Positions 1 to 64,000 of a stretch of 64,000 bases of DNA are shown piece by piece. Where the stretch lies: the NCBI GenBank assembly GCA_019187225.1, contig JABAQQ010000024.1:166671-230670 (forward strand), written 5' to 3'. Origin of the DNA: Saprospiraceae bacterium (lineage in GTDB: Bacteria > Bacteroidota > Bacteroidia > Chitinophagales > Saprospiraceae). Below the pieces are notes generated by a model that was given only the letters and a program-made list of their open reading frames with translations, was not told the DNA's origin and searched no databases. Position 1 is the stretch's first letter. Every line of letters starts with the position of its first letter. A program made the translations under genes and the position numbers.

Positions 1-1
1 T

Positions 2-457
2 TCAAAGCCAGCCGAACCCGACTACCCGGCCTTAGCCGCCACTTACTACCGCGAACAGGATTTTATCCCAAAAAACGGCGGTACAACGGGCCGCAGCGAA
101 TCGCCCGGCTACGGCCAGGCGCTCGACAGTTACAAATCGGGTAAATACACCGACGTGGAAAAACTCCTGAAACCCACGCTGAAAAACGACCCGGATGCCC
201 TGAAAACGAAGGAGTTGCTCGCCCACTCGCTCTACCGGCGCGGCCAATACGCCGAAGCGCTCACTTATTTCCGACAACTCGCGACCTCTCAGGACAAAAC
301 CATTGCCGAACGCTCCGAATGGGCGATGGCGCTGACGCTGCTGCACCAGATGCCGGCGCAGAAGACCTTGCTTATCAGGACTTTGGATAAGATTCTTGCG
401 AAGCCGGGGCATGGTTTTTACAACAAAGCAAAGGCGCTGCGAGAGCGGGTTAAATAA
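2..457 (+). CDS. TPR-repeat protein, 5' end outside the window
   Basis: The frame is open from the first base of the window and ends at a TAA at 455-457, so only the C-terminal ~151 residues are visible. The visible part reads as helical tetratricopeptide-like hairpins (pattern ALDSYKSGKYTDVEKLL, then LLAHSLYRRGQYAEALTYFRQL), which suggests a protein-interaction scaffold. No catalytic motif, membrane segment or sorting domain is seen. The gene runs convergently towards the minus-strand ATP-cone gene with 7 bp between the stop codons. Function cannot be assigned without the upstream part. Confidence 0.75.
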   Translation, partial: SKPAEPDYPALAATYYREQDFIPKNGGTTGRSESPGYGQALDSYKSGKYTDVEKLLKPTLKNDPDALKTKELLAHSLYRRGQYAEALTYFRQLATSQDKTIAERSEWAMALTLLHQMPAQKTLLIRTLDKILAKPGHGFYNKAKALRERVK

Positions 458-464
458 AAATTGC

Positions 465-1355
465 TCAATTTTTACTCTTTGCCGGTCCGCAAAGCCCCCT
501 GCACTCCTGCAAAATCCCCGCAATACGATTACTGCTCACGGTTTTTGCCAGAACATCGTCCCGGCGCATCAACTCGCTGCACAAGACGATGCCTTGTTCC
601 AGCAACCGGTTCTTCTCGTGTCCGCTCAGTGTGGTCAGGCACGTAAGCGGATAGAGCCGTTCACGATCCACTATTTCTTTCAGACTACCTTTCAGCGGAT
701 AATTCCAGCTGATGAGGCGGAGACCTGCGCACTCACCGTACAGCACCGCATCGTCGCTGAACCGCGTGTTGGTGACCAGCCAGCCCTGGAAATCAGCGTT
801 TTCCCCTCTTCGTTTCAATCCTGCCCCGACATCCCGGAAGCGCGCATGCACATAGAGCGATATTTTCACATCGCATACTAAACCGGATTGGTTGTGGTAT
901 TTGCATTCGGCCAATATGGTGTCGGCGCCTCGCCTCGCCATCACATCTATTTCGTGGTTGACGCAGTATCCTTCCACGATGTTCCCTAATTGAACGTCGT
1001 ATTTCCGGTTGCGCAATATATCTCCCACAAATCGCTCGAAAGGATAACCCGACGGCCCCAACTCCATAATGGCTTTTTTCAGTTTGTAGCGGGCGGCCAG
1101 GTGGGCGGAAGATTCCTTCAGAAGTTCGAACGCACGGCCATAAATTTCTTCTGTACTGATACCGGGGTAAAGTCCCTTTTGAATTTCGAGCGCTATGTCA
1201 TGGATGATCTGAGGAGAAGCACCGGCTTTGCGGAGTGATCTCCGCAATTTTTTCAGGGAAAAAGGCGCTTCCTCCCCTGAGGATTTGGTGATGTAGATTC
1301 TTTTCACGTGCTGATTCAGATGAGAAATATCAACTGCAAGTATAGCGAAAGTCAT
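465..1355 (-). CDS. ATP-cone domain fused to Mrr-like restriction endonuclease fold
   Basis: About 296 residues. Residues ~17-100 resemble an ATP-cone, the nucleotide-sensing domain of NrdR and ribonucleotide reductases (KRIYITKSSGEEAPFSLKK near the start, then the helical RSLRKAGAS...EI pattern). Residues ~105-215 show a PD-(D/E)XK nuclease core: ...HEIDVMARRG followed by ILAECKYH, matching the E-D-(E)xK signature of Mrr_cat enzymes. A cytoplasmic nucleotide-gated DNase is the simplest inference; the substrate is unknown. An alternative start lies near residue 17 (VKRIYITKS). It is a single gene with no methyltransferase partner, so it is unlikely to be a classical restriction-modification enzyme. 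Confidence 0.75.
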   Translation of the reverse strand: MTFAILAVDISHLNQHVKRIYITKSSGEEAPFSLKKLRRSLRKAGASPQIIHDIALEIQKGLYPGISTEEIYGRAFELLKESSAHLAARYKLKKAIMELGPSGYPFERFVGDILRNRKYDVQLGNIVEGYCVNHEIDVMARRGADTILAECKYHNQSGLVCDVKISLYVHARFRDVGAGLKRRGENADFQGWLVTNTRFSDDAVLYGECAGLRLISWNYPLKGSLKEIVDRERLYPLTCLTTLSGHEKNRLLEQGIVLCSELMRRDDVLAKTVSSNRIAGILQECRGLCGPAKSKN

Positions 1356-1430
1356 TTCCTGCCAGCATCACCGACCGGAACTTTGTGCTGTAAAAATTAC
1401 CAAAAATTCGATTTCAACATTCACAAAACA

Positions 1431-1438
1431 AAAGGAGG
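1431..1438 (+). promoter_or_regulatory. Strong Shine-Dalgarno site of the Hsp20 gene
   Basis: AAAGGAGG lies 5 nt upstream of the ATG at 1444. It is almost perfectly complementary to the 16S rRNA 3' end. The other gene starts in this window have A/T-rich leaders without such a site, as is usual in Bacteroidota, so this gene appears set for unusually efficient initiation. Confidence 0.7.
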
Positions 1439-1443
1439 TTTAT

Positions 1444-1881
1444 ATGTCACTCGTCAGATGGAACCCGGAATCAAGTTTTTTCCCCTCAATTTCAAATTGG
1501 ATGGATGATCTTTTTGATAATGGAGACTGGTCCAAACCGGCCGTCAAAGGTATATCCGTCCCAGCTGTGAACGTCACGGAAAACAAGAACGAATTCAAGT
1601 TGAAAGTGGCTGCACCCGGTTTCAAGAAAGAAGACTTTAAGTTGGAAATAAAGAACGGATATCTTTCTATTTCCGGCGAATCGAAGGAAGAAAAGGAAGA
1701 GAAGGATGAAAAATATACGCGTCAGGAATATCGCTACAGCACCTTCACCCGTTCCTTCGCATTGCCGGAGAACGTAAAAGCCGAAGATATCTCTGCAGAA
1801 TACACCGATGGCGTTTTGAAAGTCGTATTGCCCAAGAAAAAAACGGAGGAAAAAGCTTCGACACAAATTGCTGTAAAATAA
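1444..1881 (+). CDS. Small heat shock protein, Hsp20/alpha-crystallin family
   Basis: 145 residues, normal length for a bacterial sHSP. The N-terminus MSLVRWNPESSFFPSISNWM and the alpha-crystallin domain at residues ~38-130 are typical: PAVNVTENKNEFKLKVAAPGFKKEDFKLEI, then LSISGE and a final strand GVLKVVLPK, followed by a short Lys-rich tail. The product is an ATP-independent holdase that binds unfolding proteins in the cytoplasm. The start is fixed by the strong SD at 1431-1438. A rho-independent terminator follows at 1907-1940, so the gene is probably monocistronic. Confidence 0.95.
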   Translation: MSLVRWNPESSFFPSISNWMDDLFDNGDWSKPAVKGISVPAVNVTENKNEFKLKVAAPGFKKEDFKLEIKNGYLSISGESKEEKEEKDEKYTRQEYRYSTFTRSFALPENVKAEDISAEYTDGVLKVVLPKKKTEEKASTQIAVK

Positions 1882-1906
1882 AAGTTTAGTGGGTATTTTT
1901 GCTGTC

Positions 1907-1940
1907 AACAGGCCGCTCGTGCTTCGGGAGGCCTGTTTTT
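1907..1940 (+). terminator. Rho-independent terminator after the Hsp20 gene
   Basis: The arms AACAGGCC (1907-1914) and GGCCTGTT (1930-1937) pair perfectly around a 15-nt loop and are followed by a T run. It sits 25 nt after the Hsp20 stop codon. Confidence 0.8.
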
Positions 1941-1953
1941 GCTTTCCATCGCC

Positions 1954-2982
1954 ATGAATAAGATTCCGGGTGTTCAAATCCGTCAGGTATTGCTCCTGCT
2001 GCTCATCGCGGCCATTTTTGGGGTGCTTTTCTGGAACCTGCGCTTTTTTATACCGGCATTGCTCGGCGCTTACGCTTTGTATATCCTGTTGCGGGGGCCG
2101 ATGTTTTATATCATAACAAAATGGAAGTGGAGAAAAAAAGCAGCGGTGGCGGCATTGCTTTTCGTATCCTTCATTCTGATCCTGGCGCCCGCTTACTGGA
2201 TTTTCGGAATGCTTGAAAAGCGACTGCTTGCCTTACTGATGAATTCCGACGATCTCCTCCAGAATGCGGGAGATTTTGCACGGCAACTGGAAGCGAGATT
2301 CGGCATCGCTTTGCTGACGCCCGATAACATTCAGGGGCTGACGGACTGGGGCATGCGCGAGGCGCGAGGCATTGTGAGCGCTACGGTGAATGGGTTGGGC
2401 ATCCTGCTGGCAGCCTATTTCATCCTGTGGTTTATGCTGACGGAGAGCGAAAGAATGGAGCGGTCGTTTTTCAACTGGCTGCCCCTCAAAGATGAAAATG
2501 TGGAATACGTGCGCAAACAATTGAACGACATGGTATGGTCGAATGCGCTGGGTATTCCCATGATGGGGGTTGTGCAGGGGCTGGCGGGCCTGATCGCCTA
2601 CTGGTTGGCGGGAGTGGATGACATGTGGCTTTGGTTTGCCATCACCTTTGTGTCAGGGATGTTGCCTGTAGTGGGCGTGGCGCTGGCTTATGTGCCACTG
2701 TCGCTTCTGCTCCTCGCCAAAGGGATGGAATGGGAAGCTTTGTTTATATTTCTCTATGGTTTTATCGTCGTAGGTTCGGTGGATAATTTGGCGCGGATGT
2801 GGCTCCTGCAAAAAATCGGCCACGTCCACCCTGTCATCACTTTGTTTGGCGTCATTGTAGGCTTGAAGTTGTTCGGCTTTATCGGCTTTATTTTCGGGCC
2901 GATCCTGATCTCCATGTTTATTTTGTTGTTGCGGATCTATCACAAGGAATTCGATCAACCGGTCACTCCGAAATCTCCCTGA
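1954..2982 (+). CDS. AI-2E family transporter (PerM/YdiK-like membrane protein)
   Basis: 342 residues from MNKIPGVQIRQVLLL; an in-frame ATG 15 nt upstream (1939) overlaps the Hsp20 terminator and is less likely. The protein is very hydrophobic, with paired N-terminal helices, a soluble helical stretch (~75-150), and a cluster of C-terminal helices containing VSGMLPVVGVALAYVP and FGFIGFIFGPILISM, which are the family's conserved PxxG and GxxGxxxGP signatures. Members are inner-membrane permeases, some linked to AI-2 export or Na+/H+ antiport; the substrate here is unknown. The 3' end overlaps the convergent CoA-transferase gene by 20 bp. Confidence 0.9.
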   Translation: MNKIPGVQIRQVLLLLLIAAIFGVLFWNLRFFIPALLGAYALYILLRGPMFYIITKWKWRKKAAVAALLFVSFILILAPAYWIFGMLEKRLLALLMNSDDLLQNAGDFARQLEARFGIALLTPDNIQGLTDWGMREARGIVSATVNGLGILLAAYFILWFMLTESERMERSFFNWLPLKDENVEYVRKQLNDMVWSNALGIPMMGVVQGLAGLIAYWLAGVDDMWLWFAITFVSGMLPVVGVALAYVPLSLLLLAKGMEWEALFIFLYGFIVVGSVDNLARMWLLQKIGHVHPVITLFGVIVGLKLFGFIGFIFGPILISMFILLLRIYHKEFDQPVTPKSP

Positions 2983-4243
2983 ATCGCTCCGCAAACGCGC
3001 GTTCCAGCATTTCCCGGTCGCCGGGGTGCGCAATTTCAATCAATGCCCTGGCGCGCTGCCGCAGGTTTTTTCCAAATAAATAGGCCACCCCGTACTCCGT
3101 GACGATGTAGTGCGCATGCGCCCGCGTCGTCACCACCCCGGCGCCCGGTTTGAGCAACGGCACGATGCGCGCAACGCCTTTGGCTGTGCGCGAAGTGAGG
3201 GCGATGATGGGTTTTCCGCCCTCGGAAAGCGCCGCTCCGCGCATGAAATCCATCTGGCCGCCCACGCCGGAATACTGGTAGGTGCCGATGGAATCGGCGC
3301 ATACCTGTCCCGTCAGGTCCACTTCGATGGCACTGTTGATGGCTACCACGCGGTCGTTGCGTTTGATGACCGAAGCCTCGTTCACGTAATCAACGTCGAG
3401 GAAAGCGAATGCGGGATTGTCGTCCACATAATCATAGAGCCGCCGCGTGCCCAGGGCGAACGCCGTCACGGTCTTGTTGGGGTGAATGTTTTTAAAGCGG
3501 TTGTTTATCACGTCCTTTTCCACCAGGTCAATAATGCCATCCGAAAACATTTCGGTGTGCACGCCCAGGTCTTTGTGGTTGTTCAGGCACTTCAACACGG
3601 CATCTGGAATGGTGCCGATGCCCAATTGCAGCGTACTGCGATCCTCGATCAATCCCGCAATGAATTGTCCAATTTTCATTTCCGCCTCTCCGGTTGCTTT
3701 CCCGTAACTGACCTCCTGCAAGGGAGCTTCCCAAAACACCATGGCATCAAAACTGCTCTTGTGCATGAGACCGTCGCCGTGAGTGCGCGGCACCCGGGGG
3801 TTCACCTGGGCGATGACGTGTTTGGCAGTGTTCAGTGCCGAGCGGGCAATATCGGTCGAAACGCCCAGGGAACAGTAGCCGTGCCGGTCGGGCTCGGAAA
3901 CCTGAACGATGGCTACGTCGAGCGCCAGAATGTTGCGTTTGAACAGTTCCGGTATTTCACTCAAAAAAACCGGTACATAATCGGCGCGACCTTCGTTTAC
4001 GGCCTGGCGTATGCTGGCAGAAACAAACAGGGAATTGAAATGGAAATGTGGCCGGTACTGAGGTTTGTCCAATTCCACATCGCCATAAAGGCTGATGGAG
4101 ACGAGTTCAACGTTCTGAAGGCGCGGCGCCTGCTCGGCCAGTTTTTTCAGCATGTACAGCGGCGTACACGCGCTGCCGTGGATAAATATCCGTTGGTTGG
4201 ACTGAACGATCTGAAGGGCTTCTTCAGCGGAGACGTAAGGCAT
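2963..4243 (-). CDS. Acetyl-CoA hydrolase/transferase family protein (4-hydroxybutyrate CoA-transferase-like)
   Basis: About 426 residues from MPYVSAEEALQIVQ, the usual family N-terminus; an in-frame ATG at 4288 would add 15 residues. The N-terminal acetyl-CoA hydrolase domain has FIHGSACTP. The C-terminal domain has LGVHTEMFSDGIIDL, where the Glu in HTEMFSDG is the expected thioester-forming residue, and YSGVGGQMDFMRGA. The enzyme moves CoA between short acyl groups such as acetate, butyrate or 4-hydroxybutyrate; the exact acyl substrate cannot be read from sequence. It is a cytoplasmic, apparently single-gene unit. Confidence 0.9.
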   Translation of the reverse strand: MPYVSAEEALQIVQSNQRIFIHGSACTPLYMLKKLAEQAPRLQNVELVSISLYGDVELDKPQYRPHFHFNSLFVSASIRQAVNEGRADYVPVFLSEIPELFKRNILALDVAIVQVSEPDRHGYCSLGVSTDIARSALNTAKHVIAQVNPRVPRTHGDGLMHKSSFDAMVFWEAPLQEVSYGKATGEAEMKIGQFIAGLIEDRSTLQLGIGTIPDAVLKCLNNHKDLGVHTEMFSDGIIDLVEKDVINNRFKNIHPNKTVTAFALGTRRLYDYVDDNPAFAFLDVDYVNEASVIKRNDRVVAINSAIEVDLTGQVCADSIGTYQYSGVGGQMDFMRGAALSEGGKPIIALTSRTAKGVARIVPLLKPGAGVVTTRAHAHYIVTEYGVAYLFGKNLRQRARALIEIAHPGDREMLERAFAERFREISE

Positions 4244-4448
4244 TTGTTGCTGGATAAATGTGCATTTTTTCGGGTCAAATCTATGCACATGGTTTCAAAC
4301 AACTCCGAATAAATTGAACCTCGCCAAACACATGACTCCGAGGGTGACAACAATCATTGCCGAACCTGCATGATGTCATTGGATTTGGGAAAGGAGAGAT
4401 TGTATATTTAGGTCGCCTGAGAATTTTTTCAATTTAACCACTCGAGTC

Positions 4449-4853
4449 ATGGGAACAATACAATCGTCTGCGCTATTGCCCCGAGCCGTAAACCTCATGC
4501 CGAGACCTGCCATTAAAAATTTGGAATCCAGAATAGCGGAAATGAAGGGGGAGATGGATTTCTACCACCAATTGCTGTGCTGGCTGCTGTTCAGCTGCCA
4601 GGAAGACAAAAGGCATATCATCGAAGCCCTCAGAGCTGAGGTGATGGAGGTGCGCGACGGTGGCTTTAGCGCCCTTCTCGATGGACTGGAAAGGTTGAAA
4701 GGCGAAATGAAAGGAATAGTAACAGAGCCGGGGATTTATTCGGATATTGCCTGGCTGCAGGTGTATTTGAAACAAATAGAAGGTACTTTGCAGGCGCTCA
4801 AGTCAAGAATACACCGGAGTTTCGGTGATTATACACACGTACGCATCTGGTGA
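4449..4853 (+). CDS. Hypothetical helical protein
   Basis: 134 residues, not recognised. The sequence is rich in Leu, Glu and Lys with heptad-like stretches (IKNLESRIAEMKGEMDFYHQ; LLDGLERLKGEMKGIV; VYLKQIEGTLQALKSRI), so a helical or coiled-coil fold is likely. Two Cys (CWLLFSC) lie in a short hydrophobic patch. No signal peptide is seen. Flanking genes give no functional hint. It is kept as a gene because no better frame competes over this interval and the leader is A/T-rich. Confidence 0.5.
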   Translation: MGTIQSSALLPRAVNLMPRPAIKNLESRIAEMKGEMDFYHQLLCWLLFSCQEDKRHIIEALRAEVMEVRDGGFSALLDGLERLKGEMKGIVTEPGIYSDIAWLQVYLKQIEGTLQALKSRIHRSFGDYTHVRIW

Positions 4854-5085
4854 ATTTGAAGTGGCCGTAAGTACTTTTATTTATATTTTTCATTTCCGCT
4901 ATGATTGGACCATATAATTGATAGCCCGAACGGTCAAGAAAATGGTAGTGAAAAATAATTGTTTCGTCATGGTTATCTAATAAAGATCCAGAGAGAGTGA
5001 GAGTGTATTTGTTACCAAAAAAACGAGGGACAAAGTCACGCATGACTTTGCCCCTCTTTCCACAGTAAGGATTCAGAACACCGGA

Positions 5086-6588
5086 TTAATAGCGGCGTTT
5101 CACTTTTTTCTTCTTCGTTTTGAACTCGTTGCCTTCTTCGTCGTTGCCGATCGGGTTACCTGTGCGGGTCATAGCGCAGCGGAAACCGACGGTGCGGCTG
5201 GCCTTGTCTTCTTCGAGGAAGCGGCGCGTGCCGGGCGAGAGCCAGAAAGCGCGGTCGGCCCAGGAACCGCCCTTGATGACGCGGGCTTTATCGCTGATGA
5301 GGGTGCTGATGCCATAGCGGTATTCTACCTGCGATTCCTTGTCGCCGTCGAGGTAGTTGTACACTTCGGGGCGTTTGTAGTTGTCGCGCAGGGCGGTAGT
5401 GGTCGTGTCCATCAATTCGTACTGGAGGCGGCCCAAGCTGTCTTTGGTGATCGGCTGGCCGGTTTCCGGGTCGAGTTTTTTGGTCACAAAGACGTTACCG
5501 CGGAAGGAGTTCAGGTCGTGGTTGGCCACGTCTTCCAGGTCGGAAGAGGTCATCGGACGGTAGAGGTCGGCAGTCCATTCGTTCACGTTACCGGCCATGT
5601 TGTACAGACCGTAGTCGTTCGGCCAGTTGTCGCGCACTTTGGAAGGGAAGAACGATTTGTCGTTCAGAGCGCCTGCCATACCGCCATAGTCACCGCCGCT
5701 GCGCTTGAAGTTAGCGAGCATGTGACCCTGGTATTTGTTGCGTTTTTGGTAGCGCACGGTATTGCCGTCCCACGGGTAGATGCGGCGGTCAGTGATGAGT
5801 TCGTCTTTGCTGTTGGCTTGCACACCGATGAGCGAGAGTGCGGCGTATTCCCATTCGGCTTCCGTCGGGAGGCGGTAGGCCGGGAGCAGGATGCCGTCTT
5901 CGAGGCGTACGCGGCGTTCGCCGCCGGTGCGCTGGTCGGGCAGGTTTTTACGCACAGCGGGTTCGTACTGACCCACTAAGTATGATTCGGTGTTGAAGTT
6001 GTTCTCGTTTTTCTGGTCGGGCGTCGGGTCAATGATACCGCGTTCGATGAGGATCATCTCGTTCACGCGGTCGGTGCGCCATTTGCAGAATTCGTTGGCC
6101 TGGTTCCAGTTGACGCCCACTACGGGATAGTCGTCGTAGGCGGGGTGGCGGAAGTAGGTTTCCACCATCGGCTCGTTGTAAGCCAGTTCGTCGCGCCACA
6201 CAAGGGTGTCGGGCAGGGCGCGTTTCCAGGTTTCGGGGTAGGTTTCGCCGAATACTCGATCCACCCAGTAGAGGTACTCGCGGTAGTCAATGTTGGAAAT
6301 TTCGGTTTCGTCCATGTAGAACGAGGAGACGGTTACGCGGCGCGCCACGTTGTTCCATTCATAAGTGGCGTCCTGGTCGGTAAGACCCATGGTAAAGGTA
6401 CCGCCTTCGACAAGGACGAGGTTCGGGCCGGTGGCCTGACCGTCATAATCCACTTTTTCAAAGCCGCCCCACTTTTGGTCGTTGTATTTCCAGCCTGTAG
6501 AGGAGGAACGCTCGGTTTTTTTACCGCAGCTCGCCATCAGGAAGATGAGCAGGACAAAGTTTAACCCGTGAATGAGAGTTTTTTTCAT
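5086..6588 (-). CDS. gldJ: Gliding motility / T9SS lipoprotein GldJ
   Basis: 500 residues. The lipoprotein signal ends in the lipobox LMASC with Cys21. The region after it (TGWKYNDQKWGGFEKVDYDG, then GPNLVLVEGGTFTMG) is the diagnostic start of GldJ rather than GldK. The body is an SUMF1/FGE-sulfatase fold (WNQANEFCKWRTDRVNEM; RLPTEAEWEYAA; YNMAGNVNEWTADLYR; VIKGGSWADRAFWLSPGTRR; VGFRCA). GldJ is a periplasm-facing outer-membrane lipoprotein needed for gliding and stability of the T9SS GldK/N ring. The very basic tail (KTKKKKVKRRY) is notable. In Flavobacterium gldJ is adjacent to porU-porV; here those lie about 10 kb away. Confidence 0.92.
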   Translation of the reverse strand: MKKTLIHGLNFVLLIFLMASCGKKTERSSSTGWKYNDQKWGGFEKVDYDGQATGPNLVLVEGGTFTMGLTDQDATYEWNNVARRVTVSSFYMDETEISNIDYREYLYWVDRVFGETYPETWKRALPDTLVWRDELAYNEPMVETYFRHPAYDDYPVVGVNWNQANEFCKWRTDRVNEMILIERGIIDPTPDQKNENNFNTESYLVGQYEPAVRKNLPDQRTGGERRVRLEDGILLPAYRLPTEAEWEYAALSLIGVQANSKDELITDRRIYPWDGNTVRYQKRNKYQGHMLANFKRSGGDYGGMAGALNDKSFFPSKVRDNWPNDYGLYNMAGNVNEWTADLYRPMTSSDLEDVANHDLNSFRGNVFVTKKLDPETGQPITKDSLGRLQYELMDTTTTALRDNYKRPEVYNYLDGDKESQVEYRYGISTLISDKARVIKGGSWADRAFWLSPGTRRFLEEDKASRTVGFRCAMTRTGNPIGNDEEGNEFKTKKKKVKRRY

Positions 6589-6619
6589 TATTAAAATACA
6601 GGTTTAGAAAATTGAGCAG

Positions 6620-6627
6620 CAAATGTA
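6620..6627 (-). promoter_or_regulatory. Candidate Bacteroidota -7 box upstream of gldJ
   Basis: On the minus strand TACATTTG matches the Bacteroidota sigma-ABfr -7 consensus TAnnTTTG exactly, 31 nt before the gldJ ATG. No convincing TTG element at the expected spacing was found, so this is tentative. Confidence 0.3.
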
Positions 6628-6685
6628 GGCAAATAAAACATTTCGGAATTCCGGTCTTTCAAAATTTAACGAAAGTCGTTTTCCT

Positions 6686-7681
6686 TTATTGAAACATCCG
6701 GATGCAATCGTTGAGGTCACGGCTTTTCTTTTTGCGCAGTTTTTCATTCTGGTCGAACAAAATACCCAGCGTCAGCTCGTAAGTGCCGCCCGAACGCGCC
6801 GACAAACCCGACACTGTCACGTCGTAACTCAAGCCTATTTTAAAAATTCCCTCGCGAAAACCGGCCATCAAAATAACAGCGTCGGCATTGCGAAAAGTGT
6901 GCCGGTACCATGCTCCGGCGATAATGGCGCCCAAACCGGCGTATGCACCGATGTTCAATTGCTGGTAAGGTCCCTGGGAAACGAATAAAAAATTCGGGGA
7001 GATAAACGAGGGTTGGCGGACTTTATTGCCCTTTTTAACAACCAGTTCGGTGCCGCCGTGAAAGGTGTAACGCAGCGGCAGGCCCCGCGACAGGTTGTCG
7101 TTCACGAGCAGGATGCCGTCGTTGGGAGTATTAAGGTGTTTGAGCGCCGCGCCGAAGTAGAATTTGTCGCTGAGGATCAGCAGGCCCGAAGAAATGTCGA
7201 GTTGGGTTTTGGTGGCCAGGTCGGGCGGAACTTCGCCTGAGCCGTTGCCGATGCCGCCGATGGGGTCGATCTGGTCGGGAAAGATGAGTTTTTCCCAATT
7301 CAGGTTGGTTTGGTAAGCGCCTGCTTCCACGCCGAGTTTCAACGCCAGGTGGTCGGTCACTTTGAGCCGGTAGGCATACACGGCGGAAAACCGCGTCGTT
7401 TTGTAAATGCCGTCGCCTGCGTTGTCCCCTTCGAGGTTGAAGCCGATGCCGCTGTTCAGCCGTTCCAGGCTTTGCTCGTAAAATACCGCGTAGGTGCGGT
7501 AGGCATTGTTGAAGCCCGACCATTGGTTGCGGTAGGCCGCGCCGATGCGGGGCGCGATGGCGCTTCCGGCAAAACCGGGGTTTACCTGAAGGGGCATGGC
7601 GTAAAACTGCGAAAAGATCGGGTCTTGCGCGGCAGCACCCGCCGCCGCCAGCAGGAGCAGTGCGGTGAAGAGTTTTCTCAT
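6686..7681 (-). CDS. PorP/SprF family type IX secretion outer-membrane protein
   Basis: 331 residues from MRKLFTALLLLAAAGAAAQDP, whose signal peptide fixes the start; the frame extends 38 codons further upstream but without signal-like sequence. The mature N-terminus DPIFSQFYAMPLQVNPGFAGS followed by RIGAAYRNQWSGF is the hallmark of the PorP_SprF family, a small outer-membrane beta-barrel linked to T9SS function and SprB-like adhesins. It is transcribed in the same direction as gldJ with a 97-bp gap, which supports a T9SS role. The family has many paralogues, so it cannot be called as the core PorP with certainty. Confidence 0.88.
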   Translation of the reverse strand: MRKLFTALLLLAAAGAAAQDPIFSQFYAMPLQVNPGFAGSAIAPRIGAAYRNQWSGFNNAYRTYAVFYEQSLERLNSGIGFNLEGDNAGDGIYKTTRFSAVYAYRLKVTDHLALKLGVEAGAYQTNLNWEKLIFPDQIDPIGGIGNGSGEVPPDLATKTQLDISSGLLILSDKFYFGAALKHLNTPNDGILLVNDNLSRGLPLRYTFHGGTELVVKKGNKVRQPSFISPNFLFVSQGPYQQLNIGAYAGLGAIIAGAWYRHTFRNADAVILMAGFREGIFKIGLSYDVTVSGLSARSGGTYELTLGILFDQNEKLRKKKSRDLNDCIRMFQ

Positions 7682-7841
7682 AACGAATGGAGTTGGCGGA
7701 AATCTTTTCGTTCGGGTTGCCTTTTGGCGGGGGGAAGTTCGGAGAAATTCTGCAGTCAGGAAACGGTTGGGGATGGAAATTGCTAAAATAGGCAAAAGGT
7801 AATGATTGGGTGTTGCCGATTTACGTCATTGAGGGAAAAAG

Positions 7842-8003
7842 TCATTCCCCCGCTTCGTCAAGCACTCGTCTGTAGATTTGCTGACTAATTCGAAGATTGG
7901 CTTCCTGAATAAGTTGGTCAAGCAACATTTTGACGTTGGGAATAATACCTCAATCTTTTGCCTCTATAAGCACACCTGCTAATCCTATGTCAAGCCTTTG
8001 TAC
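7842..8003 (-). pseudogene. Remnant of a DUF3368 PIN-like toxin (C-terminal end only)
   Basis: Reading the minus strand from ~8000 to the TGA at 7842-7844 gives IGLAGVLIEAKD, an in-frame TGA, then GIIPNVKMLLDQLIQEANL and RISQQIYRRVLDEAGE. This matches the C-terminal end of DUF3368 PIN-domain proteins (pattern GTLGVLLxAKxxGLIxxVKxLLDxLI...RISxxLYxxVL). Everything N-terminal, including the acidic active site, is missing, and a stop (TAA) precedes the fragment. It lies between the porP/sprF-like gene and metF and is too short and broken for ordinary ORF calling. Confidence 0.75.
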
Positions 8004-8012
8004 TTAAAGGAC

Positions 8013-8969
8013 TCAAGCCACGCTCGCCGCAATCGCCCGTATCGTTTCCGTATCGCCCATCGTATAATAATGCAGGCAGGGCACGCCGGCGGCTTTCAAC
8101 TCCTTAGATTGTTGGATGCACCATTCGATGCCGACTTGTTTGACGGCTTCGTCGTCTTTGGCCTTCAAAATTTCGCTGACGAACTCGTCGGGCATATTGA
8201 CGTAAAACTTGCGCGGGATGGCGTTGAGCTGGTAGCGCTTGGTCAGGGGTTTCAGGCCCGGTACGATGGGCACCTCGATGCCAGCCTTGCGGCAGGCTTC
8301 CACGTAATCGAAGTATTTCCGGTTGTCGAAAAACATTTGCGTCACGATATAGCCCGCTCCGGCATCTACTTTTTGTTTGGTAAAATACAGGTCGGTCGGC
8401 AGGTTGGGCGCCTCGAAGTGCTTTTCCGGGTAACCTGCCACGCCGACGCAGAAGTCGGTTTTTTCGCCGTTGACGATATTGGCATCTAAGTAGCGGCCTT
8501 CGTTCATCCCGACGATCTGGCGCACGAGGTCGAGGGCGTATTTGTGGCCGTTTTCGTTGGGAATGAATTTGTCCTCGAACTGCCGCGCGTCGCCGCGCAG
8601 GGCGAGCACGTTGTTGATGCCCAGGAAGTTGAGGTCAATCAGCGCGTTCTCCGTTTCTTCCACCGAAAAGCCGCCGCAGATGAGGTGCGGCACAGCGTCC
8701 ACACCGTAGCGGTGCATAATAGCCGCACAAATGCCGACCGTGCCGGGGCGCTTGCGGATGGCCGTTTTTTCATAATACCCCGACGGCCGTTGTTTGTACA
8801 AAAACTCCTCGCGGTGGTAGGTCACGTCGATGAACGGCGGCTTGAATTCCATCAGCGTGTCCAGCGTTTTAAAAATGGACTGCATGCTGCCGCCTTTGAG
8901 CGGGGGCAATACTTCAAAGGAGACCAGTGTTTTGTCTTTTGCTTTTGAGAAATGCTCGGTTACTTTCAT
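8013..8969 (-). CDS. metF: 5,10-methylenetetrahydrofolate reductase
   Basis: 318 residues from MKVTEHFSKAKDKTLVSFEV; an earlier in-frame ATG at 9014 gives a poor N-terminus. A TIM-barrel flavoenzyme: TLVSFEVLPPLKGGSM carries the catalytic Glu region, followed by FIDVTYHREE, VPHLICGGFSVEE, NVLALRGDAR, CVGVAGYPEKHFEAP and KVDAGAGYIVTQMFFD, all typical of MTHFR. It reduces 5,10-methylene-THF to 5-methyl-THF for methionine synthesis using NAD(P)H and FAD. It stands alone, with a long 7-bp tandem repeat immediately upstream (9044-9302). Confidence 0.95.
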   Translation of the reverse strand: MKVTEHFSKAKDKTLVSFEVLPPLKGGSMQSIFKTLDTLMEFKPPFIDVTYHREEFLYKQRPSGYYEKTAIRKRPGTVGICAAIMHRYGVDAVPHLICGGFSVEETENALIDLNFLGINNVLALRGDARQFEDKFIPNENGHKYALDLVRQIVGMNEGRYLDANIVNGEKTDFCVGVAGYPEKHFEAPNLPTDLYFTKQKVDAGAGYIVTQMFFDNRKYFDYVEACRKAGIEVPIVPGLKPLTKRYQLNAIPRKFYVNMPDEFVSEILKAKDDEAVKQVGIEWCIQQSKELKAAGVPCLHYYTMGDTETIRAIAASVA

Positions 8970-9043
8970 TGTTCTTTGAATTTTCCCATGATTATTTAGC
9001 GCTTTGATGAACAATTGATTACAAAGCTAAGCTATTTTCTTTA

Positions 9044-9302
9044 TACCGTCTACCGTCTACCGTCTACCGTCTACCGTCCACCGTCCACCGTCTACCGTCC
9101 ACCGTCTACCGTCCACCGTCTACCGTCCACCGTCCACCGTCCACCGTCTACCGTCCACCGTCTACCGTCCACCGTCCACCGTCCACCGTCTACCGTCCAC
9201 CGTCCACCGTCTACCGTCCACCGTCCACCGTCCACCGTCCACCGTCTACCGTCCACCGTCCACCGTCCACCGTCTACCGTCCACCGTCCACCGTCCACCG
9301 TC
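9044..9302 (+). repeat. 37-copy 7-bp tandem repeat, unit YACCGTC
   Basis: Thirty-seven perfect head-to-tail heptamers. Each unit is either TACCGTC or CACCGTC; no other position varies. The T variant dominates the first five units, and C variants dominate towards 9302. The array fills the gap between the metF start and the 3' end of the next minus-strand gene (stop at 9307). Long apparent reading frames across it on both strands are a consequence of the 21-bp translation period, not genes. Confidence 0.97.
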
Positions 9303-9306
9303 CATC

Positions 9307-11280
9307 TCACCTTTGCGCATCCGCCCGCGCTTTCATCTCTGCTGCTTTGGCCGCGTTGCCTGTAGCAGCATATATCTCGGCGGCATCGTCGAGCAGGCGA
9401 ATGTCTTCGGTTTGGCGGTTGATGCCGTATTGAATGAATTTTAGCGCCGTTTGGGCGTCTTTTTTCTTTTGCCAGAAAAATTCGTAGCCCGCGCGGTGGC
9501 AGAACGCCACGTATTTGTCGGCGTTGGAACCGTCCAGATAGGTCATATACTTGTCGAGGAAGTCGCGGAAATTGGTATTGTAAGGGATCTTTTCCAGGAT
9601 ATATTCGAACTCGTGGAAGAGTTTGTCCAACTGGTGGTCCTGTTCGAAACGGGCGGCAGCGACCGCCGATTTCATCACCAGGGCTGCGCCGTAGTTGGGG
9701 TTGATCTCGAGCGACTGTTTGATATGGTATTCCATCGTATCTATGAGCGCCACTTTTTTCGCCGGATCTTTTGTTTTTTGGTACTCATCCTTGTACAGGG
9801 AAGTGACGTAAAAACAGTGCGAACGCGCACTGTTATAGGAAACCTTGATGGCGGCCTCGTTGAGCGAGTTGGCGTTTTTCCAGTCAGGCACGCGGGTGAC
9901 GGTGCGCCAACCGAAAAAGGCTGCCACGGCCACCATCAGTCCGGCAGCCAGAATGCCGGGCCGGTCGGGCTCTCCCCGGAACCATTCGGGCAATCTACGG
10001 GTCAGGAACCATCCGGCCAGGATACAAAATGCCACCGAAGGCATGTAGGCAAATCGCTCGTTCATAAAAGCGCCGACGGTGACGAACAGGTTGGACACGA
10101 TGCTCAGCGTCAGGAGCCAGAATACGATGGAATAGGCCGGTGTGCTGCGTTTGCGCACATTCAACAATGCCCACACGCCCATGCCGAGGTATAAAGCCAG
10201 AGACACCAGCGCCCGCCAGTCGGTCCAGCCCACTTTCGGCACGTGGTAAGGGTAGTAGTCATGCGTGAGCGGGTGCGGATAGAAAAGCAGTTTCACGTAC
10301 CAACCGAGTGTGAGGAAGATCGTCGCCAGTTTTTCTCCACCGGTCATGCCGAGGAAAGGATTGTTCATCAGGTCGGTCGTGGCTTTGCCGTGGTCGAGCA
10401 TGAAACCCAGCGCCTTGTAGCGCACGATGATGAACAAAAACGTGGCCGCCAACAAGGGTAGCGAGGCTTTAATAACCCGACCTGCCGGTTGTTTGGTGAA
10501 AAACCAGACGGTGAACGGGATCACCGCCACGAAAGTCAGCGCGTTTTCTTTGGACAACATGCCCAAAAACAGGAACATGCCCGAGAGCCAGAGCCAAAGC
10601 GAACGATTGGTGTCGAAATATTTCAAAGTCGCATACAGCGCGGTGAGGCTGCCGAGCAGGGCAAGTATTTCGTCGCGGCCTTTGATGTTGGCCACTGCCT
10701 CCGAGTGCAGCGGATGCAGGACGAAGATCACCGAAGCGAGAAAGGGCAGGCTGAAATACCACCACCCGCCTTCCTTCAGCGGGAACAAGCCCAGCAGGAT
10801 GCGATACAACAAAATGCCCGTCAGCCCGTACAACAGGATGTTGATAAAGTGGCTGATGTGCGGCAAGTCGGCGTTTCCTTTTCCAAAAATGCCGATCTCC
10901 ATCGCGAAGGTCGCCAGCGACAAAGGCCGGTAGCGCCCGCCTTCCAGCAGGAAAAGTTGTTCTTTTCTCTGGAAATAGCCCATGAAACTGTCCGCTCCGA
11001 AAATCTCCCGCAGCCCGGCAAAACCTTTCATCACGAAGGCATTCTTGTGGATCACCATCTCGTCGTCGAGCACGTAGCCGAAACCGATGGATACGGCATA
11101 GAGAGCGAAAGCCAGCGCCAGGAGCAGCAATGCGGGCAGCCAATGCTGCCGCCAGAAACCGGGCAGAAAGGTATTGGTCCGCTGCGGCGGTACAGCTTTG
11201 GGGCGTGCTTGCGCTACCGGTTTAGGCGCTGCCGTTTTGGCGGGGGCAGCTTTGGATTTGGATTTGTTTTTCGCAGACAT
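9307..11280 (-). CDS. TMTC/dolichyl-phosphate-mannose-mannosyltransferase-like membrane protein with C-terminal TPRs
   Basis: About 657 residues from MSAKNKSKSKAAPAK. The N-terminal ~45 residues are Lys/Ala/Pro-rich and cytoplasmic. Roughly 10 hydrophobic helices follow (~50-475). After the first helix comes YVLDDEMVIHKNAFVMKG, resembling the DD-containing first loop of GT-C/PMT enzymes, and then GGRYRPLSLATFAMEIGIFG and VLHPLHSEAVANIKGRDEI, typical of TMTC proteins. The C-terminal ~170 residues carry TPR-like repeats. A membrane glycosyltransferase or glycan-related scaffold is likely; donor and acceptor are unknown. Confidence 0.8.
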   Translation of the reverse strand: MSAKNKSKSKAAPAKTAAPKPVAQARPKAVPPQRTNTFLPGFWRQHWLPALLLLALAFALYAVSIGFGYVLDDEMVIHKNAFVMKGFAGLREIFGADSFMGYFQRKEQLFLLEGGRYRPLSLATFAMEIGIFGKGNADLPHISHFINILLYGLTGILLYRILLGLFPLKEGGWWYFSLPFLASVIFVLHPLHSEAVANIKGRDEILALLGSLTALYATLKYFDTNRSLWLWLSGMFLFLGMLSKENALTFVAVIPFTVWFFTKQPAGRVIKASLPLLAATFLFIIVRYKALGFMLDHGKATTDLMNNPFLGMTGGEKLATIFLTLGWYVKLLFYPHPLTHDYYPYHVPKVGWTDWRALVSLALYLGMGVWALLNVRKRSTPAYSIVFWLLTLSIVSNLFVTVGAFMNERFAYMPSVAFCILAGWFLTRRLPEWFRGEPDRPGILAAGLMVAVAAFFGWRTVTRVPDWKNANSLNEAAIKVSYNSARSHCFYVTSLYKDEYQKTKDPAKKVALIDTMEYHIKQSLEINPNYGAALVMKSAVAAARFEQDHQLDKLFHEFEYILEKIPYNTNFRDFLDKYMTYLDGSNADKYVAFCHRAGYEFFWQKKKDAQTALKFIQYGINRQTEDIRLLDDAAEIYAATGNAAKAAEMKARADAQR

Positions 11281-11492
11281 GTGTGAAAGACGCGATGGTA
11301 TTAAAGGCGTGAGCGCCATGAGCAATATTTGCGGCGCAAATATCGCGCTTTGTGCGGGAGCGCAAAAGGTGGAATTCAGATAGGTGGGATTTTAAAAAGA
11401 TCGGAAGGGGTGGACGGAGCGAAATCACTTCGCGCCGGCATTTTTTGCGAATTTCCTTGTTTTATCTTACTTTCGCCAAGCAATATTCGCCT

Positions 11493-12044
11493 ATGCCTTC
11501 CTCGAAACAAGAACTGAAAGCACTGCTTACCCAGGGAAAACTCGAAACCGCCCTCGCAACGCTCGTCGGGCTAACGGAGCACACGGACGACGCCGAACTG
11601 CGCCAGCGCGTTTTGACCCTCTCCGGGCAATTTGCTCAACTGAAAAAACAGCACCTGACCGGCCTGCTTGACGACAAAGACTATCGCCTGCAATGGAACC
11701 GCATCGCTGCGGCGGTGGCGGATATCGCTGATACTGAGGCGGTGACTGCCAGTCACCGCCTCAGTACGAACTTGCGCTGGAAAAAATGGGCGCTCATCCT
11801 CGGCATTTTAGCCGCTATCGCTGGCATCACAGGCTACAATGTTTTTTTTGAAAAAGCGGAGCCAACGCCTGTCATATTGCCTGCTGCTGAACAGCCTGAA
11901 AAAGACACGATAGTTATCGTCCTGCCGCCGCCGGGCAAGTCGGTTGGCAAAAACAACGTCAACATCACCGTGAAGGACAAAGCCAAAGTCGGCAACATCA
12001 TCACCGGCGATTCCAACAGCATTGATATCAAGCAGGATTTTTGA
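11493..12044 (+). CDS. EAD11 effector-associated domain protein with one transmembrane segment
   Basis: 183 residues from MPSSKQELKALLTQGKLETA. Residues ~3-82 match effector-associated domain 11 (LKALLTQGKLETALATL, then QLKKQHLTGLLDDKDYRLQ and WNRIAAAVADI), a helical adaptor domain known from bacterial conflict and NTPase signalling systems. One transmembrane helix follows (WALILGILAAIAGITGYNVF, ~91-112). The extracytoplasmic tail ends in VNITVKDKAKVGNIITGDSN, a motif repeated at the start of the next protein. EAD11 should therefore face the cytoplasm and the tail the periplasm. Probable co-transcription with the TPR gene 119 bp downstream; the gap contains a palindromic repeat overlapping this gene's stop codon. 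Confidence 0.75.
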   Translation: MPSSKQELKALLTQGKLETALATLVGLTEHTDDAELRQRVLTLSGQFAQLKKQHLTGLLDDKDYRLQWNRIAAAVADIADTEAVTASHRLSTNLRWKKWALILGILAAIAGITGYNVFFEKAEPTPVILPAAEQPEKDTIVIVLPPPGKSVGKNNVNITVKDKAKVGNIITGDSNSIDIKQDF

Positions 12045-12136
12045 GGTGTCATCTCGACGCAGGAGGGGTGGCATCTCAGAAATCGTTCGCTCCTTCGTGC
12101 GGAGATGTCGCCTCTCCTGCGTCGAGATGACACCTC
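12043..12136. repeat. 94-bp palindromic element (copy 1 of 2)
   Basis: Outer arms of ~35 bp are nearly perfect inverted repeats: GAGGTGTCATCTCGACGCAG at 12043 pairs with the complementary arm ending ATGACACCTC at 12136. A second complementary pair, GCATCTC and GAGATGT, closes a ~24-nt loop. The left end overlaps the TGA stop of the EAD11 gene. A second copy with the same termini lies at 57980-58059. It is probably a REP/MITE-like non-autonomous repeat. Confidence 0.85.
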
Positions 12137-12162
12137 CTTTCACAAAAACCAACCTTACAACC

Positions 12163-14568
12163 ATGAAAAAAACAATCTTTCTTTTACACGCCGTAGCCTT
12201 TTCACTCGCCGAAGTCTTGACGCAGTTGAGGGCGAAGGCGGGTCTCGCGCTCCTCTTTTTTGTCGTCCCGACTCAGGAGGGGACTGCTCAGCAGCCCGCC
12301 AACGTCACCGTACAAGACGACGCCAAAGTCGGCGTCATCGTCACCGGCACGGGCAACACCATCAACACCACGCAGATTTTCGGCAAATCGCCCGAGTACG
12401 CCGAACTCAAAAAACGCCTCGACGGTTTAGCCGCCTCAATAGCGAAAAAAGCCGACGCCTGCGAGCAGATGGCAAAAGACAGCCTGCCCGCCAAATACCG
12501 CGATGCCTGCCGCGCCGAACTCATCGCCCTGAATGCCGAACGCGACTCGGTGCAAAAAATCGAGACCCGCTTCCGGGAGGATGTGATCCGGTTGGCGGAG
12601 ACATTTTCCACGATAAAACTCAACAGCGAGCGGCTGCGATTGGCCAAACAACTCTTCGACGAAGGAAAGATCCACGAGGCGGACAATGTGCTGAGCGCGA
12701 AGGAAATGCAACGGGAAGGCGACGCCTTGCTTGCCCGGAAAGAGCGCGCGCAACAAACATTGCAAGAGACCGACAGCCTGTTGCTTGTCAAGGCTGACGA
12801 GTACGCCATGAAAGCCCGACTGAAGGTTCTCGACTATGCCGACCCACTGCGCTATGATTCTGCACAGATATACTTCGAACAATCGCGGCGATATGCCGAG
12901 ACGATAGAAAATTTGAAGGATTTTGCCAATTTATTGTATTCCCAAAACCAGAGTCATCGAAGCATAGCGTATTTGGAGAAAGCCATGCAATTGGCTCATT
13001 CAGAAAACGATGAAGCATTGTTGGCCAGGGACCTTGGTCATTGTTACTACACGAATCAAAAAATGGCGGAAGCCGAAAAGATGTATCTCCGCTCGCTGGA
13101 AATCAGAGAGCGATTAGCCGCGAGCAACCCCGCGCAGTTCGAGCCGGGTTTGGCGATGACGGCCATGAACCTGGGCATTTTTTACGAAGCCGTTCAAAAA
13201 ATGGTGGAATCAGAAAAGATGTACCTCCGCTCGCTCGAAATATATGAACGATTGGCCAAGAGCAACCCCGCGCAGTTCGAGCCCGATTTAGCGAATACGG
13301 CCATGAACCTGGGCGTTTTTTACTACACGAATCTTAAAATGGTGGAATCAGAAAAGATGTACCTCCGCTCGCTCGAAATATATGAGCGATTGGTCAAGAG
13401 CAACCCCGCGCAGTTCGAGCCCGATTTAGCGAATACGGCCATGAACCTGGGGCTGTATTACGCTACCGTTCAAAAAATGGCGGAATCAGAAAAGATGTAC
13501 CTCCGCTCGCTCGAAATATATGAGCGATTGGCCAAGAGCAACCCCGCACAGTTCGAGCCGAACTTGGCGAGGACAGCCATGAACTTCGGCAATTTTTACA
13601 AAGCCGTTCAAAAAATGGCGGAATCAGAAAAGATGTACCTCCGCTCACTGGAAATCTATGAGCGATTGGCCGCGAGCAACCCTGCGCAATTCGAGCCCGA
13701 TTTGGAAAAAGTGCTTGAATGCTTGGGTATTTATTTCGCAGCAATTCATAAGAATGCTGATGCGGAAACAATGTATCTACGGGCATTTGAAATTTCAGAG
13801 CGATTGGCCGCGAACAACCCCGCGCAGTTCGAGCCCGATTTGGCGAGGACGGCCATGAACTTAGGACTGTATTACACTACCATCCAAAAAATGGCGGAAT
13901 CAGAAAAGATGAACCTACGGTCGCTCGAAATATATGAGCGATTGGCCAGAAGCAACCCCGCGCAGTTCGAGCCTTATTTGGCATTCGCCCTGAACAGTTT
14001 TGGCCATTTCCGGCAAGTGACCGGTCAATTCGATGAGGCAAAAAAAATGTACAGTCAGGCATTGGCATTGCGTCAAAAGGCTGTGACGAGCGGGCAAACG
14101 TATTTTTTCAATGAACTGGGTCTCGTATATGAAAATATGGCAGCCCTGCGCGATTCTTTTGCGTCACGCGGTGACTGGGCTGACGTGGTTGCCATCCAGC
14201 AAGAGCGGGCTGCCTGTGTGGATTCCCTCATCAGCGTTGAAACGTCGCTCACTAAAATCGCATCTCAGGACTATGGCGCGCTCTCCTGGTATCGTCTCTT
14301 CGCCCGCCAATATCCGGAAGCGCAAGCCGCCGCCGAGCGTGCGCTCTCTTTCGACCCTTCTCAAAACTGGATACGCACCAACCTCGGCCACTCTTACCTC
14401 CTGCGCGGCGATTGGGAAAAAGCGAAGCAGGCTTATGAGCAGTATATCGCCAACGAAAAAGACCAGGCCGTCGCCAAAACGACCCTGCTCCAAGACTGGA
14501 ACGATCTCGAAAAAGCGGGCGTGACGCACCCGGATATGGAAAAGGCACGGAAGTGGTTGAAGGAGTGA
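12163..14568 (+). CDS. Secreted TPR-array protein paired with the EAD11 membrane protein
   Basis: About 801 residues from MKKTIFLLHAVAFSLAEVL. The signal region is irregular: a hydrophobic start, then a charged RAKAG segment, then LALLFFVVPTQEGTAQ. The mature start (PANVTVQDDAKVGVIVTG) repeats the motif at the C-terminus of the upstream EAD11 protein. Residues ~60-260 are coiled-coil-like. From ~290 a run of TPRs follows, including about seven ~46-residue copies (SEKMYLRSLEIYERLAKSNP plus AQFEPDLA.TAMNLG) that are nearly identical at DNA level between ~13060 and 13990; two canonical TPRs close the protein. Inference: a periplasmic sensor or scaffold for the EAD11 partner. Confidence 0.82.
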   Translation: MKKTIFLLHAVAFSLAEVLTQLRAKAGLALLFFVVPTQEGTAQQPANVTVQDDAKVGVIVTGTGNTINTTQIFGKSPEYAELKKRLDGLAASIAKKADACEQMAKDSLPAKYRDACRAELIALNAERDSVQKIETRFREDVIRLAETFSTIKLNSERLRLAKQLFDEGKIHEADNVLSAKEMQREGDALLARKERAQQTLQETDSLLLVKADEYAMKARLKVLDYADPLRYDSAQIYFEQSRRYAETIENLKDFANLLYSQNQSHRSIAYLEKAMQLAHSENDEALLARDLGHCYYTNQKMAEAEKMYLRSLEIRERLAASNPAQFEPGLAMTAMNLGIFYEAVQKMVESEKMYLRSLEIYERLAKSNPAQFEPDLANTAMNLGVFYYTNLKMVESEKMYLRSLEIYERLVKSNPAQFEPDLANTAMNLGLYYATVQKMAESEKMYLRSLEIYERLAKSNPAQFEPNLARTAMNFGNFYKAVQKMAESEKMYLRSLEIYERLAASNPAQFEPDLEKVLECLGIYFAAIHKNADAETMYLRAFEISERLAANNPAQFEPDLARTAMNLGLYYTTIQKMAESEKMNLRSLEIYERLARSNPAQFEPYLAFALNSFGHFRQVTGQFDEAKKMYSQALALRQKAVTSGQTYFFNELGLVYENMAALRDSFASRGDWADVVAIQQERAACVDSLISVETSLTKIASQDYGALSWYRLFARQYPEAQAAAERALSFDPSQNWIRTNLGHSYLLRGDWEKAKQAYEQYIANEKDQAVAKTTLLQDWNDLEKAGVTHPDMEKARKWLKE

Positions 14569-14788
14569 ATCAAAATGGGCGGGATGTCAAAAGGGTTAGG
14601 AAGGATACCCGCGCAGCGGAGAAAAACCCTTTCCAATTCTTGCTAAATCAAGCAAATCCTGATTCGGATTGTTGATTGAATAAATGGTCAAAAACAACAA
14701 TTAAGGGGAAAAACAAATGGTCATCGTTGAATATTACGGATGCGGATTTGCAAAGCCTGTTGGACGCAATAGATTTCGAATGATTTAG
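14569..14788. other. Intergenic stretch with decayed sequence
   Basis: No intact gene. AAAGGGTT near 14596 and AACCCTTT near 14628 can pair across a ~30-nt loop, but no T run follows, so a terminator is doubtful. A short plus-strand reading (KWSSLNITDADLQSLLDAID, ~14706-14780) ends at a stop and could be a coding remnant; its family was not recognised. Confidence 0.4.
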
Positions 14789-14908
14789 TTTCCTAACGAA
14801 GCCAAAGCCACACTCCTTAAAGACATGGACGACCTCGAAGCCGCAGGCGCAATATCGAAGGAGCGCATGAGCAAGATGGAAAAAGCAAGGGCGTGGGTGA
14901 AGAAGTGA
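14789..14908 (+). pseudogene. Duplicated C-terminal remnant of the TPR-array gene
   Basis: The open stretch reads NEAKATLLKDMDDLEAAGAI and then SKERMSKMEKARAWVKK before a TGA. It aligns with the last ~37 residues of the TPR protein at 12163-14568 (AKTTLLQDWNDLEKAGVT, then HPDMEKARKWLKE). An in-frame TAG at 14786 precedes it and there is no start, so it is the tail of a lost paralogue. It suggests the TPR gene once existed in tandem and one copy was deleted. Confidence 0.75.
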
Positions 14909-14979
14909 ATACGATAAATCAATGCTACTGTTTGACTCTCCTTGAAACTGCTTACTTTTGTGCAAAACTTATCATTGCC

Positions 14980-15195
14980 ATGACAAGGATTGCCGTCCCA
15001 TTGGAAAATTCATTAAACGAGCGCCTGCTTACACAGGCCGCCAAACTCAATCTGAAGCCGGAAGAATTGGCAGCAAAAGCCATTCGCAATATCCTCTTTT
15101 TGTTGGAAATGAAGGCGATGCAATCGGAGTTGAAGCCTTTGCTGGAAGCCAAGGGAATTAAAAACGAGGATGATTTGTACGCTGTCGTCTCATGA
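14980..15195 (+). CDS. Putative antitoxin of a PIN-type toxin-antitoxin pair
   Basis: 71 residues from MTRIAVPLENSLNERLLTQ. The length, the N-terminal strand followed by two helices (AKLNLKPEELAAKAIRNIL) and the position directly before a PIN toxin fit a ribbon-helix-helix-like antitoxin that binds its own promoter and the toxin. Its TGA overlaps the ATG of the toxin gene (ATGA, 15192-15195), the usual translational coupling of such pairs. The frame is intact although the toxin is frameshifted. Confidence 0.75.
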   Translation: MTRIAVPLENSLNERLLTQAAKLNLKPEELAAKAIRNILFLLEMKAMQSELKPLLEAKGIKNEDDLYAVVS

Positions 15196-15583
15196 AGGTT
15201 GTAGTGGATACGAATGTGTTGATTTCCGCTTTCGTATTCGGCGGTAATGCGGAACGAGTGTTGGAGAAGACGCTTGCAATCGGCGAAGTGGTTTGTTCTG
15301 CCTTTATTATCAATGAATTAACAAGGGTTTTGACAGAAAAATTTGATGTTCCTGCCGAAAAGGTTATCGCATTTTGGGCACACTGAAACACGTCGCCATA
15401 ATAGTCGAACCCAATACTCCCCTGCCGAATATCTGTCGTGATCCGGATGACAACAATATCCTTCAACTGGCAGAAACTGCTAATGCCAATTTTATCGTTA
15501 CCGGTGACAAAGATTTGCTCACGTTGGCAGTTTTCGGTAGTACAAAAATTGTCTCGCCCGCTGTATTTATGCAAACGGAGTGA
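15192..15583 (+). pseudogene. PIN-domain toxin (TIGR00305-like) disrupted by a frameshift
   Basis: The first frame gives MKVVVDTNVLISAFVFGG and VVCSAFIINELTRVLTEKF and ends at a TGA near 15386. The rest continues in another frame: LGTLKHVAIIVEPNTPLPNI, then CRDPDDNNILQLAETA and IVTGDKDLL. Joined, they make one full PIN toxin of ~130 residues with all expected acidic residues (VDTN, NEL, DPDDN, TGDKD). The lesion is near 15371-15380, around a short T run and G run (ATTTTGGG), consistent with loss of a single base. PIN toxins are Mg2+-dependent RNases. A sequencing error cannot be excluded. Confidence 0.85.
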
Positions 15584-15622
15584 TCGCTTCCCAGGTTTAA
15601 ATCATATCAAGGCAATCCCGAT

Positions 15623-16582
15623 TCACACCCTTTCCCCCAAATGATACTGCACCGCCAGATGATGCAGCATATCCTTCGTCATGGCGTCGAGGTCGAACTC
15701 GGGTTTCCAGCCCCAGTCGTGGCGGGCAGCGGAGTCGTCTATCGAAGCAGGCCAGGAGTCGGCGATGGCCTGGCGGAAATCGGGTTTGTAGGTGATTTTA
15801 AAGTTGGACATCAGTTTGCGGATGCTCGCCGCCACTTCTGCCGGGGTGAAACTCATGCCTGCGAGGTTGTAGCTCGTGCGCACCGAGAGGCGGTTGGCAG
15901 GGGCTTCCATCAGTTCGAGCGTGGCGCGGATGGCATCGGGCATATAGAGCATGGGCAGGCTGGTGTCCTGGCTCAGAAAACACTCGTAGGGCTTGGCCTG
16001 GATGGCGTAGTGGTAGATGTCCACCGCGTAGTCGGTCGTGCCGCCGCCGGGCATGCTCTGGTAGCCGATGATGCCGGGGTAACGAATCGAGCGCACGTCT
16101 ACGCCGTAGCGGCGGTAGTAGTAGTTCGCCCAGTTTTCGCCCGCCACTTTGCTGATACCGTAGACAGTTTCGGGGATCAAAACTTCGTATTGCGGCGTAT
16201 TGGCGTGGGCGGCTTCACGGCCGAACACGGCGATGGACGACGGAAAATAGACTTTGGCGAGATTGCGCTGGCGGCTGATCTCCAGCACGTTGAACAAGCT
16301 GCGCATGTTGATGTCCCAGGCCTTCATCGGGTCTTTTTCACCGGTGGCGCTCAGGATGGCGGCGAGGTGGTATATCTGGTTGATCTTCCATTTTTTCACC
16401 ACTTCTTCTAAAGCAAGCGGGTCCAGGGCATTGAGTATCTCGACGGGACCTTCCTGCGGCCCAAGGTCGCGCAGGTCGGTAGCGACAACATTATCGGGTT
16501 GATAAACCTCGCGCAGGGCGTCGGTCAGGACGGAGCCGATCTGGCCGCCGGCGCCGATGATGAGGATGCGGTCTTGTTTCAT
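15623..16582 (-). CDS. tdh: L-threonine 3-dehydrogenase, SDR/epimerase type
   Basis: 319 residues. Rossmann NAD-binding motif ILIIGAGGQIGSVL at the N-terminus; catalytic SSIAVFG and YGISK (YxxxK). The stretch VRSIRYPGIIGYQSMPGGGT and TDYAVDIYHYAI, then DFRQAIADSWPASIDDSAA, is characteristic of the SDR-type threonine dehydrogenases known from Flavobacterium and trypanosomes, rather than of UDP-sugar epimerases. It oxidises L-threonine to 2-amino-3-ketobutyrate with NAD+ in the cytoplasm. No kbl (glycine C-acetyltransferase) gene is adjacent. Normal family length. Confidence 0.88.
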   Translation of the reverse strand: MKQDRILIIGAGGQIGSVLTDALREVYQPDNVVATDLRDLGPQEGPVEILNALDPLALEEVVKKWKINQIYHLAAILSATGEKDPMKAWDINMRSLFNVLEISRQRNLAKVYFPSSIAVFGREAAHANTPQYEVLIPETVYGISKVAGENWANYYYRRYGVDVRSIRYPGIIGYQSMPGGGTTDYAVDIYHYAIQAKPYECFLSQDTSLPMLYMPDAIRATLELMEAPANRLSVRTSYNLAGMSFTPAEVAASIRKLMSNFKITYKPDFRQAIADSWPASIDDSAARHDWGWKPEFDLDAMTKDMLHHLAVQYHLGERV

Positions 16583-16632
16583 TATTAAACTTGGTTAGGT
16601 ACAGCATGAATAGTAAGAGCGTTTCGGCAATC

Positions 16633-16674
16633 ATTGTACATTGGAAATTGATTATTGTACATTGAAAATTAATT
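16633..16674. repeat. Two tandem 21-bp copies
   Basis: Each copy starts ATTGTACATTG; they differ at two positions. The 21-bp length is three times the 7-bp period of the neighbouring array, so it may be a degenerate relative of it. Confidence 0.75.
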
Positions 16675-16705
16675 AAATTTATATTTTTAAAATTTACAAT
16701 TATAA

Positions 16706-16761
16706 AATGTCCAATGTCCAATGTCCAATGTCCAATGTCCAATGTCCAATGTCCAATGTCC
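16706..16761. repeat. 8-copy 7-bp tandem repeat, unit AATGTCC
   Basis: Eight perfect heptamers upstream of porU and tdh. On the minus strand the unit is GGACATT, which resembles the GGACGGT reading of the array at 9044-9302. Confidence 0.95.
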
Positions 16762-17009
16762 AATGAGCCGCCCATAAGAAGCTGACCGGCGAAAGTAGAG
16801 CGAAACCCCCATCTGCCGGTTTCAGTCAAACCGTTTTTTTTCATGGTTTGCCAAAATCCACTTTGTCCGATAATTGTTTCCTTCAAAAACGCCCTGCCGG
16901 GCAACCTGCATTCCCCCTCCTGCGCCAAACTGCTCGAATCTCAGACCGGCCTGGAATACAAAATGCTGTTTTTTCCGGCCATATCCTTCAAATCGTGTTC
17001 ATCCGGCTT

Positions 17010-20000
17010 ATGAAGAATCAACTCCTCTCTTTCCTCCTGTTGTGTTTCGGCGCTTTAGCGCTTCAGGCGCAATCGTCCTTTACCATCCAGCGCAGCCTGA
17101 AATGGGACGCGGAACCAACGAAACACGTCCTTTCCGGCGGCGATGTCCTGGAATTCTGGAATTTTAAAGGTTGTATGTTCGGCGACGACGCACCCACACT
17201 GCCGGTGTTTGCGGAGCAGTTCCCACTGGCGGGTTTTTCCACCATTGATGTGGAAGTTGTGTCGGTGCAATGGGAGGCATTTGCCAAAAAACCTTCGGCT
17301 GACGACGCGGTGCTGGGCAACGACCTGCAGGTGCAGGCGACGGCGGAGCAGGAGCGCTTCAAATATTGGGGGCGGGTGCGTTTTGTGCCGGTGCGCCGGA
17401 CAGGCACCGGTTTCGAGCGTGCCACATCTTTCACGCTGAATGTGCGGATTACCCCCCGTCCGCAGCCGGTGACGGAGCGCGGCGGACCGTTCACCTATAA
17501 TTCCGCATTGAGCACCGGCACGGTGTACAAATTCGGCGTCGGCAATTCGGGTATTTACAAACTCGACTACAATTTCCTGAAAAACGAACTGGGTATCAGT
17601 GACCTAGACAACATTGACCCCCGTACCATACGCCTGTTCGGCAACGGTGGCGTCATGGTGCCTGAACGCAACAGCGACGCGCGTGCCGACGACCTGATCG
17701 AGAATGCCATTTGGGTGTCGGGCGAAGCCGACGGCAAATTCGACGCGGGCGACTACATCCTGTTTTACGCCACAGGGCCGCGCCCCTGGTTCTACCGCCC
17801 CAGTGCGAACGATCCGGAACTCACTGTACGCCAGCATTTGTACGATTTCAATGCATGGTATTTTATCAAGACCGGCGATGGCAGCGGTCTGCGCATTTCG
17901 GAGCAGGCGAGTGTGCCGGCTTCCTATGTGACCGAAGAATTCGACGATTTCCGGCGCTTCGAAGAGGATAAGGTGAACCTGCTCGACTTCTTCGTGTCGG
18001 GCACGGGTTCCGGAAAAAAGTGGTTTGGCGACTACTTCCTCCAGACCCGTTCGAGGGACTATACCTTCGATTTTCCCAATCTCGTGCCCGACAGTATGGC
18101 GCGTTTGCGCGCGGAATTTGCCGGGCGTTGTACGCTCGCTACCGTCGTGCGACTCACCGCCGACGGTACCACTTTCGCCCGCAACATCAACGGCGTGAAA
18201 GTGAGCGACAACGAAGCGAATTATGCCGCGCTGGGCGTTTTTCAGGCCAATTTCAAACCCGCCGGCGGCGACAAAATTGATGTCAAAATCGAATACCCGG
18301 AGGTCAGCCAGCAAAGCGAGGGTTGGCTCGATTTCATCGAGATCAATGCCCGCCGCCGCCTGACGATGACGGGGCAGTTCATGGAATTCCGCGACAAACG
18401 AACGCTCACGCAGGAATTTGCCACTTTCCGCCTTTCGGGCGCTACCGCCAATCTGACGGTATGGGATATCACGAACGCTCAAAGACCCTTCTTGCAACAA
18501 AAAACGCAAAACGGCGGCACGGTGGAATTCGGCGCCGGTACGCTCGGCATATTGCGCAGTTTCATCGCTTTCTACGACAACGCCACTTTCCCCAAACCGG
18601 AAAAAGTAGCGGGTAAAATCGCCAACCAGAACCTGCATGGCCTCGACAACCTGCACATGGCGATCGTATACCACCCCGACCTGGAAGCGCAGGCGGCGCA
18701 ATTGGCCGAACACCGGAAAAATTTCAGCGGCCTCGACGTGGCGCTGGTGAATGCGCACCAACTCTATAACGAATTTTCTTCCGGGGCCAAAGACCCCGGC
18801 GCCATCCGCGATTTCGCCCTGATGCTGCTCGAACGCAATCCTACGAAATTTGAATGGCTGTTGCTCTTCGGCGACGGCTCTTTCGACCCGCGCAACATCA
18901 CCAACAGCGACGACAACAAAGACCTCATACCGGTATACGAAACTGCCGAATCGTTCGACCCGATCCGGGCATACCCGGCCGACGATTTCTTTGCCCTGCT
19001 TAGCCCCGAAGACGGCGCTTCGCTCAACGGCAAACTCGACATCGCCGTCGGTCGCCTGACCGCCCGCACATCCGATGAAGCACAGGCCATTGTGGACAAG
19101 ATCATGGCCTACGACAAAGACCCGGCCACGCTGGGCGACTGGCATTTGCGCAACCTGTTCATCGCCGACGACGAAGATGGCAATGCACACATCAACCAGA
19201 CCGAAGACCTGGCGCTGGTGACCGTCAACACGGAGAAATTCTTCAACAACGAGAAAATATACTTCGACGCTTACCAGCAGGTGGTGACTTCCGCAGGCGA
19301 CCGCTTCCCGGATGTCAAAGCGGCGATCAACTCCAATATTTTTAAAGGCAACCTCGTCACGCAATACATCGGTCACGGAGGGCCGCGCGGCTGGGCACAG
19401 GAACGCGTGATCGACAACAACGACATCGCCGGCTGGGACAACCCCAACCGCTACCCGCTGATCATCACGGCTACCTGTTCGTTCGGAGGTTATGATGACT
19501 ACGAAACACTGACCGGCGGCGAACAAGCCTTGCTCAAAGTCAAATCGGGCGCCATCGGCTTGTTCACCACCGTTCGTGCTGTATACATCTCCGATAACAA
19601 TACGCTGACCGATGCGGTGCAGAAATTCCTCTTTAAGAGGGTAAACGGTCGCTACCTGACCATCGGCGACATCCTGAAAGAGGCTAAAAACAGCATCTCG
19701 AGCGGATTCGACAACTCCCGGCGTTTCACCCTGCTCGGCGACCCGGCCATGTACCTGGCCTTACCGGAATACCGTGTGGTGACCGACTCCGTCAACGGCC
19801 AGGCCGCCAATCTTGCTCCCGACACCTTGCGCGCCCTCATGCCCGTGACCATCAAGGGCAGCGTGACCGATACGCTGGGTAACCTGCTGAGCGATTTCAA
19901 TGGCAAAGTGTACGTTTCGGTATTCGACAAAGCCCAAACGCTGCAAACGCTGGGGCAGGACCCCGGCAGCATCGTGCGCCCTTTCAGCGTTCAGCGCAAC

Positions 20001-20864
20001 ATCATTTTCAAAGGCAGCGCGACGGTAACAAGCGGCAAATTCCAGATCGAATTTGTTGTGCCGAAAGACATCAATTACAACTACGGTTTTGGTAAGATCA
20101 GTTACTATGCGGAAAACGGTACCCCCCTGGATGCTGCGGGCGGCGACGGCAACATCGTCATCGGCGGCAATGCCAACCTGGTCCAGGACGACCAGCCGCC
20201 GGTCGTGATGCCCTTCCTGAATACCGACGCTTTTGTGTTCGGCGGCATCACCGACAACAACCCGAAAGTCCTCGTGAAATGCTCCGATGATTACGGCATG
20301 AACGTCAGCGGCGTAAGCCTCGGCCACGACCTCATAGCGGTACTGGACGGCAACGTATTGGAAACCATTGTTTTGAACGACTTTTACGAAAGTGAACAGG
20401 ACAATTTCCGCAAAGGACAGGCCATATATCCCCTGCGCAACCTGACCACAGGCCGCCACACGCTGGTTGTCAAAGGCTGGGACATCGCCAACAATTCGGG
20501 TGAGGGTTACACGGAATTCGTGGTCGCCGAGGATGGCAAGGCAGCCCTCGACCACGTGCTCAATTATCCCAATCCTTTCACGACGAATACCTGGTTCCAG
20601 TTCGAGCACAACCTCGCCGGCCAGGTGCTCGACGTGCAGGTGAGCATTTTCAGCGTATCGGGAAAATTGGTCAAAACGATCCTCCACACCACTCCGGCAG
20701 ATGGTTACCGCGTGACGGACATCAACTGGGACGGCAAAGACGAATACGGCGACCAACTGGCGCGGGGAGTCTATTTGTACCGCGTGAAAGTGCGCGGCAC
20801 GGACCTGGCCGGGGCCCAGGTGACGGCGGAAAGCGACTTTGAAAAACTGGTGATACTGAAATAA
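17010..20864 (+). CDS. porU: Type IX secretion system sortase PorU
   Basis: 1284 residues from MKNQLLSFLLLCFGALALQA, a clear signal peptide; upstream in-frame ATGs are not signal-like. The N-terminal region (~25-480) is beta-rich. The peptidase C25 domain (~500-900) carries the catalytic pair His789 (YIGHGGPRGWAQ) and Cys823 (IITATCSFGGYDD), with LLFGDGSFDPRNI before it. The C-terminus (NYPNPFTTNTWFQFE to FEKLVILK) is an Ig-like FlgD/CTD domain. PorU sits on the outer surface, removes the C-terminal sorting domain of T9SS cargo and attaches the cargo to anionic LPS, working with PorV, encoded next. Confidence 0.95.
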   Translation: MKNQLLSFLLLCFGALALQAQSSFTIQRSLKWDAEPTKHVLSGGDVLEFWNFKGCMFGDDAPTLPVFAEQFPLAGFSTIDVEVVSVQWEAFAKKPSADDAVLGNDLQVQATAEQERFKYWGRVRFVPVRRTGTGFERATSFTLNVRITPRPQPVTERGGPFTYNSALSTGTVYKFGVGNSGIYKLDYNFLKNELGISDLDNIDPRTIRLFGNGGVMVPERNSDARADDLIENAIWVSGEADGKFDAGDYILFYATGPRPWFYRPSANDPELTVRQHLYDFNAWYFIKTGDGSGLRISEQASVPASYVTEEFDDFRRFEEDKVNLLDFFVSGTGSGKKWFGDYFLQTRSRDYTFDFPNLVPDSMARLRAEFAGRCTLATVVRLTADGTTFARNINGVKVSDNEANYAALGVFQANFKPAGGDKIDVKIEYPEVSQQSEGWLDFIEINARRRLTMTGQFMEFRDKRTLTQEFATFRLSGATANLTVWDITNAQRPFLQQKTQNGGTVEFGAGTLGILRSFIAFYDNATFPKPEKVAGKIANQNLHGLDNLHMAIVYHPDLEAQAAQLAEHRKNFSGLDVALVNAHQLYNEFSSGAKDPGAIRDFALMLLERNPTKFEWLLLFGDGSFDPRNITNSDDNKDLIPVYETAESFDPIRAYPADDFFALLSPEDGASLNGKLDIAVGRLTARTSDEAQAIVDKIMAYDKDPATLGDWHLRNLFIADDEDGNAHINQTEDLALVTVNTEKFFNNEKIYFDAYQQVVTSAGDRFPDVKAAINSNIFKGNLVTQYIGHGGPRGWAQERVIDNNDIAGWDNPNRYPLIITATCSFGGYDDYETLTGGEQALLKVKSGAIGLFTTVRAVYISDNNTLTDAVQKFLFKRVNGRYLTIGDILKEAKNSISSGFDNSRRFTLLGDPAMYLALPEYRVVTDSVNGQAANLAPDTLRALMPVTIKGSVTDTLGNLLSDFNGKVYVSVFDKAQTLQTLGQDPGSIVRPFSVQRNIIFKGSATVTSGKFQIEFVVPKDINYNYGFGKISYYAENGTPLDAAGGDGNIVIGGNANLVQDDQPPVVMPFLNTDAFVFGGITDNNPKVLVKCSDDYGMNVSGVSLGHDLIAVLDGNVLETIVLNDFYESEQDNFRKGQAIYPLRNLTTGRHTLVVKGWDIANNSGEGYTEFVVAEDGKAALDHVLNYPNPFTTNTWFQFEHNLAGQVLDVQVSIFSVSGKLVKTILHTTPADGYRVTDINWDGKDEYGDQLARGVYLYRVKVRGTDLAGAQVTAESDFEKLVILK

Positions 20865-20998
20865 ACGGCCAGCCAGGTAAAGTTGCGGAAACTACCCCGA
20901 AGATGATATTATGTGAAAATTAACGGCCGTTGCAGACAACCCAAGTCCGCGATCGAGCGCCATTGAGGCAAAAAAGGTAAAATACCACTCAAATTGCG

Positions 20999-21006
20999 TA
21001 TTTTTG
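20999..21006 (+). promoter_or_regulatory. Candidate -7 box upstream of porV
   Basis: TATTTTTG matches the Bacteroidota -7 consensus TAnnTTTG and lies 49 nt before the porV ATG. No good -33 TTG element was found at normal spacing, so porV may also depend on porU transcription. Confidence 0.3.
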
Positions 21007-21055
21007 CCCGCTTTTGAGGAAAATCAGACTTTGCCACTAAAATTCATTTGCTCTC

Positions 21056-22258
21056 ATGAAGAAATTACTCGCCTTGTCATGGATGGTTGCCGGTTTGATG
21101 GCCGGAACGACGACGCTACAGGCGCAAATCGAACCAAAATGTAAAGACGGTTACAATCCCATCACCGGTGAAAAATGCGCCAATGCCGTCACTTCTGCCG
21201 TGCCGTTCCTGCGCATCGTGCCCGATGCCCGCGGTGGCGCCATGGGCGACGTTGGGATTGCCACTTCCGCCGACCCCAACGGGATGCACTACAACGCCTC
21301 AAAACTGGCCTTTGCAGAAAAAAAAGTTGCCATTGCCGCTTCTTATACGCCCTGGATGCGCAACCTCGGTCTGCAGGACGTATACCTCGCTTACTTGTCC
21401 GGTTATGTGAAATTGGATAAATTTCAATCCATCGGTTTCGGTTTGCGCTACTTCTCGCTCGGCGACATCGAGTTCACCGACGACAACGGCACCTCGCTCG
21501 GCCAGGGCCGCCCCAATGAGTTCGATTTCACCGCCGGCTATGCGCGCAAACTCTCCGACCGCTTTTCGGCAGCCGTTGCCGCCAAGTTCATCTATTCCAA
21601 CCTGGCTACCGGCCAACGCGTGGAAGGCAACGAGATCAAACCCGGTATCTCCGGCGCCGCCGACCTCTCGCTGACCTACAAAGCGCCGGTGAAATTCACC
21701 AAAAACGACGGCGAATTCACATTCGGCATGGCCGTCAGTAACTTAGGCGCAAAAATCACTTACACCAATTCCATCAACCGCGACTATATCCCCACCAATC
21801 TGGGTTTGGGCGCCGCTTGGAAATTCAACCTCGACGAATACAACTCGCTCACGGTCACTTCGGATTTCAACAAACTGCTCGTGCCGACGCCGCGGCCGGA
21901 AATTGACGAGGACGGCGACGACATTCCCGATTACAAACAGTATTCGGCCGTGCGCGGCGTGTTCAAATCGTTCGGCGACGCTCCGGGCGGTTTCAGTGAA
22001 GAACTGAAAGAGATCAACATCGGCGCCGGCCTGGAATACTGGTACGACAACCAGTTTGCCGTGCGCGCCGGTTATTTCTATGAGCATTACTCGAAAGGCA
22101 ATCGCAAATACTTCAGCGCGGGCCTCGGCGTGAAATACAACATCTTCGGCCTCGACTTTTCCTACCTCATTCCCACGACCAACCAGCGCAACCCGCTCGA
22201 CAATACGTTGCGTTTCACGCTGTTGTTTGACTTTGCAGCGTTTGAAGCGGATGAGTGA
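21056..22258 (+). CDS. porV: Type IX secretion system outer-membrane protein PorV (LptO)
   Basis: 400 residues with signal peptide MKKLLALSWMVAGLMAGTTT up to LQAQ. The mature N-terminus has AVPFLRIVPDARGGAMGDVG followed by ATSADPNGMHYNASKLAF, the PorV/LptO signature, and the remainder is a 14-strand FadL-like beta-barrel pattern. PorV takes cargo from the SprA translocon and delivers it to PorU. The gene order porU-porV is conserved in Bacteroidota. It ends upstream of a strong terminator at 22332. Confidence 0.95.
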   Translation: MKKLLALSWMVAGLMAGTTTLQAQIEPKCKDGYNPITGEKCANAVTSAVPFLRIVPDARGGAMGDVGIATSADPNGMHYNASKLAFAEKKVAIAASYTPWMRNLGLQDVYLAYLSGYVKLDKFQSIGFGLRYFSLGDIEFTDDNGTSLGQGRPNEFDFTAGYARKLSDRFSAAVAAKFIYSNLATGQRVEGNEIKPGISGAADLSLTYKAPVKFTKNDGEFTFGMAVSNLGAKITYTNSINRDYIPTNLGLGAAWKFNLDEYNSLTVTSDFNKLLVPTPRPEIDEDGDDIPDYKQYSAVRGVFKSFGDAPGGFSEELKEINIGAGLEYWYDNQFAVRAGYFYEHYSKGNRKYFSAGLGVKYNIFGLDFSYLIPTTNQRNPLDNTLRFTLLFDFAAFEADE

Positions 22259-22331
22259 TGAAGGGTCATTGAAGTCATTAAAGCTCATTACAAGTCAGTG
22301 CTTTCCGCGGATATTTTTTGAACGCGGATGC

Positions 22332-22366
22332 CACCCCGGCGGTATTCATATCGCCGGGGTGTTTTT
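22332..22366 (+). terminator. Rho-independent terminator after porV
   Basis: Perfect 10-bp stem CACCCCGGCG (22332-22341) with CGCCGGGGTG (22352-22361), a 10-nt loop, then TTTTT. It ends the porU-porV unit and separates it from the T9SS cargo gene at 22455. Confidence 0.92.
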
Positions 22367-22454
22367 GTTGCCACTGTGACCAAAATTGGCCAAAACGCAG
22401 CAGTGGAATCGCGCGGGAACGATTGCCGGGGATTAAATTTGTTCAAAAATACCG

Positions 22455-23900
22455 ATGAAAAATTACCTGATCGCATTCGCTTTAACCGCCATTTCCTGTT
22501 TCTCCATCGCTCAAACACCTTATCATCCGGTGTTGGCACCCGGACGCGCGTGGGATGTGTTTAAAACACCGCCGGAAATGGAAATTTGTCCCTACACGTC
22601 CGCCGTTCATTTGACAACAGGCGGAGATACCACGGTCAATGGCGTGACCTACAAAAGATTGGTCCGCAATCATATTCTTTCGAACAATCCCGTTCCTTTT
22701 TGCGGCTGGTTTTACGTTGCCCCGACTTCGTATTTGCTGAATGAATACCTCCTGCGGGAAGATCCGGCGGCGCGAAAGGTCTATGCATACAGTTTCGACT
22801 ACCAATCGGAATATGTCCTCTTCGATTTTACCCTGCAGGCCGGAGACACTCTCAAATATCCCTGGGGAAATGAATGGCCTATAGATACCGTCTACGATTT
22901 TACCCTCGCCAACGGCGAAGTGCGCAAGCGGTTCCAGAACAGCGGTTTTCCGGACAATGCCTATGTGGAAGGTCTGGGCAGCCTGATGGGAGCGTTTACG
23001 CCGATGTTCATTCCGCTGGAGGGCTGGGAAGTCACGACCTGTGTCCGCGACGGCGACGAATTGTTGTTCAGCAATGCGGAAGGGTGTATCGGTCCGCTTT
23101 ATGCCGAAGAATTTGCCCCTGTGGGGGCGATATGGCATTATACGCAGCCCATTCTCAACGCACCGGTCGAATATTCCTATACGACCATTACGGTCACCGG
23201 CGATACGGTCATCGGCAATGAGGTTTGGCGTGTGCTGAAAGGAGGTGCCAACCCCTTGTGCAACCTCGATGCCGGCTTCGTGCGGCAGGTCAACGACCAA
23301 GTGTTTTTCCGCGATGTGAACGGCGGCTCTTTTCTCCTGTACGATTTCGGTCTGTTGGCCGGGGAGTCCTACACCACTTTCTCCGGTAGCACCGTCGTCA
23401 AAGTCCACGTTGATTCCATCGGCACGACGACGGCGGGCGGGCAGGCACTGAAAACCTGGTTCGTGACCTGCGATCCGCCTTTCTGGGGCGGCCGCATCGT
23501 GGAGAAAGCCGGCAACCTCGATTACCTCATTCCGATCTATGGCGCCTGCGATCCACTGCCGGGACCTATCCGCTGCTATGCCGACAACGACGATTTTTTC
23601 AAATGGGTGACGTATCCCTGTGATACGACTTTTATACTGGCCGCTTCAGAAGTATTTGACTTTCAATCTGTTAAAGTCGCACCCAATCCTTTGGGAGAAT
23701 ACCTTCGCTTAGAAATTCCCGGTGGCTCCCGGCACGCTGTCCTTTTCGATCTCTGCGACCCGACCGGGCGGAGTGTATTCCGGCAGGAGATAGCCGCCGG
23801 TACAACATCGGTAACCTTGCCTCTGCCATCTCTTCCGCCCGCGATGTATTTCTGGGTCATTAACGGGCAAATGGGCGGGCGGCTGGTGAAGGCGGAATGA
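22455..23900 (+). CDS. Secreted protein with T9SS type A sorting domain, function unknown
   Basis: 481 residues. Signal peptide MKNYLIAFALTAISCFSIAQ. Two related halves can be seen: both carry a 'TTxTGGDTTVNGVTYKRL'-like strand pair (residues ~55-75 and ~245-265, the second as TVTGDTVIGNEVWRVL), so the body is probably an internal duplication of a beta-rich domain. The C-terminal ~85 residues (VKVAPNPLGEYLRLEIPGGS, then PPAMYFWVINGQMGGRLVKA) are a T9SS type A CTD. The protein is expected to be exported by the T9SS and cleaved by PorU, whose gene is just upstream. No catalytic motif recognised. Confidence 0.85.
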   Translation: MKNYLIAFALTAISCFSIAQTPYHPVLAPGRAWDVFKTPPEMEICPYTSAVHLTTGGDTTVNGVTYKRLVRNHILSNNPVPFCGWFYVAPTSYLLNEYLLREDPAARKVYAYSFDYQSEYVLFDFTLQAGDTLKYPWGNEWPIDTVYDFTLANGEVRKRFQNSGFPDNAYVEGLGSLMGAFTPMFIPLEGWEVTTCVRDGDELLFSNAEGCIGPLYAEEFAPVGAIWHYTQPILNAPVEYSYTTITVTGDTVIGNEVWRVLKGGANPLCNLDAGFVRQVNDQVFFRDVNGGSFLLYDFGLLAGESYTTFSGSTVVKVHVDSIGTTTAGGQALKTWFVTCDPPFWGGRIVEKAGNLDYLIPIYGACDPLPGPIRCYADNDDFFKWVTYPCDTTFILAASEVFDFQSVKVAPNPLGEYLRLEIPGGSRHAVLFDLCDPTGRSVFRQEIAAGTTSVTLPLPSLPPAMYFWVINGQMGGRLVKAE

Positions 23901-24357
23901 TCACGACGGACACGACTTAGAGCCATTGTCCGCAGATTTGCGCAAAGAAAGGAAGCGGATATTCACAGTTAGCGATCAAAATCTGCGGGAAAAACAACAA
24001 CCGGCTGGCGCGAGACTCCGTCTCGTGTCAGCTATCATCGCGTCTCCGACGCCTCCCGGCGGTTATCCGCACATTTTTCTGCTCAATTTGCGCGAAGCGT
24101 TAAAAAAACCGGCCTAGGTACCAATCCTTGATTAGCAGGACGCGTGTTTTATTTCTCCGATCTGCCTGCTAAAAAAATTTTTCCCTGAAAAAAACTATTA
24201 CGCCATTCGTATGAAAACTTTTATCGTTTTTTGCCCGAATAAAAATATTACCGACCAGGCACCCCTCCTGTGCGCGACCCAATCACCAACAACCAACAAC
24301 CAACAACCAACAACCAACAACTAATAACCAGCAACTCAGCAACCAACCACCCAATCC
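23901..24357. other. Intergenic region with hairpins and a heptamer array
   Basis: Holds a hairpin at 24004-24032 (GCTGGCGCGAGAC against GTCTCGTGTCAGC), a weak hairpin TAGCAGG/CCTGCTA at 24133-24171 followed by an A run and T run, and the heptamer array at 24286-24334. The short open frame at 23926-24117 has no protein-like character. The first hairpin may terminate the upstream gene, although it lacks a T tract. Confidence 0.6.
24286..24334 (+). repeat. 7-copy 7-bp tandem repeat, unit CCAACAA
   Basis: Five perfect heptamers followed by two degenerate units (CTAATAA, CCAGCAA); more eroded copies may run up to ~24352. It lies 23 nt before the ATG of the ATP-grasp gene, so it is almost certainly within its leader. 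It is the third array in the window with a 7-bp unit. Confidence 0.93.
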
Positions 24358-25575
24358 ATGGACAAACCCGTTACCTTCCTCTGCATATCCAGCTTTTTTA
24401 AAGGCAACGATTTCCTCCGCGGCGCAAAAGAAGCCGGGGCGAAAGTATATTTTCTGACTTCCAAAAAACACGAGGACAAACCCTGGGCCCGGGAAGCGAT
24501 TGATGAAATATTTTATGTGCAACAAAGCCCCGAGAATGAATGGCACATGCCCGATGTCATCAGCGGTCTGGCCTGGCTGATGCGCTCGCACAAAATTGAC
24601 CGCATCGTAGCGCTCGACGATTTCGACGTGGAAAAAGGCGCCGAACTGCGCGAACATTTTCGCATCCCCGGCATGGGCCAGACGACGGCGCGTCATTTCC
24701 GCGACAAACTCGCCATGCGCATGAAAGCCGCAGATGCAGGCATCCGGGTACCGGCCTTTTCGGCATTGTTCAACGACGACGAGATACATGCATTCACGTC
24801 AGCCGTACCGGCTCCGTGGATCGTGAAGCCCCGCGGCCAGGCTTCGGCCACCGGCATGAAAAAAGTGTACACCGCCGACGAACTCTGGTCGCACCTGTCT
24901 ACCCTCGGCGGCGAACGCCATAACTTTCTGGTGGAACAATTCAAACCCGGCGATGTGTATCACGTGGACGCCCTGAGCGAAGGCGGGAAAGTCATCTTCG
25001 CGCGAGCGTCGCAGTACCTCGCTCCGCCGTTCGAGGTAGCGCACGGCGGCGGTATCTTCCGCAGCGTCATCGTGCCCTTCGGTTCTGCCGATGAAAAAGC
25101 CCTTCTGAGCGCCACATCCGACGTGATGACCGCCTTCGGTATGCAGTACAGCGCCAGCCATACAGAATTCATCAAATGCCACGAAGACGGTCAGTTTTAT
25201 TTCCTCGAAACCTCCTCGCGCGTGGGCGGAGCGCACATCGCCGAAATGGTCGAGTTTTCTTCCAATGTGAACATGTGGCGCGAATGGGCGAAACTGGAAG
25301 TGGCAGTGGCAGGTGGAAAAAAGTACGAACTGCCCAAAATCCGGAAGGATTACACCGGCATTATCGTTTCGCTCACCCGCCAGGAATGGCCCGACGACAG
25401 CCAGTTCGACGACCCCGAAGTTGTGTGGCGCATGAAAGACATGGATCACCACATCGGCCTCATCGTGCAGTCGCCCAAACGCGAGCGCGTAATCGAACTG
25501 CTCGACGATTATGCCCGGCGCATCAAACAGGATTACCATGCCAGCGCGCCGGCGCCGGATAAGCCGAATTTGTGA
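24358..25575 (+). CDS. ATP-grasp domain enzyme, substrate unknown
   Basis: 405 residues, cytoplasmic. N-terminal preATP-grasp Rossmann-like domain (~1-105: VTFLCISSFFKGNDFLRGAK; IDRIVALDDFDVEKGAELRE). The ATP-grasp fold follows (~110-315) with PWIVKPRGQASATGMKKV, HNFLVEQFKPGDVYHVDALS and the Mg/ATP site FYFLETSSRVGGAHIAEM. Such enzymes form an acyl-phosphate and ligate a carboxylate to an amine or thiol. The relation is to carbamoyl-phosphate or biotin-carboxylase-like members; no partner gene indicates the product. The leader contains a CCAACAA heptamer array. Confidence 0.85.
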   Translation: MDKPVTFLCISSFFKGNDFLRGAKEAGAKVYFLTSKKHEDKPWAREAIDEIFYVQQSPENEWHMPDVISGLAWLMRSHKIDRIVALDDFDVEKGAELREHFRIPGMGQTTARHFRDKLAMRMKAADAGIRVPAFSALFNDDEIHAFTSAVPAPWIVKPRGQASATGMKKVYTADELWSHLSTLGGERHNFLVEQFKPGDVYHVDALSEGGKVIFARASQYLAPPFEVAHGGGIFRSVIVPFGSADEKALLSATSDVMTAFGMQYSASHTEFIKCHEDGQFYFLETSSRVGGAHIAEMVEFSSNVNMWREWAKLEVAVAGGKKYELPKIRKDYTGIIVSLTRQEWPDDSQFDDPEVVWRMKDMDHHIGLIVQSPKRERVIELLDDYARRIKQDYHASAPAPDKPNL

Positions 25576-25587
25576 CAGGATTGACAA

Positions 25588-25651
25588 GATTTACGGGATT
25601 GACAGGATTATTGGTTTTCAATATATTAATATCCTGTCAATCCTGTAAATC
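25588..25651 (+). terminator. Long inverted repeat downstream of the ATP-grasp gene
   Basis: GATTTACGGGATTGACAGGA at 25588 pairs with an arm ending TCCTGTCAATCCTGTAAATC at 25651, giving a ~23-bp stem with one or two mismatches and a ~17-nt loop. The same TGACAGGATT word also occurs directly at 25573 and 25600. It may act as a terminator or be a dispersed repeat; there is no strong T run. Confidence 0.55.
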
Positions 25652-25751
25652 AAAACCTTACCACGCTCATGCAGACGGGGCATTCCAAACCGGCCACTTT
25701 GCGTCAATTAGGTCTATTGGAAAACTGGAGTTAACAGGGGGACTCTATGCT

Positions 25752-26888
25752 TCAAAAACATGGATCGGCGTTTGTGTCCACCAACGTACCGCCGATGATG
25801 ACCGAGCCGGGTGCGCAGTCTTTGATGATAATGTGGTTAAGGTTGCCGTTGGAAATGACGGTGCTGTTCATGCTGGTGGGCATGGGAAAGCCGAAACGAG
25901 ATGATTCACCAGCCAGTTCGATGTCATAGAGGGCACTGTTGGAGGCCTGGTTTTTGAAAAGGACGTTGTCGAAAGCGCCGTCGATGACAAGGTAGCCCCA
26001 GGTATTGCCGTTGGCATCGTTATTGGAGAGCAACCACAGGTTTGAGGATTCGACCGCTCCTGAGATACTGCCGTCCGGTAGTTCGAACAGTGCGGGCGAG
26101 GTGCAAAGCAAAATGCCGACCACATTGTCATTTATATTATTACGCAGCGCCTCTCCGTTGGTGTGACAGGGAAAAATACCGGAACCGCATTGGCTGACTT
26201 CGTTGTCGGCAATCAACACCGACACGCCCTCCGCTACCGTGATGCCGTATTGGAACCCGCCAGCAAAACCGGAACCCAATCCTTGTATGTCGTTGTCGCT
26301 GATTTTGGCATCATCCGCGCCGGCGAGATAAATGGGGAATTGAAAGTTCGTCAATTTGTTGTCGAGGATTTTCGCATCGGGAGCATCCTGCAACAAAATG
26401 CCGCAGATGGCATCTCCACCGCTGGTCTTAATCTTCAGCCCGCTGATTTTTACGTCGTCAGCGCCATTGACGTAAAAGGCTGGGTCAAGCCCCGTGAGCC
26501 CAGGAGCGGAAACTGCGGCAGGTAAACCGGAGAATATCTTCACCGCGCCCGACTGCCCCACAATTTTTACCGGAAACGTGATTTCCACCGTGCCGGATTC
26601 GTAGTGGTTGCCGCTCGCGACCGTGACTTTTCCACCCGGTCCGGCGGCGGCGATGGCGGCAGCGAGGCCGTTGTTGGAGCCTGCGGGCAGGGTGACGTTG
26701 GCGCGGTCGTCGGCGCCGTCTTCTTTTTCGGCGAGTAAAGCGTCGGCTTCGGCGAGGGCTTTGGCGAGGCGGGCTTCGATGGCGGCGAGTTTCGGGTCGG
26801 TGGGGTTATCAGCCGTCGGTGTGGTGTCTTTCTGACACGCGAAGAGCAGGAGCATGGCTGCGAAGAGCAGCAAGGAAAGTTTTTTCAT
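25752..26888 (-). CDS. Lipoprotein with right-handed parallel beta-helix (copy B)
   Basis: 378 residues. Lipobox MKKLSLLLFAAMLLLFACQK with Cys18. A short helical Ala/Glu/Lys stretch (~30-60) leads into GSNNGLAAAIAAAGPGGKVT, and then pectate-lyase-like coils rich in N/D/I/G (VKISGLKIKTSGGDAICGIL; AKILDNKLTNFQF; AKISDNDIQGLG). Probably an outer-membrane-anchored beta-helix that binds or cleaves a polysaccharide; no definite catalytic residues seen. The tail NHIIIKDCAPGSVIIGGTLV is shared with the upstream paralogue at 26969-28024. Confidence 0.85.
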   Translation of the reverse strand: MKKLSLLLFAAMLLLFACQKDTTPTADNPTDPKLAAIEARLAKALAEADALLAEKEDGADDRANVTLPAGSNNGLAAAIAAAGPGGKVTVASGNHYESGTVEITFPVKIVGQSGAVKIFSGLPAAVSAPGLTGLDPAFYVNGADDVKISGLKIKTSGGDAICGILLQDAPDAKILDNKLTNFQFPIYLAGADDAKISDNDIQGLGSGFAGGFQYGITVAEGVSVLIADNEVSQCGSGIFPCHTNGEALRNNINDNVVGILLCTSPALFELPDGSISGAVESSNLWLLSNNDANGNTWGYLVIDGAFDNVLFKNQASNSALYDIELAGESSRFGFPMPTSMNSTVISNGNLNHIIIKDCAPGSVIIGGTLVDTNADPCF

Positions 26889-26968
26889 TTTTAAATGATT
26901 TTGAATGTTTTAGAGAAATGGTTTGGCCGGTATTGAGAAGTGAGCGTCACTTCTGCGTCTCTGAATTA

Positions 26969-28024
26969 TCAGCAAGGGTCAAGGGTTGTGTCCACCAAGG
27001 TGCCGCCGTTAATGGTAGTGTTTATGCCACAGTCTTTTATGAGCACATTGGGAGCAGCATAGATGGTGTTGTCATAAGCAGCGGGTATGAAAATAAATCC
27101 GGGAACATCTTCATCTGCCGGAATTACAATGTCATACTTTGCATTACCGGAATATTCATTATTGCTTTCTATGAGATTTTGATGGGCGCTATCCCGGATG
27201 ATTATACCCGAATCGGTGTTGTTGTTAAATTTATTTGACCGTAATTTCCAAAGAATGCAGGTTTTATCTGCGCTAAGCGCTGCGCCACCAGGTGTGAGTA
27301 TTCCAAATTCCTTGGGGTATTTGCACAAAAGGATGCCGAATTCGTTGTTGTGAAATTCGTTTCCTTCGGCAGTTCCCCACTCGTCGCAAGCCCATAGAGC
27401 GCTTCCACCGGTCGAGCCTTCAAATTCATTGTAGCCTACGTAAGTGCTTTTTCCATTATTGACTAATACGCCATTGCCTGCGCAATTGAGAAAATGGTTG
27501 TCAATAATGGCGACCTGGTCTGATCTCTCTACCAGCACACCAAACCAAAAAACAGAAATTTCGCACGACAACACTGCAGAACGGGGCGAGTTTTCAAACA
27601 TGATTCCGCACCACGCACTTGCTTGAAGGGGCTCTATTTTGATGTTCTGAACCACAGCGCCCGGAGCGTTCAGAATATGAATGCCGGGGTTGACTTCGAG
27701 GGTTGTATCCGGGCTCGAAATTTTCAGAATGGCTCCATCTTCTCCGATGATATGCACCCGCTTGTTCACAGTGACGCGGTTGGTTTCGGTGTGCATTCCG
27801 GCTTTGAGATAAATGATGCCGCCTGGGTCGGCATCGGCAATGGCTTGCGTGAGCGCGTTGATGGAGCCGGCGGGGATGGTGGTCCAGTAACCGGAGCGGT
27901 CAGCGGCGAAATCGCTGAGTTTGGGAGTGTAGTATCGGGATTCATCAGCCGCCGGTGCAGTGTCTTTCTGGCAGGCGAAGAAGAGGAGTGTGGCTGCGGT
28001 GAGCAGCAGGGAAAGTTTTTTCAT
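26969..28024 (-). CDS. Lipoprotein with right-handed parallel beta-helix (copy A)
   Basis: 351 residues, a paralogue of 25752-26888, with the same signal (MKKLSLLLTAATLLFFACQK, Cys18) and similar tail (VLIKDCGINTTINGGTLVDT). It lacks the Ala/Glu helical insert. Beta-helix coils: VVQNIKIEPLQASAWCGIMF, QVAIIDNHFLNCAGNGVLVN, SAVLSCEISVFWFGVLVER. The 80-bp gap to copy B and shared orientation suggest an operon created by tandem duplication; the bodies have diverged strongly, while the signal and tail are conserved. Confidence 0.85.
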   Translation of the reverse strand: MKKLSLLLTAATLLFFACQKDTAPAADESRYYTPKLSDFAADRSGYWTTIPAGSINALTQAIADADPGGIIYLKAGMHTETNRVTVNKRVHIIGEDGAILKISSPDTTLEVNPGIHILNAPGAVVQNIKIEPLQASAWCGIMFENSPRSAVLSCEISVFWFGVLVERSDQVAIIDNHFLNCAGNGVLVNNGKSTYVGYNEFEGSTGGSALWACDEWGTAEGNEFHNNEFGILLCKYPKEFGILTPGGAALSADKTCILWKLRSNKFNNNTDSGIIIRDSAHQNLIESNNEYSGNAKYDIVIPADEDVPGFIFIPAAYDNTIYAAPNVLIKDCGINTTINGGTLVDTTLDPC

Positions 28025-28451
28025 TGGTGATTGATTTTGAATGTTTTAGAAAAATGGATTTGCTTCAGGCAGCTGTGGGGGGGAAGGCTGTCTGAACATC
28101 AAATTTGACAGGGGAAAAGTGCGGGAATGGGCGGGGGGGGAGTTGCGCGTATCTTGCAAGGGGTTGTGCGTATGTGGCGAAATCGGAGTTATTAATTCCC
28201 TGCTACTTCACCGTCCCGGCAGTGCCGCTTGCGACGGTGGTTGCTAACTGGCTGCAACCCAATTTCCCCAAAAAAAGCGCGATGACAGAAGAGATAATTA
28301 TGCTTTCAATCCTTGCCAAGATATTGCTAAAGAAGCTGCTGTCTTCCATGTTTTCCATGTTTTTGATGATGAGTCAAATTTTCTTTTGATGATTGCCGGC
28401 ACAAAATTTCCTTCATTTCAAACATCGAAATAGGGAAAAACGGACATCTCC
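28025..28451. other. Intergenic region without recognisable gene
   Basis: Promoter side of the beta-helix operon and 3' side of the AraC gene. It contains G-rich runs (GGGGGGG near 28078 and 28133) and a plus-strand open frame at 28105-28389 with unlikely composition. No repeat or RNA gene was recognised. Confidence 0.5.
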
Positions 28452-29300
28452 TTACCGCTCGAACTCCCGCCTGTCCACCACCTCCCCGCGCCAAGCGGTC
28501 AACTCAGTAATAGCGGGAATCTGCCTGAGGAATTCGCCCGGAGTGAGGCGTATAAAAAATTTGAACTCTTCGATGAAGTGGTTCTGGTCATAGTAGCCAC
28601 AGCTGTGTGCCACGTTGGTCAGACTTCGGAAACGGGGGCTTTGCATCAGATTCATGGCTTGGGTGAACCGCGCCAGTTTTTGCCACGCTTTGGGGTTCAC
28701 GCCCATCTCCCGCTCGAAAAGCCTGCGAAAGTGCCGCTCGCTGATTTTTACTTCCAAAGGCAAATGGTTGATGTGTTTGCCCGGGTTGGCGAACAACTGC
28801 GACAGCGTCCAATCTATCAGGTCGGTTGGCCGGTCAATGCGCCGAAGCCTGTTTAGGAGGTAGTTGTTTGCCGCCTGGATGCGTTCGGCTGTTGTTTTTG
28901 CTTCAAGGATACGCTCTTCCAATTCCTGCATGCCCTTGTCCCCAAAGTCCAAGATTGGTACCGCCTTGTCTTGGTATTCCAGCAATGGGTACGGGAAAAA
29001 ATATCTCAACTTCCCCGGCTTGAACATAATGCCAAACACGCCCAAGGGCTTATGGTACAACCAGTGCTGGCTCTGGACACAATGGGGCATGAGAAAGCTC
29101 TGTGGCAAAGCTGCATCGTAAACCCCGTTTGTGATAATGACCGGGCTTTCAAGGCGATAATAAAAGAGCAATCCAGTAGACAAGTTGGGTGGTGTCCGGT
29201 CAGTGATGCCTGTCAGGTCACTGCGATCGTCCTCCAAAATCGCGTAGTGATGAACGTAAGGTTGGAGTGGTAATGCCGGTAAAAACTCCTGGAATTTCAT
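28452..29300 (-). CDS. AraC family transcriptional regulator with DUF6597-type N-terminal domain
   Basis: 282 residues from MKFQEFLPALPLQPYVHHYA; ten extra upstream codons are possible from 29330. The N-terminal half matches the DUF6597 sensor domain (PPNLSTGLLFYYRLE; VFGIMFKPGKLRYFFPYPL). The C-terminal ~100 residues are an AraC double HTH (ISERHFRRLFEREMGVNPKA, then SLTNVAHSCGYYDQNHFIEE and FIRLTPGEFL). Cytoplasmic DNA-binding regulator; ligand and targets unknown. The beta-helix lipoprotein operon and the DUF4143 gene are the nearest candidate targets. Confidence 0.88.
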   Translation of the reverse strand: MKFQEFLPALPLQPYVHHYAILEDDRSDLTGITDRTPPNLSTGLLFYYRLESPVIITNGVYDAALPQSFLMPHCVQSQHWLYHKPLGVFGIMFKPGKLRYFFPYPLLEYQDKAVPILDFGDKGMQELEERILEAKTTAERIQAANNYLLNRLRRIDRPTDLIDWTLSQLFANPGKHINHLPLEVKISERHFRRLFEREMGVNPKAWQKLARFTQAMNLMQSPRFRSLTNVAHSCGYYDQNHFIEEFKFFIRLTPGEFLRQIPAITELTAWRGEVVDRREFER

Positions 29301-29396
29301 AGCGCCATCGGGGGTGTCAGCCGATGACACAAAGGGAAAGGTTTAACCTAAAGAAGGCTTGCGCATATCTTGCAGGCTATTGTGTATATCCGGCGT

Positions 29397-30557
29397 TCAG
29401 GAAGTTTTACCTTCCCAATCCCGCCAACTAATCAATTTTCCGAAGGAAGTATCGTAAGAGGTGTCGCCGCCATATACCACGGCACAGTGCTCCGGTTTCG
29501 CGCCGGACAGGTTTTGCCAGTATTGAAGGTTTTGAAAATAAGCAGGCTGGAAAGTCTTGCCTGCCTTTACCTCAAATGCGAACAGTTCGCTACCGGCTTG
29601 CAGCAGAAGGTCAATTTCTTTCCCTGCCTGGCTTTGCCAAAACCAGGCGTTCATGGGGATGCCGCGATTGAAGTGGTCCTTCAGGGTCTCGGATATGACG
29701 AAATTTTCAAACAGCGAGCCTTTATTGTGATAATTGAGCACATCCCCGGCTCGGTTCAGCCCCAGCAACGAGCAAACCATGCCGGTGTCGTAAAAATAAA
29801 GCTTGGAAGTTTTGGTGATTCGTTTGTTGAAATTGGAATAATAAGGTTGTAACAGGAACACGACATAGCTGGCTTGCAAAACTGAAATCCATGATTTCGC
29901 AGTGTTTGGGCTAATACCGGTATCGCTGGCCAGCGACTGATAATTGAGCAGTTGCCCACAGCGCCCCGCACAAAGTCCCATGAAGCGGATGTATAAGTCG
30001 AGGTCAGGGATGTTTTTCAAAAGGCGCACGTCGCGTTGAACATAAGTCTCCAAATAGGCCGGGAAAAAATCAGGCGGTGCGATGTTGCGGTCATACAACC
30101 GGGGGAATGTGCCGCGGTAGAGCAGCTCTTCCAAGGTTCCGAAGGACAAGTTTGCAGCTTTTATCTCAGAGAAAGAGAGCGGCAGCAGCTTTTGCACCGA
30201 GGTGCGACCGGCCAAAGATTGCGAAATCTGACCGGACAAGAGAAAGTTCTGGGAGCCGGACAGCACAAAAAACACTTCGGGCTTGCTGTCCACAATGCCT
30301 TGCAAATAGGAAAACAACTCAGGGGTGCGCTGGACTTCATCCAGCACGGCTCCATTTGGGAGGTTGGAGAGAAACCCGCGAGGGTCCCGCAGCGCAAACT
30401 GGCGGGTGTCCGGTTCTTCCAACAAAAAGTAGGGCAGGTCTGAAAACAGGCTTTTCAACAAGGTCGTTTTGCCGGATTGCCGGGGACCGGTGAGAAATAA
30501 TACCGGATATTTCTCCCTCATTTCAAGCAATTTTGGAGCAAGGTGACGAGGTATCAT
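29397..30557 (-). CDS. AAA-fold ATPase with C-terminal DUF4143 (copy 1)
   Basis: 386 residues from MIPRHLAPKLLEMREKYPVL. N-terminal P-loop (VLFLTGPRQSGKTTLLKSLF), Walker B-like AVLDEVQRTPELFSYLQ and sensor-like FFVLSGSQNFLL. The C-terminal DUF4143 domain (~195-380) has DTGISPNTAKSWISVLQASY, KLYFYDTGMVCSLLG, and a nuclease-like IDLLLQAGSELFAFEVKAGK, reminiscent of PD-(D/E)XK folds. The family is abundant in Bacteroidota, of unknown role, possibly defence-related. The long upstream frame extension is not protein-like. A 45-bp perfect palindrome lies 25 nt before the ATG. Confidence 0.88.
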   Translation of the reverse strand: MIPRHLAPKLLEMREKYPVLFLTGPRQSGKTTLLKSLFSDLPYFLLEEPDTRQFALRDPRGFLSNLPNGAVLDEVQRTPELFSYLQGIVDSKPEVFFVLSGSQNFLLSGQISQSLAGRTSVQKLLPLSFSEIKAANLSFGTLEELLYRGTFPRLYDRNIAPPDFFPAYLETYVQRDVRLLKNIPDLDLYIRFMGLCAGRCGQLLNYQSLASDTGISPNTAKSWISVLQASYVVFLLQPYYSNFNKRITKTSKLYFYDTGMVCSLLGLNRAGDVLNYHNKGSLFENFVISETLKDHFNRGIPMNAWFWQSQAGKEIDLLLQAGSELFAFEVKAGKTFQPAYFQNLQYWQNLSGAKPEHCAVVYGGDTSYDTSFGKLISWRDWEGKTS

Positions 30558-30582
30558 GTCGTTTTTGCTGCGAAGATAACAT

Positions 30583-30627
30583 TTTTTTTGACAAATCTGC
30601 AATCCGATTGCAGATTTGTCAAAAAAA
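30583..30627. promoter_or_regulatory. Perfect 21-bp-arm palindrome upstream of the DUF4143 ATPase
   Basis: The arm TTTTTTTGACAAATCTGCAA (plus one T) is mirrored exactly around a 3-nt centre CCG. On both strands the T run is 5' and the A run is 3' of the stem, the opposite of a rho-independent terminator. An operator or a mobile/repeat signature is therefore more likely than termination of the neighbouring hybrid kinase gene (stop at 30640). Confidence 0.7.
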
Positions 30628-30639
30628 TGCCTGCTTCTC

Positions 30640-33600
30640 CTAACCTCCCTTCCGCCACTCGCCCGGAGACACGCCAAACATCTCTTTAAACCGCCGGTTA
30701 AACTCGTTGACATTTTCAAAACCCACATCGTAAGCGATGGCCGAGATTTTTTCATCGGGCTGGGCGAGCAGGAGTTCGCCGGCTTTGGCGAGGCGGATAT
30801 AGCGCACAAACTCGGTGGTGTGCATTCCGGTAAGGGCTTCTAATTTGCGGTGCAGTTGGGAGGTGCTGACGAAGAGTTTGTCGGCCAGTTGTTTCACCTG
30901 CCATTGGGTGCTGAAATCTTCTTCAACCAAAGCCCTGACTTTTTGGATAAAAGCGTGTTCCATCGCTTCGTCGGGCGAGGCTTTGGCGGCGACTGCGCTT
31001 CCATCCCCACTTTTTAAACCTGCCAGCGCCAGGTAGTGCGCGTGCATTTTTCGCCGCACTTCCAGCAGGTTTTGGATGCGAACCAACAGTTCTTCTTTAT
31101 GGAATGGTTTGGCCAGGTAGGCATCCGCGCCGCGCCGCAGGCCCGTGAGCCGCGACTCGATGTCGGCTTTGGCGGTGAGCAGGATGATGGGGATATGGCT
31201 CGTGCGTTCGTCGGTTTTCAGGGTGTGGCACACATCGAAGCCGTCTTTGCGGGGCATCATCACGTCGCTGATGATGAGGTCGGGCACCAGTTCGAGTGCT
31301 TTTTCGATGCCTTGCTCGCCGTCATAAGCGACTTCAATTCGATGTTCATAGCGCAGGCAGGATTGAAGATATTGGGTCACATCAGGATTGTCTTCTACGA
31401 TGAGTATCAATGATTTTTCTTTGGATTTTTCTGCGGGAACTGCCTTCGGTTTTTCCGGTGGGAGCGGTTCGGGCGGGTGTCCCAATTCAGTCCTGGCCTT
31501 TGGAACGGCTTGTTTTTCGGCTGTTCGCGTGATGGGCAAGACGACGGTGAACTCCGCGCCCTTTCCAAAGACGCTCTGAACGCTGATGTTTCCCTCCATC
31601 AGTTTGACCAATTCCCGCGTCAGGGTCAGGCCGATGCCCGTGCCCTCGGCGCCGCGTGTGGGTGAGTCATCGGCTTGATAGAAGCGATCGAAAACATAGG
31701 GGAGTTTTTCCTCCGCGATACCGGGTCCGGTGTCGCTGATTTTCAGTTGCAGTTTTGGCGCGTGGTTTTCTACGATTTGCCCGACCTTTAAATGCACTTC
31801 GCCGCTGTTGGGCGTAAATTTAATGGCATTCGAGAGCAGGTTCGACACGACGGTTTGCAGGCGTTCGGGGTCGTAATCCATCATCAATTTTTCCTCATTC
31901 GTTTGAAAATGAAGGCGGATGTTTTTGCTTTTTGCCAGCGACTGAAAACTCTCGAGGAGATATTGCAGGTGATTGACCACATCGCCTTGCTCAAGGTCGA
32001 GTTTCAGGTGGCCGGATTCGACTCTGGCGAGGTCGAGCATTTGATTGACGAGGCGCAGGAGTTGCTGACCGTTGCGCCGGATCATGTCGAGGCCGGTTTT
32101 CATGCCTTCGCTGGCTTGCGACTTGAGTTGTTCAGCCAGGCCGAGTATGATGGTGAGCGGCGTGCGGAACTCGTGGGTGATGTTGGTGTAAAGGCGGGTT
32201 TTGACGGTGTCGAGTTCTTCGAGACGCTTGGCCTCGTCCTTTGCCCGTTGCCGGTTGAGTTCGTAACGCCGGATGGCAAGGAAGATACTGATAACAGTCA
32301 GAAAATATAAAAGATAGGCCCGCCACGTCGCCCACCACGGGGGGTGAATGATGACTTCGATGGAAATCGGCTCGCCCCAAACCCCATCGCTGTTGGCGGC
32401 TTTCACCCGGAACACATAGCGACCGGGGCCGAGATGGGTGTAAGCAGCCGTCCTATTGCGGCCTGCGTAGCGCCAGTTTTGGTCATAATTTTCGAGAAAA
32501 AAAGCGTACTCGTTTTCTTCTGAAGACTTGAAATGAAGCGCGGCGAACTCGAAGGCGAAGTCGTTTTGCCAGTGCTTCAGTTCGATTTTTTGTGTCTGTG
32601 AAATATGTTGTTTCAAGAGCGAGTCCCCGCCGGGCAGCACCGTTTTGTCGAGTACATGCAGGCTTGTGAGCGCAATTTTCGGCGGCACAGTGTCGGTACT
32701 GACTTCCCGGGGATGAAAATTAAGCACTCCTGAGGGACTGGTAAAAAACATCTCGCCCTGGCGGGTTTTCATGGGCACGGAGAATTTGCTGCCATACCAC
32801 AAATCTTCATTGTCCAACCAGTTGCGGGCGCTGTATTGGCGCACGACTCTTTTTTTGAGCGGGTCGAACTGGACGACACCGGTGGGCGATTTTATCCATA
32901 AAAATCCCCCGTCGTCTTCCAAGATATTTCTGGCAATACCGATTTTGTCGTGTTCATCTTTGGGCAGGTGGATTAAACGCTTCGTGCTCCTGTCCCAAAT
33001 TTTCAGCCCGCCGCTGTGGGTGGCGAGCCAGCATTGACCGTGCCGGTCGAAGTGGACGTCGTGGACACCGTATTCAGGGAGGTAGTGCGTGAAGCTGTCC
33101 GTTTCGGGGTCGAGTACCAGAAATCCCCATTGGTTGATGCCAAGCCAGAGTTTGCCAGTTTCGTCTTCTTCAATACTGACCACGCCCGCCAGGCCATAAG
33201 TCCCCGCAGCGTTTAATGACCTGTCATAATAACGTTTAAACTCGCCTGTTTTCTTGTCGAGCAAACGGCAAAGCCCCACGTCCCAGGTCATTGTCCAGAT
33301 GTCGCCTTTTTTGCTTTGCCACACATTTGCTCCTCCTTCCGGGAATGGCCGGTAGCGGCGAACGGCGCCATTGGCGGGGTTCAGCCGGTCCAGACCTTGT
33401 GAGCCGCCCACCCAAAGATGCCCTTCCGCGTCTTCCACAATACTCCAGATTTCGTTGCTGCTCAGGCTGTTGGCATTTCCTGCCTGGTGGCGAAAGTGCC
33501 GGTAGTTATCGGTTTTTCTATCCCAACACACCAGGCCGTCGCCTTCGGTTCCAATCCAGAGATTGCCTTTTTTATCCTCCAAAACTGCCGCAATAGGGTA

Positions 33601-34767
33601 CTCACCTTGTTTGATTTTTTGATAAAAATTGGGTCGGAGCAGATGGAAACGGCCTTTGTCGGGGTTGAATTTGTAAATGCCGTTTTGCCAGGTACCAATC
33701 CAGATATTGCCCGAATAGTCGCAAATGAGGGTGTTATTATTAGCAAATCTTCCACTATTGGAGGGTTGCCTGCGATCTACGACATGAAAGAACTTTTCAA
33801 CTACCGGATCAAACACATCTATTTTTTCACTTCCCAGACTCAACCAAAGTTTACCATTTTTATCGCAGACGATTTTATTCACCCAATTGTCAGCCAGACT
33901 GAAAGGGTTGCCCGGCTGAGATTTGTATTGCCAGACGAATTTTTCAGACCGCAAGTCAAACCGGAACAGACCTTCTGATGCCGATCCTACCCAAAGTGTA
34001 TGCGGGGCCTCGAAGCATACACTCGCACAAAAATTTGATCCGGGATTTGTTTCGGTCGAGTAGTAGTAACTTGCGAATACGTCCTTACCGGGTGTAAACT
34101 TGCATAAACCTTCTTCGGTTGTCATCCAGATATTTCCCGCAATATCCATCGCCATACTTCTCGACAACTGGTCCGAGGTCAATGATTTAGGATCGCCGGG
34201 AATGCGGCGGAAATGTTCGAGCAGTTGTACGGATGCTGGTATTCCGGCTTCTTCTTTTTGCGCCTTGATAGCATAAACTCCTTCGTCGTAAGTACCTACC
34301 AGCAAGCGCCCCATATTATCTTCAAACAGACAGGAAATGGCATTGCGAATTACCTGCTTATCTGCCGGTTTGGAAGGGTCGAACAAACAAGGGATGAAAC
34401 TGTCGGAGCGGGCATCGTAACGAAACAACTTGGCTTTTTGGTTAATCAATCCCACCCAGATATTTCCGGCTTTGTCCTGATACATTTTGGGGACGTCGCG
34501 CTCCGGCAGGCTGTCGCGCTCTACGGCAGCGGGGTAATACACGGTCATGCGATAACCGTCGTAGCGCACGATGCCGTTCAAAGTGGCGAACCACATAAAG
34601 CCCTGCCGGTCCTGGATAATGTCGAGCGCCGAGGGGTTGGGCAAGCCATCTTCGATGGTAATACGCTCGAAGGGAAGGGTGAGCCACTGCGCATCGGAGC
34701 GCGCAGCCGGAAGCAACAACAGCAGACAAAAAACAATGATATAAGAAGGTGTTTTCCCTTTTGGCAT
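30640..34767 (-). CDS. Hybrid two-component system protein (SusR-like HTCS)
   Basis: 1375 residues. Signal peptide (~1-27, ...LLLLPAARSDAQ), two-component-regulator propeller repeats (~35-650; e.g. DIIQDRQGFMWFATLNGIVR), Y_Y_Y domain (~715-800), one TM (~811-833), HisKA with His865 (NITHEFRTPLTIILG), HATPase (GTGIGLTLTRELV), receiver with Asp1168 (LIISDVMMPRKDG), then AraC-type HTH at the end (ISAIAYDVGFENVNEFNRRF). It senses a periplasmic ligand and binds DNA in one polypeptide. It is divergent from susC-susD at 34944, the standard arrangement for control of a polysaccharide utilisation locus, so those genes are its probable targets. Confidence 0.93.
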   Translation of the reverse strand: MPKGKTPSYIIVFCLLLLLPAARSDAQWLTLPFERITIEDGLPNPSALDIIQDRQGFMWFATLNGIVRYDGYRMTVYYPAAVERDSLPERDVPKMYQDKAGNIWVGLINQKAKLFRYDARSDSFIPCLFDPSKPADKQVIRNAISCLFEDNMGRLLVGTYDEGVYAIKAQKEEAGIPASVQLLEHFRRIPGDPKSLTSDQLSRSMAMDIAGNIWMTTEEGLCKFTPGKDVFASYYYSTETNPGSNFCASVCFEAPHTLWVGSASEGLFRFDLRSEKFVWQYKSQPGNPFSLADNWVNKIVCDKNGKLWLSLGSEKIDVFDPVVEKFFHVVDRRQPSNSGRFANNNTLICDYSGNIWIGTWQNGIYKFNPDKGRFHLLRPNFYQKIKQGEYPIAAVLEDKKGNLWIGTEGDGLVCWDRKTDNYRHFRHQAGNANSLSSNEIWSIVEDAEGHLWVGGSQGLDRLNPANGAVRRYRPFPEGGANVWQSKKGDIWTMTWDVGLCRLLDKKTGEFKRYYDRSLNAAGTYGLAGVVSIEEDETGKLWLGINQWGFLVLDPETDSFTHYLPEYGVHDVHFDRHGQCWLATHSGGLKIWDRSTKRLIHLPKDEHDKIGIARNILEDDGGFLWIKSPTGVVQFDPLKKRVVRQYSARNWLDNEDLWYGSKFSVPMKTRQGEMFFTSPSGVLNFHPREVSTDTVPPKIALTSLHVLDKTVLPGGDSLLKQHISQTQKIELKHWQNDFAFEFAALHFKSSEENEYAFFLENYDQNWRYAGRNRTAAYTHLGPGRYVFRVKAANSDGVWGEPISIEVIIHPPWWATWRAYLLYFLTVISIFLAIRRYELNRQRAKDEAKRLEELDTVKTRLYTNITHEFRTPLTIILGLAEQLKSQASEGMKTGLDMIRRNGQQLLRLVNQMLDLARVESGHLKLDLEQGDVVNHLQYLLESFQSLAKSKNIRLHFQTNEEKLMMDYDPERLQTVVSNLLSNAIKFTPNSGEVHLKVGQIVENHAPKLQLKISDTGPGIAEEKLPYVFDRFYQADDSPTRGAEGTGIGLTLTRELVKLMEGNISVQSVFGKGAEFTVVLPITRTAEKQAVPKARTELGHPPEPLPPEKPKAVPAEKSKEKSLILIVEDNPDVTQYLQSCLRYEHRIEVAYDGEQGIEKALELVPDLIISDVMMPRKDGFDVCHTLKTDERTSHIPIILLTAKADIESRLTGLRRGADAYLAKPFHKEELLVRIQNLLEVRRKMHAHYLALAGLKSGDGSAVAAKASPDEAMEHAFIQKVRALVEEDFSTQWQVKQLADKLFVSTSQLHRKLEALTGMHTTEFVRYIRLAKAGELLLAQPDEKISAIAYDVGFENVNEFNRRFKEMFGVSPGEWRKGG

Positions 34768-34943
34768 CTGACAATCAGATTGAAACGGCGAGTTTCAACG
34801 GCGTAAAAGTAGAACGCCGGCTGTATACTGCCCATAAACACAGCGGTCGTTATGGAATAAAATTCTGTCGCTTGTCTAAAATTATGCGCAAATAGTGACG
34901 TAAATAAATAAAAATTAAAAATTTTACACCAAAATAATGCCAA
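34768..34943. promoter_or_regulatory. Divergent control region between HTCS and susC
   Basis: 176 bp shared by two divergent genes. The 60 bp before susC are very A/T-rich (AAATAAATAAAAATTAAAAA). This is the likely site for autoregulation and susC activation by the AraC-type HTH; no clear operator or TAnnTTTG box could be fixed by eye. Confidence 0.45.
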
Positions 34944-37931
34944 ATGAAAAAATCAATCGCCAGTCTTCTTTCTCTGCTCCTTCTTGCCAATTGCCTGAAC
35001 GCTCAAACAAAGGTGGCAGGCTCGATCAGGAATTCCCTGAACGAACCGCTGCCGGGCGTAAGTGTCCATGTCCGCAATGCTCCCGCAGGAACTGTTACCA
35101 ACAGCGCGGGGCAGTATTCCATCGAAATGCCGCCCGGGCGAGACGTGCTGATATTCAAATTGCTGGGCTATTCCATTCAGGAGATTGATGTCGCCGGGAG
35201 CTCATCGGTAGATGTCGTTTTGCAGGAATCCACGAGCGGTCTGGACGAAGTGCTCGTCGTCGGTTTTGGCGAGCAAAGCAAACGCCGTGTTACGGGCGCA
35301 ATTTCCTCTGTGAATGAAGAAGCCTTTGAAAACGTCTCCGTACCGGTGTTTCAGCGCGCCTTGCAAGGCCAAATGCCGGGCGTGGTGCTCACCAACGCTT
35401 CCGGTGGGCTGGACGCCGAATCCATTATCCGAATCCGGGGTACTGGCTCCATCAGCGCAGGCAACCAGCCGCTCATCGTCGTGGACGGCCTCATCCTTTC
35501 CGACCGCCCCGGCTCCTGGACGATGGGCTACCCGACCAATCCTTTTGTCGGAATAAATGCGAATGATATTGCCTCCGTAGAGGTCTTAAAAGACGCTGCT
35601 GCTGCCGCCATTTACGGATCGAGGGGTTCGAACGGGGTAATCCTCGTGACGACTAAAACCGGCGCTTACCACCGCCGTCCGAAAGTCAATATCGGCTACT
35701 ACGCTGGTTTTTCGGAAATTACCAAACGCTACGATTTGCTCGACGGGCCGGAATACGCTGCCTTGTTCAATGCGGCCGTCGTCAGTGTCGGCGGGGATTC
35801 GAGTTGGCTTTATAGCAGTCCCGCAACAGAGCCTTCCACCGACTGGCAGGACTTGTTGCTGCGAAAAGGATTTGTCCAGGAATCGAATATAAGCGTTTCG
35901 GGTGGCACTCCCACCACCAAATACTACGTCGGCGCCACTTTCCGCGACGAAGACGCTTACCTGCGCACCATCGGCCTGAAACGCTACAGCCTGCGGGCAA
36001 ACTTCGGGCAACGCCTCGGAGAAAAAGTCTCGCTTGACCTGTCGTTCAATCCCTCGAGAGTAGTGGACCAACGTGCCGGCAACCAGTTTAAAGGCTCGGC
36101 TTTTGGGCGGGCTACCTGGTTTGCACCCAATGTAAACCCCTTCGACGAAAATGGCCATATCACCAGGGACGAGATCGTGACCAGCAACGGCCGGGAATGG
36201 GGCACGGCCAACCCCGTCGTCGTGCTGGAAGACCAATGGATGCTGCTGACCACTTCGAAAATGTTGACGAACGCGAACCTTTCATGGGCGATTTTGCCGA
36301 AACTGCGATTCAGAAGCGATTTTGGCGTGGAATTCAACCAGGAAGTGGAGTCGCGAAAGTTTGGCGAAGCCACCGATTTCGGCTACCCCGACGGCTGGGC
36401 CGACGAACTGAATCAGCAGGTGTTCAACTACAATTGGTCGAACCAACTCGATTGGAGTATTTATCAAAATCATGCCCACGAAATGGCCGCGACATTCGGA
36501 ATGCAACTCGCAAGGGAATCTTTCCATGGTTCTTACGCCGAGGCGAGCGGCTTTCCCGACGACCGTTTCACCAGTCTGGGCTACGCCGCCCGGGGCAAAG
36601 ACGCCAATTCCTGGACGACTGAATCGGCTTTCGTCGGTTGGTTTGCGAGGGTCAATTATGAAATAAAAAGCAAGTACCTGCTCGATTTTACTGCCCGCTA
36701 CGACGGCTCTTCGCGTTTCGGCAGCGAAAATCGCTATGGCTTTTTCCCCGCTCTTGCTGCCGGCTGGATTTTGTCGGAAGAGCCATTTTTCAAAATAAAA
36801 GGAATTGATTTTCTGAAACTTCGCTCGAGCATCGGCCTGACGGGCAATGCCGACATCGGCGATTTTACCTACCGAAGTTCCGTCAATTACGGGCCCGAAT
36901 ATCTCGAACGGCCCGGTTTTATCATCCAATCGCTTGAAAACGAAAGCCTGACCTGGGAAAAAAACCTCCAATGGGACGCAGGGATGGATTTCGGCTTTTG
37001 GAAAAACCGCTTGCACGGCTCGTTCGACTTTTTCATCAAGGACACACGCGACTTGCTGCTGGGAGTGCCCGTGCCTGCTACGAACGGCGTCAGTTTTCTC
37101 ACTCAAAACGTCGGCAGGGTCAGAAATCAGGGCTTCGAGTTTTTACTGGCGGCGGATGTACTCCGCGGCAACTTTCAGTGGACTATTCAGGTCAATGGGG
37201 CGACACTGAAAAACGAAATTCTGAAACTGGCTGACAACGACAGAAATGGCGCGGACGACGATTTTGTGACCAACAGCCGAATGCTTTACCGCACAGGCCA
37301 ATCAATCGGCTCATTTTTTCTTGTGGAATACGCGGGTGTGAATCCTGCCAACGGCGACGCCCTTTTTTACAATTTGATGGACAGCATTGTCACTACCGCA
37401 TCCGCTTCCAGCCGAAAAATCGTCGGCAAGGCCATACCTTCTTTCACGGGCGGTTTTACCAACACCTTCCGATTCAAAAACTTCGATCTATCCGCCTTTT
37501 TTCATTTCAAAACGGGGCATAAAATTTACGTAGAGCACGACCAACTCTATATCGGGCACAATATGGCCAGTAACAATAACCAACTGAAAAGCCAACTGAA
37601 CGCATGGACGGAAGCCAACCCGATTACCGATGTGCCGCAAGCCCGACTTGGCTCGACAAACGGTTCTCAACCTTCGACGCGCTACCTCGAAGAGGGGAGT
37701 TTCCTGCGGCTCAATCACCTGACTTTCGGACACACTTTCAATAAGTTAGGTCGTTGGGAGACTGCGCTACGTGTCTTCGCCGCTGCGCAGAATCTGCTCA
37801 CGATTACCGGTTTTAGCAGCCCCGACCCCGACGTGGAATTTTACCCTCCTGACGATTCGGGACAAGGCGCGGTACGGTACAATTTGCCCGCTGCACGCAC
37901 CTACACGTTCGGGTTCGACATGAATTTTTAA
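34944..37931 (+). CDS. SusC/RagA family TonB-dependent outer-membrane transporter
   Basis: 995 residues. Signal peptide MKKSIASLLSLLLLANCLNA, carboxypeptidase-D-like domain (~22-105: VAGSIRNSLNEPLPGVSVHV ...GVSV and DEVLVVGFGEQSKR), a plug (~110-230; GAISSVNEEAFEN, SIIRIRGTGSIS, DAAAAAIYGSRGSNGVILV) and a 22-strand barrel with many aromatic girdle residues. It imports a substrate delivered by the SusD lipoprotein encoded 30 bp downstream, powered by TonB. No enzymes flank it, so the substrate (glycan, peptide or other) is open. Confidence 0.95.
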   Translation: MKKSIASLLSLLLLANCLNAQTKVAGSIRNSLNEPLPGVSVHVRNAPAGTVTNSAGQYSIEMPPGRDVLIFKLLGYSIQEIDVAGSSSVDVVLQESTSGLDEVLVVGFGEQSKRRVTGAISSVNEEAFENVSVPVFQRALQGQMPGVVLTNASGGLDAESIIRIRGTGSISAGNQPLIVVDGLILSDRPGSWTMGYPTNPFVGINANDIASVEVLKDAAAAAIYGSRGSNGVILVTTKTGAYHRRPKVNIGYYAGFSEITKRYDLLDGPEYAALFNAAVVSVGGDSSWLYSSPATEPSTDWQDLLLRKGFVQESNISVSGGTPTTKYYVGATFRDEDAYLRTIGLKRYSLRANFGQRLGEKVSLDLSFNPSRVVDQRAGNQFKGSAFGRATWFAPNVNPFDENGHITRDEIVTSNGREWGTANPVVVLEDQWMLLTTSKMLTNANLSWAILPKLRFRSDFGVEFNQEVESRKFGEATDFGYPDGWADELNQQVFNYNWSNQLDWSIYQNHAHEMAATFGMQLARESFHGSYAEASGFPDDRFTSLGYAARGKDANSWTTESAFVGWFARVNYEIKSKYLLDFTARYDGSSRFGSENRYGFFPALAAGWILSEEPFFKIKGIDFLKLRSSIGLTGNADIGDFTYRSSVNYGPEYLERPGFIIQSLENESLTWEKNLQWDAGMDFGFWKNRLHGSFDFFIKDTRDLLLGVPVPATNGVSFLTQNVGRVRNQGFEFLLAADVLRGNFQWTIQVNGATLKNEILKLADNDRNGADDDFVTNSRMLYRTGQSIGSFFLVEYAGVNPANGDALFYNLMDSIVTTASASSRKIVGKAIPSFTGGFTNTFRFKNFDLSAFFHFKTGHKIYVEHDQLYIGHNMASNNNQLKSQLNAWTEANPITDVPQARLGSTNGSQPSTRYLEEGSFLRLNHLTFGHTFNKLGRWETALRVFAAAQNLLTITGFSSPDPDVEFYPPDDSGQGAVRYNLPAARTYTFGFDMNF

Positions 37932-37961
37932 ACCCATTTTTTAAACTGAATCGCAAAACGT

Positions 37962-39434
37962 ATGAAAAATCCGGCTTTTATCCTGTCACTTTTTTCGGTG
38001 CTGTCGCTCTCAACCGGCTGCCAAAAATTTCTGGACGCCCCCGAATCCACCGACAGTTTTCCAATTGACGAGGTATTTAAAACTGCCGACGATCTGGACG
38101 CGGCACTCGCGGGCGTGTACGACGCCCTTCAAAACGGCCATCTCTGGGGCCGCAACCTCCTGATTTTTCCCGATTTGATCGGCGGCAATGCCGAATACAC
38201 AGGTACGGGCTATTTTGGGTTGGAGCGCGTCTCCAACCTGCAAATGCAGACCGACGACTGGTACGCGGAAAATACATGGGTGGAAGCGTATAAAGCCATC
38301 AACCAACTGAACGCGATTTTGGCCGCCCTCGATGAGGTTGAAAAACAAGACCTTACGCTGACGCCCGAACGCACGAGACGTATCGCGGGGGAGGCAGGTT
38401 TCCTGCGCGGAATGCTCTATTTCGAATTGGTGCGACTCTTTGCCTCGCCTTACGGCGAAAATTCCGGCCAGGTTTTAGGAGTGCCGCTCATGCTGGAGCC
38501 GATTTTGAAAAAGGAAGATTTCCAATACCCATCGGGGGCGACCGTTGAGGAGGTTTACGAACAAATAAGGAAAGATTTGGAAAATGCCAGAGATTCGCTG
38601 CCGGAAGACGCGGAAAGAGGCCGGGCCGGAAAATATGCCGCCACCGCCTGCCTCGCAAGGATGGCGTTTCAACAAAGAGATTATCCGAATGCCATGAAAT
38701 GGGCCGGCGAATTGCTGGACGCAGGAACATTCGCTCTCGCACCCACACCGCAGGATTTTTTTGTCAGTGAAGGCTCGGTTGAAGAAATCTGGGTACTTGT
38801 GAACACGGACGCCGACCAGGCAGGAGGCGTCAGAGAAGTGTACGAAGCCTCCCGAATCAGAGACGACTTAAGAACAGCAGGCTACGACGCCGTCGTTACT
38901 TCAGCGCAACTGACATCTATTCAGACAGCTGATTATCAAGTCGTTGACTTGCGTTGCGACCCCGGTATCCTTTCCGGCGATGCGTTGATCTGGCCTGACA
39001 CTTCCACCAAAAAATATGAAGATGAGGACGGCGGCTACGATATTCCCATCGCCCGTTTGGCCGAATTCGTACTGATGCAGGCGGAGGCGCTCGCGGAGTT
39101 GAACGGTGTGAATCAGGAGAGCATAGACTTGCTTAACCAGGTGCGGCAACGTTCGCTTCGGGTGATAGATACTCTCAAAAATGAAGTGCCGAACGGGAGT
39201 GATTTTATCTCCTTCAAAATAGAAGATTTTCCCGATGTGAAGGCGTTGACCGAAAGTATTTATCGGGAAAGACGCGTGGAATTGGCCTTTGAGGGCAATT
39301 ATTTACATGACCTGATGCGCTTGAGAAAGCATGTGCAAGGCTTGCCATATGACGATTGTCACCTGCGACTGCCGATTCCGCAGCGGGAAATTGATGCGAA
39401 TGGAAATTTGAAGCCGCAACACCCCTGCTATTGA
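37962..39434 (+). CDS. RagB/SusD family nutrient-binding outer-membrane lipoprotein
   Basis: 490 residues. Lipobox LSLSTGCQKF with Cys20. SusD signatures include FKTADDLDAALAGVYDALQN, AYKAINQLNAILAALDEVE, GEAGFLRGMLYFELVRLFAS, PYG and the C-terminal SIYRERRVELAFEGNYLHDL followed by MRLRKH. It forms the lid of the SusC transporter and captures substrate at the cell surface. It is translated right after susC. Its stop codon lies only 5 bp from comM debris (39440), so whatever followed in the original locus seems to be lost. Confidence 0.94.
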   Translation: MKNPAFILSLFSVLSLSTGCQKFLDAPESTDSFPIDEVFKTADDLDAALAGVYDALQNGHLWGRNLLIFPDLIGGNAEYTGTGYFGLERVSNLQMQTDDWYAENTWVEAYKAINQLNAILAALDEVEKQDLTLTPERTRRIAGEAGFLRGMLYFELVRLFASPYGENSGQVLGVPLMLEPILKKEDFQYPSGATVEEVYEQIRKDLENARDSLPEDAERGRAGKYAATACLARMAFQQRDYPNAMKWAGELLDAGTFALAPTPQDFFVSEGSVEEIWVLVNTDADQAGGVREVYEASRIRDDLRTAGYDAVVTSAQLTSIQTADYQVVDLRCDPGILSGDALIWPDTSTKKYEDEDGGYDIPIARLAEFVLMQAEALAELNGVNQESIDLLNQVRQRSLRVIDTLKNEVPNGSDFISFKIEDFPDVKALTESIYRERRVELAFEGNYLHDLMRLRKHVQGLPYDDCHLRLPIPQREIDANGNLKPQHPCY

Positions 39435-39439
39435 ATTAC

Positions 39440-39517
39440 TCACTTCAAATCCTTGATACGAATATCCGCTCTATCAGCGAGATCCGCTGCAATGCGCGCC
39501 ACTTTCAGGATGCGGTC
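39440..39517 (-). pseudogene. comM/yifB 3' fragment A
   Basis: The minus strand reads [20 protein letters not shown] and IKDLK before TGA, matching the C-terminal helical domain of Mg-chelatase-like ComM/YifB (compare [20 protein letters not shown] in fragment C). Only ~26 codons remain and the usual HYRSLDR end is missing. It is the most degraded of six related fragments in the window. Confidence 0.8.
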
Positions 39518-39540
39518 ACAAGGCTGCCCAGGATTCATTT

Positions 39541-39562
39541 CGCGCAGATTTTACGCGGATTT
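39541..39562. repeat. Left inverted repeat flanking the GxxExxY pseudogene
   Basis: CGCGCAGATTTTACGCGGAT plus TT; it is the reverse complement of 40012-40033 with one mismatch. A further AATCTGCGC-type word follows at 39565-39576. Confidence 0.85.
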
Positions 39563-39590
39563 GTTGCGCAGATTTTACACAGAATGATGT

Positions 39591-39977
39591 TCAGGTAAAA
39601 GTGTTGATAATCCGTTTCAGACTTATTTTGTCCTCCAGGCTTTTTACATTGAAGTTTATAAGCAGGCCGAGTTGTTTGTTTGACAAGCGCAGATAGGTCA
39701 TCACCTGTTTGAAATGTACTTCATCTAACGATTCGACTGATTTAATTTCTACAATAACCTGTTGTTCTACCAATAAATCCAGCCGAAAACCCAAGTCGAA
39801 CTTTATCTCCTTGTATATCATAGGTATCCCCACTTGATTCTGCACCTTCAGGCCTCCTTTTTCCAGTTCATATTTCATTGCCGCCTCGTAAACACTTTCC
39901 AATAAACCGGGGCCAAGCGCAACGTGTACCCGAAAAGCAGCGCCCCGTATTTGCTAAGTAATATCATTTGTTTCCAT
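39591..39977 (-). pseudogene. GxxExxY protein (PD-(D/E)XK_3 fold) with an amber codon
   Basis: Read from the ATG at 39977 the frame gives METNDIT, an in-frame TAG, then QIRGAAFRVHVALGPGLLES and VYEAAMKYELEKGGLKVQ. The family name motif GxxExxY is present (GLLESVY). The nuclease-like core is also present: GFRLDLLVEQQVIVEIKSVE (D...ExK). Tyr is expected at the TAG position. The remaining 103-codon frame could only start at a TTG (39902), without the first helix. The role of the family is unknown; members are often multicopy. The gene is framed by 22-bp inverted repeats. Confidence 0.85.
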
Positions 39978-40011
39978 AATTTGTATTTAATCTGTGAAAA
40001 ATCTGTGCAAA

Positions 40012-40033
40012 AAATCTGCGTAAAATCTGCGCG
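40012..40033. repeat. Right inverted repeat flanking the GxxExxY pseudogene
   Basis: AAATCTGCGTAAAATCTGCG plus CG. Further AATCTGYGC-type words occur at ~39990-40065 around it, so it belongs to a degenerate cluster of the 9-mer AAATCTGCG. Confidence 0.85.
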
Positions 40034-40071
40034 AAATCAAATCTGGCGAAATCTAATCTGCGCGAAAAACC

Positions 40072-40238
40072 TCACCCCGCCCACCCCTCTCTACCCAAAC
40101 TCCTGTAATGAATCGCCCCGCCAAATCCTCGATCCTGATATCCGCACTTCCCGCCAGATCCGCCGCCGTGCGCGCCACCTTCAAAATCCGGTCGAATGCC
40201 CTTGCAGAAAGTTGCAGCCGTTCCATCGCCGTTTTGGC
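40072..40238 (-). pseudogene. comM/yifB 3' fragment B
   Basis: The minus strand reads [20 protein letters not shown] and [19 protein letters not shown], then shifts frame through loss of one base relative to fragment C (GGCGGGGC against GGCGGAGGC) before the HYRSLDR end. It forms the left end of the ~675-bp duplication described at 40072-40745. Confidence 0.85.
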
Positions 40239-40268
40239 AATGAATTGGGTAACAGGTTAAATGGAAAC

Positions 40269-40745
40269 TTACTGCCCTACTACCCTTACCATTTGCTTCG
40301 TCCGTGTGCCATACGGCGTCGTCAGTTCATACCACAGTAAGCCTGCTGCTGTCACCCCATCCAAACGTACCTGCTCGGTATTGTACCTGCCCGGGTAGTA
40401 CTTGTCCACCCGCCATAATTCCCGGCCTGATGCGTCGTATATCCGCAACTGCGCTTCACAAGCTTCCGGCAATAGAAAACTAATCACAGTTTCCCTGTCG
40501 AACGGGTAAGGCTGGTTCTGTAGCAATTGGAAATCGCCTGTTTCTGTTATTTCGCCCGTGCTCGTTATTTCACTGAACTTCAATTCCACCTGTGACTCCT
40601 CCAGCACACTGTTGTAAGCATACGCCGGAAGCGCTTCTTCATCCAGCCAAAGCGCATCGCTCAACTTACCTCCACCCTCCAACACCTTGAATGTCAATTC
40701 AAAAACGGGTGATGCTTCCTCGAGGACGAGCCCCCCTGCTTGCGA
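40269..40745 (-). pseudogene. C-terminal fragment of T9SS cargo gene (copy of 52234-54420)
   Basis: Encodes the last ~158 residues of the cargo protein at 52234-54420: the end of its cohesin-like domain (LTFKVLEGGGKLSDALWLDE) and the full type A sorting domain (GDFQLLQNQPYPFDRETVIS up to TKQMVRVVGQ). The frame is open and nearly unchanged, which implies a recent duplication, but no start or signal peptide is present, so it cannot be secreted. Confidence 0.88.
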
Positions 40746-41269
40746 TCAAGGCGTTTCGGTTCAACGCCCTGGATTATTTGGTCAAACCAATCAAGGAAAA
40801 CGAGCTGGATGAAGCGGTCAGGCGCCTTCTGAAGTCTGCCGGCAATAGTATGGAAGACCGGAACGCGTTGTCTAATCTTGAGTCGCAATCGGTTGAAAAT
40901 CAAAAATTAGTGTTGTCACCGCAGAACGGAACTTTGCGATTGCCCTTAAAACAAATTACGCATATCGAAGGAGAGCGCAATTACAGTTATATTCATTTAT
41001 CAACCGGCTCGCGCGAGTTGTCGTCTAAAAATTTAGCGCACTTTGAAGACATACTCGCCGATAAAAATTTTTTCAGGAGTCACCGTTCGTTTTTGATCAA
41101 CAGATACCATGTCGAGGCATTAAAAGACGATCATTTTGTTTTAAAAAACGGATTATACAAACGACCCGCCCCTTCAAGGCGCACCGCGCGGGTACCATCG
41201 TCAGGGGGCGGAATTCATTCAGGCTTCGGCAGAAGGATCATGTGGCGAGGGTTGTTTGCAACAAAATAG
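40746..41269 (+). pseudogene. LytTR response regulator lacking its receiver domain
   Basis: The sequence enters in the middle of a REC domain (AIKAFRFNALDYLVKPIKEN) and continues to a LytTR DNA-binding domain (LPLKQITHIEGERNYSYIHL, FFRSHRSFLINRYHVEALKD). The phosphoacceptor half of the receiver is gone, replaced by the segmental duplication at 40072-40745. The last ~30 residues (RRTARVPSSGGG...) do not look like a normal LytTR end. Probably inactive. No partner LytS-type kinase remains nearby. Confidence 0.8.
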
Positions 41270-41355
41270 TCAGTCTGCCGCGAAAAATGCAAGGCGTTCG
41301 CCTTTTTTCTCCCGCATTTTACTTCCCTGATCCAAACATCGCCCTTTTGCCGCCG

Positions 41356-43035
41356 CTATTCTTCCGCGACCGGCACAAAGCCGAAGCGCTCCACGTCGAA
41401 CAGGCCGAGGTCGGTGATCTTCAAATGCGGGATCACCGGCAAGGCCAGGAACGACAGCACCATGAACGGTGCGCGCAGCCGGCAGCCGAGCGTTTCTTTC
41501 GTCCAGGTGTCCAGAAGGGAATATTCCCGGGCGAGGGTATATCCGTCGCTTTGACTCATCAGACCCGCGATGGGCAGCGGCAGCACCCGGGTGCCGCCCG
41601 TGCCGTCGGTGGCGCTGATGCCGCCTTTGGCTTCTATGATTGCGTTTATCGCGGCACAAAGCGCTGCATCGTCCGTGCCAACCGCGACGATGTTGTGCGA
41701 ATCGTGCGCTACGCTGGATGCCAGCGCTCCCTGCCTCAAGCCGAATCCCCGCACAAAACCGACCGCCGGTTTCGAGTCCGGCGTGTAGCGGTTGACCACC
41801 GTGATCTTCAACATATCGCGCAGCGGATCGGGGGAGATCAGTCCGTCTGAAACGGGCAGCTCTTCCCAAAACGAGCCGGTCACGATCTGTCCGTCGAGCG
41901 CCTCGATGATGCGGGCGTTCGCAGTCGGGCGGTGACTCCGGGTCGCCGCCTGACCCGGTTGCGCTGAAAATCCGGGCAGTTGGAAATCAGCGGGCATTTT
42001 CGGCTTTGCCAAAAAACGGTTGGGTGCGGCAGAGTCCAAACGCGGCAAAAGACTTTGCCCGTTTTCGGCGGCTTTTTGGCCGTCGAGCCAGGTTTCGAGC
42101 ACGCGGAAAGAATGCAGGTCGGCCACGCGGACAAAATCCGCCGGATCGCCTTCGCGCAACAGACCTACCGAAAGGTTGTAGTGCCCTACGGGATTCAGGC
42201 AAGCGGCCCGGAGCGTATCGAACAGATCGCAGTCGTTGTTCAAAGCCCGCAAAACAAGTTCGTTGATGTGGCCGCGCACGAGATCGTCGGGGTGTTTGTC
42301 GTCGCTGCAAAACATCACCCTGCCGGGAAATTCCTTTATCAGCGGCCACAAGGCCTCGAAATTCCGCGCGGCGCTGCCTTCGCGGATGAGGATCTTCACG
42401 CCCAAACGGGCTTTTTCCAACCCTTCTTCATAAGTAAAGCATTCATGATCGGTCGTTATGCCTGCCGCAAAATAACGGCTGGCATCGTCGCCGCGCAGCC
42501 CGGGCGCGTGCCCGTCTACCGGCTTGCCCAATCGCCGGGCAGCGGCAATCTTTGCCAGCACTTCCGCATCGCCGTGCAATACGCCGGGAAAATTCATCAT
42601 TTCGGAAAGGTATCCGATGGCAGGATGCTGCAACAACTTTTCCACCGCAACGGCATCCATGACAGCGCCGGCAGTCTCGAACGCTGTGGCTGGGACGCAG
42701 GATGGCGCGCCGAAACAAAACTTGAAAGGCACACGCGCCGCATCGTCGAGCATAAAGGCCACCCCTTCCGCGCCCAGGACGTTGGCGATCTCATGCGGGT
42801 CGGACACAGTGGCTACGGTGCCGTGCACGACGGCAAGCCGCGCAAATTCGGCGGGCGGCAACATGCTGCTTTCGATGTGTACATGAGAATCTATAAATCC
42901 GGGCAATAGGTACCCTGCCTCTGCCGGAACGCTGCCGGTTTCCCTGATGCGTGTAATGCGTCCGCCTTCGATGCTGATCTCGGCGGGGTAAATCCGGCGC
43001 TGGTGCAGGTCAACAAGATTAGATATGATCGTCAT
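41356..43035 (-). CDS. ade: Adenine deaminase
   Basis: 559 residues, normal for the Ade family in the amidohydrolase superfamily. Metal-binding HVHIESS (His51, His53), VSDPHEIANVLG, DGHAPGLRGDDASRYF, TTDHECFTYEEGLEKARLGV and CSDDKHPDDLVRGHINELV; the C-terminal domain has GFGLRQGALASSVAHDSHNI and KGGISATDGTGG. It converts adenine to hypoxanthine and ammonia for purine salvage, using Mn/Fe. It is the one clear housekeeping-type enzyme in the rearranged region, and its frame is intact. The downstream T9SS gene shares its direction, 12 bp away. Confidence 0.96.
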   Translation of the reverse strand: MTIISNLVDLHQRRIYPAEISIEGGRITRIRETGSVPAEAGYLLPGFIDSHVHIESSMLPPAEFARLAVVHGTVATVSDPHEIANVLGAEGVAFMLDDAARVPFKFCFGAPSCVPATAFETAGAVMDAVAVEKLLQHPAIGYLSEMMNFPGVLHGDAEVLAKIAAARRLGKPVDGHAPGLRGDDASRYFAAGITTDHECFTYEEGLEKARLGVKILIREGSAARNFEALWPLIKEFPGRVMFCSDDKHPDDLVRGHINELVLRALNNDCDLFDTLRAACLNPVGHYNLSVGLLREGDPADFVRVADLHSFRVLETWLDGQKAAENGQSLLPRLDSAAPNRFLAKPKMPADFQLPGFSAQPGQAATRSHRPTANARIIEALDGQIVTGSFWEELPVSDGLISPDPLRDMLKITVVNRYTPDSKPAVGFVRGFGLRQGALASSVAHDSHNIVAVGTDDAALCAAINAIIEAKGGISATDGTGGTRVLPLPIAGLMSQSDGYTLAREYSLLDTWTKETLGCRLRAPFMVLSFLALPVIPHLKITDLGLFDVERFGFVPVAEE

Positions 43036-43047
43036 GACCGTTGTTCG

Positions 43048-44592
43048 TCATTTTTCGTGGTGCAGGATGGGCAAGTTCACTGGTTCGCCATTTTCCGGTA
43101 TGCTCAAAAAATATAACCCCGCCGGCAAAGCCTCCAGCGGAATGGCGGTTTGTTCCGTCGTCACGTCCCCCTGCCAGCACAATCGGCCGTTGTGATCGAA
43201 CAAGCCGGCGCAAACCTGTCGCGCGGCACTGTCCCCACGCCGGTATAAATAAACGGCTGAAACAGCGGGATTGGGCGCAAGATACCATACCGGATGCACA
43301 TGCGCCGGTAGAGCGTTGCCGGCCGGCTCTTCCGTGCAGTCGAATTGGAGGATGAATTGCTGATAACCGGGCGTTTTGTCGTTGTCGAGTATAAAATCAT
43401 CCCCCACAGAAAGGCTGGCATTGCGGAAATTGGAGCCGAACACCGCGCGGTCGTCGTTGGTGCAGATAAAAGGGAAGGAGCCTTCAAAATTGCCCGTTGA
43501 ACTTTGTGCGAGCAGGCTGTCGCCAAAACCGGCATCATACGAACGAACGGTCATCCCGTCTGGGGAAGAGAATTGAAGCAGGAGGCGGTCGCAGAACGGT
43601 TGCAATGCAAAATGCTGGTAATCGGCGGGAATATTGGCGGGTAGAATCGAGTCTGCCCACACGGGATCACCACCGGACGTATACGCCTTGAGCCGGTAGC
43701 AGCCGTCCTGGTTGGGCCCCGTGTCGAAATCGTTGGAAAGCGCGACGGGTTGCCCGTTGAACACCGCCACCCTGGGGTGCTCGTCGAAAGTGATGTAGTT
43801 GTATGAATGGATCCACTGCGCCGTCAGTGTCGAATCGAGCCGGGCGATATAGTTTGCATAGCCGGTGGGTGAAGGGGGAGTCGGCACGGGCAGATTGGCG
43901 AGCAGGGAGCCGGGGGAGGCCGTGCCTACGGCATACAGCCGCCCCTCGCCGTCGAGCGCAAGGTCGCTGATGCTGCGGATGTCGAGGATTTTTTCCGCCT
44001 GCAAAGTGCCGTCGAGATCATAGCGGCACAGGCTCGCCCATATCGCCTCGTGCATACCGGCGACATAGATGGCGTCGCTGCCGACCGCCAGCGTCCAGCC
44101 GAGGCAATCTTCCGGCAAAGTGCTCACGTCTACATCTATCCATTGAAAATTGCCGCCGGCATCCAGTTTGGCGATAAAAAAACTGGCGTCGTAATAGTTG
44201 GCGCCGGGAATGAGCCAGTCAGGCGCCAGCCGAAAGGTATCCACATAACCGCCGGTGATCAGCAAACCGTTGTCGGGCGTCACGGCGGCGTCGCAGATAC
44301 GGGCGATGTTTCCGGGGAATTCGCGACGCCAGAGCAGCGCCCCGTCGGGGTCGTATTTGCTCAGTACCGGATCGCCCGCCAGGAACAAGCCGGCTATGCC
44401 GATCTGTCCCAGGGTGTTTTTGAGATTCTGCGTGGAGGCAACATACAGATTGCCCGTCGCATCGAGCGCGCCCGCAGTGATCACACCGGAATCGGGTATA
44501 TGAAGAAGTCTGGCGTCAGCGAGATGTTGGGCAGCAAGCGGCTCGAAAAAGGCCGCCATTGCCAGAAGGGAAGCGAAATAAAATCGGCGCAT
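43048..44592 (-). CDS. Secreted beta-propeller-like protein with T9SS type A sorting domain
   Basis: 514 residues from MRRFYFASLLAMAAFFEPLA, a signal peptide ending at AAQ; the frame continues 59 codons upstream without signal-like sequence. Repeated blade-like units (GALDATGNLYVASTQNLKNT; AAVTPDNGLLITGGYVDTFR; LALDGEGRLYAVGTASPGSL) suggest a beta-propeller. The C-terminal ~75 residues (WYLAPNPAVSAVYLYRRGDS to GLYFLSIPENGEPVNLPIL) form a type A CTD. Predicted T9SS export; no enzymatic motif. It is 12 bp upstream of adenine deaminase, but functional coupling is doubtful. Confidence 0.85.
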   Translation of the reverse strand: MRRFYFASLLAMAAFFEPLAAQHLADARLLHIPDSGVITAGALDATGNLYVASTQNLKNTLGQIGIAGLFLAGDPVLSKYDPDGALLWRREFPGNIARICDAAVTPDNGLLITGGYVDTFRLAPDWLIPGANYYDASFFIAKLDAGGNFQWIDVDVSTLPEDCLGWTLAVGSDAIYVAGMHEAIWASLCRYDLDGTLQAEKILDIRSISDLALDGEGRLYAVGTASPGSLLANLPVPTPPSPTGYANYIARLDSTLTAQWIHSYNYITFDEHPRVAVFNGQPVALSNDFDTGPNQDGCYRLKAYTSGGDPVWADSILPANIPADYQHFALQPFCDRLLLQFSSPDGMTVRSYDAGFGDSLLAQSSTGNFEGSFPFICTNDDRAVFGSNFRNASLSVGDDFILDNDKTPGYQQFILQFDCTEEPAGNALPAHVHPVWYLAPNPAVSAVYLYRRGDSAARQVCAGLFDHNGRLCWQGDVTTEQTAIPLEALPAGLYFLSIPENGEPVNLPILHHEK

Positions 44593-44910
44593 GGTTGTTT
44601 TTGGGCGCAAAATTGGGAAGCCCGCTGCAAGACAGGTATCACATAAACGCGTGAAAATGAAGATGTGGAAAAATCCGACGAATTGTGTGCTGCCGTTCGT
44701 CTCACCGGAAAATACGAATGGTTTGCGAACGACCTGATAAGGGGGATTCAATTCCAGGGAACCCGGCATTAGAGAATAATTTAAACGCAGGTCGGCAAAA
44801 TTGTCGAATATCCAATAAATTAGCGCATACTTTCCGGATACGGAAATGTGACTTTCCCGCCCACTACGGACATTTGCCCATGCGCACCCGCAACAACGCG
44901 CCTTCCCTCC
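44593..44910. other. Divergent intergenic region, no gene recognised
   Basis: Lies between the minus-strand T9SS gene and the plus-strand DUF5916 gene. Open frames on both strands extend into it but lack protein-like composition. Nothing more specific was seen. Confidence 0.4.
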
Positions 44911-47079
44911 GTGAAAAAATTAAGCACCGCCGCCCTGTTCTTCTGTTGTCTTTCAACCGTTTTACACGCACAAAAGAAAAACGAAAGCTACCGCTACCCC
45001 ATCCGGCGCGTTGCATCGCCTGTCGCCATTAATGGCGAACTGGACGAAGAAACCTGGAAAACGGCGGCGGTCGCTACCGATTTTTTTATGGTGCTGCCGA
45101 TGGATACTTCCCGCGCCGAACTGCGTACGGAAGTCCGGATGGCCTACGACGATCGCTTTATTTATATCTCCGCCGTCAATTTTCAATCGCATCCGGTGCG
45201 GGTAGAATCGCTGCGGCGCGACTGGAATTTTGGAAAAAACGACAACTTCATTTTTTTCATGGACCCCTTCGACGACCAAACCAACGGATTTACCTTCGGA
45301 GCCAATGCGGCGGGAGCGGAATGGGACGGCCAGCAATACGAAGGCGGCACCGCTGACCTGAACTGGGAGAACCGCTGGTATTCAGCAGTGAAGCGCTACG
45401 CCGACCGGTGGACCTTCGAGGCGGCCATTCCATTCAAAACCCTGCGCTACAAAAAGGACATCACGCGTTGGGGCATCAATTTCAGCCGGAACGACCTGAC
45501 CACCACCGAAAAGTCGTCGTGGGCGCCCGTGCCGCGCCAAATGCCGACCGCATCCCTGGCCTACACCGGTGTGCTCGAGTGGGACCTACCGCCGCCCCGT
45601 GCCGGGCGCAACATATCGCTGATTCCTTACCTGCTCGGCGGCGGCGCAAAAGATTACCGCCCCGCCAAATCCTCCGACGGCCGCGCCGACGCCGGACTGG
45701 ATGTCAAAGTCGCCGTCACTTCGTCGCTCAACTTAGACGCTACCGTCAATCCTGATTTCTCCCAGGTGGAGGTAGACCGCCAGGTGACCAACCTCGACCG
45801 CTTCGAATTGTTTTTCCCCGAACGGCGGCAGTTTTTTCTGGAAAACAGCGACTTGTTCAATAACCTCGGCCTGTCCAACCTGCGCCCGTTCTTCTCGCGC
45901 CGGATCGGTCTCGCTGCGCCCATTCGCGGCGGCGCGCGGCTCAGCGGGCGGCTCGACAAAAACTGGCGGATTGGTGTGATGGACATTCAAACCGGAGAAA
46001 CGGACGAAAGCGACGCCCCCGCTCAAAACTTCGGCGTATTGACCTTTCAACGGCGGGTATTCAGCCGGTCCAATATCACAGGTTTTTTTATCAACAAACA
46101 ATCGTTCGACAGCGAGCGGTACGCGGGCCAGCCGGCTTTCAACCGCAACGCCGGCATTGAATACAACCCGGCGTCCAAAAATGACGTGTGGCGGGGCAAG
46201 TTTTTGATTTTCAAATCATTCGATCCCAACGGCGAAGGCGACGACTACGCGGCAGCGGCCAATCTGCGTTACAACAACCGCAAGCTCAGCTGGGAACTCC
46301 GGCAGGAGTACGTTGGCGAACACTACAATCCGGAAGTGGGTTACCTGCCCCGGCGCGGCTACCACAAAACGACGTACAACGCCACTTTCAATTTTTTCAC
46401 AAAAAGCAAACTGCTGCTGACGCACAGCCCCGGTATTGGCGGCTTTACTTACATGGACGCATTCGGCAACAGCATAGAAAACGGGAATGCCTTTTCCTAT
46501 ACGATGAATTTCCGCAGCCGCGATGTTTTTGTGGCCTGGGTCGGCAACGATTATGTCAAACTTTCAAATGAATTCGATCCGACCAATTATACGGGCATCA
46601 AATTACCCTCCGGCACCCACCATACCTGGAATTCCTGGGGTACCAATTTCACTTCCCGGCCGCAGAGTTTGTTCACCTACGGTTGGGAAACCCGCTATGG
46701 CGGATACTATGCCGATGGCACACGTCTGCGCCTCGCGGTCAATGCCGCCTACCGCGTGCAACCGTACGGCAGCCTCGCACTGGCGGCGGAATACAACGAC
46801 ATACAGTTTCCTTCCGACAATACTATTGGTTTGAGAAACGCCGCATTTTGGCTTGTCAGCCCCCGCTTAGATGTGACCTTTACCAATAAGATCTATTTCA
46901 CGGCCTTCCTTCAGTACAACGAACAAACCGACAACGTTAACCTGAACACCCGTTTTCAGTGGCGCTACGCGCCGGCTTCCGATTTGTACATCGTTTATAC
47001 AGACAACTACCTGCCGGAGGGGTTTGCCGTGAAAAACCGCGCGTTTGTATTGAAACTGACCTATTGGTGGAGCCTTTGA
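44911..47079 (+). CDS. DUF5916 outer-membrane protein with CBM9-like N-terminal domain
   Basis: About 722 residues if translation starts at the GTG at 44911, which gives a clean signal peptide (VKKLSTAALFFCCLSTVLHA|Q); an ATG at 44848 is possible. Residues ~25-210 form a carbohydrate-binding-module-9-like domain (INGELDEETWKTAAVATDFF; RMAYDDRFIYISAVN; FTFGANAAGAEWDGQ). The rest is the DUF5916 beta-barrel (LDATVNPDFSQVEVDRQVTN then LDRFELFFPERRQFFLEN). It ends in an aromatic strand LKLTYWWSL, as expected for Bam substrates. Family function is unknown; surface glycan or peptide handling is plausible. Confidence 0.88.
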   Translation: MKKLSTAALFFCCLSTVLHAQKKNESYRYPIRRVASPVAINGELDEETWKTAAVATDFFMVLPMDTSRAELRTEVRMAYDDRFIYISAVNFQSHPVRVESLRRDWNFGKNDNFIFFMDPFDDQTNGFTFGANAAGAEWDGQQYEGGTADLNWENRWYSAVKRYADRWTFEAAIPFKTLRYKKDITRWGINFSRNDLTTTEKSSWAPVPRQMPTASLAYTGVLEWDLPPPRAGRNISLIPYLLGGGAKDYRPAKSSDGRADAGLDVKVAVTSSLNLDATVNPDFSQVEVDRQVTNLDRFELFFPERRQFFLENSDLFNNLGLSNLRPFFSRRIGLAAPIRGGARLSGRLDKNWRIGVMDIQTGETDESDAPAQNFGVLTFQRRVFSRSNITGFFINKQSFDSERYAGQPAFNRNAGIEYNPASKNDVWRGKFLIFKSFDPNGEGDDYAAAANLRYNNRKLSWELRQEYVGEHYNPEVGYLPRRGYHKTTYNATFNFFTKSKLLLTHSPGIGGFTYMDAFGNSIENGNAFSYTMNFRSRDVFVAWVGNDYVKLSNEFDPTNYTGIKLPSGTHHTWNSWGTNFTSRPQSLFTYGWETRYGGYYADGTRLRLAVNAAYRVQPYGSLALAAEYNDIQFPSDNTIGLRNAAFWLVSPRLDVTFTNKIYFTAFLQYNEQTDNVNLNTRFQWRYAPASDLYIVYTDNYLPEGFAVKNRAFVLKLTYWWSL

Positions 47080-47094
47080 AAAGCCTCAGTATCT

Positions 47095-47313
47095 TCACGC
47101 CTCCCGGCACAGCCTTCCCAATGTTTTCAACGCCTGCTCGATGCGCGGCTCCCAGACGAGGCCGTAACACAAGCGCATATAATTCCGGTATTGCCGTTGC
47201 AGCGAATAAATCTGACCGGGCGCAATGCTGATGCCATGGCGTATGGCTTTGCCGTACAGATCGAAGGCATCAATTTGAGACGGCATTTCCACCTATAGTA
47301 TGAATCCGCCGCC
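47095..47313 (-). pseudogene. C-terminal fragment of a PLP-dependent aminotransferase (MocR-like)
   Basis: The minus strand reads GGGFIL, a TAG where Trp is expected, then VEMPSQIDAFDLYGKAIRHG, ISIAPGQIYSLQRQYRNYMR and LCYGLVWEPRIEQALKTLGR. It matches the C-terminal end of MocR/GntR-type class I aminotransferases (GGGFxLWVELP...GISIAPG...YIRLxYG). Its 5' side is joined directly to comM fragment F through a shared CCCCGGC, so it is a chimeric breakpoint. Certainly non-functional. Confidence 0.85.
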
Positions 47314-47430
47314 GGGGCGGCACACGCACTCTTTTTCCGGGTGGTTGTAGTAGCCGCAGGGCAGGGTTGCGTCGCATACTTGTTACTCAAAAAATCTTTA
47401 AGGGCTAAAAAGCCCTTACCCCCCATTTCC
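47314..47430 (-). pseudogene. comM/yifB internal fragment F with its conserved flank
   Basis: The comM part (47314-47366) covers the codons for CPCGYYNHPEKECVC, with one C missing from CTGCCCCTGC, so it is frameshifted. The flank (47367-47430) reads on the minus strand GAGTAACAAGTATGCGACGC and includes the 18-bp palindrome AAGGGCTAAAAAGCCCTT (47400-47417). The same flank adjoins comM fragment D, and partially E. Confidence 0.8.
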
Positions 47431-47590
47431 TGCCGGATTTACGGCTTAGTGAATTGGATCGCAGGAAACAGAATGATAAAACACCTGAAAAATTGCCGGG
47501 GCGTTTGTTACAGGTATCTGCCATAAACAGGAATCCACCCAAACTTGCGCTTGAATGGATTCCGATAGTAATATATCAACCTGTTAGCAT

Positions 47591-50245
47591 CTATTTACCC
47601 ACCTGTAACATCCGCTTCGTCAGCGCACCATACGGCGTCGTTAGTTCGTAATACAACACACCGGAGTTGGTTAGCGAACTTAAGCGAACAATCTCGGCAT
47701 TGTAGCCCGCCGGATAATACTTAACCATGCGCCACAACTCCCGGCCCGTTGCGTCGAAAATGCGCAATTGCGCATCGCAGCTGCCACCTTGGGGTAGCAC
47801 GAAGGCGATCTTCGTTTCATCTGTGAAAGGGTTGGGCTGGTTTTGCAACAATTGGAAATCTCCCGCTTCAGCCGGCGCGCCGGTCTCCGTAGATTCCAGG
47901 AAATACAAGGCGACGCCTGATTCGGCCAACATACTGTTGTATGCATAGCCGGGCAGCACCGAATCATCCAGGTACAGCACCTCGCTCAGTTTCGCTCCAC
48001 TCTGCAATGCCTTGAATTTCAGACTAAAAACCGATGTGGCTTCTTCTACCAACAGTCCTTCCGCCTGCGACCACGCGGCGCGAACCTCGCCTTCGGAAAC
48101 ATGGTACAGGCCGAAGTTGTCCGTCGTGAGCGGTAAAGCCCCGCCATCGGCGGTAGTGACTGCCGCCAACTGCAATTGCGTCGGGTCGAAACGCAAAGCG
48201 AACTGGAACGCCGCCAAATCTTCCAATTGATTGGCCCGGAACGCCGCCAGTACTTCGGCGCCCGATTGCAGTACCTGGTCCTGCACATTGAACACCAGTG
48301 GCTCACCCGCGCCGAAGTTCGCCGGATTGGCAAAGGCCGTCACGATATCGCCCGTTTTGACGCCGAAGAAATCCTGGTCCGGCTCGTTGCCAGACACGCC
48401 GGTCAGCACAATTTTTTCCGGAAAACCCCAGGGCGGGATCACCATGTTGTGCGCGACCGGCACAAAACGCCAGGAGGTTTTGAACTGCGCCAACGCTGCG
48501 GGATTGCCGAGCAGCGACTGGGTGATGATCGATGCGTCGAGCGAGTTGATCGAGTTACTCTTGTTCACATCCGCTGCTACCTGTTTGTACGGGTTGGTGA
48601 TGACATTGACAAATGCTACATGCTGCTGGATGGCAGTTGCATCCGCCGTGGTGACGCCGTTGAGTTTGTTGATGCTTTTGGTCGGCGTGACGGTGAAGTT
48701 CGAGCCGCTGGAGGCTGTGAGGGAGTAGGTACCATCCACGGGGGTGAGGTCGTTGTCGGTATCATCGCCGCTCAGGGCGACATTGACATTCTTGACGCCG
48801 CTCGAGTCGTTGGTTTCCCAGATGATCGTGCCGCTGATCTCTATTCCGGCTGGACTGCAGGTATCTACTGTGATGGTGAACATACAATTGGTTCCGCAGC
48901 TTGCCGCAGCCGTATAGGTGATCACGTGGTTGCCAATGCCCGCCGCTCCGGGATTGAACATGTTGTTGTTCACACCGGGGCCGCTATAGGTGCCACCGGC
49001 AGGCGTTCCGCCTGTCAGGGCAAAGGCTTGTTGATCGTAGCAAACCATCTGGTTTGACGGACAGGTCGGCGTGATGGGTTGGTCAAAGGTGATGATCACG
49101 TCATCAGACATAACAATCATGCCGACAGTGACGGTGAAGCGCAGTGTGTACACACCGGGTCCGCCCGCTGGTGTGAATATCGCTTGCGGGTCGGACGTGT
49201 CACTAAACTGGCTGTTGGCGGTAGACGGACCGCTCACCACGCTCCAGCTTGGTGTTCCGATCGTATAAGTAGCATTCAATTGAGCTGGAGTGGTTACACA
49301 TAGGGTCTGGTCGGTGCCTGCGTCGGGCAGGGGGATCGATACTACTTTGTACTGAACACCGGTTACCGCATTTTGTGCAGTATTGAGTGTGCATACAGCA
49401 ATAGCTTCCTTGGACACGTCGTTCAGAAAATGAAAGGTCGTTATCGTATCCGTCCCTAAGGGAAGGATCTGCTGACCGCCGATGGTCGAAATATCTATCC
49501 ACCCGAGCGGTGCCACCTTTACATCCACAGCGATGGACTTGTATTCGGTTTGTTTTTTCCGCAGCACATCAAAAGTACCGCCGGGGATGGCCAGCGTGCC
49601 ATAGGCATCGATGACGCCAAGCCGCTGGTACGTAACCCGGATACGGAAAGAATCGGCCGTGGGTACCAGATTCAGTAAAATAGGCGGCGCAATCGGTGCA
49701 TCGAAAGCAGTTAAAACATTGGAAGTACTTTGGTGGATGTCAAAGAAATTGACCGGCGCCCAGGTTTCTTCCAGGTTGGGCACCTTGTCAAACAATAAAT
49801 TCAAGCCCAACCCCAGCGGGTCCAGGCCAAAATAGCCCATATCAAGGACTTGGGTACCGGTGACTTGCAAATAAACTTCCGAACTGGAGTTCAGAGGATT
49901 GTACAGGATAGAAGCGGCAGGGAAAGAACCGGAAGCCGAGCCTGCTTGCGGGTTTTTCATGATCTGATCCCAGAATTGGGTTGGTTGCAGGTTGCTCAGA
50001 TCCCACTGCTGACCGCCACCGGGCGGCGTAAAAATCTGATTAATAGCGCCGGGCTGATTGCCAAAAGCATAGTGAAGCGTGTCGCCCACCACCGGGAAAA
50101 CCGAATTGGTGATGGTAATCTGTGCCGTTACGGGGTAGTTAAAACCGAGGACAAGGAGGTAACAGAAGGCCAGTAGTTTTACAGCCTTTTGGTGGCACCG
50201 GGTAACAGGGAGATGCTGGAAAAACTCAAGCAGGAGAATGCTCAT
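47591..50245 (-). CDS. Large T9SS cargo protein with dockerin, cohesin-like and type A sorting domains
   Basis: 884 residues. Long n-region, then a hydrophobic core ending FNYPVTAQ (~42). Beta-rich N-terminal region, an Ig/PKD-like part (~290-460; AFALTGGTPAGGTYSGPGV), a carboxypeptidase-regulatory-like segment (SGTIIWETNDSSGVKNVNVA), two dockerin-like EF-loops (KLNGVTTADATAIQQHV and DVNKSNSINSLDASIITQ), a cohesin-like domain (~670-790; VLAAFRANQLEDLAAFQFAL then RFDPTQLQLAAV), and a type A CTD (FQLLQNQPNPFTDETKIAFV). Surface or secreted. The dockerin-cohesin-CTD part is shared with 52234-54420, while the N-terminal halves are unrelated. Confidence 0.85.
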   Translation of the reverse strand: MSILLLEFFQHLPVTRCHQKAVKLLAFCYLLVLGFNYPVTAQITITNSVFPVVGDTLHYAFGNQPGAINQIFTPPGGGQQWDLSNLQPTQFWDQIMKNPQAGSASGSFPAASILYNPLNSSSEVYLQVTGTQVLDMGYFGLDPLGLGLNLLFDKVPNLEETWAPVNFFDIHQSTSNVLTAFDAPIAPPILLNLVPTADSFRIRVTYQRLGVIDAYGTLAIPGGTFDVLRKKQTEYKSIAVDVKVAPLGWIDISTIGGQQILPLGTDTITTFHFLNDVSKEAIAVCTLNTAQNAVTGVQYKVVSIPLPDAGTDQTLCVTTPAQLNATYTIGTPSWSVVSGPSTANSQFSDTSDPQAIFTPAGGPGVYTLRFTVTVGMIVMSDDVIITFDQPITPTCPSNQMVCYDQQAFALTGGTPAGGTYSGPGVNNNMFNPGAAGIGNHVITYTAAASCGTNCMFTITVDTCSPAGIEISGTIIWETNDSSGVKNVNVALSGDDTDNDLTPVDGTYSLTASSGSNFTVTPTKSINKLNGVTTADATAIQQHVAFVNVITNPYKQVAADVNKSNSINSLDASIITQSLLGNPAALAQFKTSWRFVPVAHNMVIPPWGFPEKIVLTGVSGNEPDQDFFGVKTGDIVTAFANPANFGAGEPLVFNVQDQVLQSGAEVLAAFRANQLEDLAAFQFALRFDPTQLQLAAVTTADGGALPLTTDNFGLYHVSEGEVRAAWSQAEGLLVEEATSVFSLKFKALQSGAKLSEVLYLDDSVLPGYAYNSMLAESGVALYFLESTETGAPAEAGDFQLLQNQPNPFTDETKIAFVLPQGGSCDAQLRIFDATGRELWRMVKYYPAGYNAEIVRLSSLTNSGVLYYELTTPYGALTKRMLQVGK

Positions 50246-50700
50246 TGCGAAAATGACTTTTCATGATAAATGGCGGAAGTGCCTGGCAGATATTGTCGGG
50301 AATTGAAAGAATAAACACACATCCTACGGTTGGCGCACGTAATCGTATGCTGGAATTTTCTCTCAAAGATATCATGATTTTACCCACTTAATGGAGGCAG
50401 GTAGAAAAAATATGTTTGGCTAGGAGAATTAATCCGCCATTCCAAAAACAGTTGCTCAAGCCCGGAGCACTCACTCCACCCAAAACATTCCCTGCAAGAT
50501 AATCACTGAAACGGGAATGAATCACACCCTCAAAACGATTTTAAAGGTTTTTCCCAGGGCGGCGTCATCGAATGGCCTCGCCTTTTTTGTTTTCACCTCA
50601 CCCGTCCCTCTCTATCCAAACTCCTGTAATGTATCGCCTCCGCCAGGGTTGCGTTGCATACTGTTTAAAAATCAATTATTTTCGACAAATGCTTTTTATA
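50246..50700. other. Intergenic region containing comM fragment E
   Basis: 50246-50590: no gene or motif recognised. 50593-50661 holds comM fragment E (listed separately). 50691-50700 is a first copy of GCTTTTTATA, repeated at 50724-50733 in the leader of the DUF4143 gene. Confidence 0.5.
50593..50661 (-). pseudogene. comM/yifB fragment E with internal deletion
   Basis: The minus strand begins GTATGCAACGCAACCC, the flank seen next to fragments D and F, and then passes directly into [17 protein letters not shown] and a TGA (50593-50595), the last codons of comM. About 420 bp present in fragment D (CPCGYY through DIRIED) are absent, so this is a deletion derivative of a D-like unit. Confidence 0.8.
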
Positions 50701-50741
50701 TTGAGCAAAATTTGCTCAACTTTGCTTTTTATAAAAAGCAA
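50701..50741. promoter_or_regulatory. Two adjacent perfect palindromes before the second DUF4143 gene
   Basis: TTGAGCAAAATTTGCTCAA (50701-50719, 9-bp arms) and TTGCTTTTTATAAAAAGCAA (50722-50741, 10-bp arms) follow one another; the second ends 2 nt before the ATG at 50744 and so covers the ribosome-binding region. A strong candidate operator or RNA switch. Confidence 0.65.
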
Positions 50742-50743
50742 TT

Positions 50744-51940
50744 ATGGATACGATTATCGCTCGCTCCAATCAATTAGTCCTTCAGGCAGACAGGTCTTTT
50801 GTCCGTTTTCTGTACAACCAGATCCAGTGGGACTGGAGATTAATCGGCATTCGGGGTTTCCGGGGTGTGGGGAAAACTACGCTGATGTTGCAGCGGATGC
50901 AGGAGGCGCACCCTGTGGGGAAAGCCGAAGCCATTTTTCTGTCCCTGGATAATCTGTATTTCATGGACAACCGCTTGTGGGATACGGTGGATGCGCTGCA
51001 GGCAAAGGGCTACCGCTATTTTTTTCTGGATGAGGTGCATAAATATCCGGATTGGGCCAGGGAAGTCAAAAATATTTATGATGCTTTCACCGATGTAAAA
51101 ATCGTTTTTACCGGTTCTTCGATCATAGAACTGAATAAACTCGATGTGGACCTGAGCCGACGGGCAGTGCTGTACGACCTGCCGGTATTGTCATTCCGGG
51201 AATATCTGGCATTGAGCGGAAACATCCGGTTACCTGCGCTTCGCCTGGACGAAATCCTGGTAAACCACCTCGAAATCGCCTTGGATATCGTACAGAAAAT
51301 CAAACCGCTCCAGCATTTACCGCGCTATTGGGAGCTGGGTTGTTATCCTTACTTTATCGAGTCTCCCGAGTTGTACAGCCGCAGGCTGACGCAGACCATT
51401 CAATTGGTTGTGGAAACCGATCTGGCCTTTGTGGAAGGTATCCCGGTGCGGCAGACGCGCAAAATATTGCAGTTATTGCAGGTAGTGGCGCAGTCGGTGC
51501 CGTTTTCCATTAACGTAAGCAAAGTAGCGGAGCGCATTCAGATTGAGCGCAATACCCTTCTAAAATACCTGCATTTTTTGGAAAAAGCAGCTATTCTGGC
51601 CTTCCTTCGCGCGCCGGAAAAAGGCTTGTCCACTTTTCAAAAGCCGGAAAAAGTGTACCTCGACAATCCAAATCTTGCATATACTTTGTCGCCTGAACGC
51701 ACTGACAAAGGTAATTTGCGCGAAACGTTCCTTTTCAATCAGTTGCGACAAGCCTACCCGGTGCATTTTACCCCGGCCGGCGATTTCCTGGTGGACCATC
51801 GGTATGTTTTGGAAGCAGGTGGCAAAGGAAAAACGTTTGAGCAGATTAAAAACGAACCACAGGCATGGTTGGCGCTGGACGACATAGAAACCGGGCATGG
51901 GAACCGCATACCTTTGTGGTTATTCGGTTTGTTGTATTAA
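50744..51940 (+). CDS. AAA-fold ATPase with DUF4143 (copy 2)
   Basis: 398 residues. P-loop GIRGFRGVGKTTLMLQRMQE, Walker B-like YRYFFLDEVHKYPDWAREVK, sensor KIVFTGSSIIELNKLDVDLS followed by RRAVLYDLPVLSFREYLALS, typical of the family. C-terminal DUF4143 region: ISVSKVAERIQIERN-like helices (VSKVAERIQIERNTLLKYL), VYLDNPNLAYTLSPE, RETFLFNQLRQAYPVHFTPA and DFLVDHRYVLEAGGKGKTFE, with nuclease-like acidic residues. It is distant from the copy at 29397-30557. Cytoplasmic. Its leader consists of two perfect palindromes, and upstream is comM debris. Confidence 0.88.
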   Translation: MDTIIARSNQLVLQADRSFVRFLYNQIQWDWRLIGIRGFRGVGKTTLMLQRMQEAHPVGKAEAIFLSLDNLYFMDNRLWDTVDALQAKGYRYFFLDEVHKYPDWAREVKNIYDAFTDVKIVFTGSSIIELNKLDVDLSRRAVLYDLPVLSFREYLALSGNIRLPALRLDEILVNHLEIALDIVQKIKPLQHLPRYWELGCYPYFIESPELYSRRLTQTIQLVVETDLAFVEGIPVRQTRKILQLLQVVAQSVPFSINVSKVAERIQIERNTLLKYLHFLEKAAILAFLRAPEKGLSTFQKPEKVYLDNPNLAYTLSPERTDKGNLRETFLFNQLRQAYPVHFTPAGDFLVDHRYVLEAGGKGKTFEQIKNEPQAWLALDDIETGHGNRIPLWLFGLLY

Positions 51941-51954
51941 TTCTGCCTCGCCTT

Positions 51955-52035
51955 GTGTTCCCCACCCGCCCACCTGCCGCGCTTGTGTCTTTTTGACCAA
52001 GCGCACTCACTAAGATGCCGGATAACTACCAATTT
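51955..52035. repeat. Conserved block downstream of comM fragment C
   Basis: This block, centred on CCGCGCTTGTGTCTTTTT, recurs next to comM fragment D at ~62868-62920 with small indels. The repeated unit therefore extends ~80 bp beyond the comM stop codon. Confidence 0.65.
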
Positions 52036-52200
52036 TCACCCCGCCCACCCCTCTCTATCCAAACTCCTGTAATGGATCGCCTCCGCCAAATCCTCGATCC
52101 GAATATCGGTACTGCCCGCCAGATCCGCCGCCGTGCGCGCCACTTTCAGGATGCGGTCGAAAGCCCTTGCAGAAAGTTGCAGCCGTTCCATCGCCGTTTT
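52036..52200 (-). pseudogene. comM/yifB 3' fragment C
   Basis: An unbroken frame of ~55 codons reads [40 protein letters not shown] and [14 protein letters not shown], then TGA at 52036-52038. It is the exact C-terminus of ComM/YifB with no start. On its 5' side it joins unrelated spacer (GGCAATGAATTGGG) leading to the T9SS gene stop at 52234. It is the parent of fragment B. Confidence 0.9.
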
Positions 52201-52710
52201 GGCAATGAATTGGGTAACAGGTTAAATGGAAACTTACTGCCCTACTACCCTTACCATTTGCTTCGTCCGTGTGCCATACGGCGTCGTCAGTTCATACCAC
52301 AGTAAGCCTGCTGCTGTCACCCCATCCAAACGCACCTGCTCGGTATTGTACCTGCCCGGGTAGTACTTGTCCACCCGCCATAATTCCCGGCCTGATGCGT
52401 CGTATATCCGCAACTGCGCTTCACAAGCTTCCGGCAATAGAAAACCAATCACAGTTTCCCTGTCGAACGGGTTAGGCTGGTTCTGTAGCAATTGGAAATC
52501 GCCTGTTTCTGTTGTTTCGCCCGTGCTCGTTATTTCACTGAACTTCAATTCCACCTGTGACTCCTCAAGCACACTGTTGTAAGCATACGCCGGAAGCGCT
52601 TCTTCGTCCAGCCAAAGCGCATCGCTCAACTTACCCCCACCCTCCAACACCTTGAATGTCAGTTCAAAAACGGATGATGCTTCCTCGAGGACCAGCCCCC
52701 CTGCTTGCGA
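52036..52710. repeat. ~675-bp segmental duplication, copy 2 (parent)
   Basis: Counterpart of 40072-40745. Here the right boundary lies inside the complete cargo gene 52234-54420, with no break, so this is the source copy. Confidence 0.9.
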
Positions 52711-54420
52711 CCACAACGAGCGAATTTCTCCATCTGCGGCATTGTACGTGCCGAAATTGTCCACTGTCAAAGGCAATCCTCCCAGCGGTTCCACTGCCTC
52801 CAGCGTCAACCGCCCAGGGTCGAAGTGCAAGGCAAACTGCCAGGCCGCTAAATTTTGCAGGTAGTCGGCTGAAAAACTTACTTTCAGGTCCTGTCCGGCC
52901 TCCAGAGTTCGATCCTGCGCATGCAGCACAAAGGGCGTCATACCCGCACCGAAGTTGGCCGGATCGGCAAAGGTAGTTACCACATCGCCGATCTTCACGC
53001 CGTAGAAATCCTGATCCGCCTGGTTACTGCTCACGCCCGTCAGGTCGATCTGCTCGGGGAAGCCCCAGGGAGGCAGCGCCAGCGGATAGGCCTTGGGTAC
53101 GAAGCGCCAGGATTTGTTGAAAATATTCGGCGCCTGGGGGTTGCCCAATATTGTCTGCCAGATTAGCGCGGCGTCGAAAGTGGTGATGCTGTTGCTGCGG
53201 TTGACGTCCATAGCGATATGGGCATAGGGGTCGCTGATCGGGCTGAGGCCCACCACGTGCTGCTGGATGGCCAGGGCGTCACCTACGTTCACGCCATTGA
53301 GCAGGTTGGCCGTTTTTGCCGGCACGATTGAAACATTACCGTTGCCGGCCAGGGTGAGGCTGTAGTCGCCATTGTCATCGGTAGCGGCAACTCCGTTCAG
53401 ATCGCCGCTGACATTCACGGTGGCGTCTTTCACGCCACTCAGGCCGTCACCTTTCCAGAGGATGCGCCCCAGGATATCGATCGTAGGCTGGGAATTGCCA
53501 CCCAGCACAGCAAAGGGCGAGAGGGCAGTGATGCCCGTGCGACTCAGGGTGTAAGGATCGGCGCCGGCGGCAGCGCCGGTGGGCTGATTGTCCCAAATGC
53601 CGCCATCGAAGTGCGACAGGTAGGCCATCGTGCGGTCGAAGCCGGGGAGTTCTTCGCTGCCGTTCCATTGCAGTTGCAAACTCAGGTCGGAGCCGCCGGG
53701 CGTTGCTTCCTCTATGAACCAGGTACGGTCCAGGGCATTGGTTGTATAGGCCGTGCCGGAATAGCCATTGCTCAGCACATTGCCGGCAACACGTACGCGG
53801 TACAGGTCGCCGGCGCCGGCATTGGTCAGGGTGGCGGGGTTATAGCCGGTATTGCCTACGGGAAACACCACCGGTGCGTCATCTACAGTGCGTACGAGAA
53901 AGCCTGAGCCGGTCGTACGTACATGGCGCGCGGCATCGTAGCCGATGATGTCCACCACCTGCAGGTTGTAGTCGCCCACGATGACGTAATTGTCCGCGGC
54001 CTGAAAATCGAGGGCGTTTGCGACGGCCATATTATCCCCCAGAAGAAGATTGGCGCTGGTTTTATTCAGGTTCAGGTTGTAGAAGGCGCTGCCGCCGGAT
54101 GTAACGGTACTGTTTTGATCGCCGTCGAACGTGACCGTGGACGTGCCGGCATTGAACATGGCGCCGTTGGTCCAGTCGCCACCGATATAGTACTGGCCGT
54201 CGCCCTGGAGCGTGGCGCCTGAGCTGTTGCCCAGATCGCCGGGGGTGCTCAGCGTGCCGCCGACTGTGAGGATGCCACCGGAAGTATTGACGACGCCGTC
54301 GAGGGCCATGACGACCAAGCCGGAAGTGATGTTGACCTTGGCGCCCTGGTTTATAAACTGTGCCGGGGCAACATGCACCAGGCATACACTAACAACGCAG
54401 GTAAGCAGGTATTTTTTCAT
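52234..54420 (-). CDS. T9SS cargo protein with dockerin, cohesin-like and type A sorting domains
   Basis: About 728 residues from MKKYLLTCVVSVCLVHVAPA|Q; the ORF upstream to 54459 is not signal-like. The N-terminal part has repeated short strands (VNTSGGILTVGGTLSTPGDL; DGQYYIGGDWTNGAMFNAGT) as in adhesin-like beta-solenoids. It is followed by a regulatory-like domain (SGVKDATVNVSGDLNGVAAT), dockerin-like loops (LLNGVNVGDALAIQQHV; DVNRSNSITTFDAALIWQ), a cohesin-like domain (KVSFSADYLQNLAAWQFALH) and a CTD (FQLLQNQPNPFDRETVIGFL). Predicted cell-surface or secreted structural protein. It is followed by comM fragment C and its last ~158 codons are duplicated at 40269-40745. Confidence 0.87.
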   Translation of the reverse strand: MKKYLLTCVVSVCLVHVAPAQFINQGAKVNITSGLVVMALDGVVNTSGGILTVGGTLSTPGDLGNSSGATLQGDGQYYIGGDWTNGAMFNAGTSTVTFDGDQNSTVTSGGSAFYNLNLNKTSANLLLGDNMAVANALDFQAADNYVIVGDYNLQVVDIIGYDAARHVRTTGSGFLVRTVDDAPVVFPVGNTGYNPATLTNAGAGDLYRVRVAGNVLSNGYSGTAYTTNALDRTWFIEEATPGGSDLSLQLQWNGSEELPGFDRTMAYLSHFDGGIWDNQPTGAAAGADPYTLSRTGITALSPFAVLGGNSQPTIDILGRILWKGDGLSGVKDATVNVSGDLNGVAATDDNGDYSLTLAGNGNVSIVPAKTANLLNGVNVGDALAIQQHVVGLSPISDPYAHIAMDVNRSNSITTFDAALIWQTILGNPQAPNIFNKSWRFVPKAYPLALPPWGFPEQIDLTGVSSNQADQDFYGVKIGDVVTTFADPANFGAGMTPFVLHAQDRTLEAGQDLKVSFSADYLQNLAAWQFALHFDPGRLTLEAVEPLGGLPLTVDNFGTYNAADGEIRSLWSQAGGLVLEEASSVFELTFKVLEGGGKLSDALWLDEEALPAYAYNSVLEESQVELKFSEITSTGETTETGDFQLLQNQPNPFDRETVIGFLLPEACEAQLRIYDASGRELWRVDKYYPGRYNTEQVRLDGVTAAGLLWYELTTPYGTRTKQMVRVVGQ

Positions 54421-54473
54421 GATAAAATGATTGTTGATCCTGTGATAAACCCTTCTCAATCGAATAAACCGCT

Positions 54474-57179
54474 TTATTTTCCCGCACTATCCATGCGTAC
54501 CTTTAGCGCCGACACCTCCGATTGCAGGCTTTCCAGCATGGCTTTTAACTCGTTGATTTCCGCTGTTTTTTGTTGAAGTTCCTGTTGTTTTTTATTCAGT
54601 TCCTGAATGGCGGCCAGCGCGACACCTGCGGGATCGATGGTGGAGATGGATTTTTCGTCCCTGCCCAATCCGAACGCCGCATAAAAATCCTGTGCCATGG
54701 GACCGATGTGTTTAACCCGGTCATCCTCATTGATGTAATTCCATTGCGTGATCGGGAGCTGCATTATTTTGTCGAGCACTTCTGCACTGTTGACCGGCAT
54801 GATATTTTCTTTCACGTTGCGGTCGGATGCATTGGTCCAGGTTCCTCCGGAGGATAAATAGGCGCCATTGACATAGAATGCCATGGCCTCCCCCACGCCG
54901 GCTTCTTTACCGAAGCCCACCTTGTTAATATTTTTCCCAATCATAGCGGTGTTGCCGGCAGTAACATAGGTGTCGTAACCGATAGCGACACAATTGTGCT
55001 GGTTTAAAAGCGAACGTGCATTGTGCCCGACCAGGGTATTCGAGCTGCCGGCGCCGACACTGGATGCTGTATTGGTTCCGATAATCACGTTTTGTGATCC
55101 ACTGGTCAACCCGGAAGCGGCGCTTTTGCCGATCACGGTATTATTGGCCCCGGTAAACACGCCCGCGGCGCCTGCCTGGCTCCCGATGATCGTGTTACCG
55201 GAACTGGAAACGGCCTTTCCTGCATCATTGCCGATGAGTGTGTTGTCGCTACCGGAAGCGGCTTGCCCGGCATACGCTCCTAAAAATGTGCAATTGTTGC
55301 CGGCGCCGGAAAAGGATTCCCCGGCCCTTGTTCCAATCATGGTGTTTTCAGTGCCGCTGTTAAAGGATTGACCTGCACTCCTCCCGATAAAAATGTTGCT
55401 GCTGCTGAGGTTGTTCAGGCCTGCCTGGTAGCCGACGCAGACGTTGCTGCTGCCCGTCAGGTTGTTCCTGCCGGCCCCCTGGCCCGAACAGTAATTGGCC
55501 GTGCCGGTCGTATTTTCATAGCCGGCTTTATAACCGGAGAAATGATTGTAGCTGGCAGTATTGGAATAACCTGCCTGATAGCCGGAGAAATAATTGTAAT
55601 GGCCGCCAATGTTGGTATACCCGGATTGAAAACCTGAAAAATGGTTGTCATGTCCATTGGTATTCGCTTGCCCGGCTTCGTAGCCGGTAAAATAATTATT
55701 ATCCGCGCCGTTATTGCTGATCCCGGCCTTATAGCCGCTAAATTGGTTATTGCTGCCGGTGGTATTGTTTTTTCCCGCCTGGTGTCCGTCAAAGTGGTTG
55801 TTGCTGCCCGTTGTGTTTTCATCACCGGTGTAATACCCTGAAAAATAGTTCCGCTCGCCGGTCGTGTTGGCATTTCCGGAAGCATAACCAACAAAGTGAT
55901 TGTAAGAAGCGGTCGTATTGGCATCGCCGGCCAGCCAGCCGGCAAAGTGGTTGCAATTACCCGTGGTATTCAAACGACCCGCCCGGTGGCCGGAAAAATA
56001 ATTGGCATAACCTGCGGTATTGCTTTGTCCGGCCCAAAAACCGACAAAATGGTTGAGATGGCCGGTTGTGTTGTTTTGGCCTGCCTGATAGCCGATAAAA
56101 AGGCCCTCCCAGCCGGTTACGTTGGATTTTCCGGCCTGATAACCCATAAATTGATTCAAGTATCCGCCATTATTGTCTTCACCCGCTTCATGACCAATAA
56201 ACATGTTTCGGTTGTCCGAAATATTGCTGTGGCCGGCCCTGTGCCCAATAAACAGGTTCGTGCCGCCTGCCGTGTTGCTTTTGCCGGCCTCATGGCCCAG
56301 AAACAGATTGGTGTTGCCGGTCGTATTGGCAAAACCTGCATTAAAGCCAATAAATTGATTTTCAGCCCCTGTGGTATTGGAGAACCCCGCCCGGTACCCT
56401 GAAAAATGATTGCCCGAAGCGGTGGTGTTGTTATAGCCGGCAGCGGGCCCGGAGAAGAAATTATTGCTGCCGGAGGTATTGTTGTATCCGGCGCCGGCGC
56501 CCAGGAAGGTGTTCCCGCCTGTAGTTGTATTGAAACCCGCGTTGCGCCCAATCATGGTGTTGCCGCTACCGGTAGCATTAAAAGCTCCTGAGTTAGTGCC
56601 CAGGCAGGTATTATGAATCCCAGCCGTATTGGAGTAGCCTGCCCCGACGCCGATAAACGTGTTTTCGTTTTCCACCCCGTCGCCGATACCGTCATCATTG
56701 GTTCCGGCGTCCGATCCGATAAAAAGGCTGAAACCCGGCGCGGCAGCATGGAGTGTTTTCCCATCGTGCCGCATAACTTCCATGCCGCCCACATCAAAGC
56801 GGATGATGTCCTCGTCGGGGGATTCTTCCACCTGTATTTTGGTGTCGTGGTCGGCATCTTCCAGGTTGATACTGGCCATGTTCAGCCAGCCCACCCCGTT
56901 GAAATACCAGAAAGAATTGGTGTCGGTATCATACACCATCATGCCGGTGGCGGGCGCGCCGCCACTGATCATTTGGCGCTGGGGAGTGGTCATGCGGGGA
57001 ATCAGCAAACCTTTATCCGTAGATTCGAGGTCGAGGATAGCCCCGGCATTGGGCGGCGTTCCGGTGTTGTTGATGCTGACGCCACTCTGCCCCTTGAGTT
57101 GCAGGTTAATACAGATAAGTAAAGCGGCCGGCAAAAGCACCGCTTTTATTTCCGGTAGGACTGTGTCAAAAAAGCGCAT
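54474..57179 (-). CDS. YadA-like head-repeat protein with C-terminal S74 intramolecular chaperone
   Basis: 901 residues. Signal region MRFFDTVLPEIKAVLLPAAL up to LQLKGQ. After a trimeric-fibre-like N-terminus (LDLESTDKGLLIPRMTTPQR) there are roughly 25 copies of a 21-24-residue repeat of the type NTTGxxNxFxGYxAGxx, the collagen-like left-handed roll of YadA heads (~150-740). The C-terminal ~130 residues (WTNASDRNVKENIMPVNSAE then TQWNYINEDDRVKHIGPMAQ) are a peptidase S74/tail-fibre chaperone that trims itself after trimer assembly, followed by a coiled coil. Probably a secreted fibrous adhesin. It shares direction with 52234-54420, 53 bp away. Confidence 0.88.
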   Translation of the reverse strand: MRFFDTVLPEIKAVLLPAALLICINLQLKGQSGVSINNTGTPPNAGAILDLESTDKGLLIPRMTTPQRQMISGGAPATGMMVYDTDTNSFWYFNGVGWLNMASINLEDADHDTKIQVEESPDEDIIRFDVGGMEVMRHDGKTLHAAAPGFSLFIGSDAGTNDDGIGDGVENENTFIGVGAGYSNTAGIHNTCLGTNSGAFNATGSGNTMIGRNAGFNTTTGGNTFLGAGAGYNNTSGSNNFFSGPAAGYNNTTASGNHFSGYRAGFSNTTGAENQFIGFNAGFANTTGNTNLFLGHEAGKSNTAGGTNLFIGHRAGHSNISDNRNMFIGHEAGEDNNGGYLNQFMGYQAGKSNVTGWEGLFIGYQAGQNNTTGHLNHFVGFWAGQSNTAGYANYFSGHRAGRLNTTGNCNHFAGWLAGDANTTASYNHFVGYASGNANTTGERNYFSGYYTGDENTTGSNNHFDGHQAGKNNTTGSNNQFSGYKAGISNNGADNNYFTGYEAGQANTNGHDNHFSGFQSGYTNIGGHYNYFSGYQAGYSNTASYNHFSGYKAGYENTTGTANYCSGQGAGRNNLTGSSNVCVGYQAGLNNLSSSNIFIGRSAGQSFNSGTENTMIGTRAGESFSGAGNNCTFLGAYAGQAASGSDNTLIGNDAGKAVSSSGNTIIGSQAGAAGVFTGANNTVIGKSAASGLTSGSQNVIIGTNTASSVGAGSSNTLVGHNARSLLNQHNCVAIGYDTYVTAGNTAMIGKNINKVGFGKEAGVGEAMAFYVNGAYLSSGGTWTNASDRNVKENIMPVNSAEVLDKIMQLPITQWNYINEDDRVKHIGPMAQDFYAAFGLGRDEKSISTIDPAGVALAAIQELNKKQQELQQKTAEINELKAMLESLQSEVSALKVRMDSAGK

Positions 57180-57276
57180 GACAATAGATTTTAGTTAAAC
57201 CAATTTTTTGTCATACAAAAGTCCGATGGCTGATACCGCTATCGGATTAATGGCTTTTAAAAGTTATTAAAAAGTA

Positions 57277-57867
57277 TTAACGAGGAGGCTGAATGCCGTT
57301 TATCCGTCTGACGATACCTGACTTTTGAAGCGCTATCCAACAGACTATGTTTCGGCCAATCGCGACTGTACACAGGAGTACCGCCAGCAAGTTTAATTTA
57401 GAAAAGTAGAAGATAATCAGTGGCAGAAAATAATAGTGCGCCGGATAATATGTCAACATCCAGGCGATGCCAACACTATTGAAAACAGTCAATAAAAAGG
57501 AAACCAGGGGCAAGGCCAGCAAGCGCTTTGAGGCCAATGCTTTTCCCGGGGAAACCGATGAAGACCAGAGCATCAAACCAGCAAGCAGGAGCGCAAAAAC
57601 AACAGCATAACATATATCAGCCGTCATTTCCACAGCGGCATACAGTGCGCGGCCTTCTGTTCCATACCTTCCGATTTGCTCATATAATTTGCCGGGAGAA
57701 CGAAACAGGAATGTTTGCAAGCGGCCCATCCCGTAAGCACTGCGTTCGATTTCCCGTTCCGCTTCCGGCATGATGAAAACCGTCAAAATCAGGTACAGCA
57801 GTCCCAGCAACAACACATTTTTCAATGTCGCTGCTTTATTAATGGCTGCTTGTTTCTTTGCGTACAT
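57277..57867 (-). CDS. Hypothetical membrane protein
   Basis: 196 residues with four hydrophobic helices (NVLLLGLLYLILTVFIMP; CYAVVFALLLAGLMLW; LLALPLVSFLLTVFNSVGIA; LLAVLLCTVAIGRNIVCWIA) and a ~45-residue soluble loop after the first. Not recognised. The topology resembles small Bacteroidota integral membrane proteins of unknown role. No shared operon is evident: the S74 gene lies 97 bp downstream in the same direction. Confidence 0.65.
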   Translation of the reverse strand: MYAKKQAAINKAATLKNVLLLGLLYLILTVFIMPEAEREIERSAYGMGRLQTFLFRSPGKLYEQIGRYGTEGRALYAAVEMTADICYAVVFALLLAGLMLWSSSVSPGKALASKRLLALPLVSFLLTVFNSVGIAWMLTYYPAHYYFLPLIIFYFSKLNLLAVLLCTVAIGRNIVCWIALQKSGIVRRINGIQPPR

Positions 57868-57979
57868 AATCGAAACCCAAAATTGGTTCGCGCATCCGGT
57901 CGGGCAGATTAATCCGGTTTAAAAAATATTAAAAAATATTAATGGGAGAGCGGTTGCGCCAGCGGTTTTCGGTTTGCAA

Positions 57980-58059
57980 GAGGTGTCATCTTTTGAGGAA
58001 GGTGACATCTCGACGGTTTTTTGAGATGTCACTCGCTCCTGCGTCGCGAATGACACCTC
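57980..58059. repeat. 80-bp palindromic element (copy 2 of 2)
   Basis: Termini GAGGTGTCAT (57980) and ATGACACCTC (58059) and the internal pair TGACATCTCG / GAGATGTCA are shared with the element at 12043-12136; the segment between arms is diverged and shorter. It lies ~95 bp upstream of the response regulator start. Confidence 0.8.
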
Positions 58060-58152
58060 AAAAAACCGGAGCACCCGGCAAGCCGAGAATCGCTGAGGTG
58101 GCGCCCACGTGGCAAAAAAGGAAAATGTCTGCGTATATTCGTGCTTCATAAA

Positions 58153-58839
58153 ATGAAAAGCATTCTCTTTGTCGACGACGAAAAGCAATTCAGCGCCATG
58201 GTGGCGGAATACCTGCAGGAAAAGGGTTTCGAGGTCATGTTAAAACACAACGCCACCGACGGGCTAGCCGCTTTCCGTGCGAAGCGGGCTGATTGCTGCA
58301 TTTTGGATGTAAAAATGCCCTTTAAAGACGGGTTCAGCCTTGCTGCGGACATCCGGGACCTGGACGAGCAGGTTCCCATCATTTTCCTCACCGGGCAAAC
58401 AACCCGGGAAGACCGCATCAAAGGACTGACCATCGGCGCGGATGATTACGTGACCAAGCCCTTTAGCATGGAAGAACTTTATTTGCGGATAAAAGCCGTC
58501 CTGAGACGGGTGGGCTATCAGGAAGAAACCGGGGAGCAGGCATTCGTACTGAGCCAATATACCTTCGATCCAATTTCGCGGGAACTGGTATTCGATGGCG
58601 GCCAGCCAATCCGGTTGTCTGCTATGGAGTCCAAATTGCTCCAATTATTTTTCAAACATAAAAACAAGCTGGTTACGCGCGATTTTGTGCTTGCTAAAGT
58701 GTGGCAGGACGACGACCAGCTCAAAAGCCGCAGCTTGAATGTCTATATTAATAAACTGCGGAACTACCTGAAAAAGGATCCCAATATAGAAATCCTGAAC
58801 GCGCACGGGGAAGGCTATAAATTGGTCGTTAAAGAGTAA
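58153..58839 (+). CDS. OmpR-family response regulator
   Basis: 228 residues from MKSILFVDDEKQFSAMVAEY (a GTG at 58141 would add four). Receiver domain with Asp52 (CILDVKMPFKDGFSL), Thr in IIFLTGQTT and Lys in DYVTKPFS. Winged-helix DNA-binding domain from ~130 (YTFDPISRELVFDGGQPIRL; VTRDFVLAKVWQDD; NVYINKLRNYLKKDPNIEIL). The gene is convergent with, and overlaps by 11 bp, the disrupted hybrid kinase at 58829-62782. It may therefore have lost its natural partner. Confidence 0.93.
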   Translation: MKSILFVDDEKQFSAMVAEYLQEKGFEVMLKHNATDGLAAFRAKRADCCILDVKMPFKDGFSLAADIRDLDEQVPIIFLTGQTTREDRIKGLTIGADDYVTKPFSMEELYLRIKAVLRRVGYQEETGEQAFVLSQYTFDPISRELVFDGGQPIRLSAMESKLLQLFFKHKNKLVTRDFVLAKVWQDDDQLKSRSLNVYINKLRNYLKKDPNIEILNAHGEGYKLVVKE

Positions 58840-61800
58840 CCGCCAGTGCTTTCATTTTCAATTGCCCGGCCAACTTGATGAGCTCCGTCCCATTATTTCC
58901 ATTTTCTGCTTGTTGCTCGATAGCGTAAGCGATTTCGGCAATTTGCTCCAGCCCTAAGTAACGGAATTGGCTCTTGAGGTCGTGGGCAATAATGGACGCT
59001 TGTTCCAGTTCTCCTTTTTCGAGGCAATTTTGCAATTGCTCCAGTTGCACAGGCAATTGCGCTTTGAACAGGGAAAGGTATTGTTGTACTTTTTTTTCAT
59101 CATTGGCCAAAAGGGCTTTCAATTTTGGCCGGTTGATCCTGAGTTGATTGCCGGTCAAGGCATCTATTTTTTCCAATAATTGTAGCGCATCAATCGGTTT
59201 GGTCAGCACATCGTCCATTCCGGCCTCTCTGCATTTTGCTAATTGTTCGGGCAGCGCATTAGCTGTTACGGCGAGTATTGGTATCTGCTTCCAGCGTTCG
59301 TTTTCGGAAGCCCGGATGGCCCTGGCGGCTGCGTAGCCGTCCATGACGGGCATTTTAATATCCATCAGGATTATATCGTAATCCTGCTGTTGTAATTGCT
59401 CCAGGGCTGCTTTCCCGTTCCCGGCAATATGGATATCCGCATCGGGGATGTGTTTTTTCAGTAGTTCCGTCAGGATAAGTTGGTTGAATTCATGGTCTTC
59501 CACCAGCAGTATTTTCAAGGCTGAAAAATGGAATTCGGCTGTTGACTGTTTTTTTTCTATTCTTTCCGATGACGCCTTTTCAAACGGTACCTCGAAAAAG
59601 AGTTTCGTGCCTTTCTCCAGTTGGCTTTCAATGTGCAAGGTACTGCCGTGCAATTCCACCAATTGCCGGGCGATGCCAAGGCCAAGACCCGTACCGGACT
59701 CTGAAGAACCATGATTACCTGCCTGTTGGAAGCGTTCAAAGATCGTTTCGATCTGGCTTTCAGGAATGCCGGTTCCTGTGTCGCCGACTTCAAATCGTAC
59801 GGTTGCCGTATTTGCCGGACCGTCGGTTTCATGTATGCTGAGCCAGATTTTGCCCCGCTCGGTAAACTTTATGGCATTGGCCAGAAGATTGGTCAAAATT
59901 TGCAACAGCCGGATCGGGTCGCCCGCCAGCAGTGTGTCCTTGTCGAATTCAGTATCCAGATCAAATTCCAGGCCCTTTTCTTCTGCCTTGAACCTGAAAT
60001 TGTTGTTCAACTGGTCGACAATTTCAGTCAGCCGGAAAGGCTTGCTGGCCAGTGTGAATTTACCCGCCTCCAGTTTTGAGTGGTCCAGCAGGTCATTGAT
60101 AATAGCCAGCAAATTTTGGGAGGACTGCCGGATGGCAGAGATATATTTCGGGAGCTTGCCGCCTGGCCCGGTATCCAGGGCCAGATTGCTCAAACCGATA
60201 ATGGCGTTCATGGGGGTCCTGATTTCATGGCTCACTTCGGCGAGGAAGCGGGTTTTGTATTCGGCCTGCTGCTCGGCCAGGGCCTTTTCCCTCTTCAGCG
60301 CCAGCTGGTATTGCCGGCTTTTAAATATGGCATAACCGATTGAAACGACCATTAAAGCCAGCAAGGACTTGAACCACAGTGTTTGCCAAAATGCAGGCGT
60401 GATGGTCAGTTGGATATTCAGGCTGTCATTATTCCAAACGCCGTCGCTGTTCGATGCCATGACCTGAAAGGTATATTGACCGGGGCCTAAATTGGTATAA
60501 TTTATTTTATGCTCGGTACCCAGTTCCCGCCAGTTTTTATCAAAGCCGCTTAGCCTGCATTTATATTGATTGGCTTGAGGATTGATATAATGAAGCGCGG
60601 AAAATTCAAAGCTAATGTCATTTTCGTTGTGGGGCAGAACAATCATTCTGGTATCTTCAAATGCCTGGCCCAATAAATACGTCTCGGCTTTTACCTTGAA
60701 ATCAGTCAAAATCACATTGGGGACAATCGGGTTTTTACGGATTTGATCGGGATGGAAGGAAAATATACCATTGATCGTTCCAAGCGAAATAGTGCCGTCG
60801 GCTGCTACATGTTTGGCCTTGGATTGAAAGTGAAGCGCCTCTTTGGGAATTAAATAATTGTAGAAGGTGTCCTTGTTTTGATCAAACCGGGCAAAAAACC
60901 GGTTACCGCTCACCCAGACCCGATCGTTTTTGTCCATGATAACGGCTTGCAGTTCGTTTTCAAACATGCCTTCCTTTTTCCCGAATATCCTGAATTTTTT
61001 TGTATGAATATTGAAGTTGGTCAGCCCATACAAGGTGGCTATCCATATATTTCCGTCTTTGCCTATTGCAATGTCTTTAACCACTCCTTCCAGCACATCT
61101 TTATTAGCTGAATCCGGGAGAAACAATTCAAATTTTCCGGTTTTCTTGTCGAATCTGCCCAGACTGTTGGAGTACGTGTAGTATAACCAAATCTCATCGT
61201 CTCCGTATTGATCAAAAATGATAAAGCGGTTGGAAGAAACTTCAGGAATATCCCGCATCGGTTCGTACCATCGCCTGTCCGAGGTTTTCCAGTTTAACCG
61301 GCAAAGGCCAATGGCCGTACCAATCCAGAAAACATCTTTATCCTTGTGGTCGATAGCCATTTTGTAGATCGGCACACTGGAAAGCGTATCGCCGAAATAG
61401 ATTTTTCGAAATGTCTTTTCGTTTGCGGCACGTCTGTACAAGCCGTCGCCACTGACAGAAAACCATATATTTCCTTTATAATCCTCCAGAAACCAGTCTT
61501 CTCCTACCCCTGTAGCACGCTGCGAAAGTTCTTCGATTTTTTTCCCCTGTGTTTTTCCTTTTTCAATAGCGTAGACACCTTCAGGTGTTTTCGTTCAGAC
61601 CGTGCCTCTGCTGTCGCGCATGAGGCGGGTGACCGTATTGGCAATATTTCCGTCTACCCCAATATTTAGCAACAACTCAAAGCCGGAATGATCCCTCCTG
61701 ATCTTGCTGATCCCGTTTTCAGTGCCTATCCAAATATTCTGGAAGCGGTCTTCCAAGAGACAGTTGACCGTATTATTATTGAGGCTTTTATTACGATTCG

Positions 61801-62782
61801 CTTCATATTTATAATGATTAAACTGTTTTTGCTGAATATCGTACACACCCAGACCATTATTATCGAGGGCGAACCACGGGTTGCCATTTCTATCCAGGAT
61901 TAAAGCGTTTATTGCAGTGTTTTCTATGCCAGCGGGCAAAAAACTATTTTTTATTGCTTTAGTATCGGGATTCCAGTTGACTAATCCGGCTTTTGTCGCC
62001 AGCCAAAATGATCCATCCGACGCTTCGCATATCTCCGCGATTATTTTATTGTTTTCACTTTCATGATCAGGGTCCGGCAGGATATGCTGGAAAGTTGAAT
62101 CGCCAGAATTCAGTTTTAATAAACCGTATGATGTTCCGGCCCAAACCGTACCACGACTGTCCTCAAAAAAGATTCTTATAAAATGTTTCGCATCCGGGTT
62201 GCCTGCTTCATGGGTAGGTATAAATTTTTTAGACTTTCTATCAAACCGGAGCATATTCTTAGCGGAAACGGTAGCCAGCCAAAGGTTCCCCCGGCTATCT
62301 TCAAAAACTTTTCGGATAAGATTGGTGATCTTAGCGGTTGGTTCGTGCCGTGGCGCCGGTAGAAACCTTTGGAATTTGCCGGTTCTCCGGTCCAAAAAAT
62401 TAAGCCCGTAATTGGTACCAATCCAGATCTCGCCATTCCGGGTTTCACAGATATCTTTGATATTAGGGCTCGATAAGGAAGTGCTGTCACGGACATCATG
62501 GCGGTATACTTTGAATTCGTAACCATCGTACCGGAATAATCCTTCGTTGGTGCCAAACCATAAAAAACCAAAACGGTCTTCTTTTATATCTTCAATAAAA
62601 CTGTTAGGGTATCCATACCATGCACTCACCCGTTCGAAATCCATTGTGCCGAGTTGAGCGTGTACGAGCGCGGTGTGAAAGACAAATAGGAGAGAGAATG
62701 TACTGTATGAAAACAGGTTCCTGGTTGCCCGGTTTTGCAAATGTTTGCGGATTTGCAGGTATAAACGTTCCATATCGGCCAT
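58829..62782 (-). pseudogene. Hybrid sensor kinase (propeller-HisKA-REC-Hpt) interrupted by a Trp-to-TGA stop
   Basis: One frame of 1317 codons plus the terminal stop, broken only at codon 396 (61595-61597): ...LMRDSRGTV-TGA-TKTPEGVYAIEKG; Trp (TGG) is expected, as in the sister motif SRGTVWAG. Order: signal peptide, two-component-regulator propeller, Y_Y_Y (~680-760), TM (~775), HisKA with His852 (EVSHEIRTPMNAIIGLSN), HATPase (GTGLGLGIARQLV), receiver with Asp1141 (IILMDIKMPVMDG), Hpt with His1267 (SIIAHDLKSQFRYLG). Unlike the HTCS at 30640 it has Hpt instead of AraC and so would need a separate regulator, plausibly 58153-58839. It might yield an N-terminal fragment only. Confidence 0.88.
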
Positions 62783-62920
62783 TCTTCACTGTTTGGTTTC
62801 AAAGGTAGTTATATTTCACGATCATCCCTGGTCCTGTTTGTTGGGGAAATACCGCCTTGCCTGGTCTTCCCCATCCGCCGCGCTTGTGTCTTTTTAACCA
62901 CGCACACCCAATGCGGGATA

Positions 62921-63481
62921 TTACCCCGCCCACCCCTCCCTATCCAAACTCATGTAATGAATCGCCTCCGCCAAATCCTCTATCCTTATATCAGTACTTC
63001 TAGCCAGGTCCGCCGCCGTGCGCGCCACTTTCAGGATGTGGTCGAAGGCCCTTGCAGAAAGTTGCAGCCGCTCCATCGCCGTTTTCAGCAGCGTGAGACC
63101 GGTTTCATTGAGTTTGCACACCTCGCGTACCATGCTGCTCGGCATTTGAGCATTGGAATAAATGCCTTTCAGGTTTTTGAACCGCGCCTCCTGCACCTCG
63201 CGTGCGCGCAGCACCCGCTCGCGGATATCGGCGCTAGTCATTTTGGGTCGTTCGGCATTGGTGAGTTCTTCGATTTTCACCGGCGTCACCTCCACGTGCA
63301 GGTCAATGCGGTCGAGTAGCGGCCCGGAAATCTTTGACAGATAACGTTTTACGACACCGGGGCCGCAGACGCACTCTTTTTCGGGGTGGTTGTAGTAGCC
63401 GCAGGGGCAGGGTTGCGTTGCATACTTGTTACTCAAAATCTCCCTGAGGGCTAAAAAGCCTTTAAACTCTACATATCCCAC
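62921..63481 (-). pseudogene. comM/yifB 3' fragment D (largest) with chimeric 5' end
   Basis: 186 codons are open. From CPCGYYNHPEKECVCGPGVV through ISGPLLDRIDLHVEVTPVKI to [12 protein letters not shown] and TAA this is the C-terminal third of ComM/YifB (Mg-chelatase-like AAA+, full length ~510). The first ~22 codons (GYVEFKGFLALREILSNKYA) are not comM: they come from the flank also seen at F. The P-loop part of the AAA module is absent, so the product would be inactive. comM homology covers 62921-63412. Confidence 0.88.
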
Positions 63482-63893
63482 AAAATTGAATACTTTGGGG
63501 GATTATCTTCGGAAAACACGTATTGATCGTGGGTTATCCCAACCCGAAGTGGCAAGGATGCTGAATGTAACTCCGGATACCGTAACCGGGTGGGAGTTGA
63601 ATCGGCATGAACCTCCTGCAAGGTTAGCCAAAGCCATCATTGCCTTCCTGGGCTTTTGCCCGCTGGCGGGCAAAAGCCCAGGAAAAGAACTCAAATACGC
63701 CAGACTTATTACTGGAAAAACTCAGAGGGAAGTAGCCGAGTTGATAGGGTGCGATGAATCAAACTTGAGGCGCATTGAACTAGATCAGAGAAAGCCAAGA
63801 CCTGAGACACTCAGAAGGATTCGAAATTTCATACTTGCTGCGCGGGCAGTTTGCCAAAAGAATATTAGCAAGGCAGCGATTCTCGGTTTGTAA
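63426..63893 (+). CDS. Double XRE-type helix-turn-helix protein
   Basis: Up to 155 codons. Two HTH modules: LGDYLRKTRIDRGLSQPEVA with RMLNVTPDTVTGWELNRHEP, and LKYARLITGKTQREVAELIG with CDESNLRRIELDQRKPRP. No ATG exists; starts must be TTG (63426 or 63486). Codons before LNTLGDY lie antisense to the comM-D flank, so the natural 5' end may have been replaced at the breakpoint. Probable DNA-binding regulator if expressed. Confidence 0.7.
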   Translation: MLLKISLRAKKPLNSTYPTKLNTLGDYLRKTRIDRGLSQPEVARMLNVTPDTVTGWELNRHEPPARLAKAIIAFLGFCPLAGKSPGKELKYARLITGKTQREVAELIGCDESNLRRIELDQRKPRPETLRRIRNFILAARAVCQKNISKAAILGL

Positions 63894-63964
63894 AAATTCA
63901 TAATGTGAATTTTAATCTTTGACAGAGTTCTTTGAAGATCAATACCTTTCGTTCAAAAAGATGA

Positions 63965-64000
63965 ATGATTGACGAATTGATCAAACTGGTAAGAGAAGGC
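63965..64000 (+). CDS. Possible gene start cut by the window end
   Basis: ATG at 63965 opens MIDELIKLVREG, a plausible N-terminus, and remains open to the last base. Too short to assign. Confidence 0.35.
   Translation, partial: MIDELIKLVREG

Follow-up and report, generated by a model that had tools for sequence, protein, structure and literature searches.

The stretch of DNA analysed here (64 kb from a Saprospiraceae bacterium, hereafter the window) is best read as a record of repeated visits by mobile elements that target comM and are able to leave this gene with a borrowed tail. We consider it likely that the comM fragments in the window are attachment-site scars of large serine recombinase (LSR) elements inserting at comM codon ~357, and that intact comM was regained via composite elements.

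The intact comM of the same genome, which sits on another contig (G000:C14:1309-2868), was used as a BLASTN query against the window. Six pieces were found, all on the minus strand, with scores of 72-560 bits. No other match in the window exceeded 31.9 bits, and 100 dinucleotide shuffles gave at most 33.7 bits, which ruled out chance similarity. Unrelated helical-domain sequences, named as one refuting case in an earlier reading made from the sequence only, were ruled out as well, as the pieces gave protein matches at 79-100% identity. That reading had described six dispersed comM 3' ends on the minus strand, lying at boundaries of accessory genes, with no intact comM in the window. These observations held: all six pieces derive from comM codons ~354-519, they do lie at such boundaries, and the same BLASTN search found no intact comM in the window, the gene being located on contig C14 by the genome search. 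The six are not all independent, as shown below for fragments B and C. A search of the genome with the region of fragment D returned intact comM and all six pieces; besides these, it gave three short hits of 26-30 nt at other places (E 0.007-0.33). With the ComM protein as query, the hits were the intact gene plus four of the pieces, each of them inside the window region. The proposal of one transposing unit that seeds copies of a comM-bearing segment was rejected, because the pieces are confined to one 24-kb region, their ends differ and there are no copies elsewhere in the genome.

Across the genus, 32 of 41 partial comM matches lay in the 3' part of the gene, one of the 32 extending back to codon 330, and the remaining nine were mostly 5' halves or contig-edge pieces. 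Pieces outside codons 354-519 were almost absent. Codon 354-357 was a recurrent start of separate 3' pieces, with a sharp 5' boundary.

Table 1. Features of the window related to comM and its neighbouring genes.
Feature	Position	Strand	Description
PDDEXK_3 gene	39591-39902	-	PF13366; downstream of B
Fragment A	39446-39517	-	comM codons 480-503; comM nt 1438-1509, 72.5 bits
Fragment B	40072-40235	-	comM codons 466-519 + stop; comM nt 1396-1560, 86.1%, 191 bits
Fragment F	47307-47418	-	comM codons ~354-376 + half-site + leader; BLASTN 47374-47307 = comM nt 1061-1129, 77 bits
Fragment E	50593-50673	-	comM codons 503-519 joined to half-site; BLASTN 50645-50593 = comM nt 1508-1560, 74.3 bits
DUF4143/AAA_14 ATPase gene	50744-51940	+	PF13173, PF13635; diverges from half-site of E; cargo candidate
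Sequence downstream of C	51927-52035	.	common to sequence downstream of D (62836-62922)
Fragment C	52036-52200	-	comM codons 466-519 + stop; comM nt 1396-1560, 93.9%, 253 bits; junction side lost
Fragment D	62921-63412	-	comM codons 357-519 + stop, open frame; BLASTN 63412-62923 = comM nt 1069-1558, 85.3%, 560 bits
Junction	63408-63440	-	comM codon ~357 meets an element half-site (half of a putative palindromic attP)
XRE gene, two HTH domains, TTG start	63486-63890	+	PF01381; divergent from D; 3' end cut by IS end
Insertion sequence (IS) end	63874-64000	.	repeated IS; stops contig; its ~126 bp are found at six contig ends in the genome

One half-palindrome at the codon ~357 junction was common to D, E and F. 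Three relatives (G018, G014 and G049) have the same half-site at their XRE end, and three others (G010, G040 and G052) have it there with a single base changed before the core. In the window, D has both the half-site and the XRE gene, F and E have the half-site without XRE, and C, B and A have neither. Among ten copies of the XRE gene in the genus, eight adjoin a comM 3' fragment. This sequence evidence points to D as an element-end scar of attR type, on the comM 3' side, and to F and E as older, deleted element ends; C/B and A may be such ends too. The leader of F probably comes from a lost XRE-type end (47312-47418 vs 63357-63464, 90% over 108 bp). In E, the comM end (50593-50645) is fused to the upstream junction of D (50644-50673), and E appears to be an internally deleted scar. 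B and C start at the same comM position and both run into the same T9SS-cargo 3' end, with 300 nt at 96% identity. One looks like a copy of the other, in either direction, and the two are not independent. C and D are alike for ~85 nt past the comM stop (51927-52200 vs 62836-63085, 80% over 274 bp including the comM part). A simple age gradient along the array was rejected, because C is closer to the intact comM tail than D is.

The sequence-only reading had suspected mobile DNA at an insertion hotspot, with no recombinase in sight. Indeed, our LSR search of the window's own genome found none, but in relatives LSR elements do split comM. In the congener G049, an LSR gene abuts comM broken at codon ~357, and an LSR lies beside a broken comM in eight other genomes of the order (G262, G266, G277, G125, G065, G089, G204 and G218). 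In seven genomes, a single contig contained both comM halves, with 21.6-75.5 kb between them. An XRE homologue was present at nine of the ten comM 3' junctions examined (9 genomes; 26-46% identity), and an LSR took its place at the tenth (G129). As a rule, the elements in relatives have their LSR gene next to the 5' half of comM and their double-HTH XRE gene next to the 3' half. In G129, G044, G014 and L134, the LSR end is on the 3' side and not the 5' side, and it abuts the comM 3' piece in G044 and G014. The half-sites at the two ends of the G049 element are inverted copies around the core which, as read from the sequence, would form attP when joined; the inversion appears weaker in other genera. 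Since LSR and XRE genes stand at split comM in relatives, we take comM to be the attachment site and the fragments to be element-end scars. In the 19 order genomes with an LSR homologue, comM was split near codon 360 in 10, full-length in 7 and ambiguous in the other 2. Not every member of the LSR family sits in comM, given these seven full-length genes. The G049 LSR contains resolvase and recombinase domains (PF00239 and PF07508) and matches the SPbeta integrase YokA over its full length (9dxh, 4.3e-9, residues 45-458). Its best NCBIfam match was CcrB of the staphylococcal cassette chromosome (NF047343); assignment to an SCC element was rejected, the score being 156.8 bits against a cut-off of 900.

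Two relatives match the start and the end of the proposed route back to an intact gene. On one contig of G065, we found a comM front, an LSR element, a first comM tail, 11 kb of cargo without LSR, an XRE gene and a second comM tail. With G027 as reference, the two tails could not be told apart (81.0 vs 81.5%). In G018, the front of the intact comM is sister to G001 (100/100), as is the displaced downstream fragment (97/93). The tail of the intact gene groups with G015 (98/98) and not with G001 (AU p 0.020, the group having been named after seeing the tree). An unguided break scan placed the switch at codon 351 (0/300 shuffles). From these trees and the scan, the intact comM of G018 is a chimera of a native front and a foreign tail, with the native tail displaced downstream. 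In G017, the tail on comM differs from a native-type tail kept as a separate piece; this case spans an N gap, and the break scan gave no informative switch signal. As a point against a fixed switch site, the scan also placed breaks elsewhere in other pairs, at codon 454 (G007-G009, 1/300), 391 (G008-G023, 2/300) and 150 (G041-G056, 3/300). Front and tail had different nearest relatives in 11 of 22 intact comM genes, a descriptive count without control. Recombinase-free cargo between att sites, the hallmark of cis-mobilizable elements (CIMEs), occurs in the G065 unit and in G018, and in the window the second att is only partly preserved.

We propose that an LSR inserts an integrative element into comM at codon ~357 (NPCPCG motif), splitting the gene into codons 1-357 and 357-519 as seen in relatives. 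The XRE-side end (attR) would correspond to D plus the XRE gene. In a composite element, the LSR element would be followed by a passenger unit that combines a comM 3' end, cargo and an XRE gene. Once the composite had integrated, the inner LSR element would excise (attL x inner attR), which would join the native comM front to the comM tail of the passenger and leave the cargo, the XRE gene and the displaced native tail downstream of the re-formed comM. G065 would match the start state and G018 the end state, and repeated rounds would build up the array. As no LSR was detected in the window's own genome, all LSR steps there rest on analogy.

Between D and the intact tail of the window's genome, dN/dS is 0.074 at a dS of 0.72. 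The two appear to have diverged under purifying selection, as expected of two functional tails and not of a decaying local copy. For the 3' part, the AU test did not reject a grouping of the genome with G009 and G007 (p 0.586), and D grouped with these two at 66/87. Tree tests and break scan left native and foreign indistinguishable for D and the present tail. The window ends where contig C8 ends. Both C8 and C14 terminate in one IS that occurs at six contig ends in the genome. Pairing the IS flanks by target duplications gave no proof of C8-C14 adjacency; we infer that the array follows comM.

A possibility was that comM, once split by elements, was re-acquired by ordinary homologous recombination, for instance transformation, with one end of the exchange inside the element and the old 3' half left downstream. 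Such repair would account for an intact comM with a displaced tail without composite elements, and recombination tracts over comM are reported in 35 of 386 Acinetobacter genomes in the accessible part of PMC11472951. Yet homologous exchange predicts switches anywhere, the front usually being exchanged too, whereas the G018 switch, at codon 351, adjoins the core and the foreign part is confined to the tail. Repair would also require end joining without homology in every case, and we hold it to be unlikely. Far less probable is local duplication and decay, by which one partial comM copy was multiplied by ordinary rearrangements along with T9SS genes. One such duplication did happen, to B and C with their T9SS gene end, but other species and families show the same codon-357 boundary, half-site and XRE gene, and D has retained its open frame despite its divergence.

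We give equally little credit to the idea that the XRE gene and the comM 3' piece are no scar and form a functional two-gene module, that is, a 163-residue ComM C-terminal protein and its regulator. The conserved XRE adjacency and the open frames with low dN/dS in several fragments (0.025-0.087) would fit it, but intact comM pairs fall in the same range (0.024-0.078), the frames of D and others continue upstream across the half-site and lack a conserved start, and F, E, C, B and A are broken.

Within the preferred reading of the pieces as LSR-element scars, a more speculative extension, possible but less likely than not, is that the comM core serves as a tail-exchange site. Passenger units, loaded behind a serine recombinase, would become cassettes, each replacing the C-terminal 163 residues of ComM; the locus would be an accessory-gene cassette array that re-makes mosaic ComM, and active elements would switch ComM off.

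Parts of this picture have precedents, cited here from the accessible parts of the sources. In a 2022 paper (PMC10083194), 12.4% of the predicted site-specific integrases target homologues of one gene, and DNA competence genes are over-represented among the targets. In our reading, the annotation of that gene fits comM/yifB. The enzyme class is the same as here, and LSR targeting of the gene is already in print; the accessible text holds no scar array, comM tail replacement or XRE-end gene, and no mention of Bacteroidota. The Dehalococcoides ssrA islands with the CcrB-like DsiB form tandem arrays behind a single gene, with 3' end repeats between the islands, and the integration module is present in 16 of 31 and absent in 15 (McMurdie et al. 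2011, PMC3146451). There the LSR 3' end overlaps att, likewise the LSR here runs into comM. Unlike the elements here, these islands insert at a tmRNA gene, with a repeat of 20 bp, and their module of six genes includes a second small serine recombinase. Here insertion is into the middle of a protein gene and cuts off a tail of 163 codons, which allows chimeric proteins to arise. In CIMEs and ICE-IME accretion, which resemble the picture proposed here, att sites persist in decayed elements, and these lie beside active ones in tandem arrays and may be mobilized together with them. The review (PMC5704250) describes mostly gene-end insertion, with site-specific serine-recombinase IMEs disrupting dispensable genes, and in its accessible part, unlike our reading, a split protein gene is not restored by a foreign tail. 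AbaR and other Acinetobacter elements, some with defence systems, interrupt comM (PMC11472951). This parallel, drawn in the sequence-only reading, is sound for the target but not for the element, which is Tn7-like there, with no LSR in the accessible text. Searches of the open-access literature listed no paper on arrays of comM scars or on swapped comM tails in Bacteroidota.

ComM helps cells take up foreign DNA by transformation (PMC11472951, accessible part), so elements inserting in comM may protect themselves from removal. The comM site holds a history, in scars readable in order and in comM genes with swapped tails. This makes testable the rate of element arrival and loss, a possible off-and-on switching of comM, and the way in which recombinase-less genes (defence genes, a nor-like cluster, T9SS cargo) are carried with the elements.

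Among the neighbouring genes, the DUF4143/AAA_14 gene matches PADLOC PDC-S01 (3.6e-31), and the PDDEXK_3 gene is presumably of the GxxExxY type. Nucleotide synteny around comM, compared with nine relatives, matched nothing beyond comM and, in G056, the PDDEXK_3 gene. In that relative, a PDDEXK_3 gene lies directly behind the intact comM, and window positions 39531-40235 match the comM end and this gene at 72%.

The sequence-only reading had proposed six 3' fragments of comM in the window. Six minus-strand stretches matched the intact comM of the same genome (519 codons) at 72-560 bits, while the remainder of the window gave ≤32 bits and the best of 100 shuffles reached 33.7 bits, and the six fragments (A to F) are therefore real. 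Some corrections apply. B and C have 300 nt in common (96%), reaching the same T9SS gene end, and E and F also bear, beside their comM part, the upstream junction of D. About 85 nt past the comM stop are common to C and D. Adjoining B, the T9SS cargo gene has a near-identical truncated duplicate of its 3' end. A 56-nt inverted repeat (88% complementary) flanks a PDDEXK_3 (GxxExxY-type) gene, and the Peptidase_S74-bearing gene holds repeats at multiples of 51 nt. In a relative, G007, the sequence downstream of D occurs in five copies, spaced mostly ~5.6 kb apart and without comM.

Coordinates of features in the window, its genome and relatives, and distances between comM halves
Feature	Location	Distance
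comM fragment A	39446-39517	
comM fragment B	40072-40235	
comM fragment F	47307-47418	
comM fragment E	50593-50673	
comM fragment C	52036-52200	
comM fragment D	62921-63412	
XRE gene beside D	63486-63890	
Intact comM, window's genome	C14:1309-2868	
T9SS cargo gene	52234-54459	
Truncated T9SS copy	40269-40697	
Inverted repeat	39528-39583 / 39991-40046	
Peptidase_S74-bearing gene	54474-57179	
Its repeats	within 55444-56652	
D-downstream sequence	62852-62907	
Its copies, G007 C1 (L057)	1284, 6841, 8857, 13393, 18997	
IS end, window	63874-64000	
IS end, other contigs	C14:1-126; C5:1-125; C40 end; C57 both ends	
LSR genes, G116 C11 (L160)	8478-9908; 10002-11444	
comM halves, G262		21.6 kb
comM halves, G204		21.8 kb
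comM halves, G277		38.0 kb
comM halves, G129		42.4 kb
comM halves, G065		49.3 kb
comM halves, G125		59.4 kb
comM halves, G116		75.5 kb

The window spans C8:166671-230670, up to the end of that contig; the stop codon of comM sits 1.3 kb in from the C14 start. Six contig ends carry the same IS end of ~126 bp, and one IS copy interrupts the double-HTH (XRE) gene adjoining D. Since C8 and C14 end in the same IS end, the array may lie directly downstream of comM, or with C57 between them. Relatives such as G018, G022, G053 and G041 do carry their comM pieces downstream of comM and on one strand.

Searching 42 genomes of the genus with the comM protein gave 69 matches, 28 full length and 41 partial. 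The 3' part accounted for 32 of the partial matches, 31 within codons 354-519 and one extending back to 330. The remaining nine are 5' halves or contig-edge pieces (two in G006; G043, G013, G017, G049, G044), an inner piece in G052 (codons 260-302) and a 34% match in G021. At least one separate 3' piece was present in 16 of the 42 genomes, a count that takes in G051 and G017, whose pieces abut an N gap or the edge of a contig. Ten copies of the XRE gene were found in seven of the 42 genomes; eight were divergent from an adjoining comM 3' piece, usually starting at codon 356 or 357. The two copies without comM (G014 C218 and the second copy of G052 C184) are both preceded by a sequence like the half-site, that is, the element-side half of an inferred palindromic attP.

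In G049, comM stops at codon 357, the putative recombination core, and is followed on the opposite strand by a 514-residue large serine recombinase (LSR; PF00239, PF07508). The LSR-side half-site is the inverse of its counterpart at this genome's XRE end; read toward the core, each arm has CAACTATGCAACG and AACCCT, one of them with an additional C separating the two. Strong LSR matches within the genus (G049, G044, G014) all adjoin comM; G007 and G046 gave short matches only (32-33%), and the window's own genome gave none. Order-wide, the LSR was found in 19 of 396 genomes (E ≤ 1e-40). Among the 17 whose flanks were inspected, it adjoins the front of a broken comM in eight (G262, G266, G277, G125, G065, G089, G204, G218) and a comM tail in G129, as in Chitinophagaceae record L134; in the other eight, no comM lay within the stretch inspected.

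In the 19 LSR-bearing genomes, comM was split in 10 and full length in seven, G210 and G213 falling outside both counts. Both halves were on one contig in seven of the split cases. Of ten comM 3' junctions from nine genomes, nine have an XRE homologue next to comM; the exception, in G129, has the LSR. The G262 element carries Gabija genes (PADLOC; GajA 2.2e-246, GajB 9.4e-204), two tyrosine recombinases and TraG/TrwB-like ATPases, that of G204 genes for a cytosine methylase, PRTase-CE, NADAR and a TrwB-like ATPase, and the right end of the G277 element has an AAA/OLD-TOPRIM gene. The comM halves of G116 enclose two LSR genes, which face each other ~90 bp apart. The LSR homologues alongside full-length comM (G290, G380, G132, G388, G099, G263, G219) may have another target or be in another state.

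On a single contig of G018, intact comM is followed by three genes, XRE and a comM 3' piece. The front of its comM is sister to that of G001 (support 100/100), and so is the displaced piece (97/93), whereas the intact tail clusters with G015 (98/98). Placing the intact tail with G001, a group named after the tree was seen, was rejected (AU p 0.020), as was placing the front with G015 (1e-46). A single-breakpoint scan against G001 put the switch at codon 351, a result reached by 0 of 300 shuffles. In G017, the tail joined to comM differs from the native type; the latter survives as a separate piece clustering with that of G049 (100/97), though an N gap intervenes. Judged from these sequences, the native tail is the displaced one and comM now works with a foreign tail, the switch falling close to the attachment core. 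A likely starting point for such a replacement is the arrangement of G065: comM front, LSR element, XRE, tail a, 11 kb of cargo, XRE, tail b. The inner element would excise between its own two attachment sites, leaving a G018-type structure. Within the 11-kb cargo, which lacks an LSR, is a nor-like cluster (COX1-type oxidase, CbbQ/NirQ/NorQ, VWA, multicopper oxidase). In G277, similar genes follow the comM tail and an older scar (codons 469-515), namely a 23S rRNA IVP protein and an open frame whose start is very similar, and the PDDEXK_3 gene found after B in the window follows intact comM in G056. Both cases would fit a model in which comM tails move together with the gene that follows them.

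The target and logic of comM-targeting elements are already known from Durrant et al. (PMC10083194), McMurdie et al. (PMC3146451) and a review of accretion and cis-mobilizable elements (PMC5704250). McMurdie et al. describe tandem ssrA islands in Dehalococcoides with a CcrB-like LSR, about half of them without an integration module. Our literature search returned no report of a comM scar array, a conserved XRE end or comM tail replacement.

In the window's own genome, G009 is equally distant from D and from the present tail (82.8 and 82.9%), and the 3' tree does not separate the two as native or foreign. Breakpoints also occur elsewhere in comM for other pairs (G007-G009, G008-G023, G041-G056), which makes the comM tail generally variable. 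Between D and the present tail, dN/dS was 0.074 at dS 0.72, compared with 0.024-0.078 for intact comM pairs; a history in which both were working until recently would fit.
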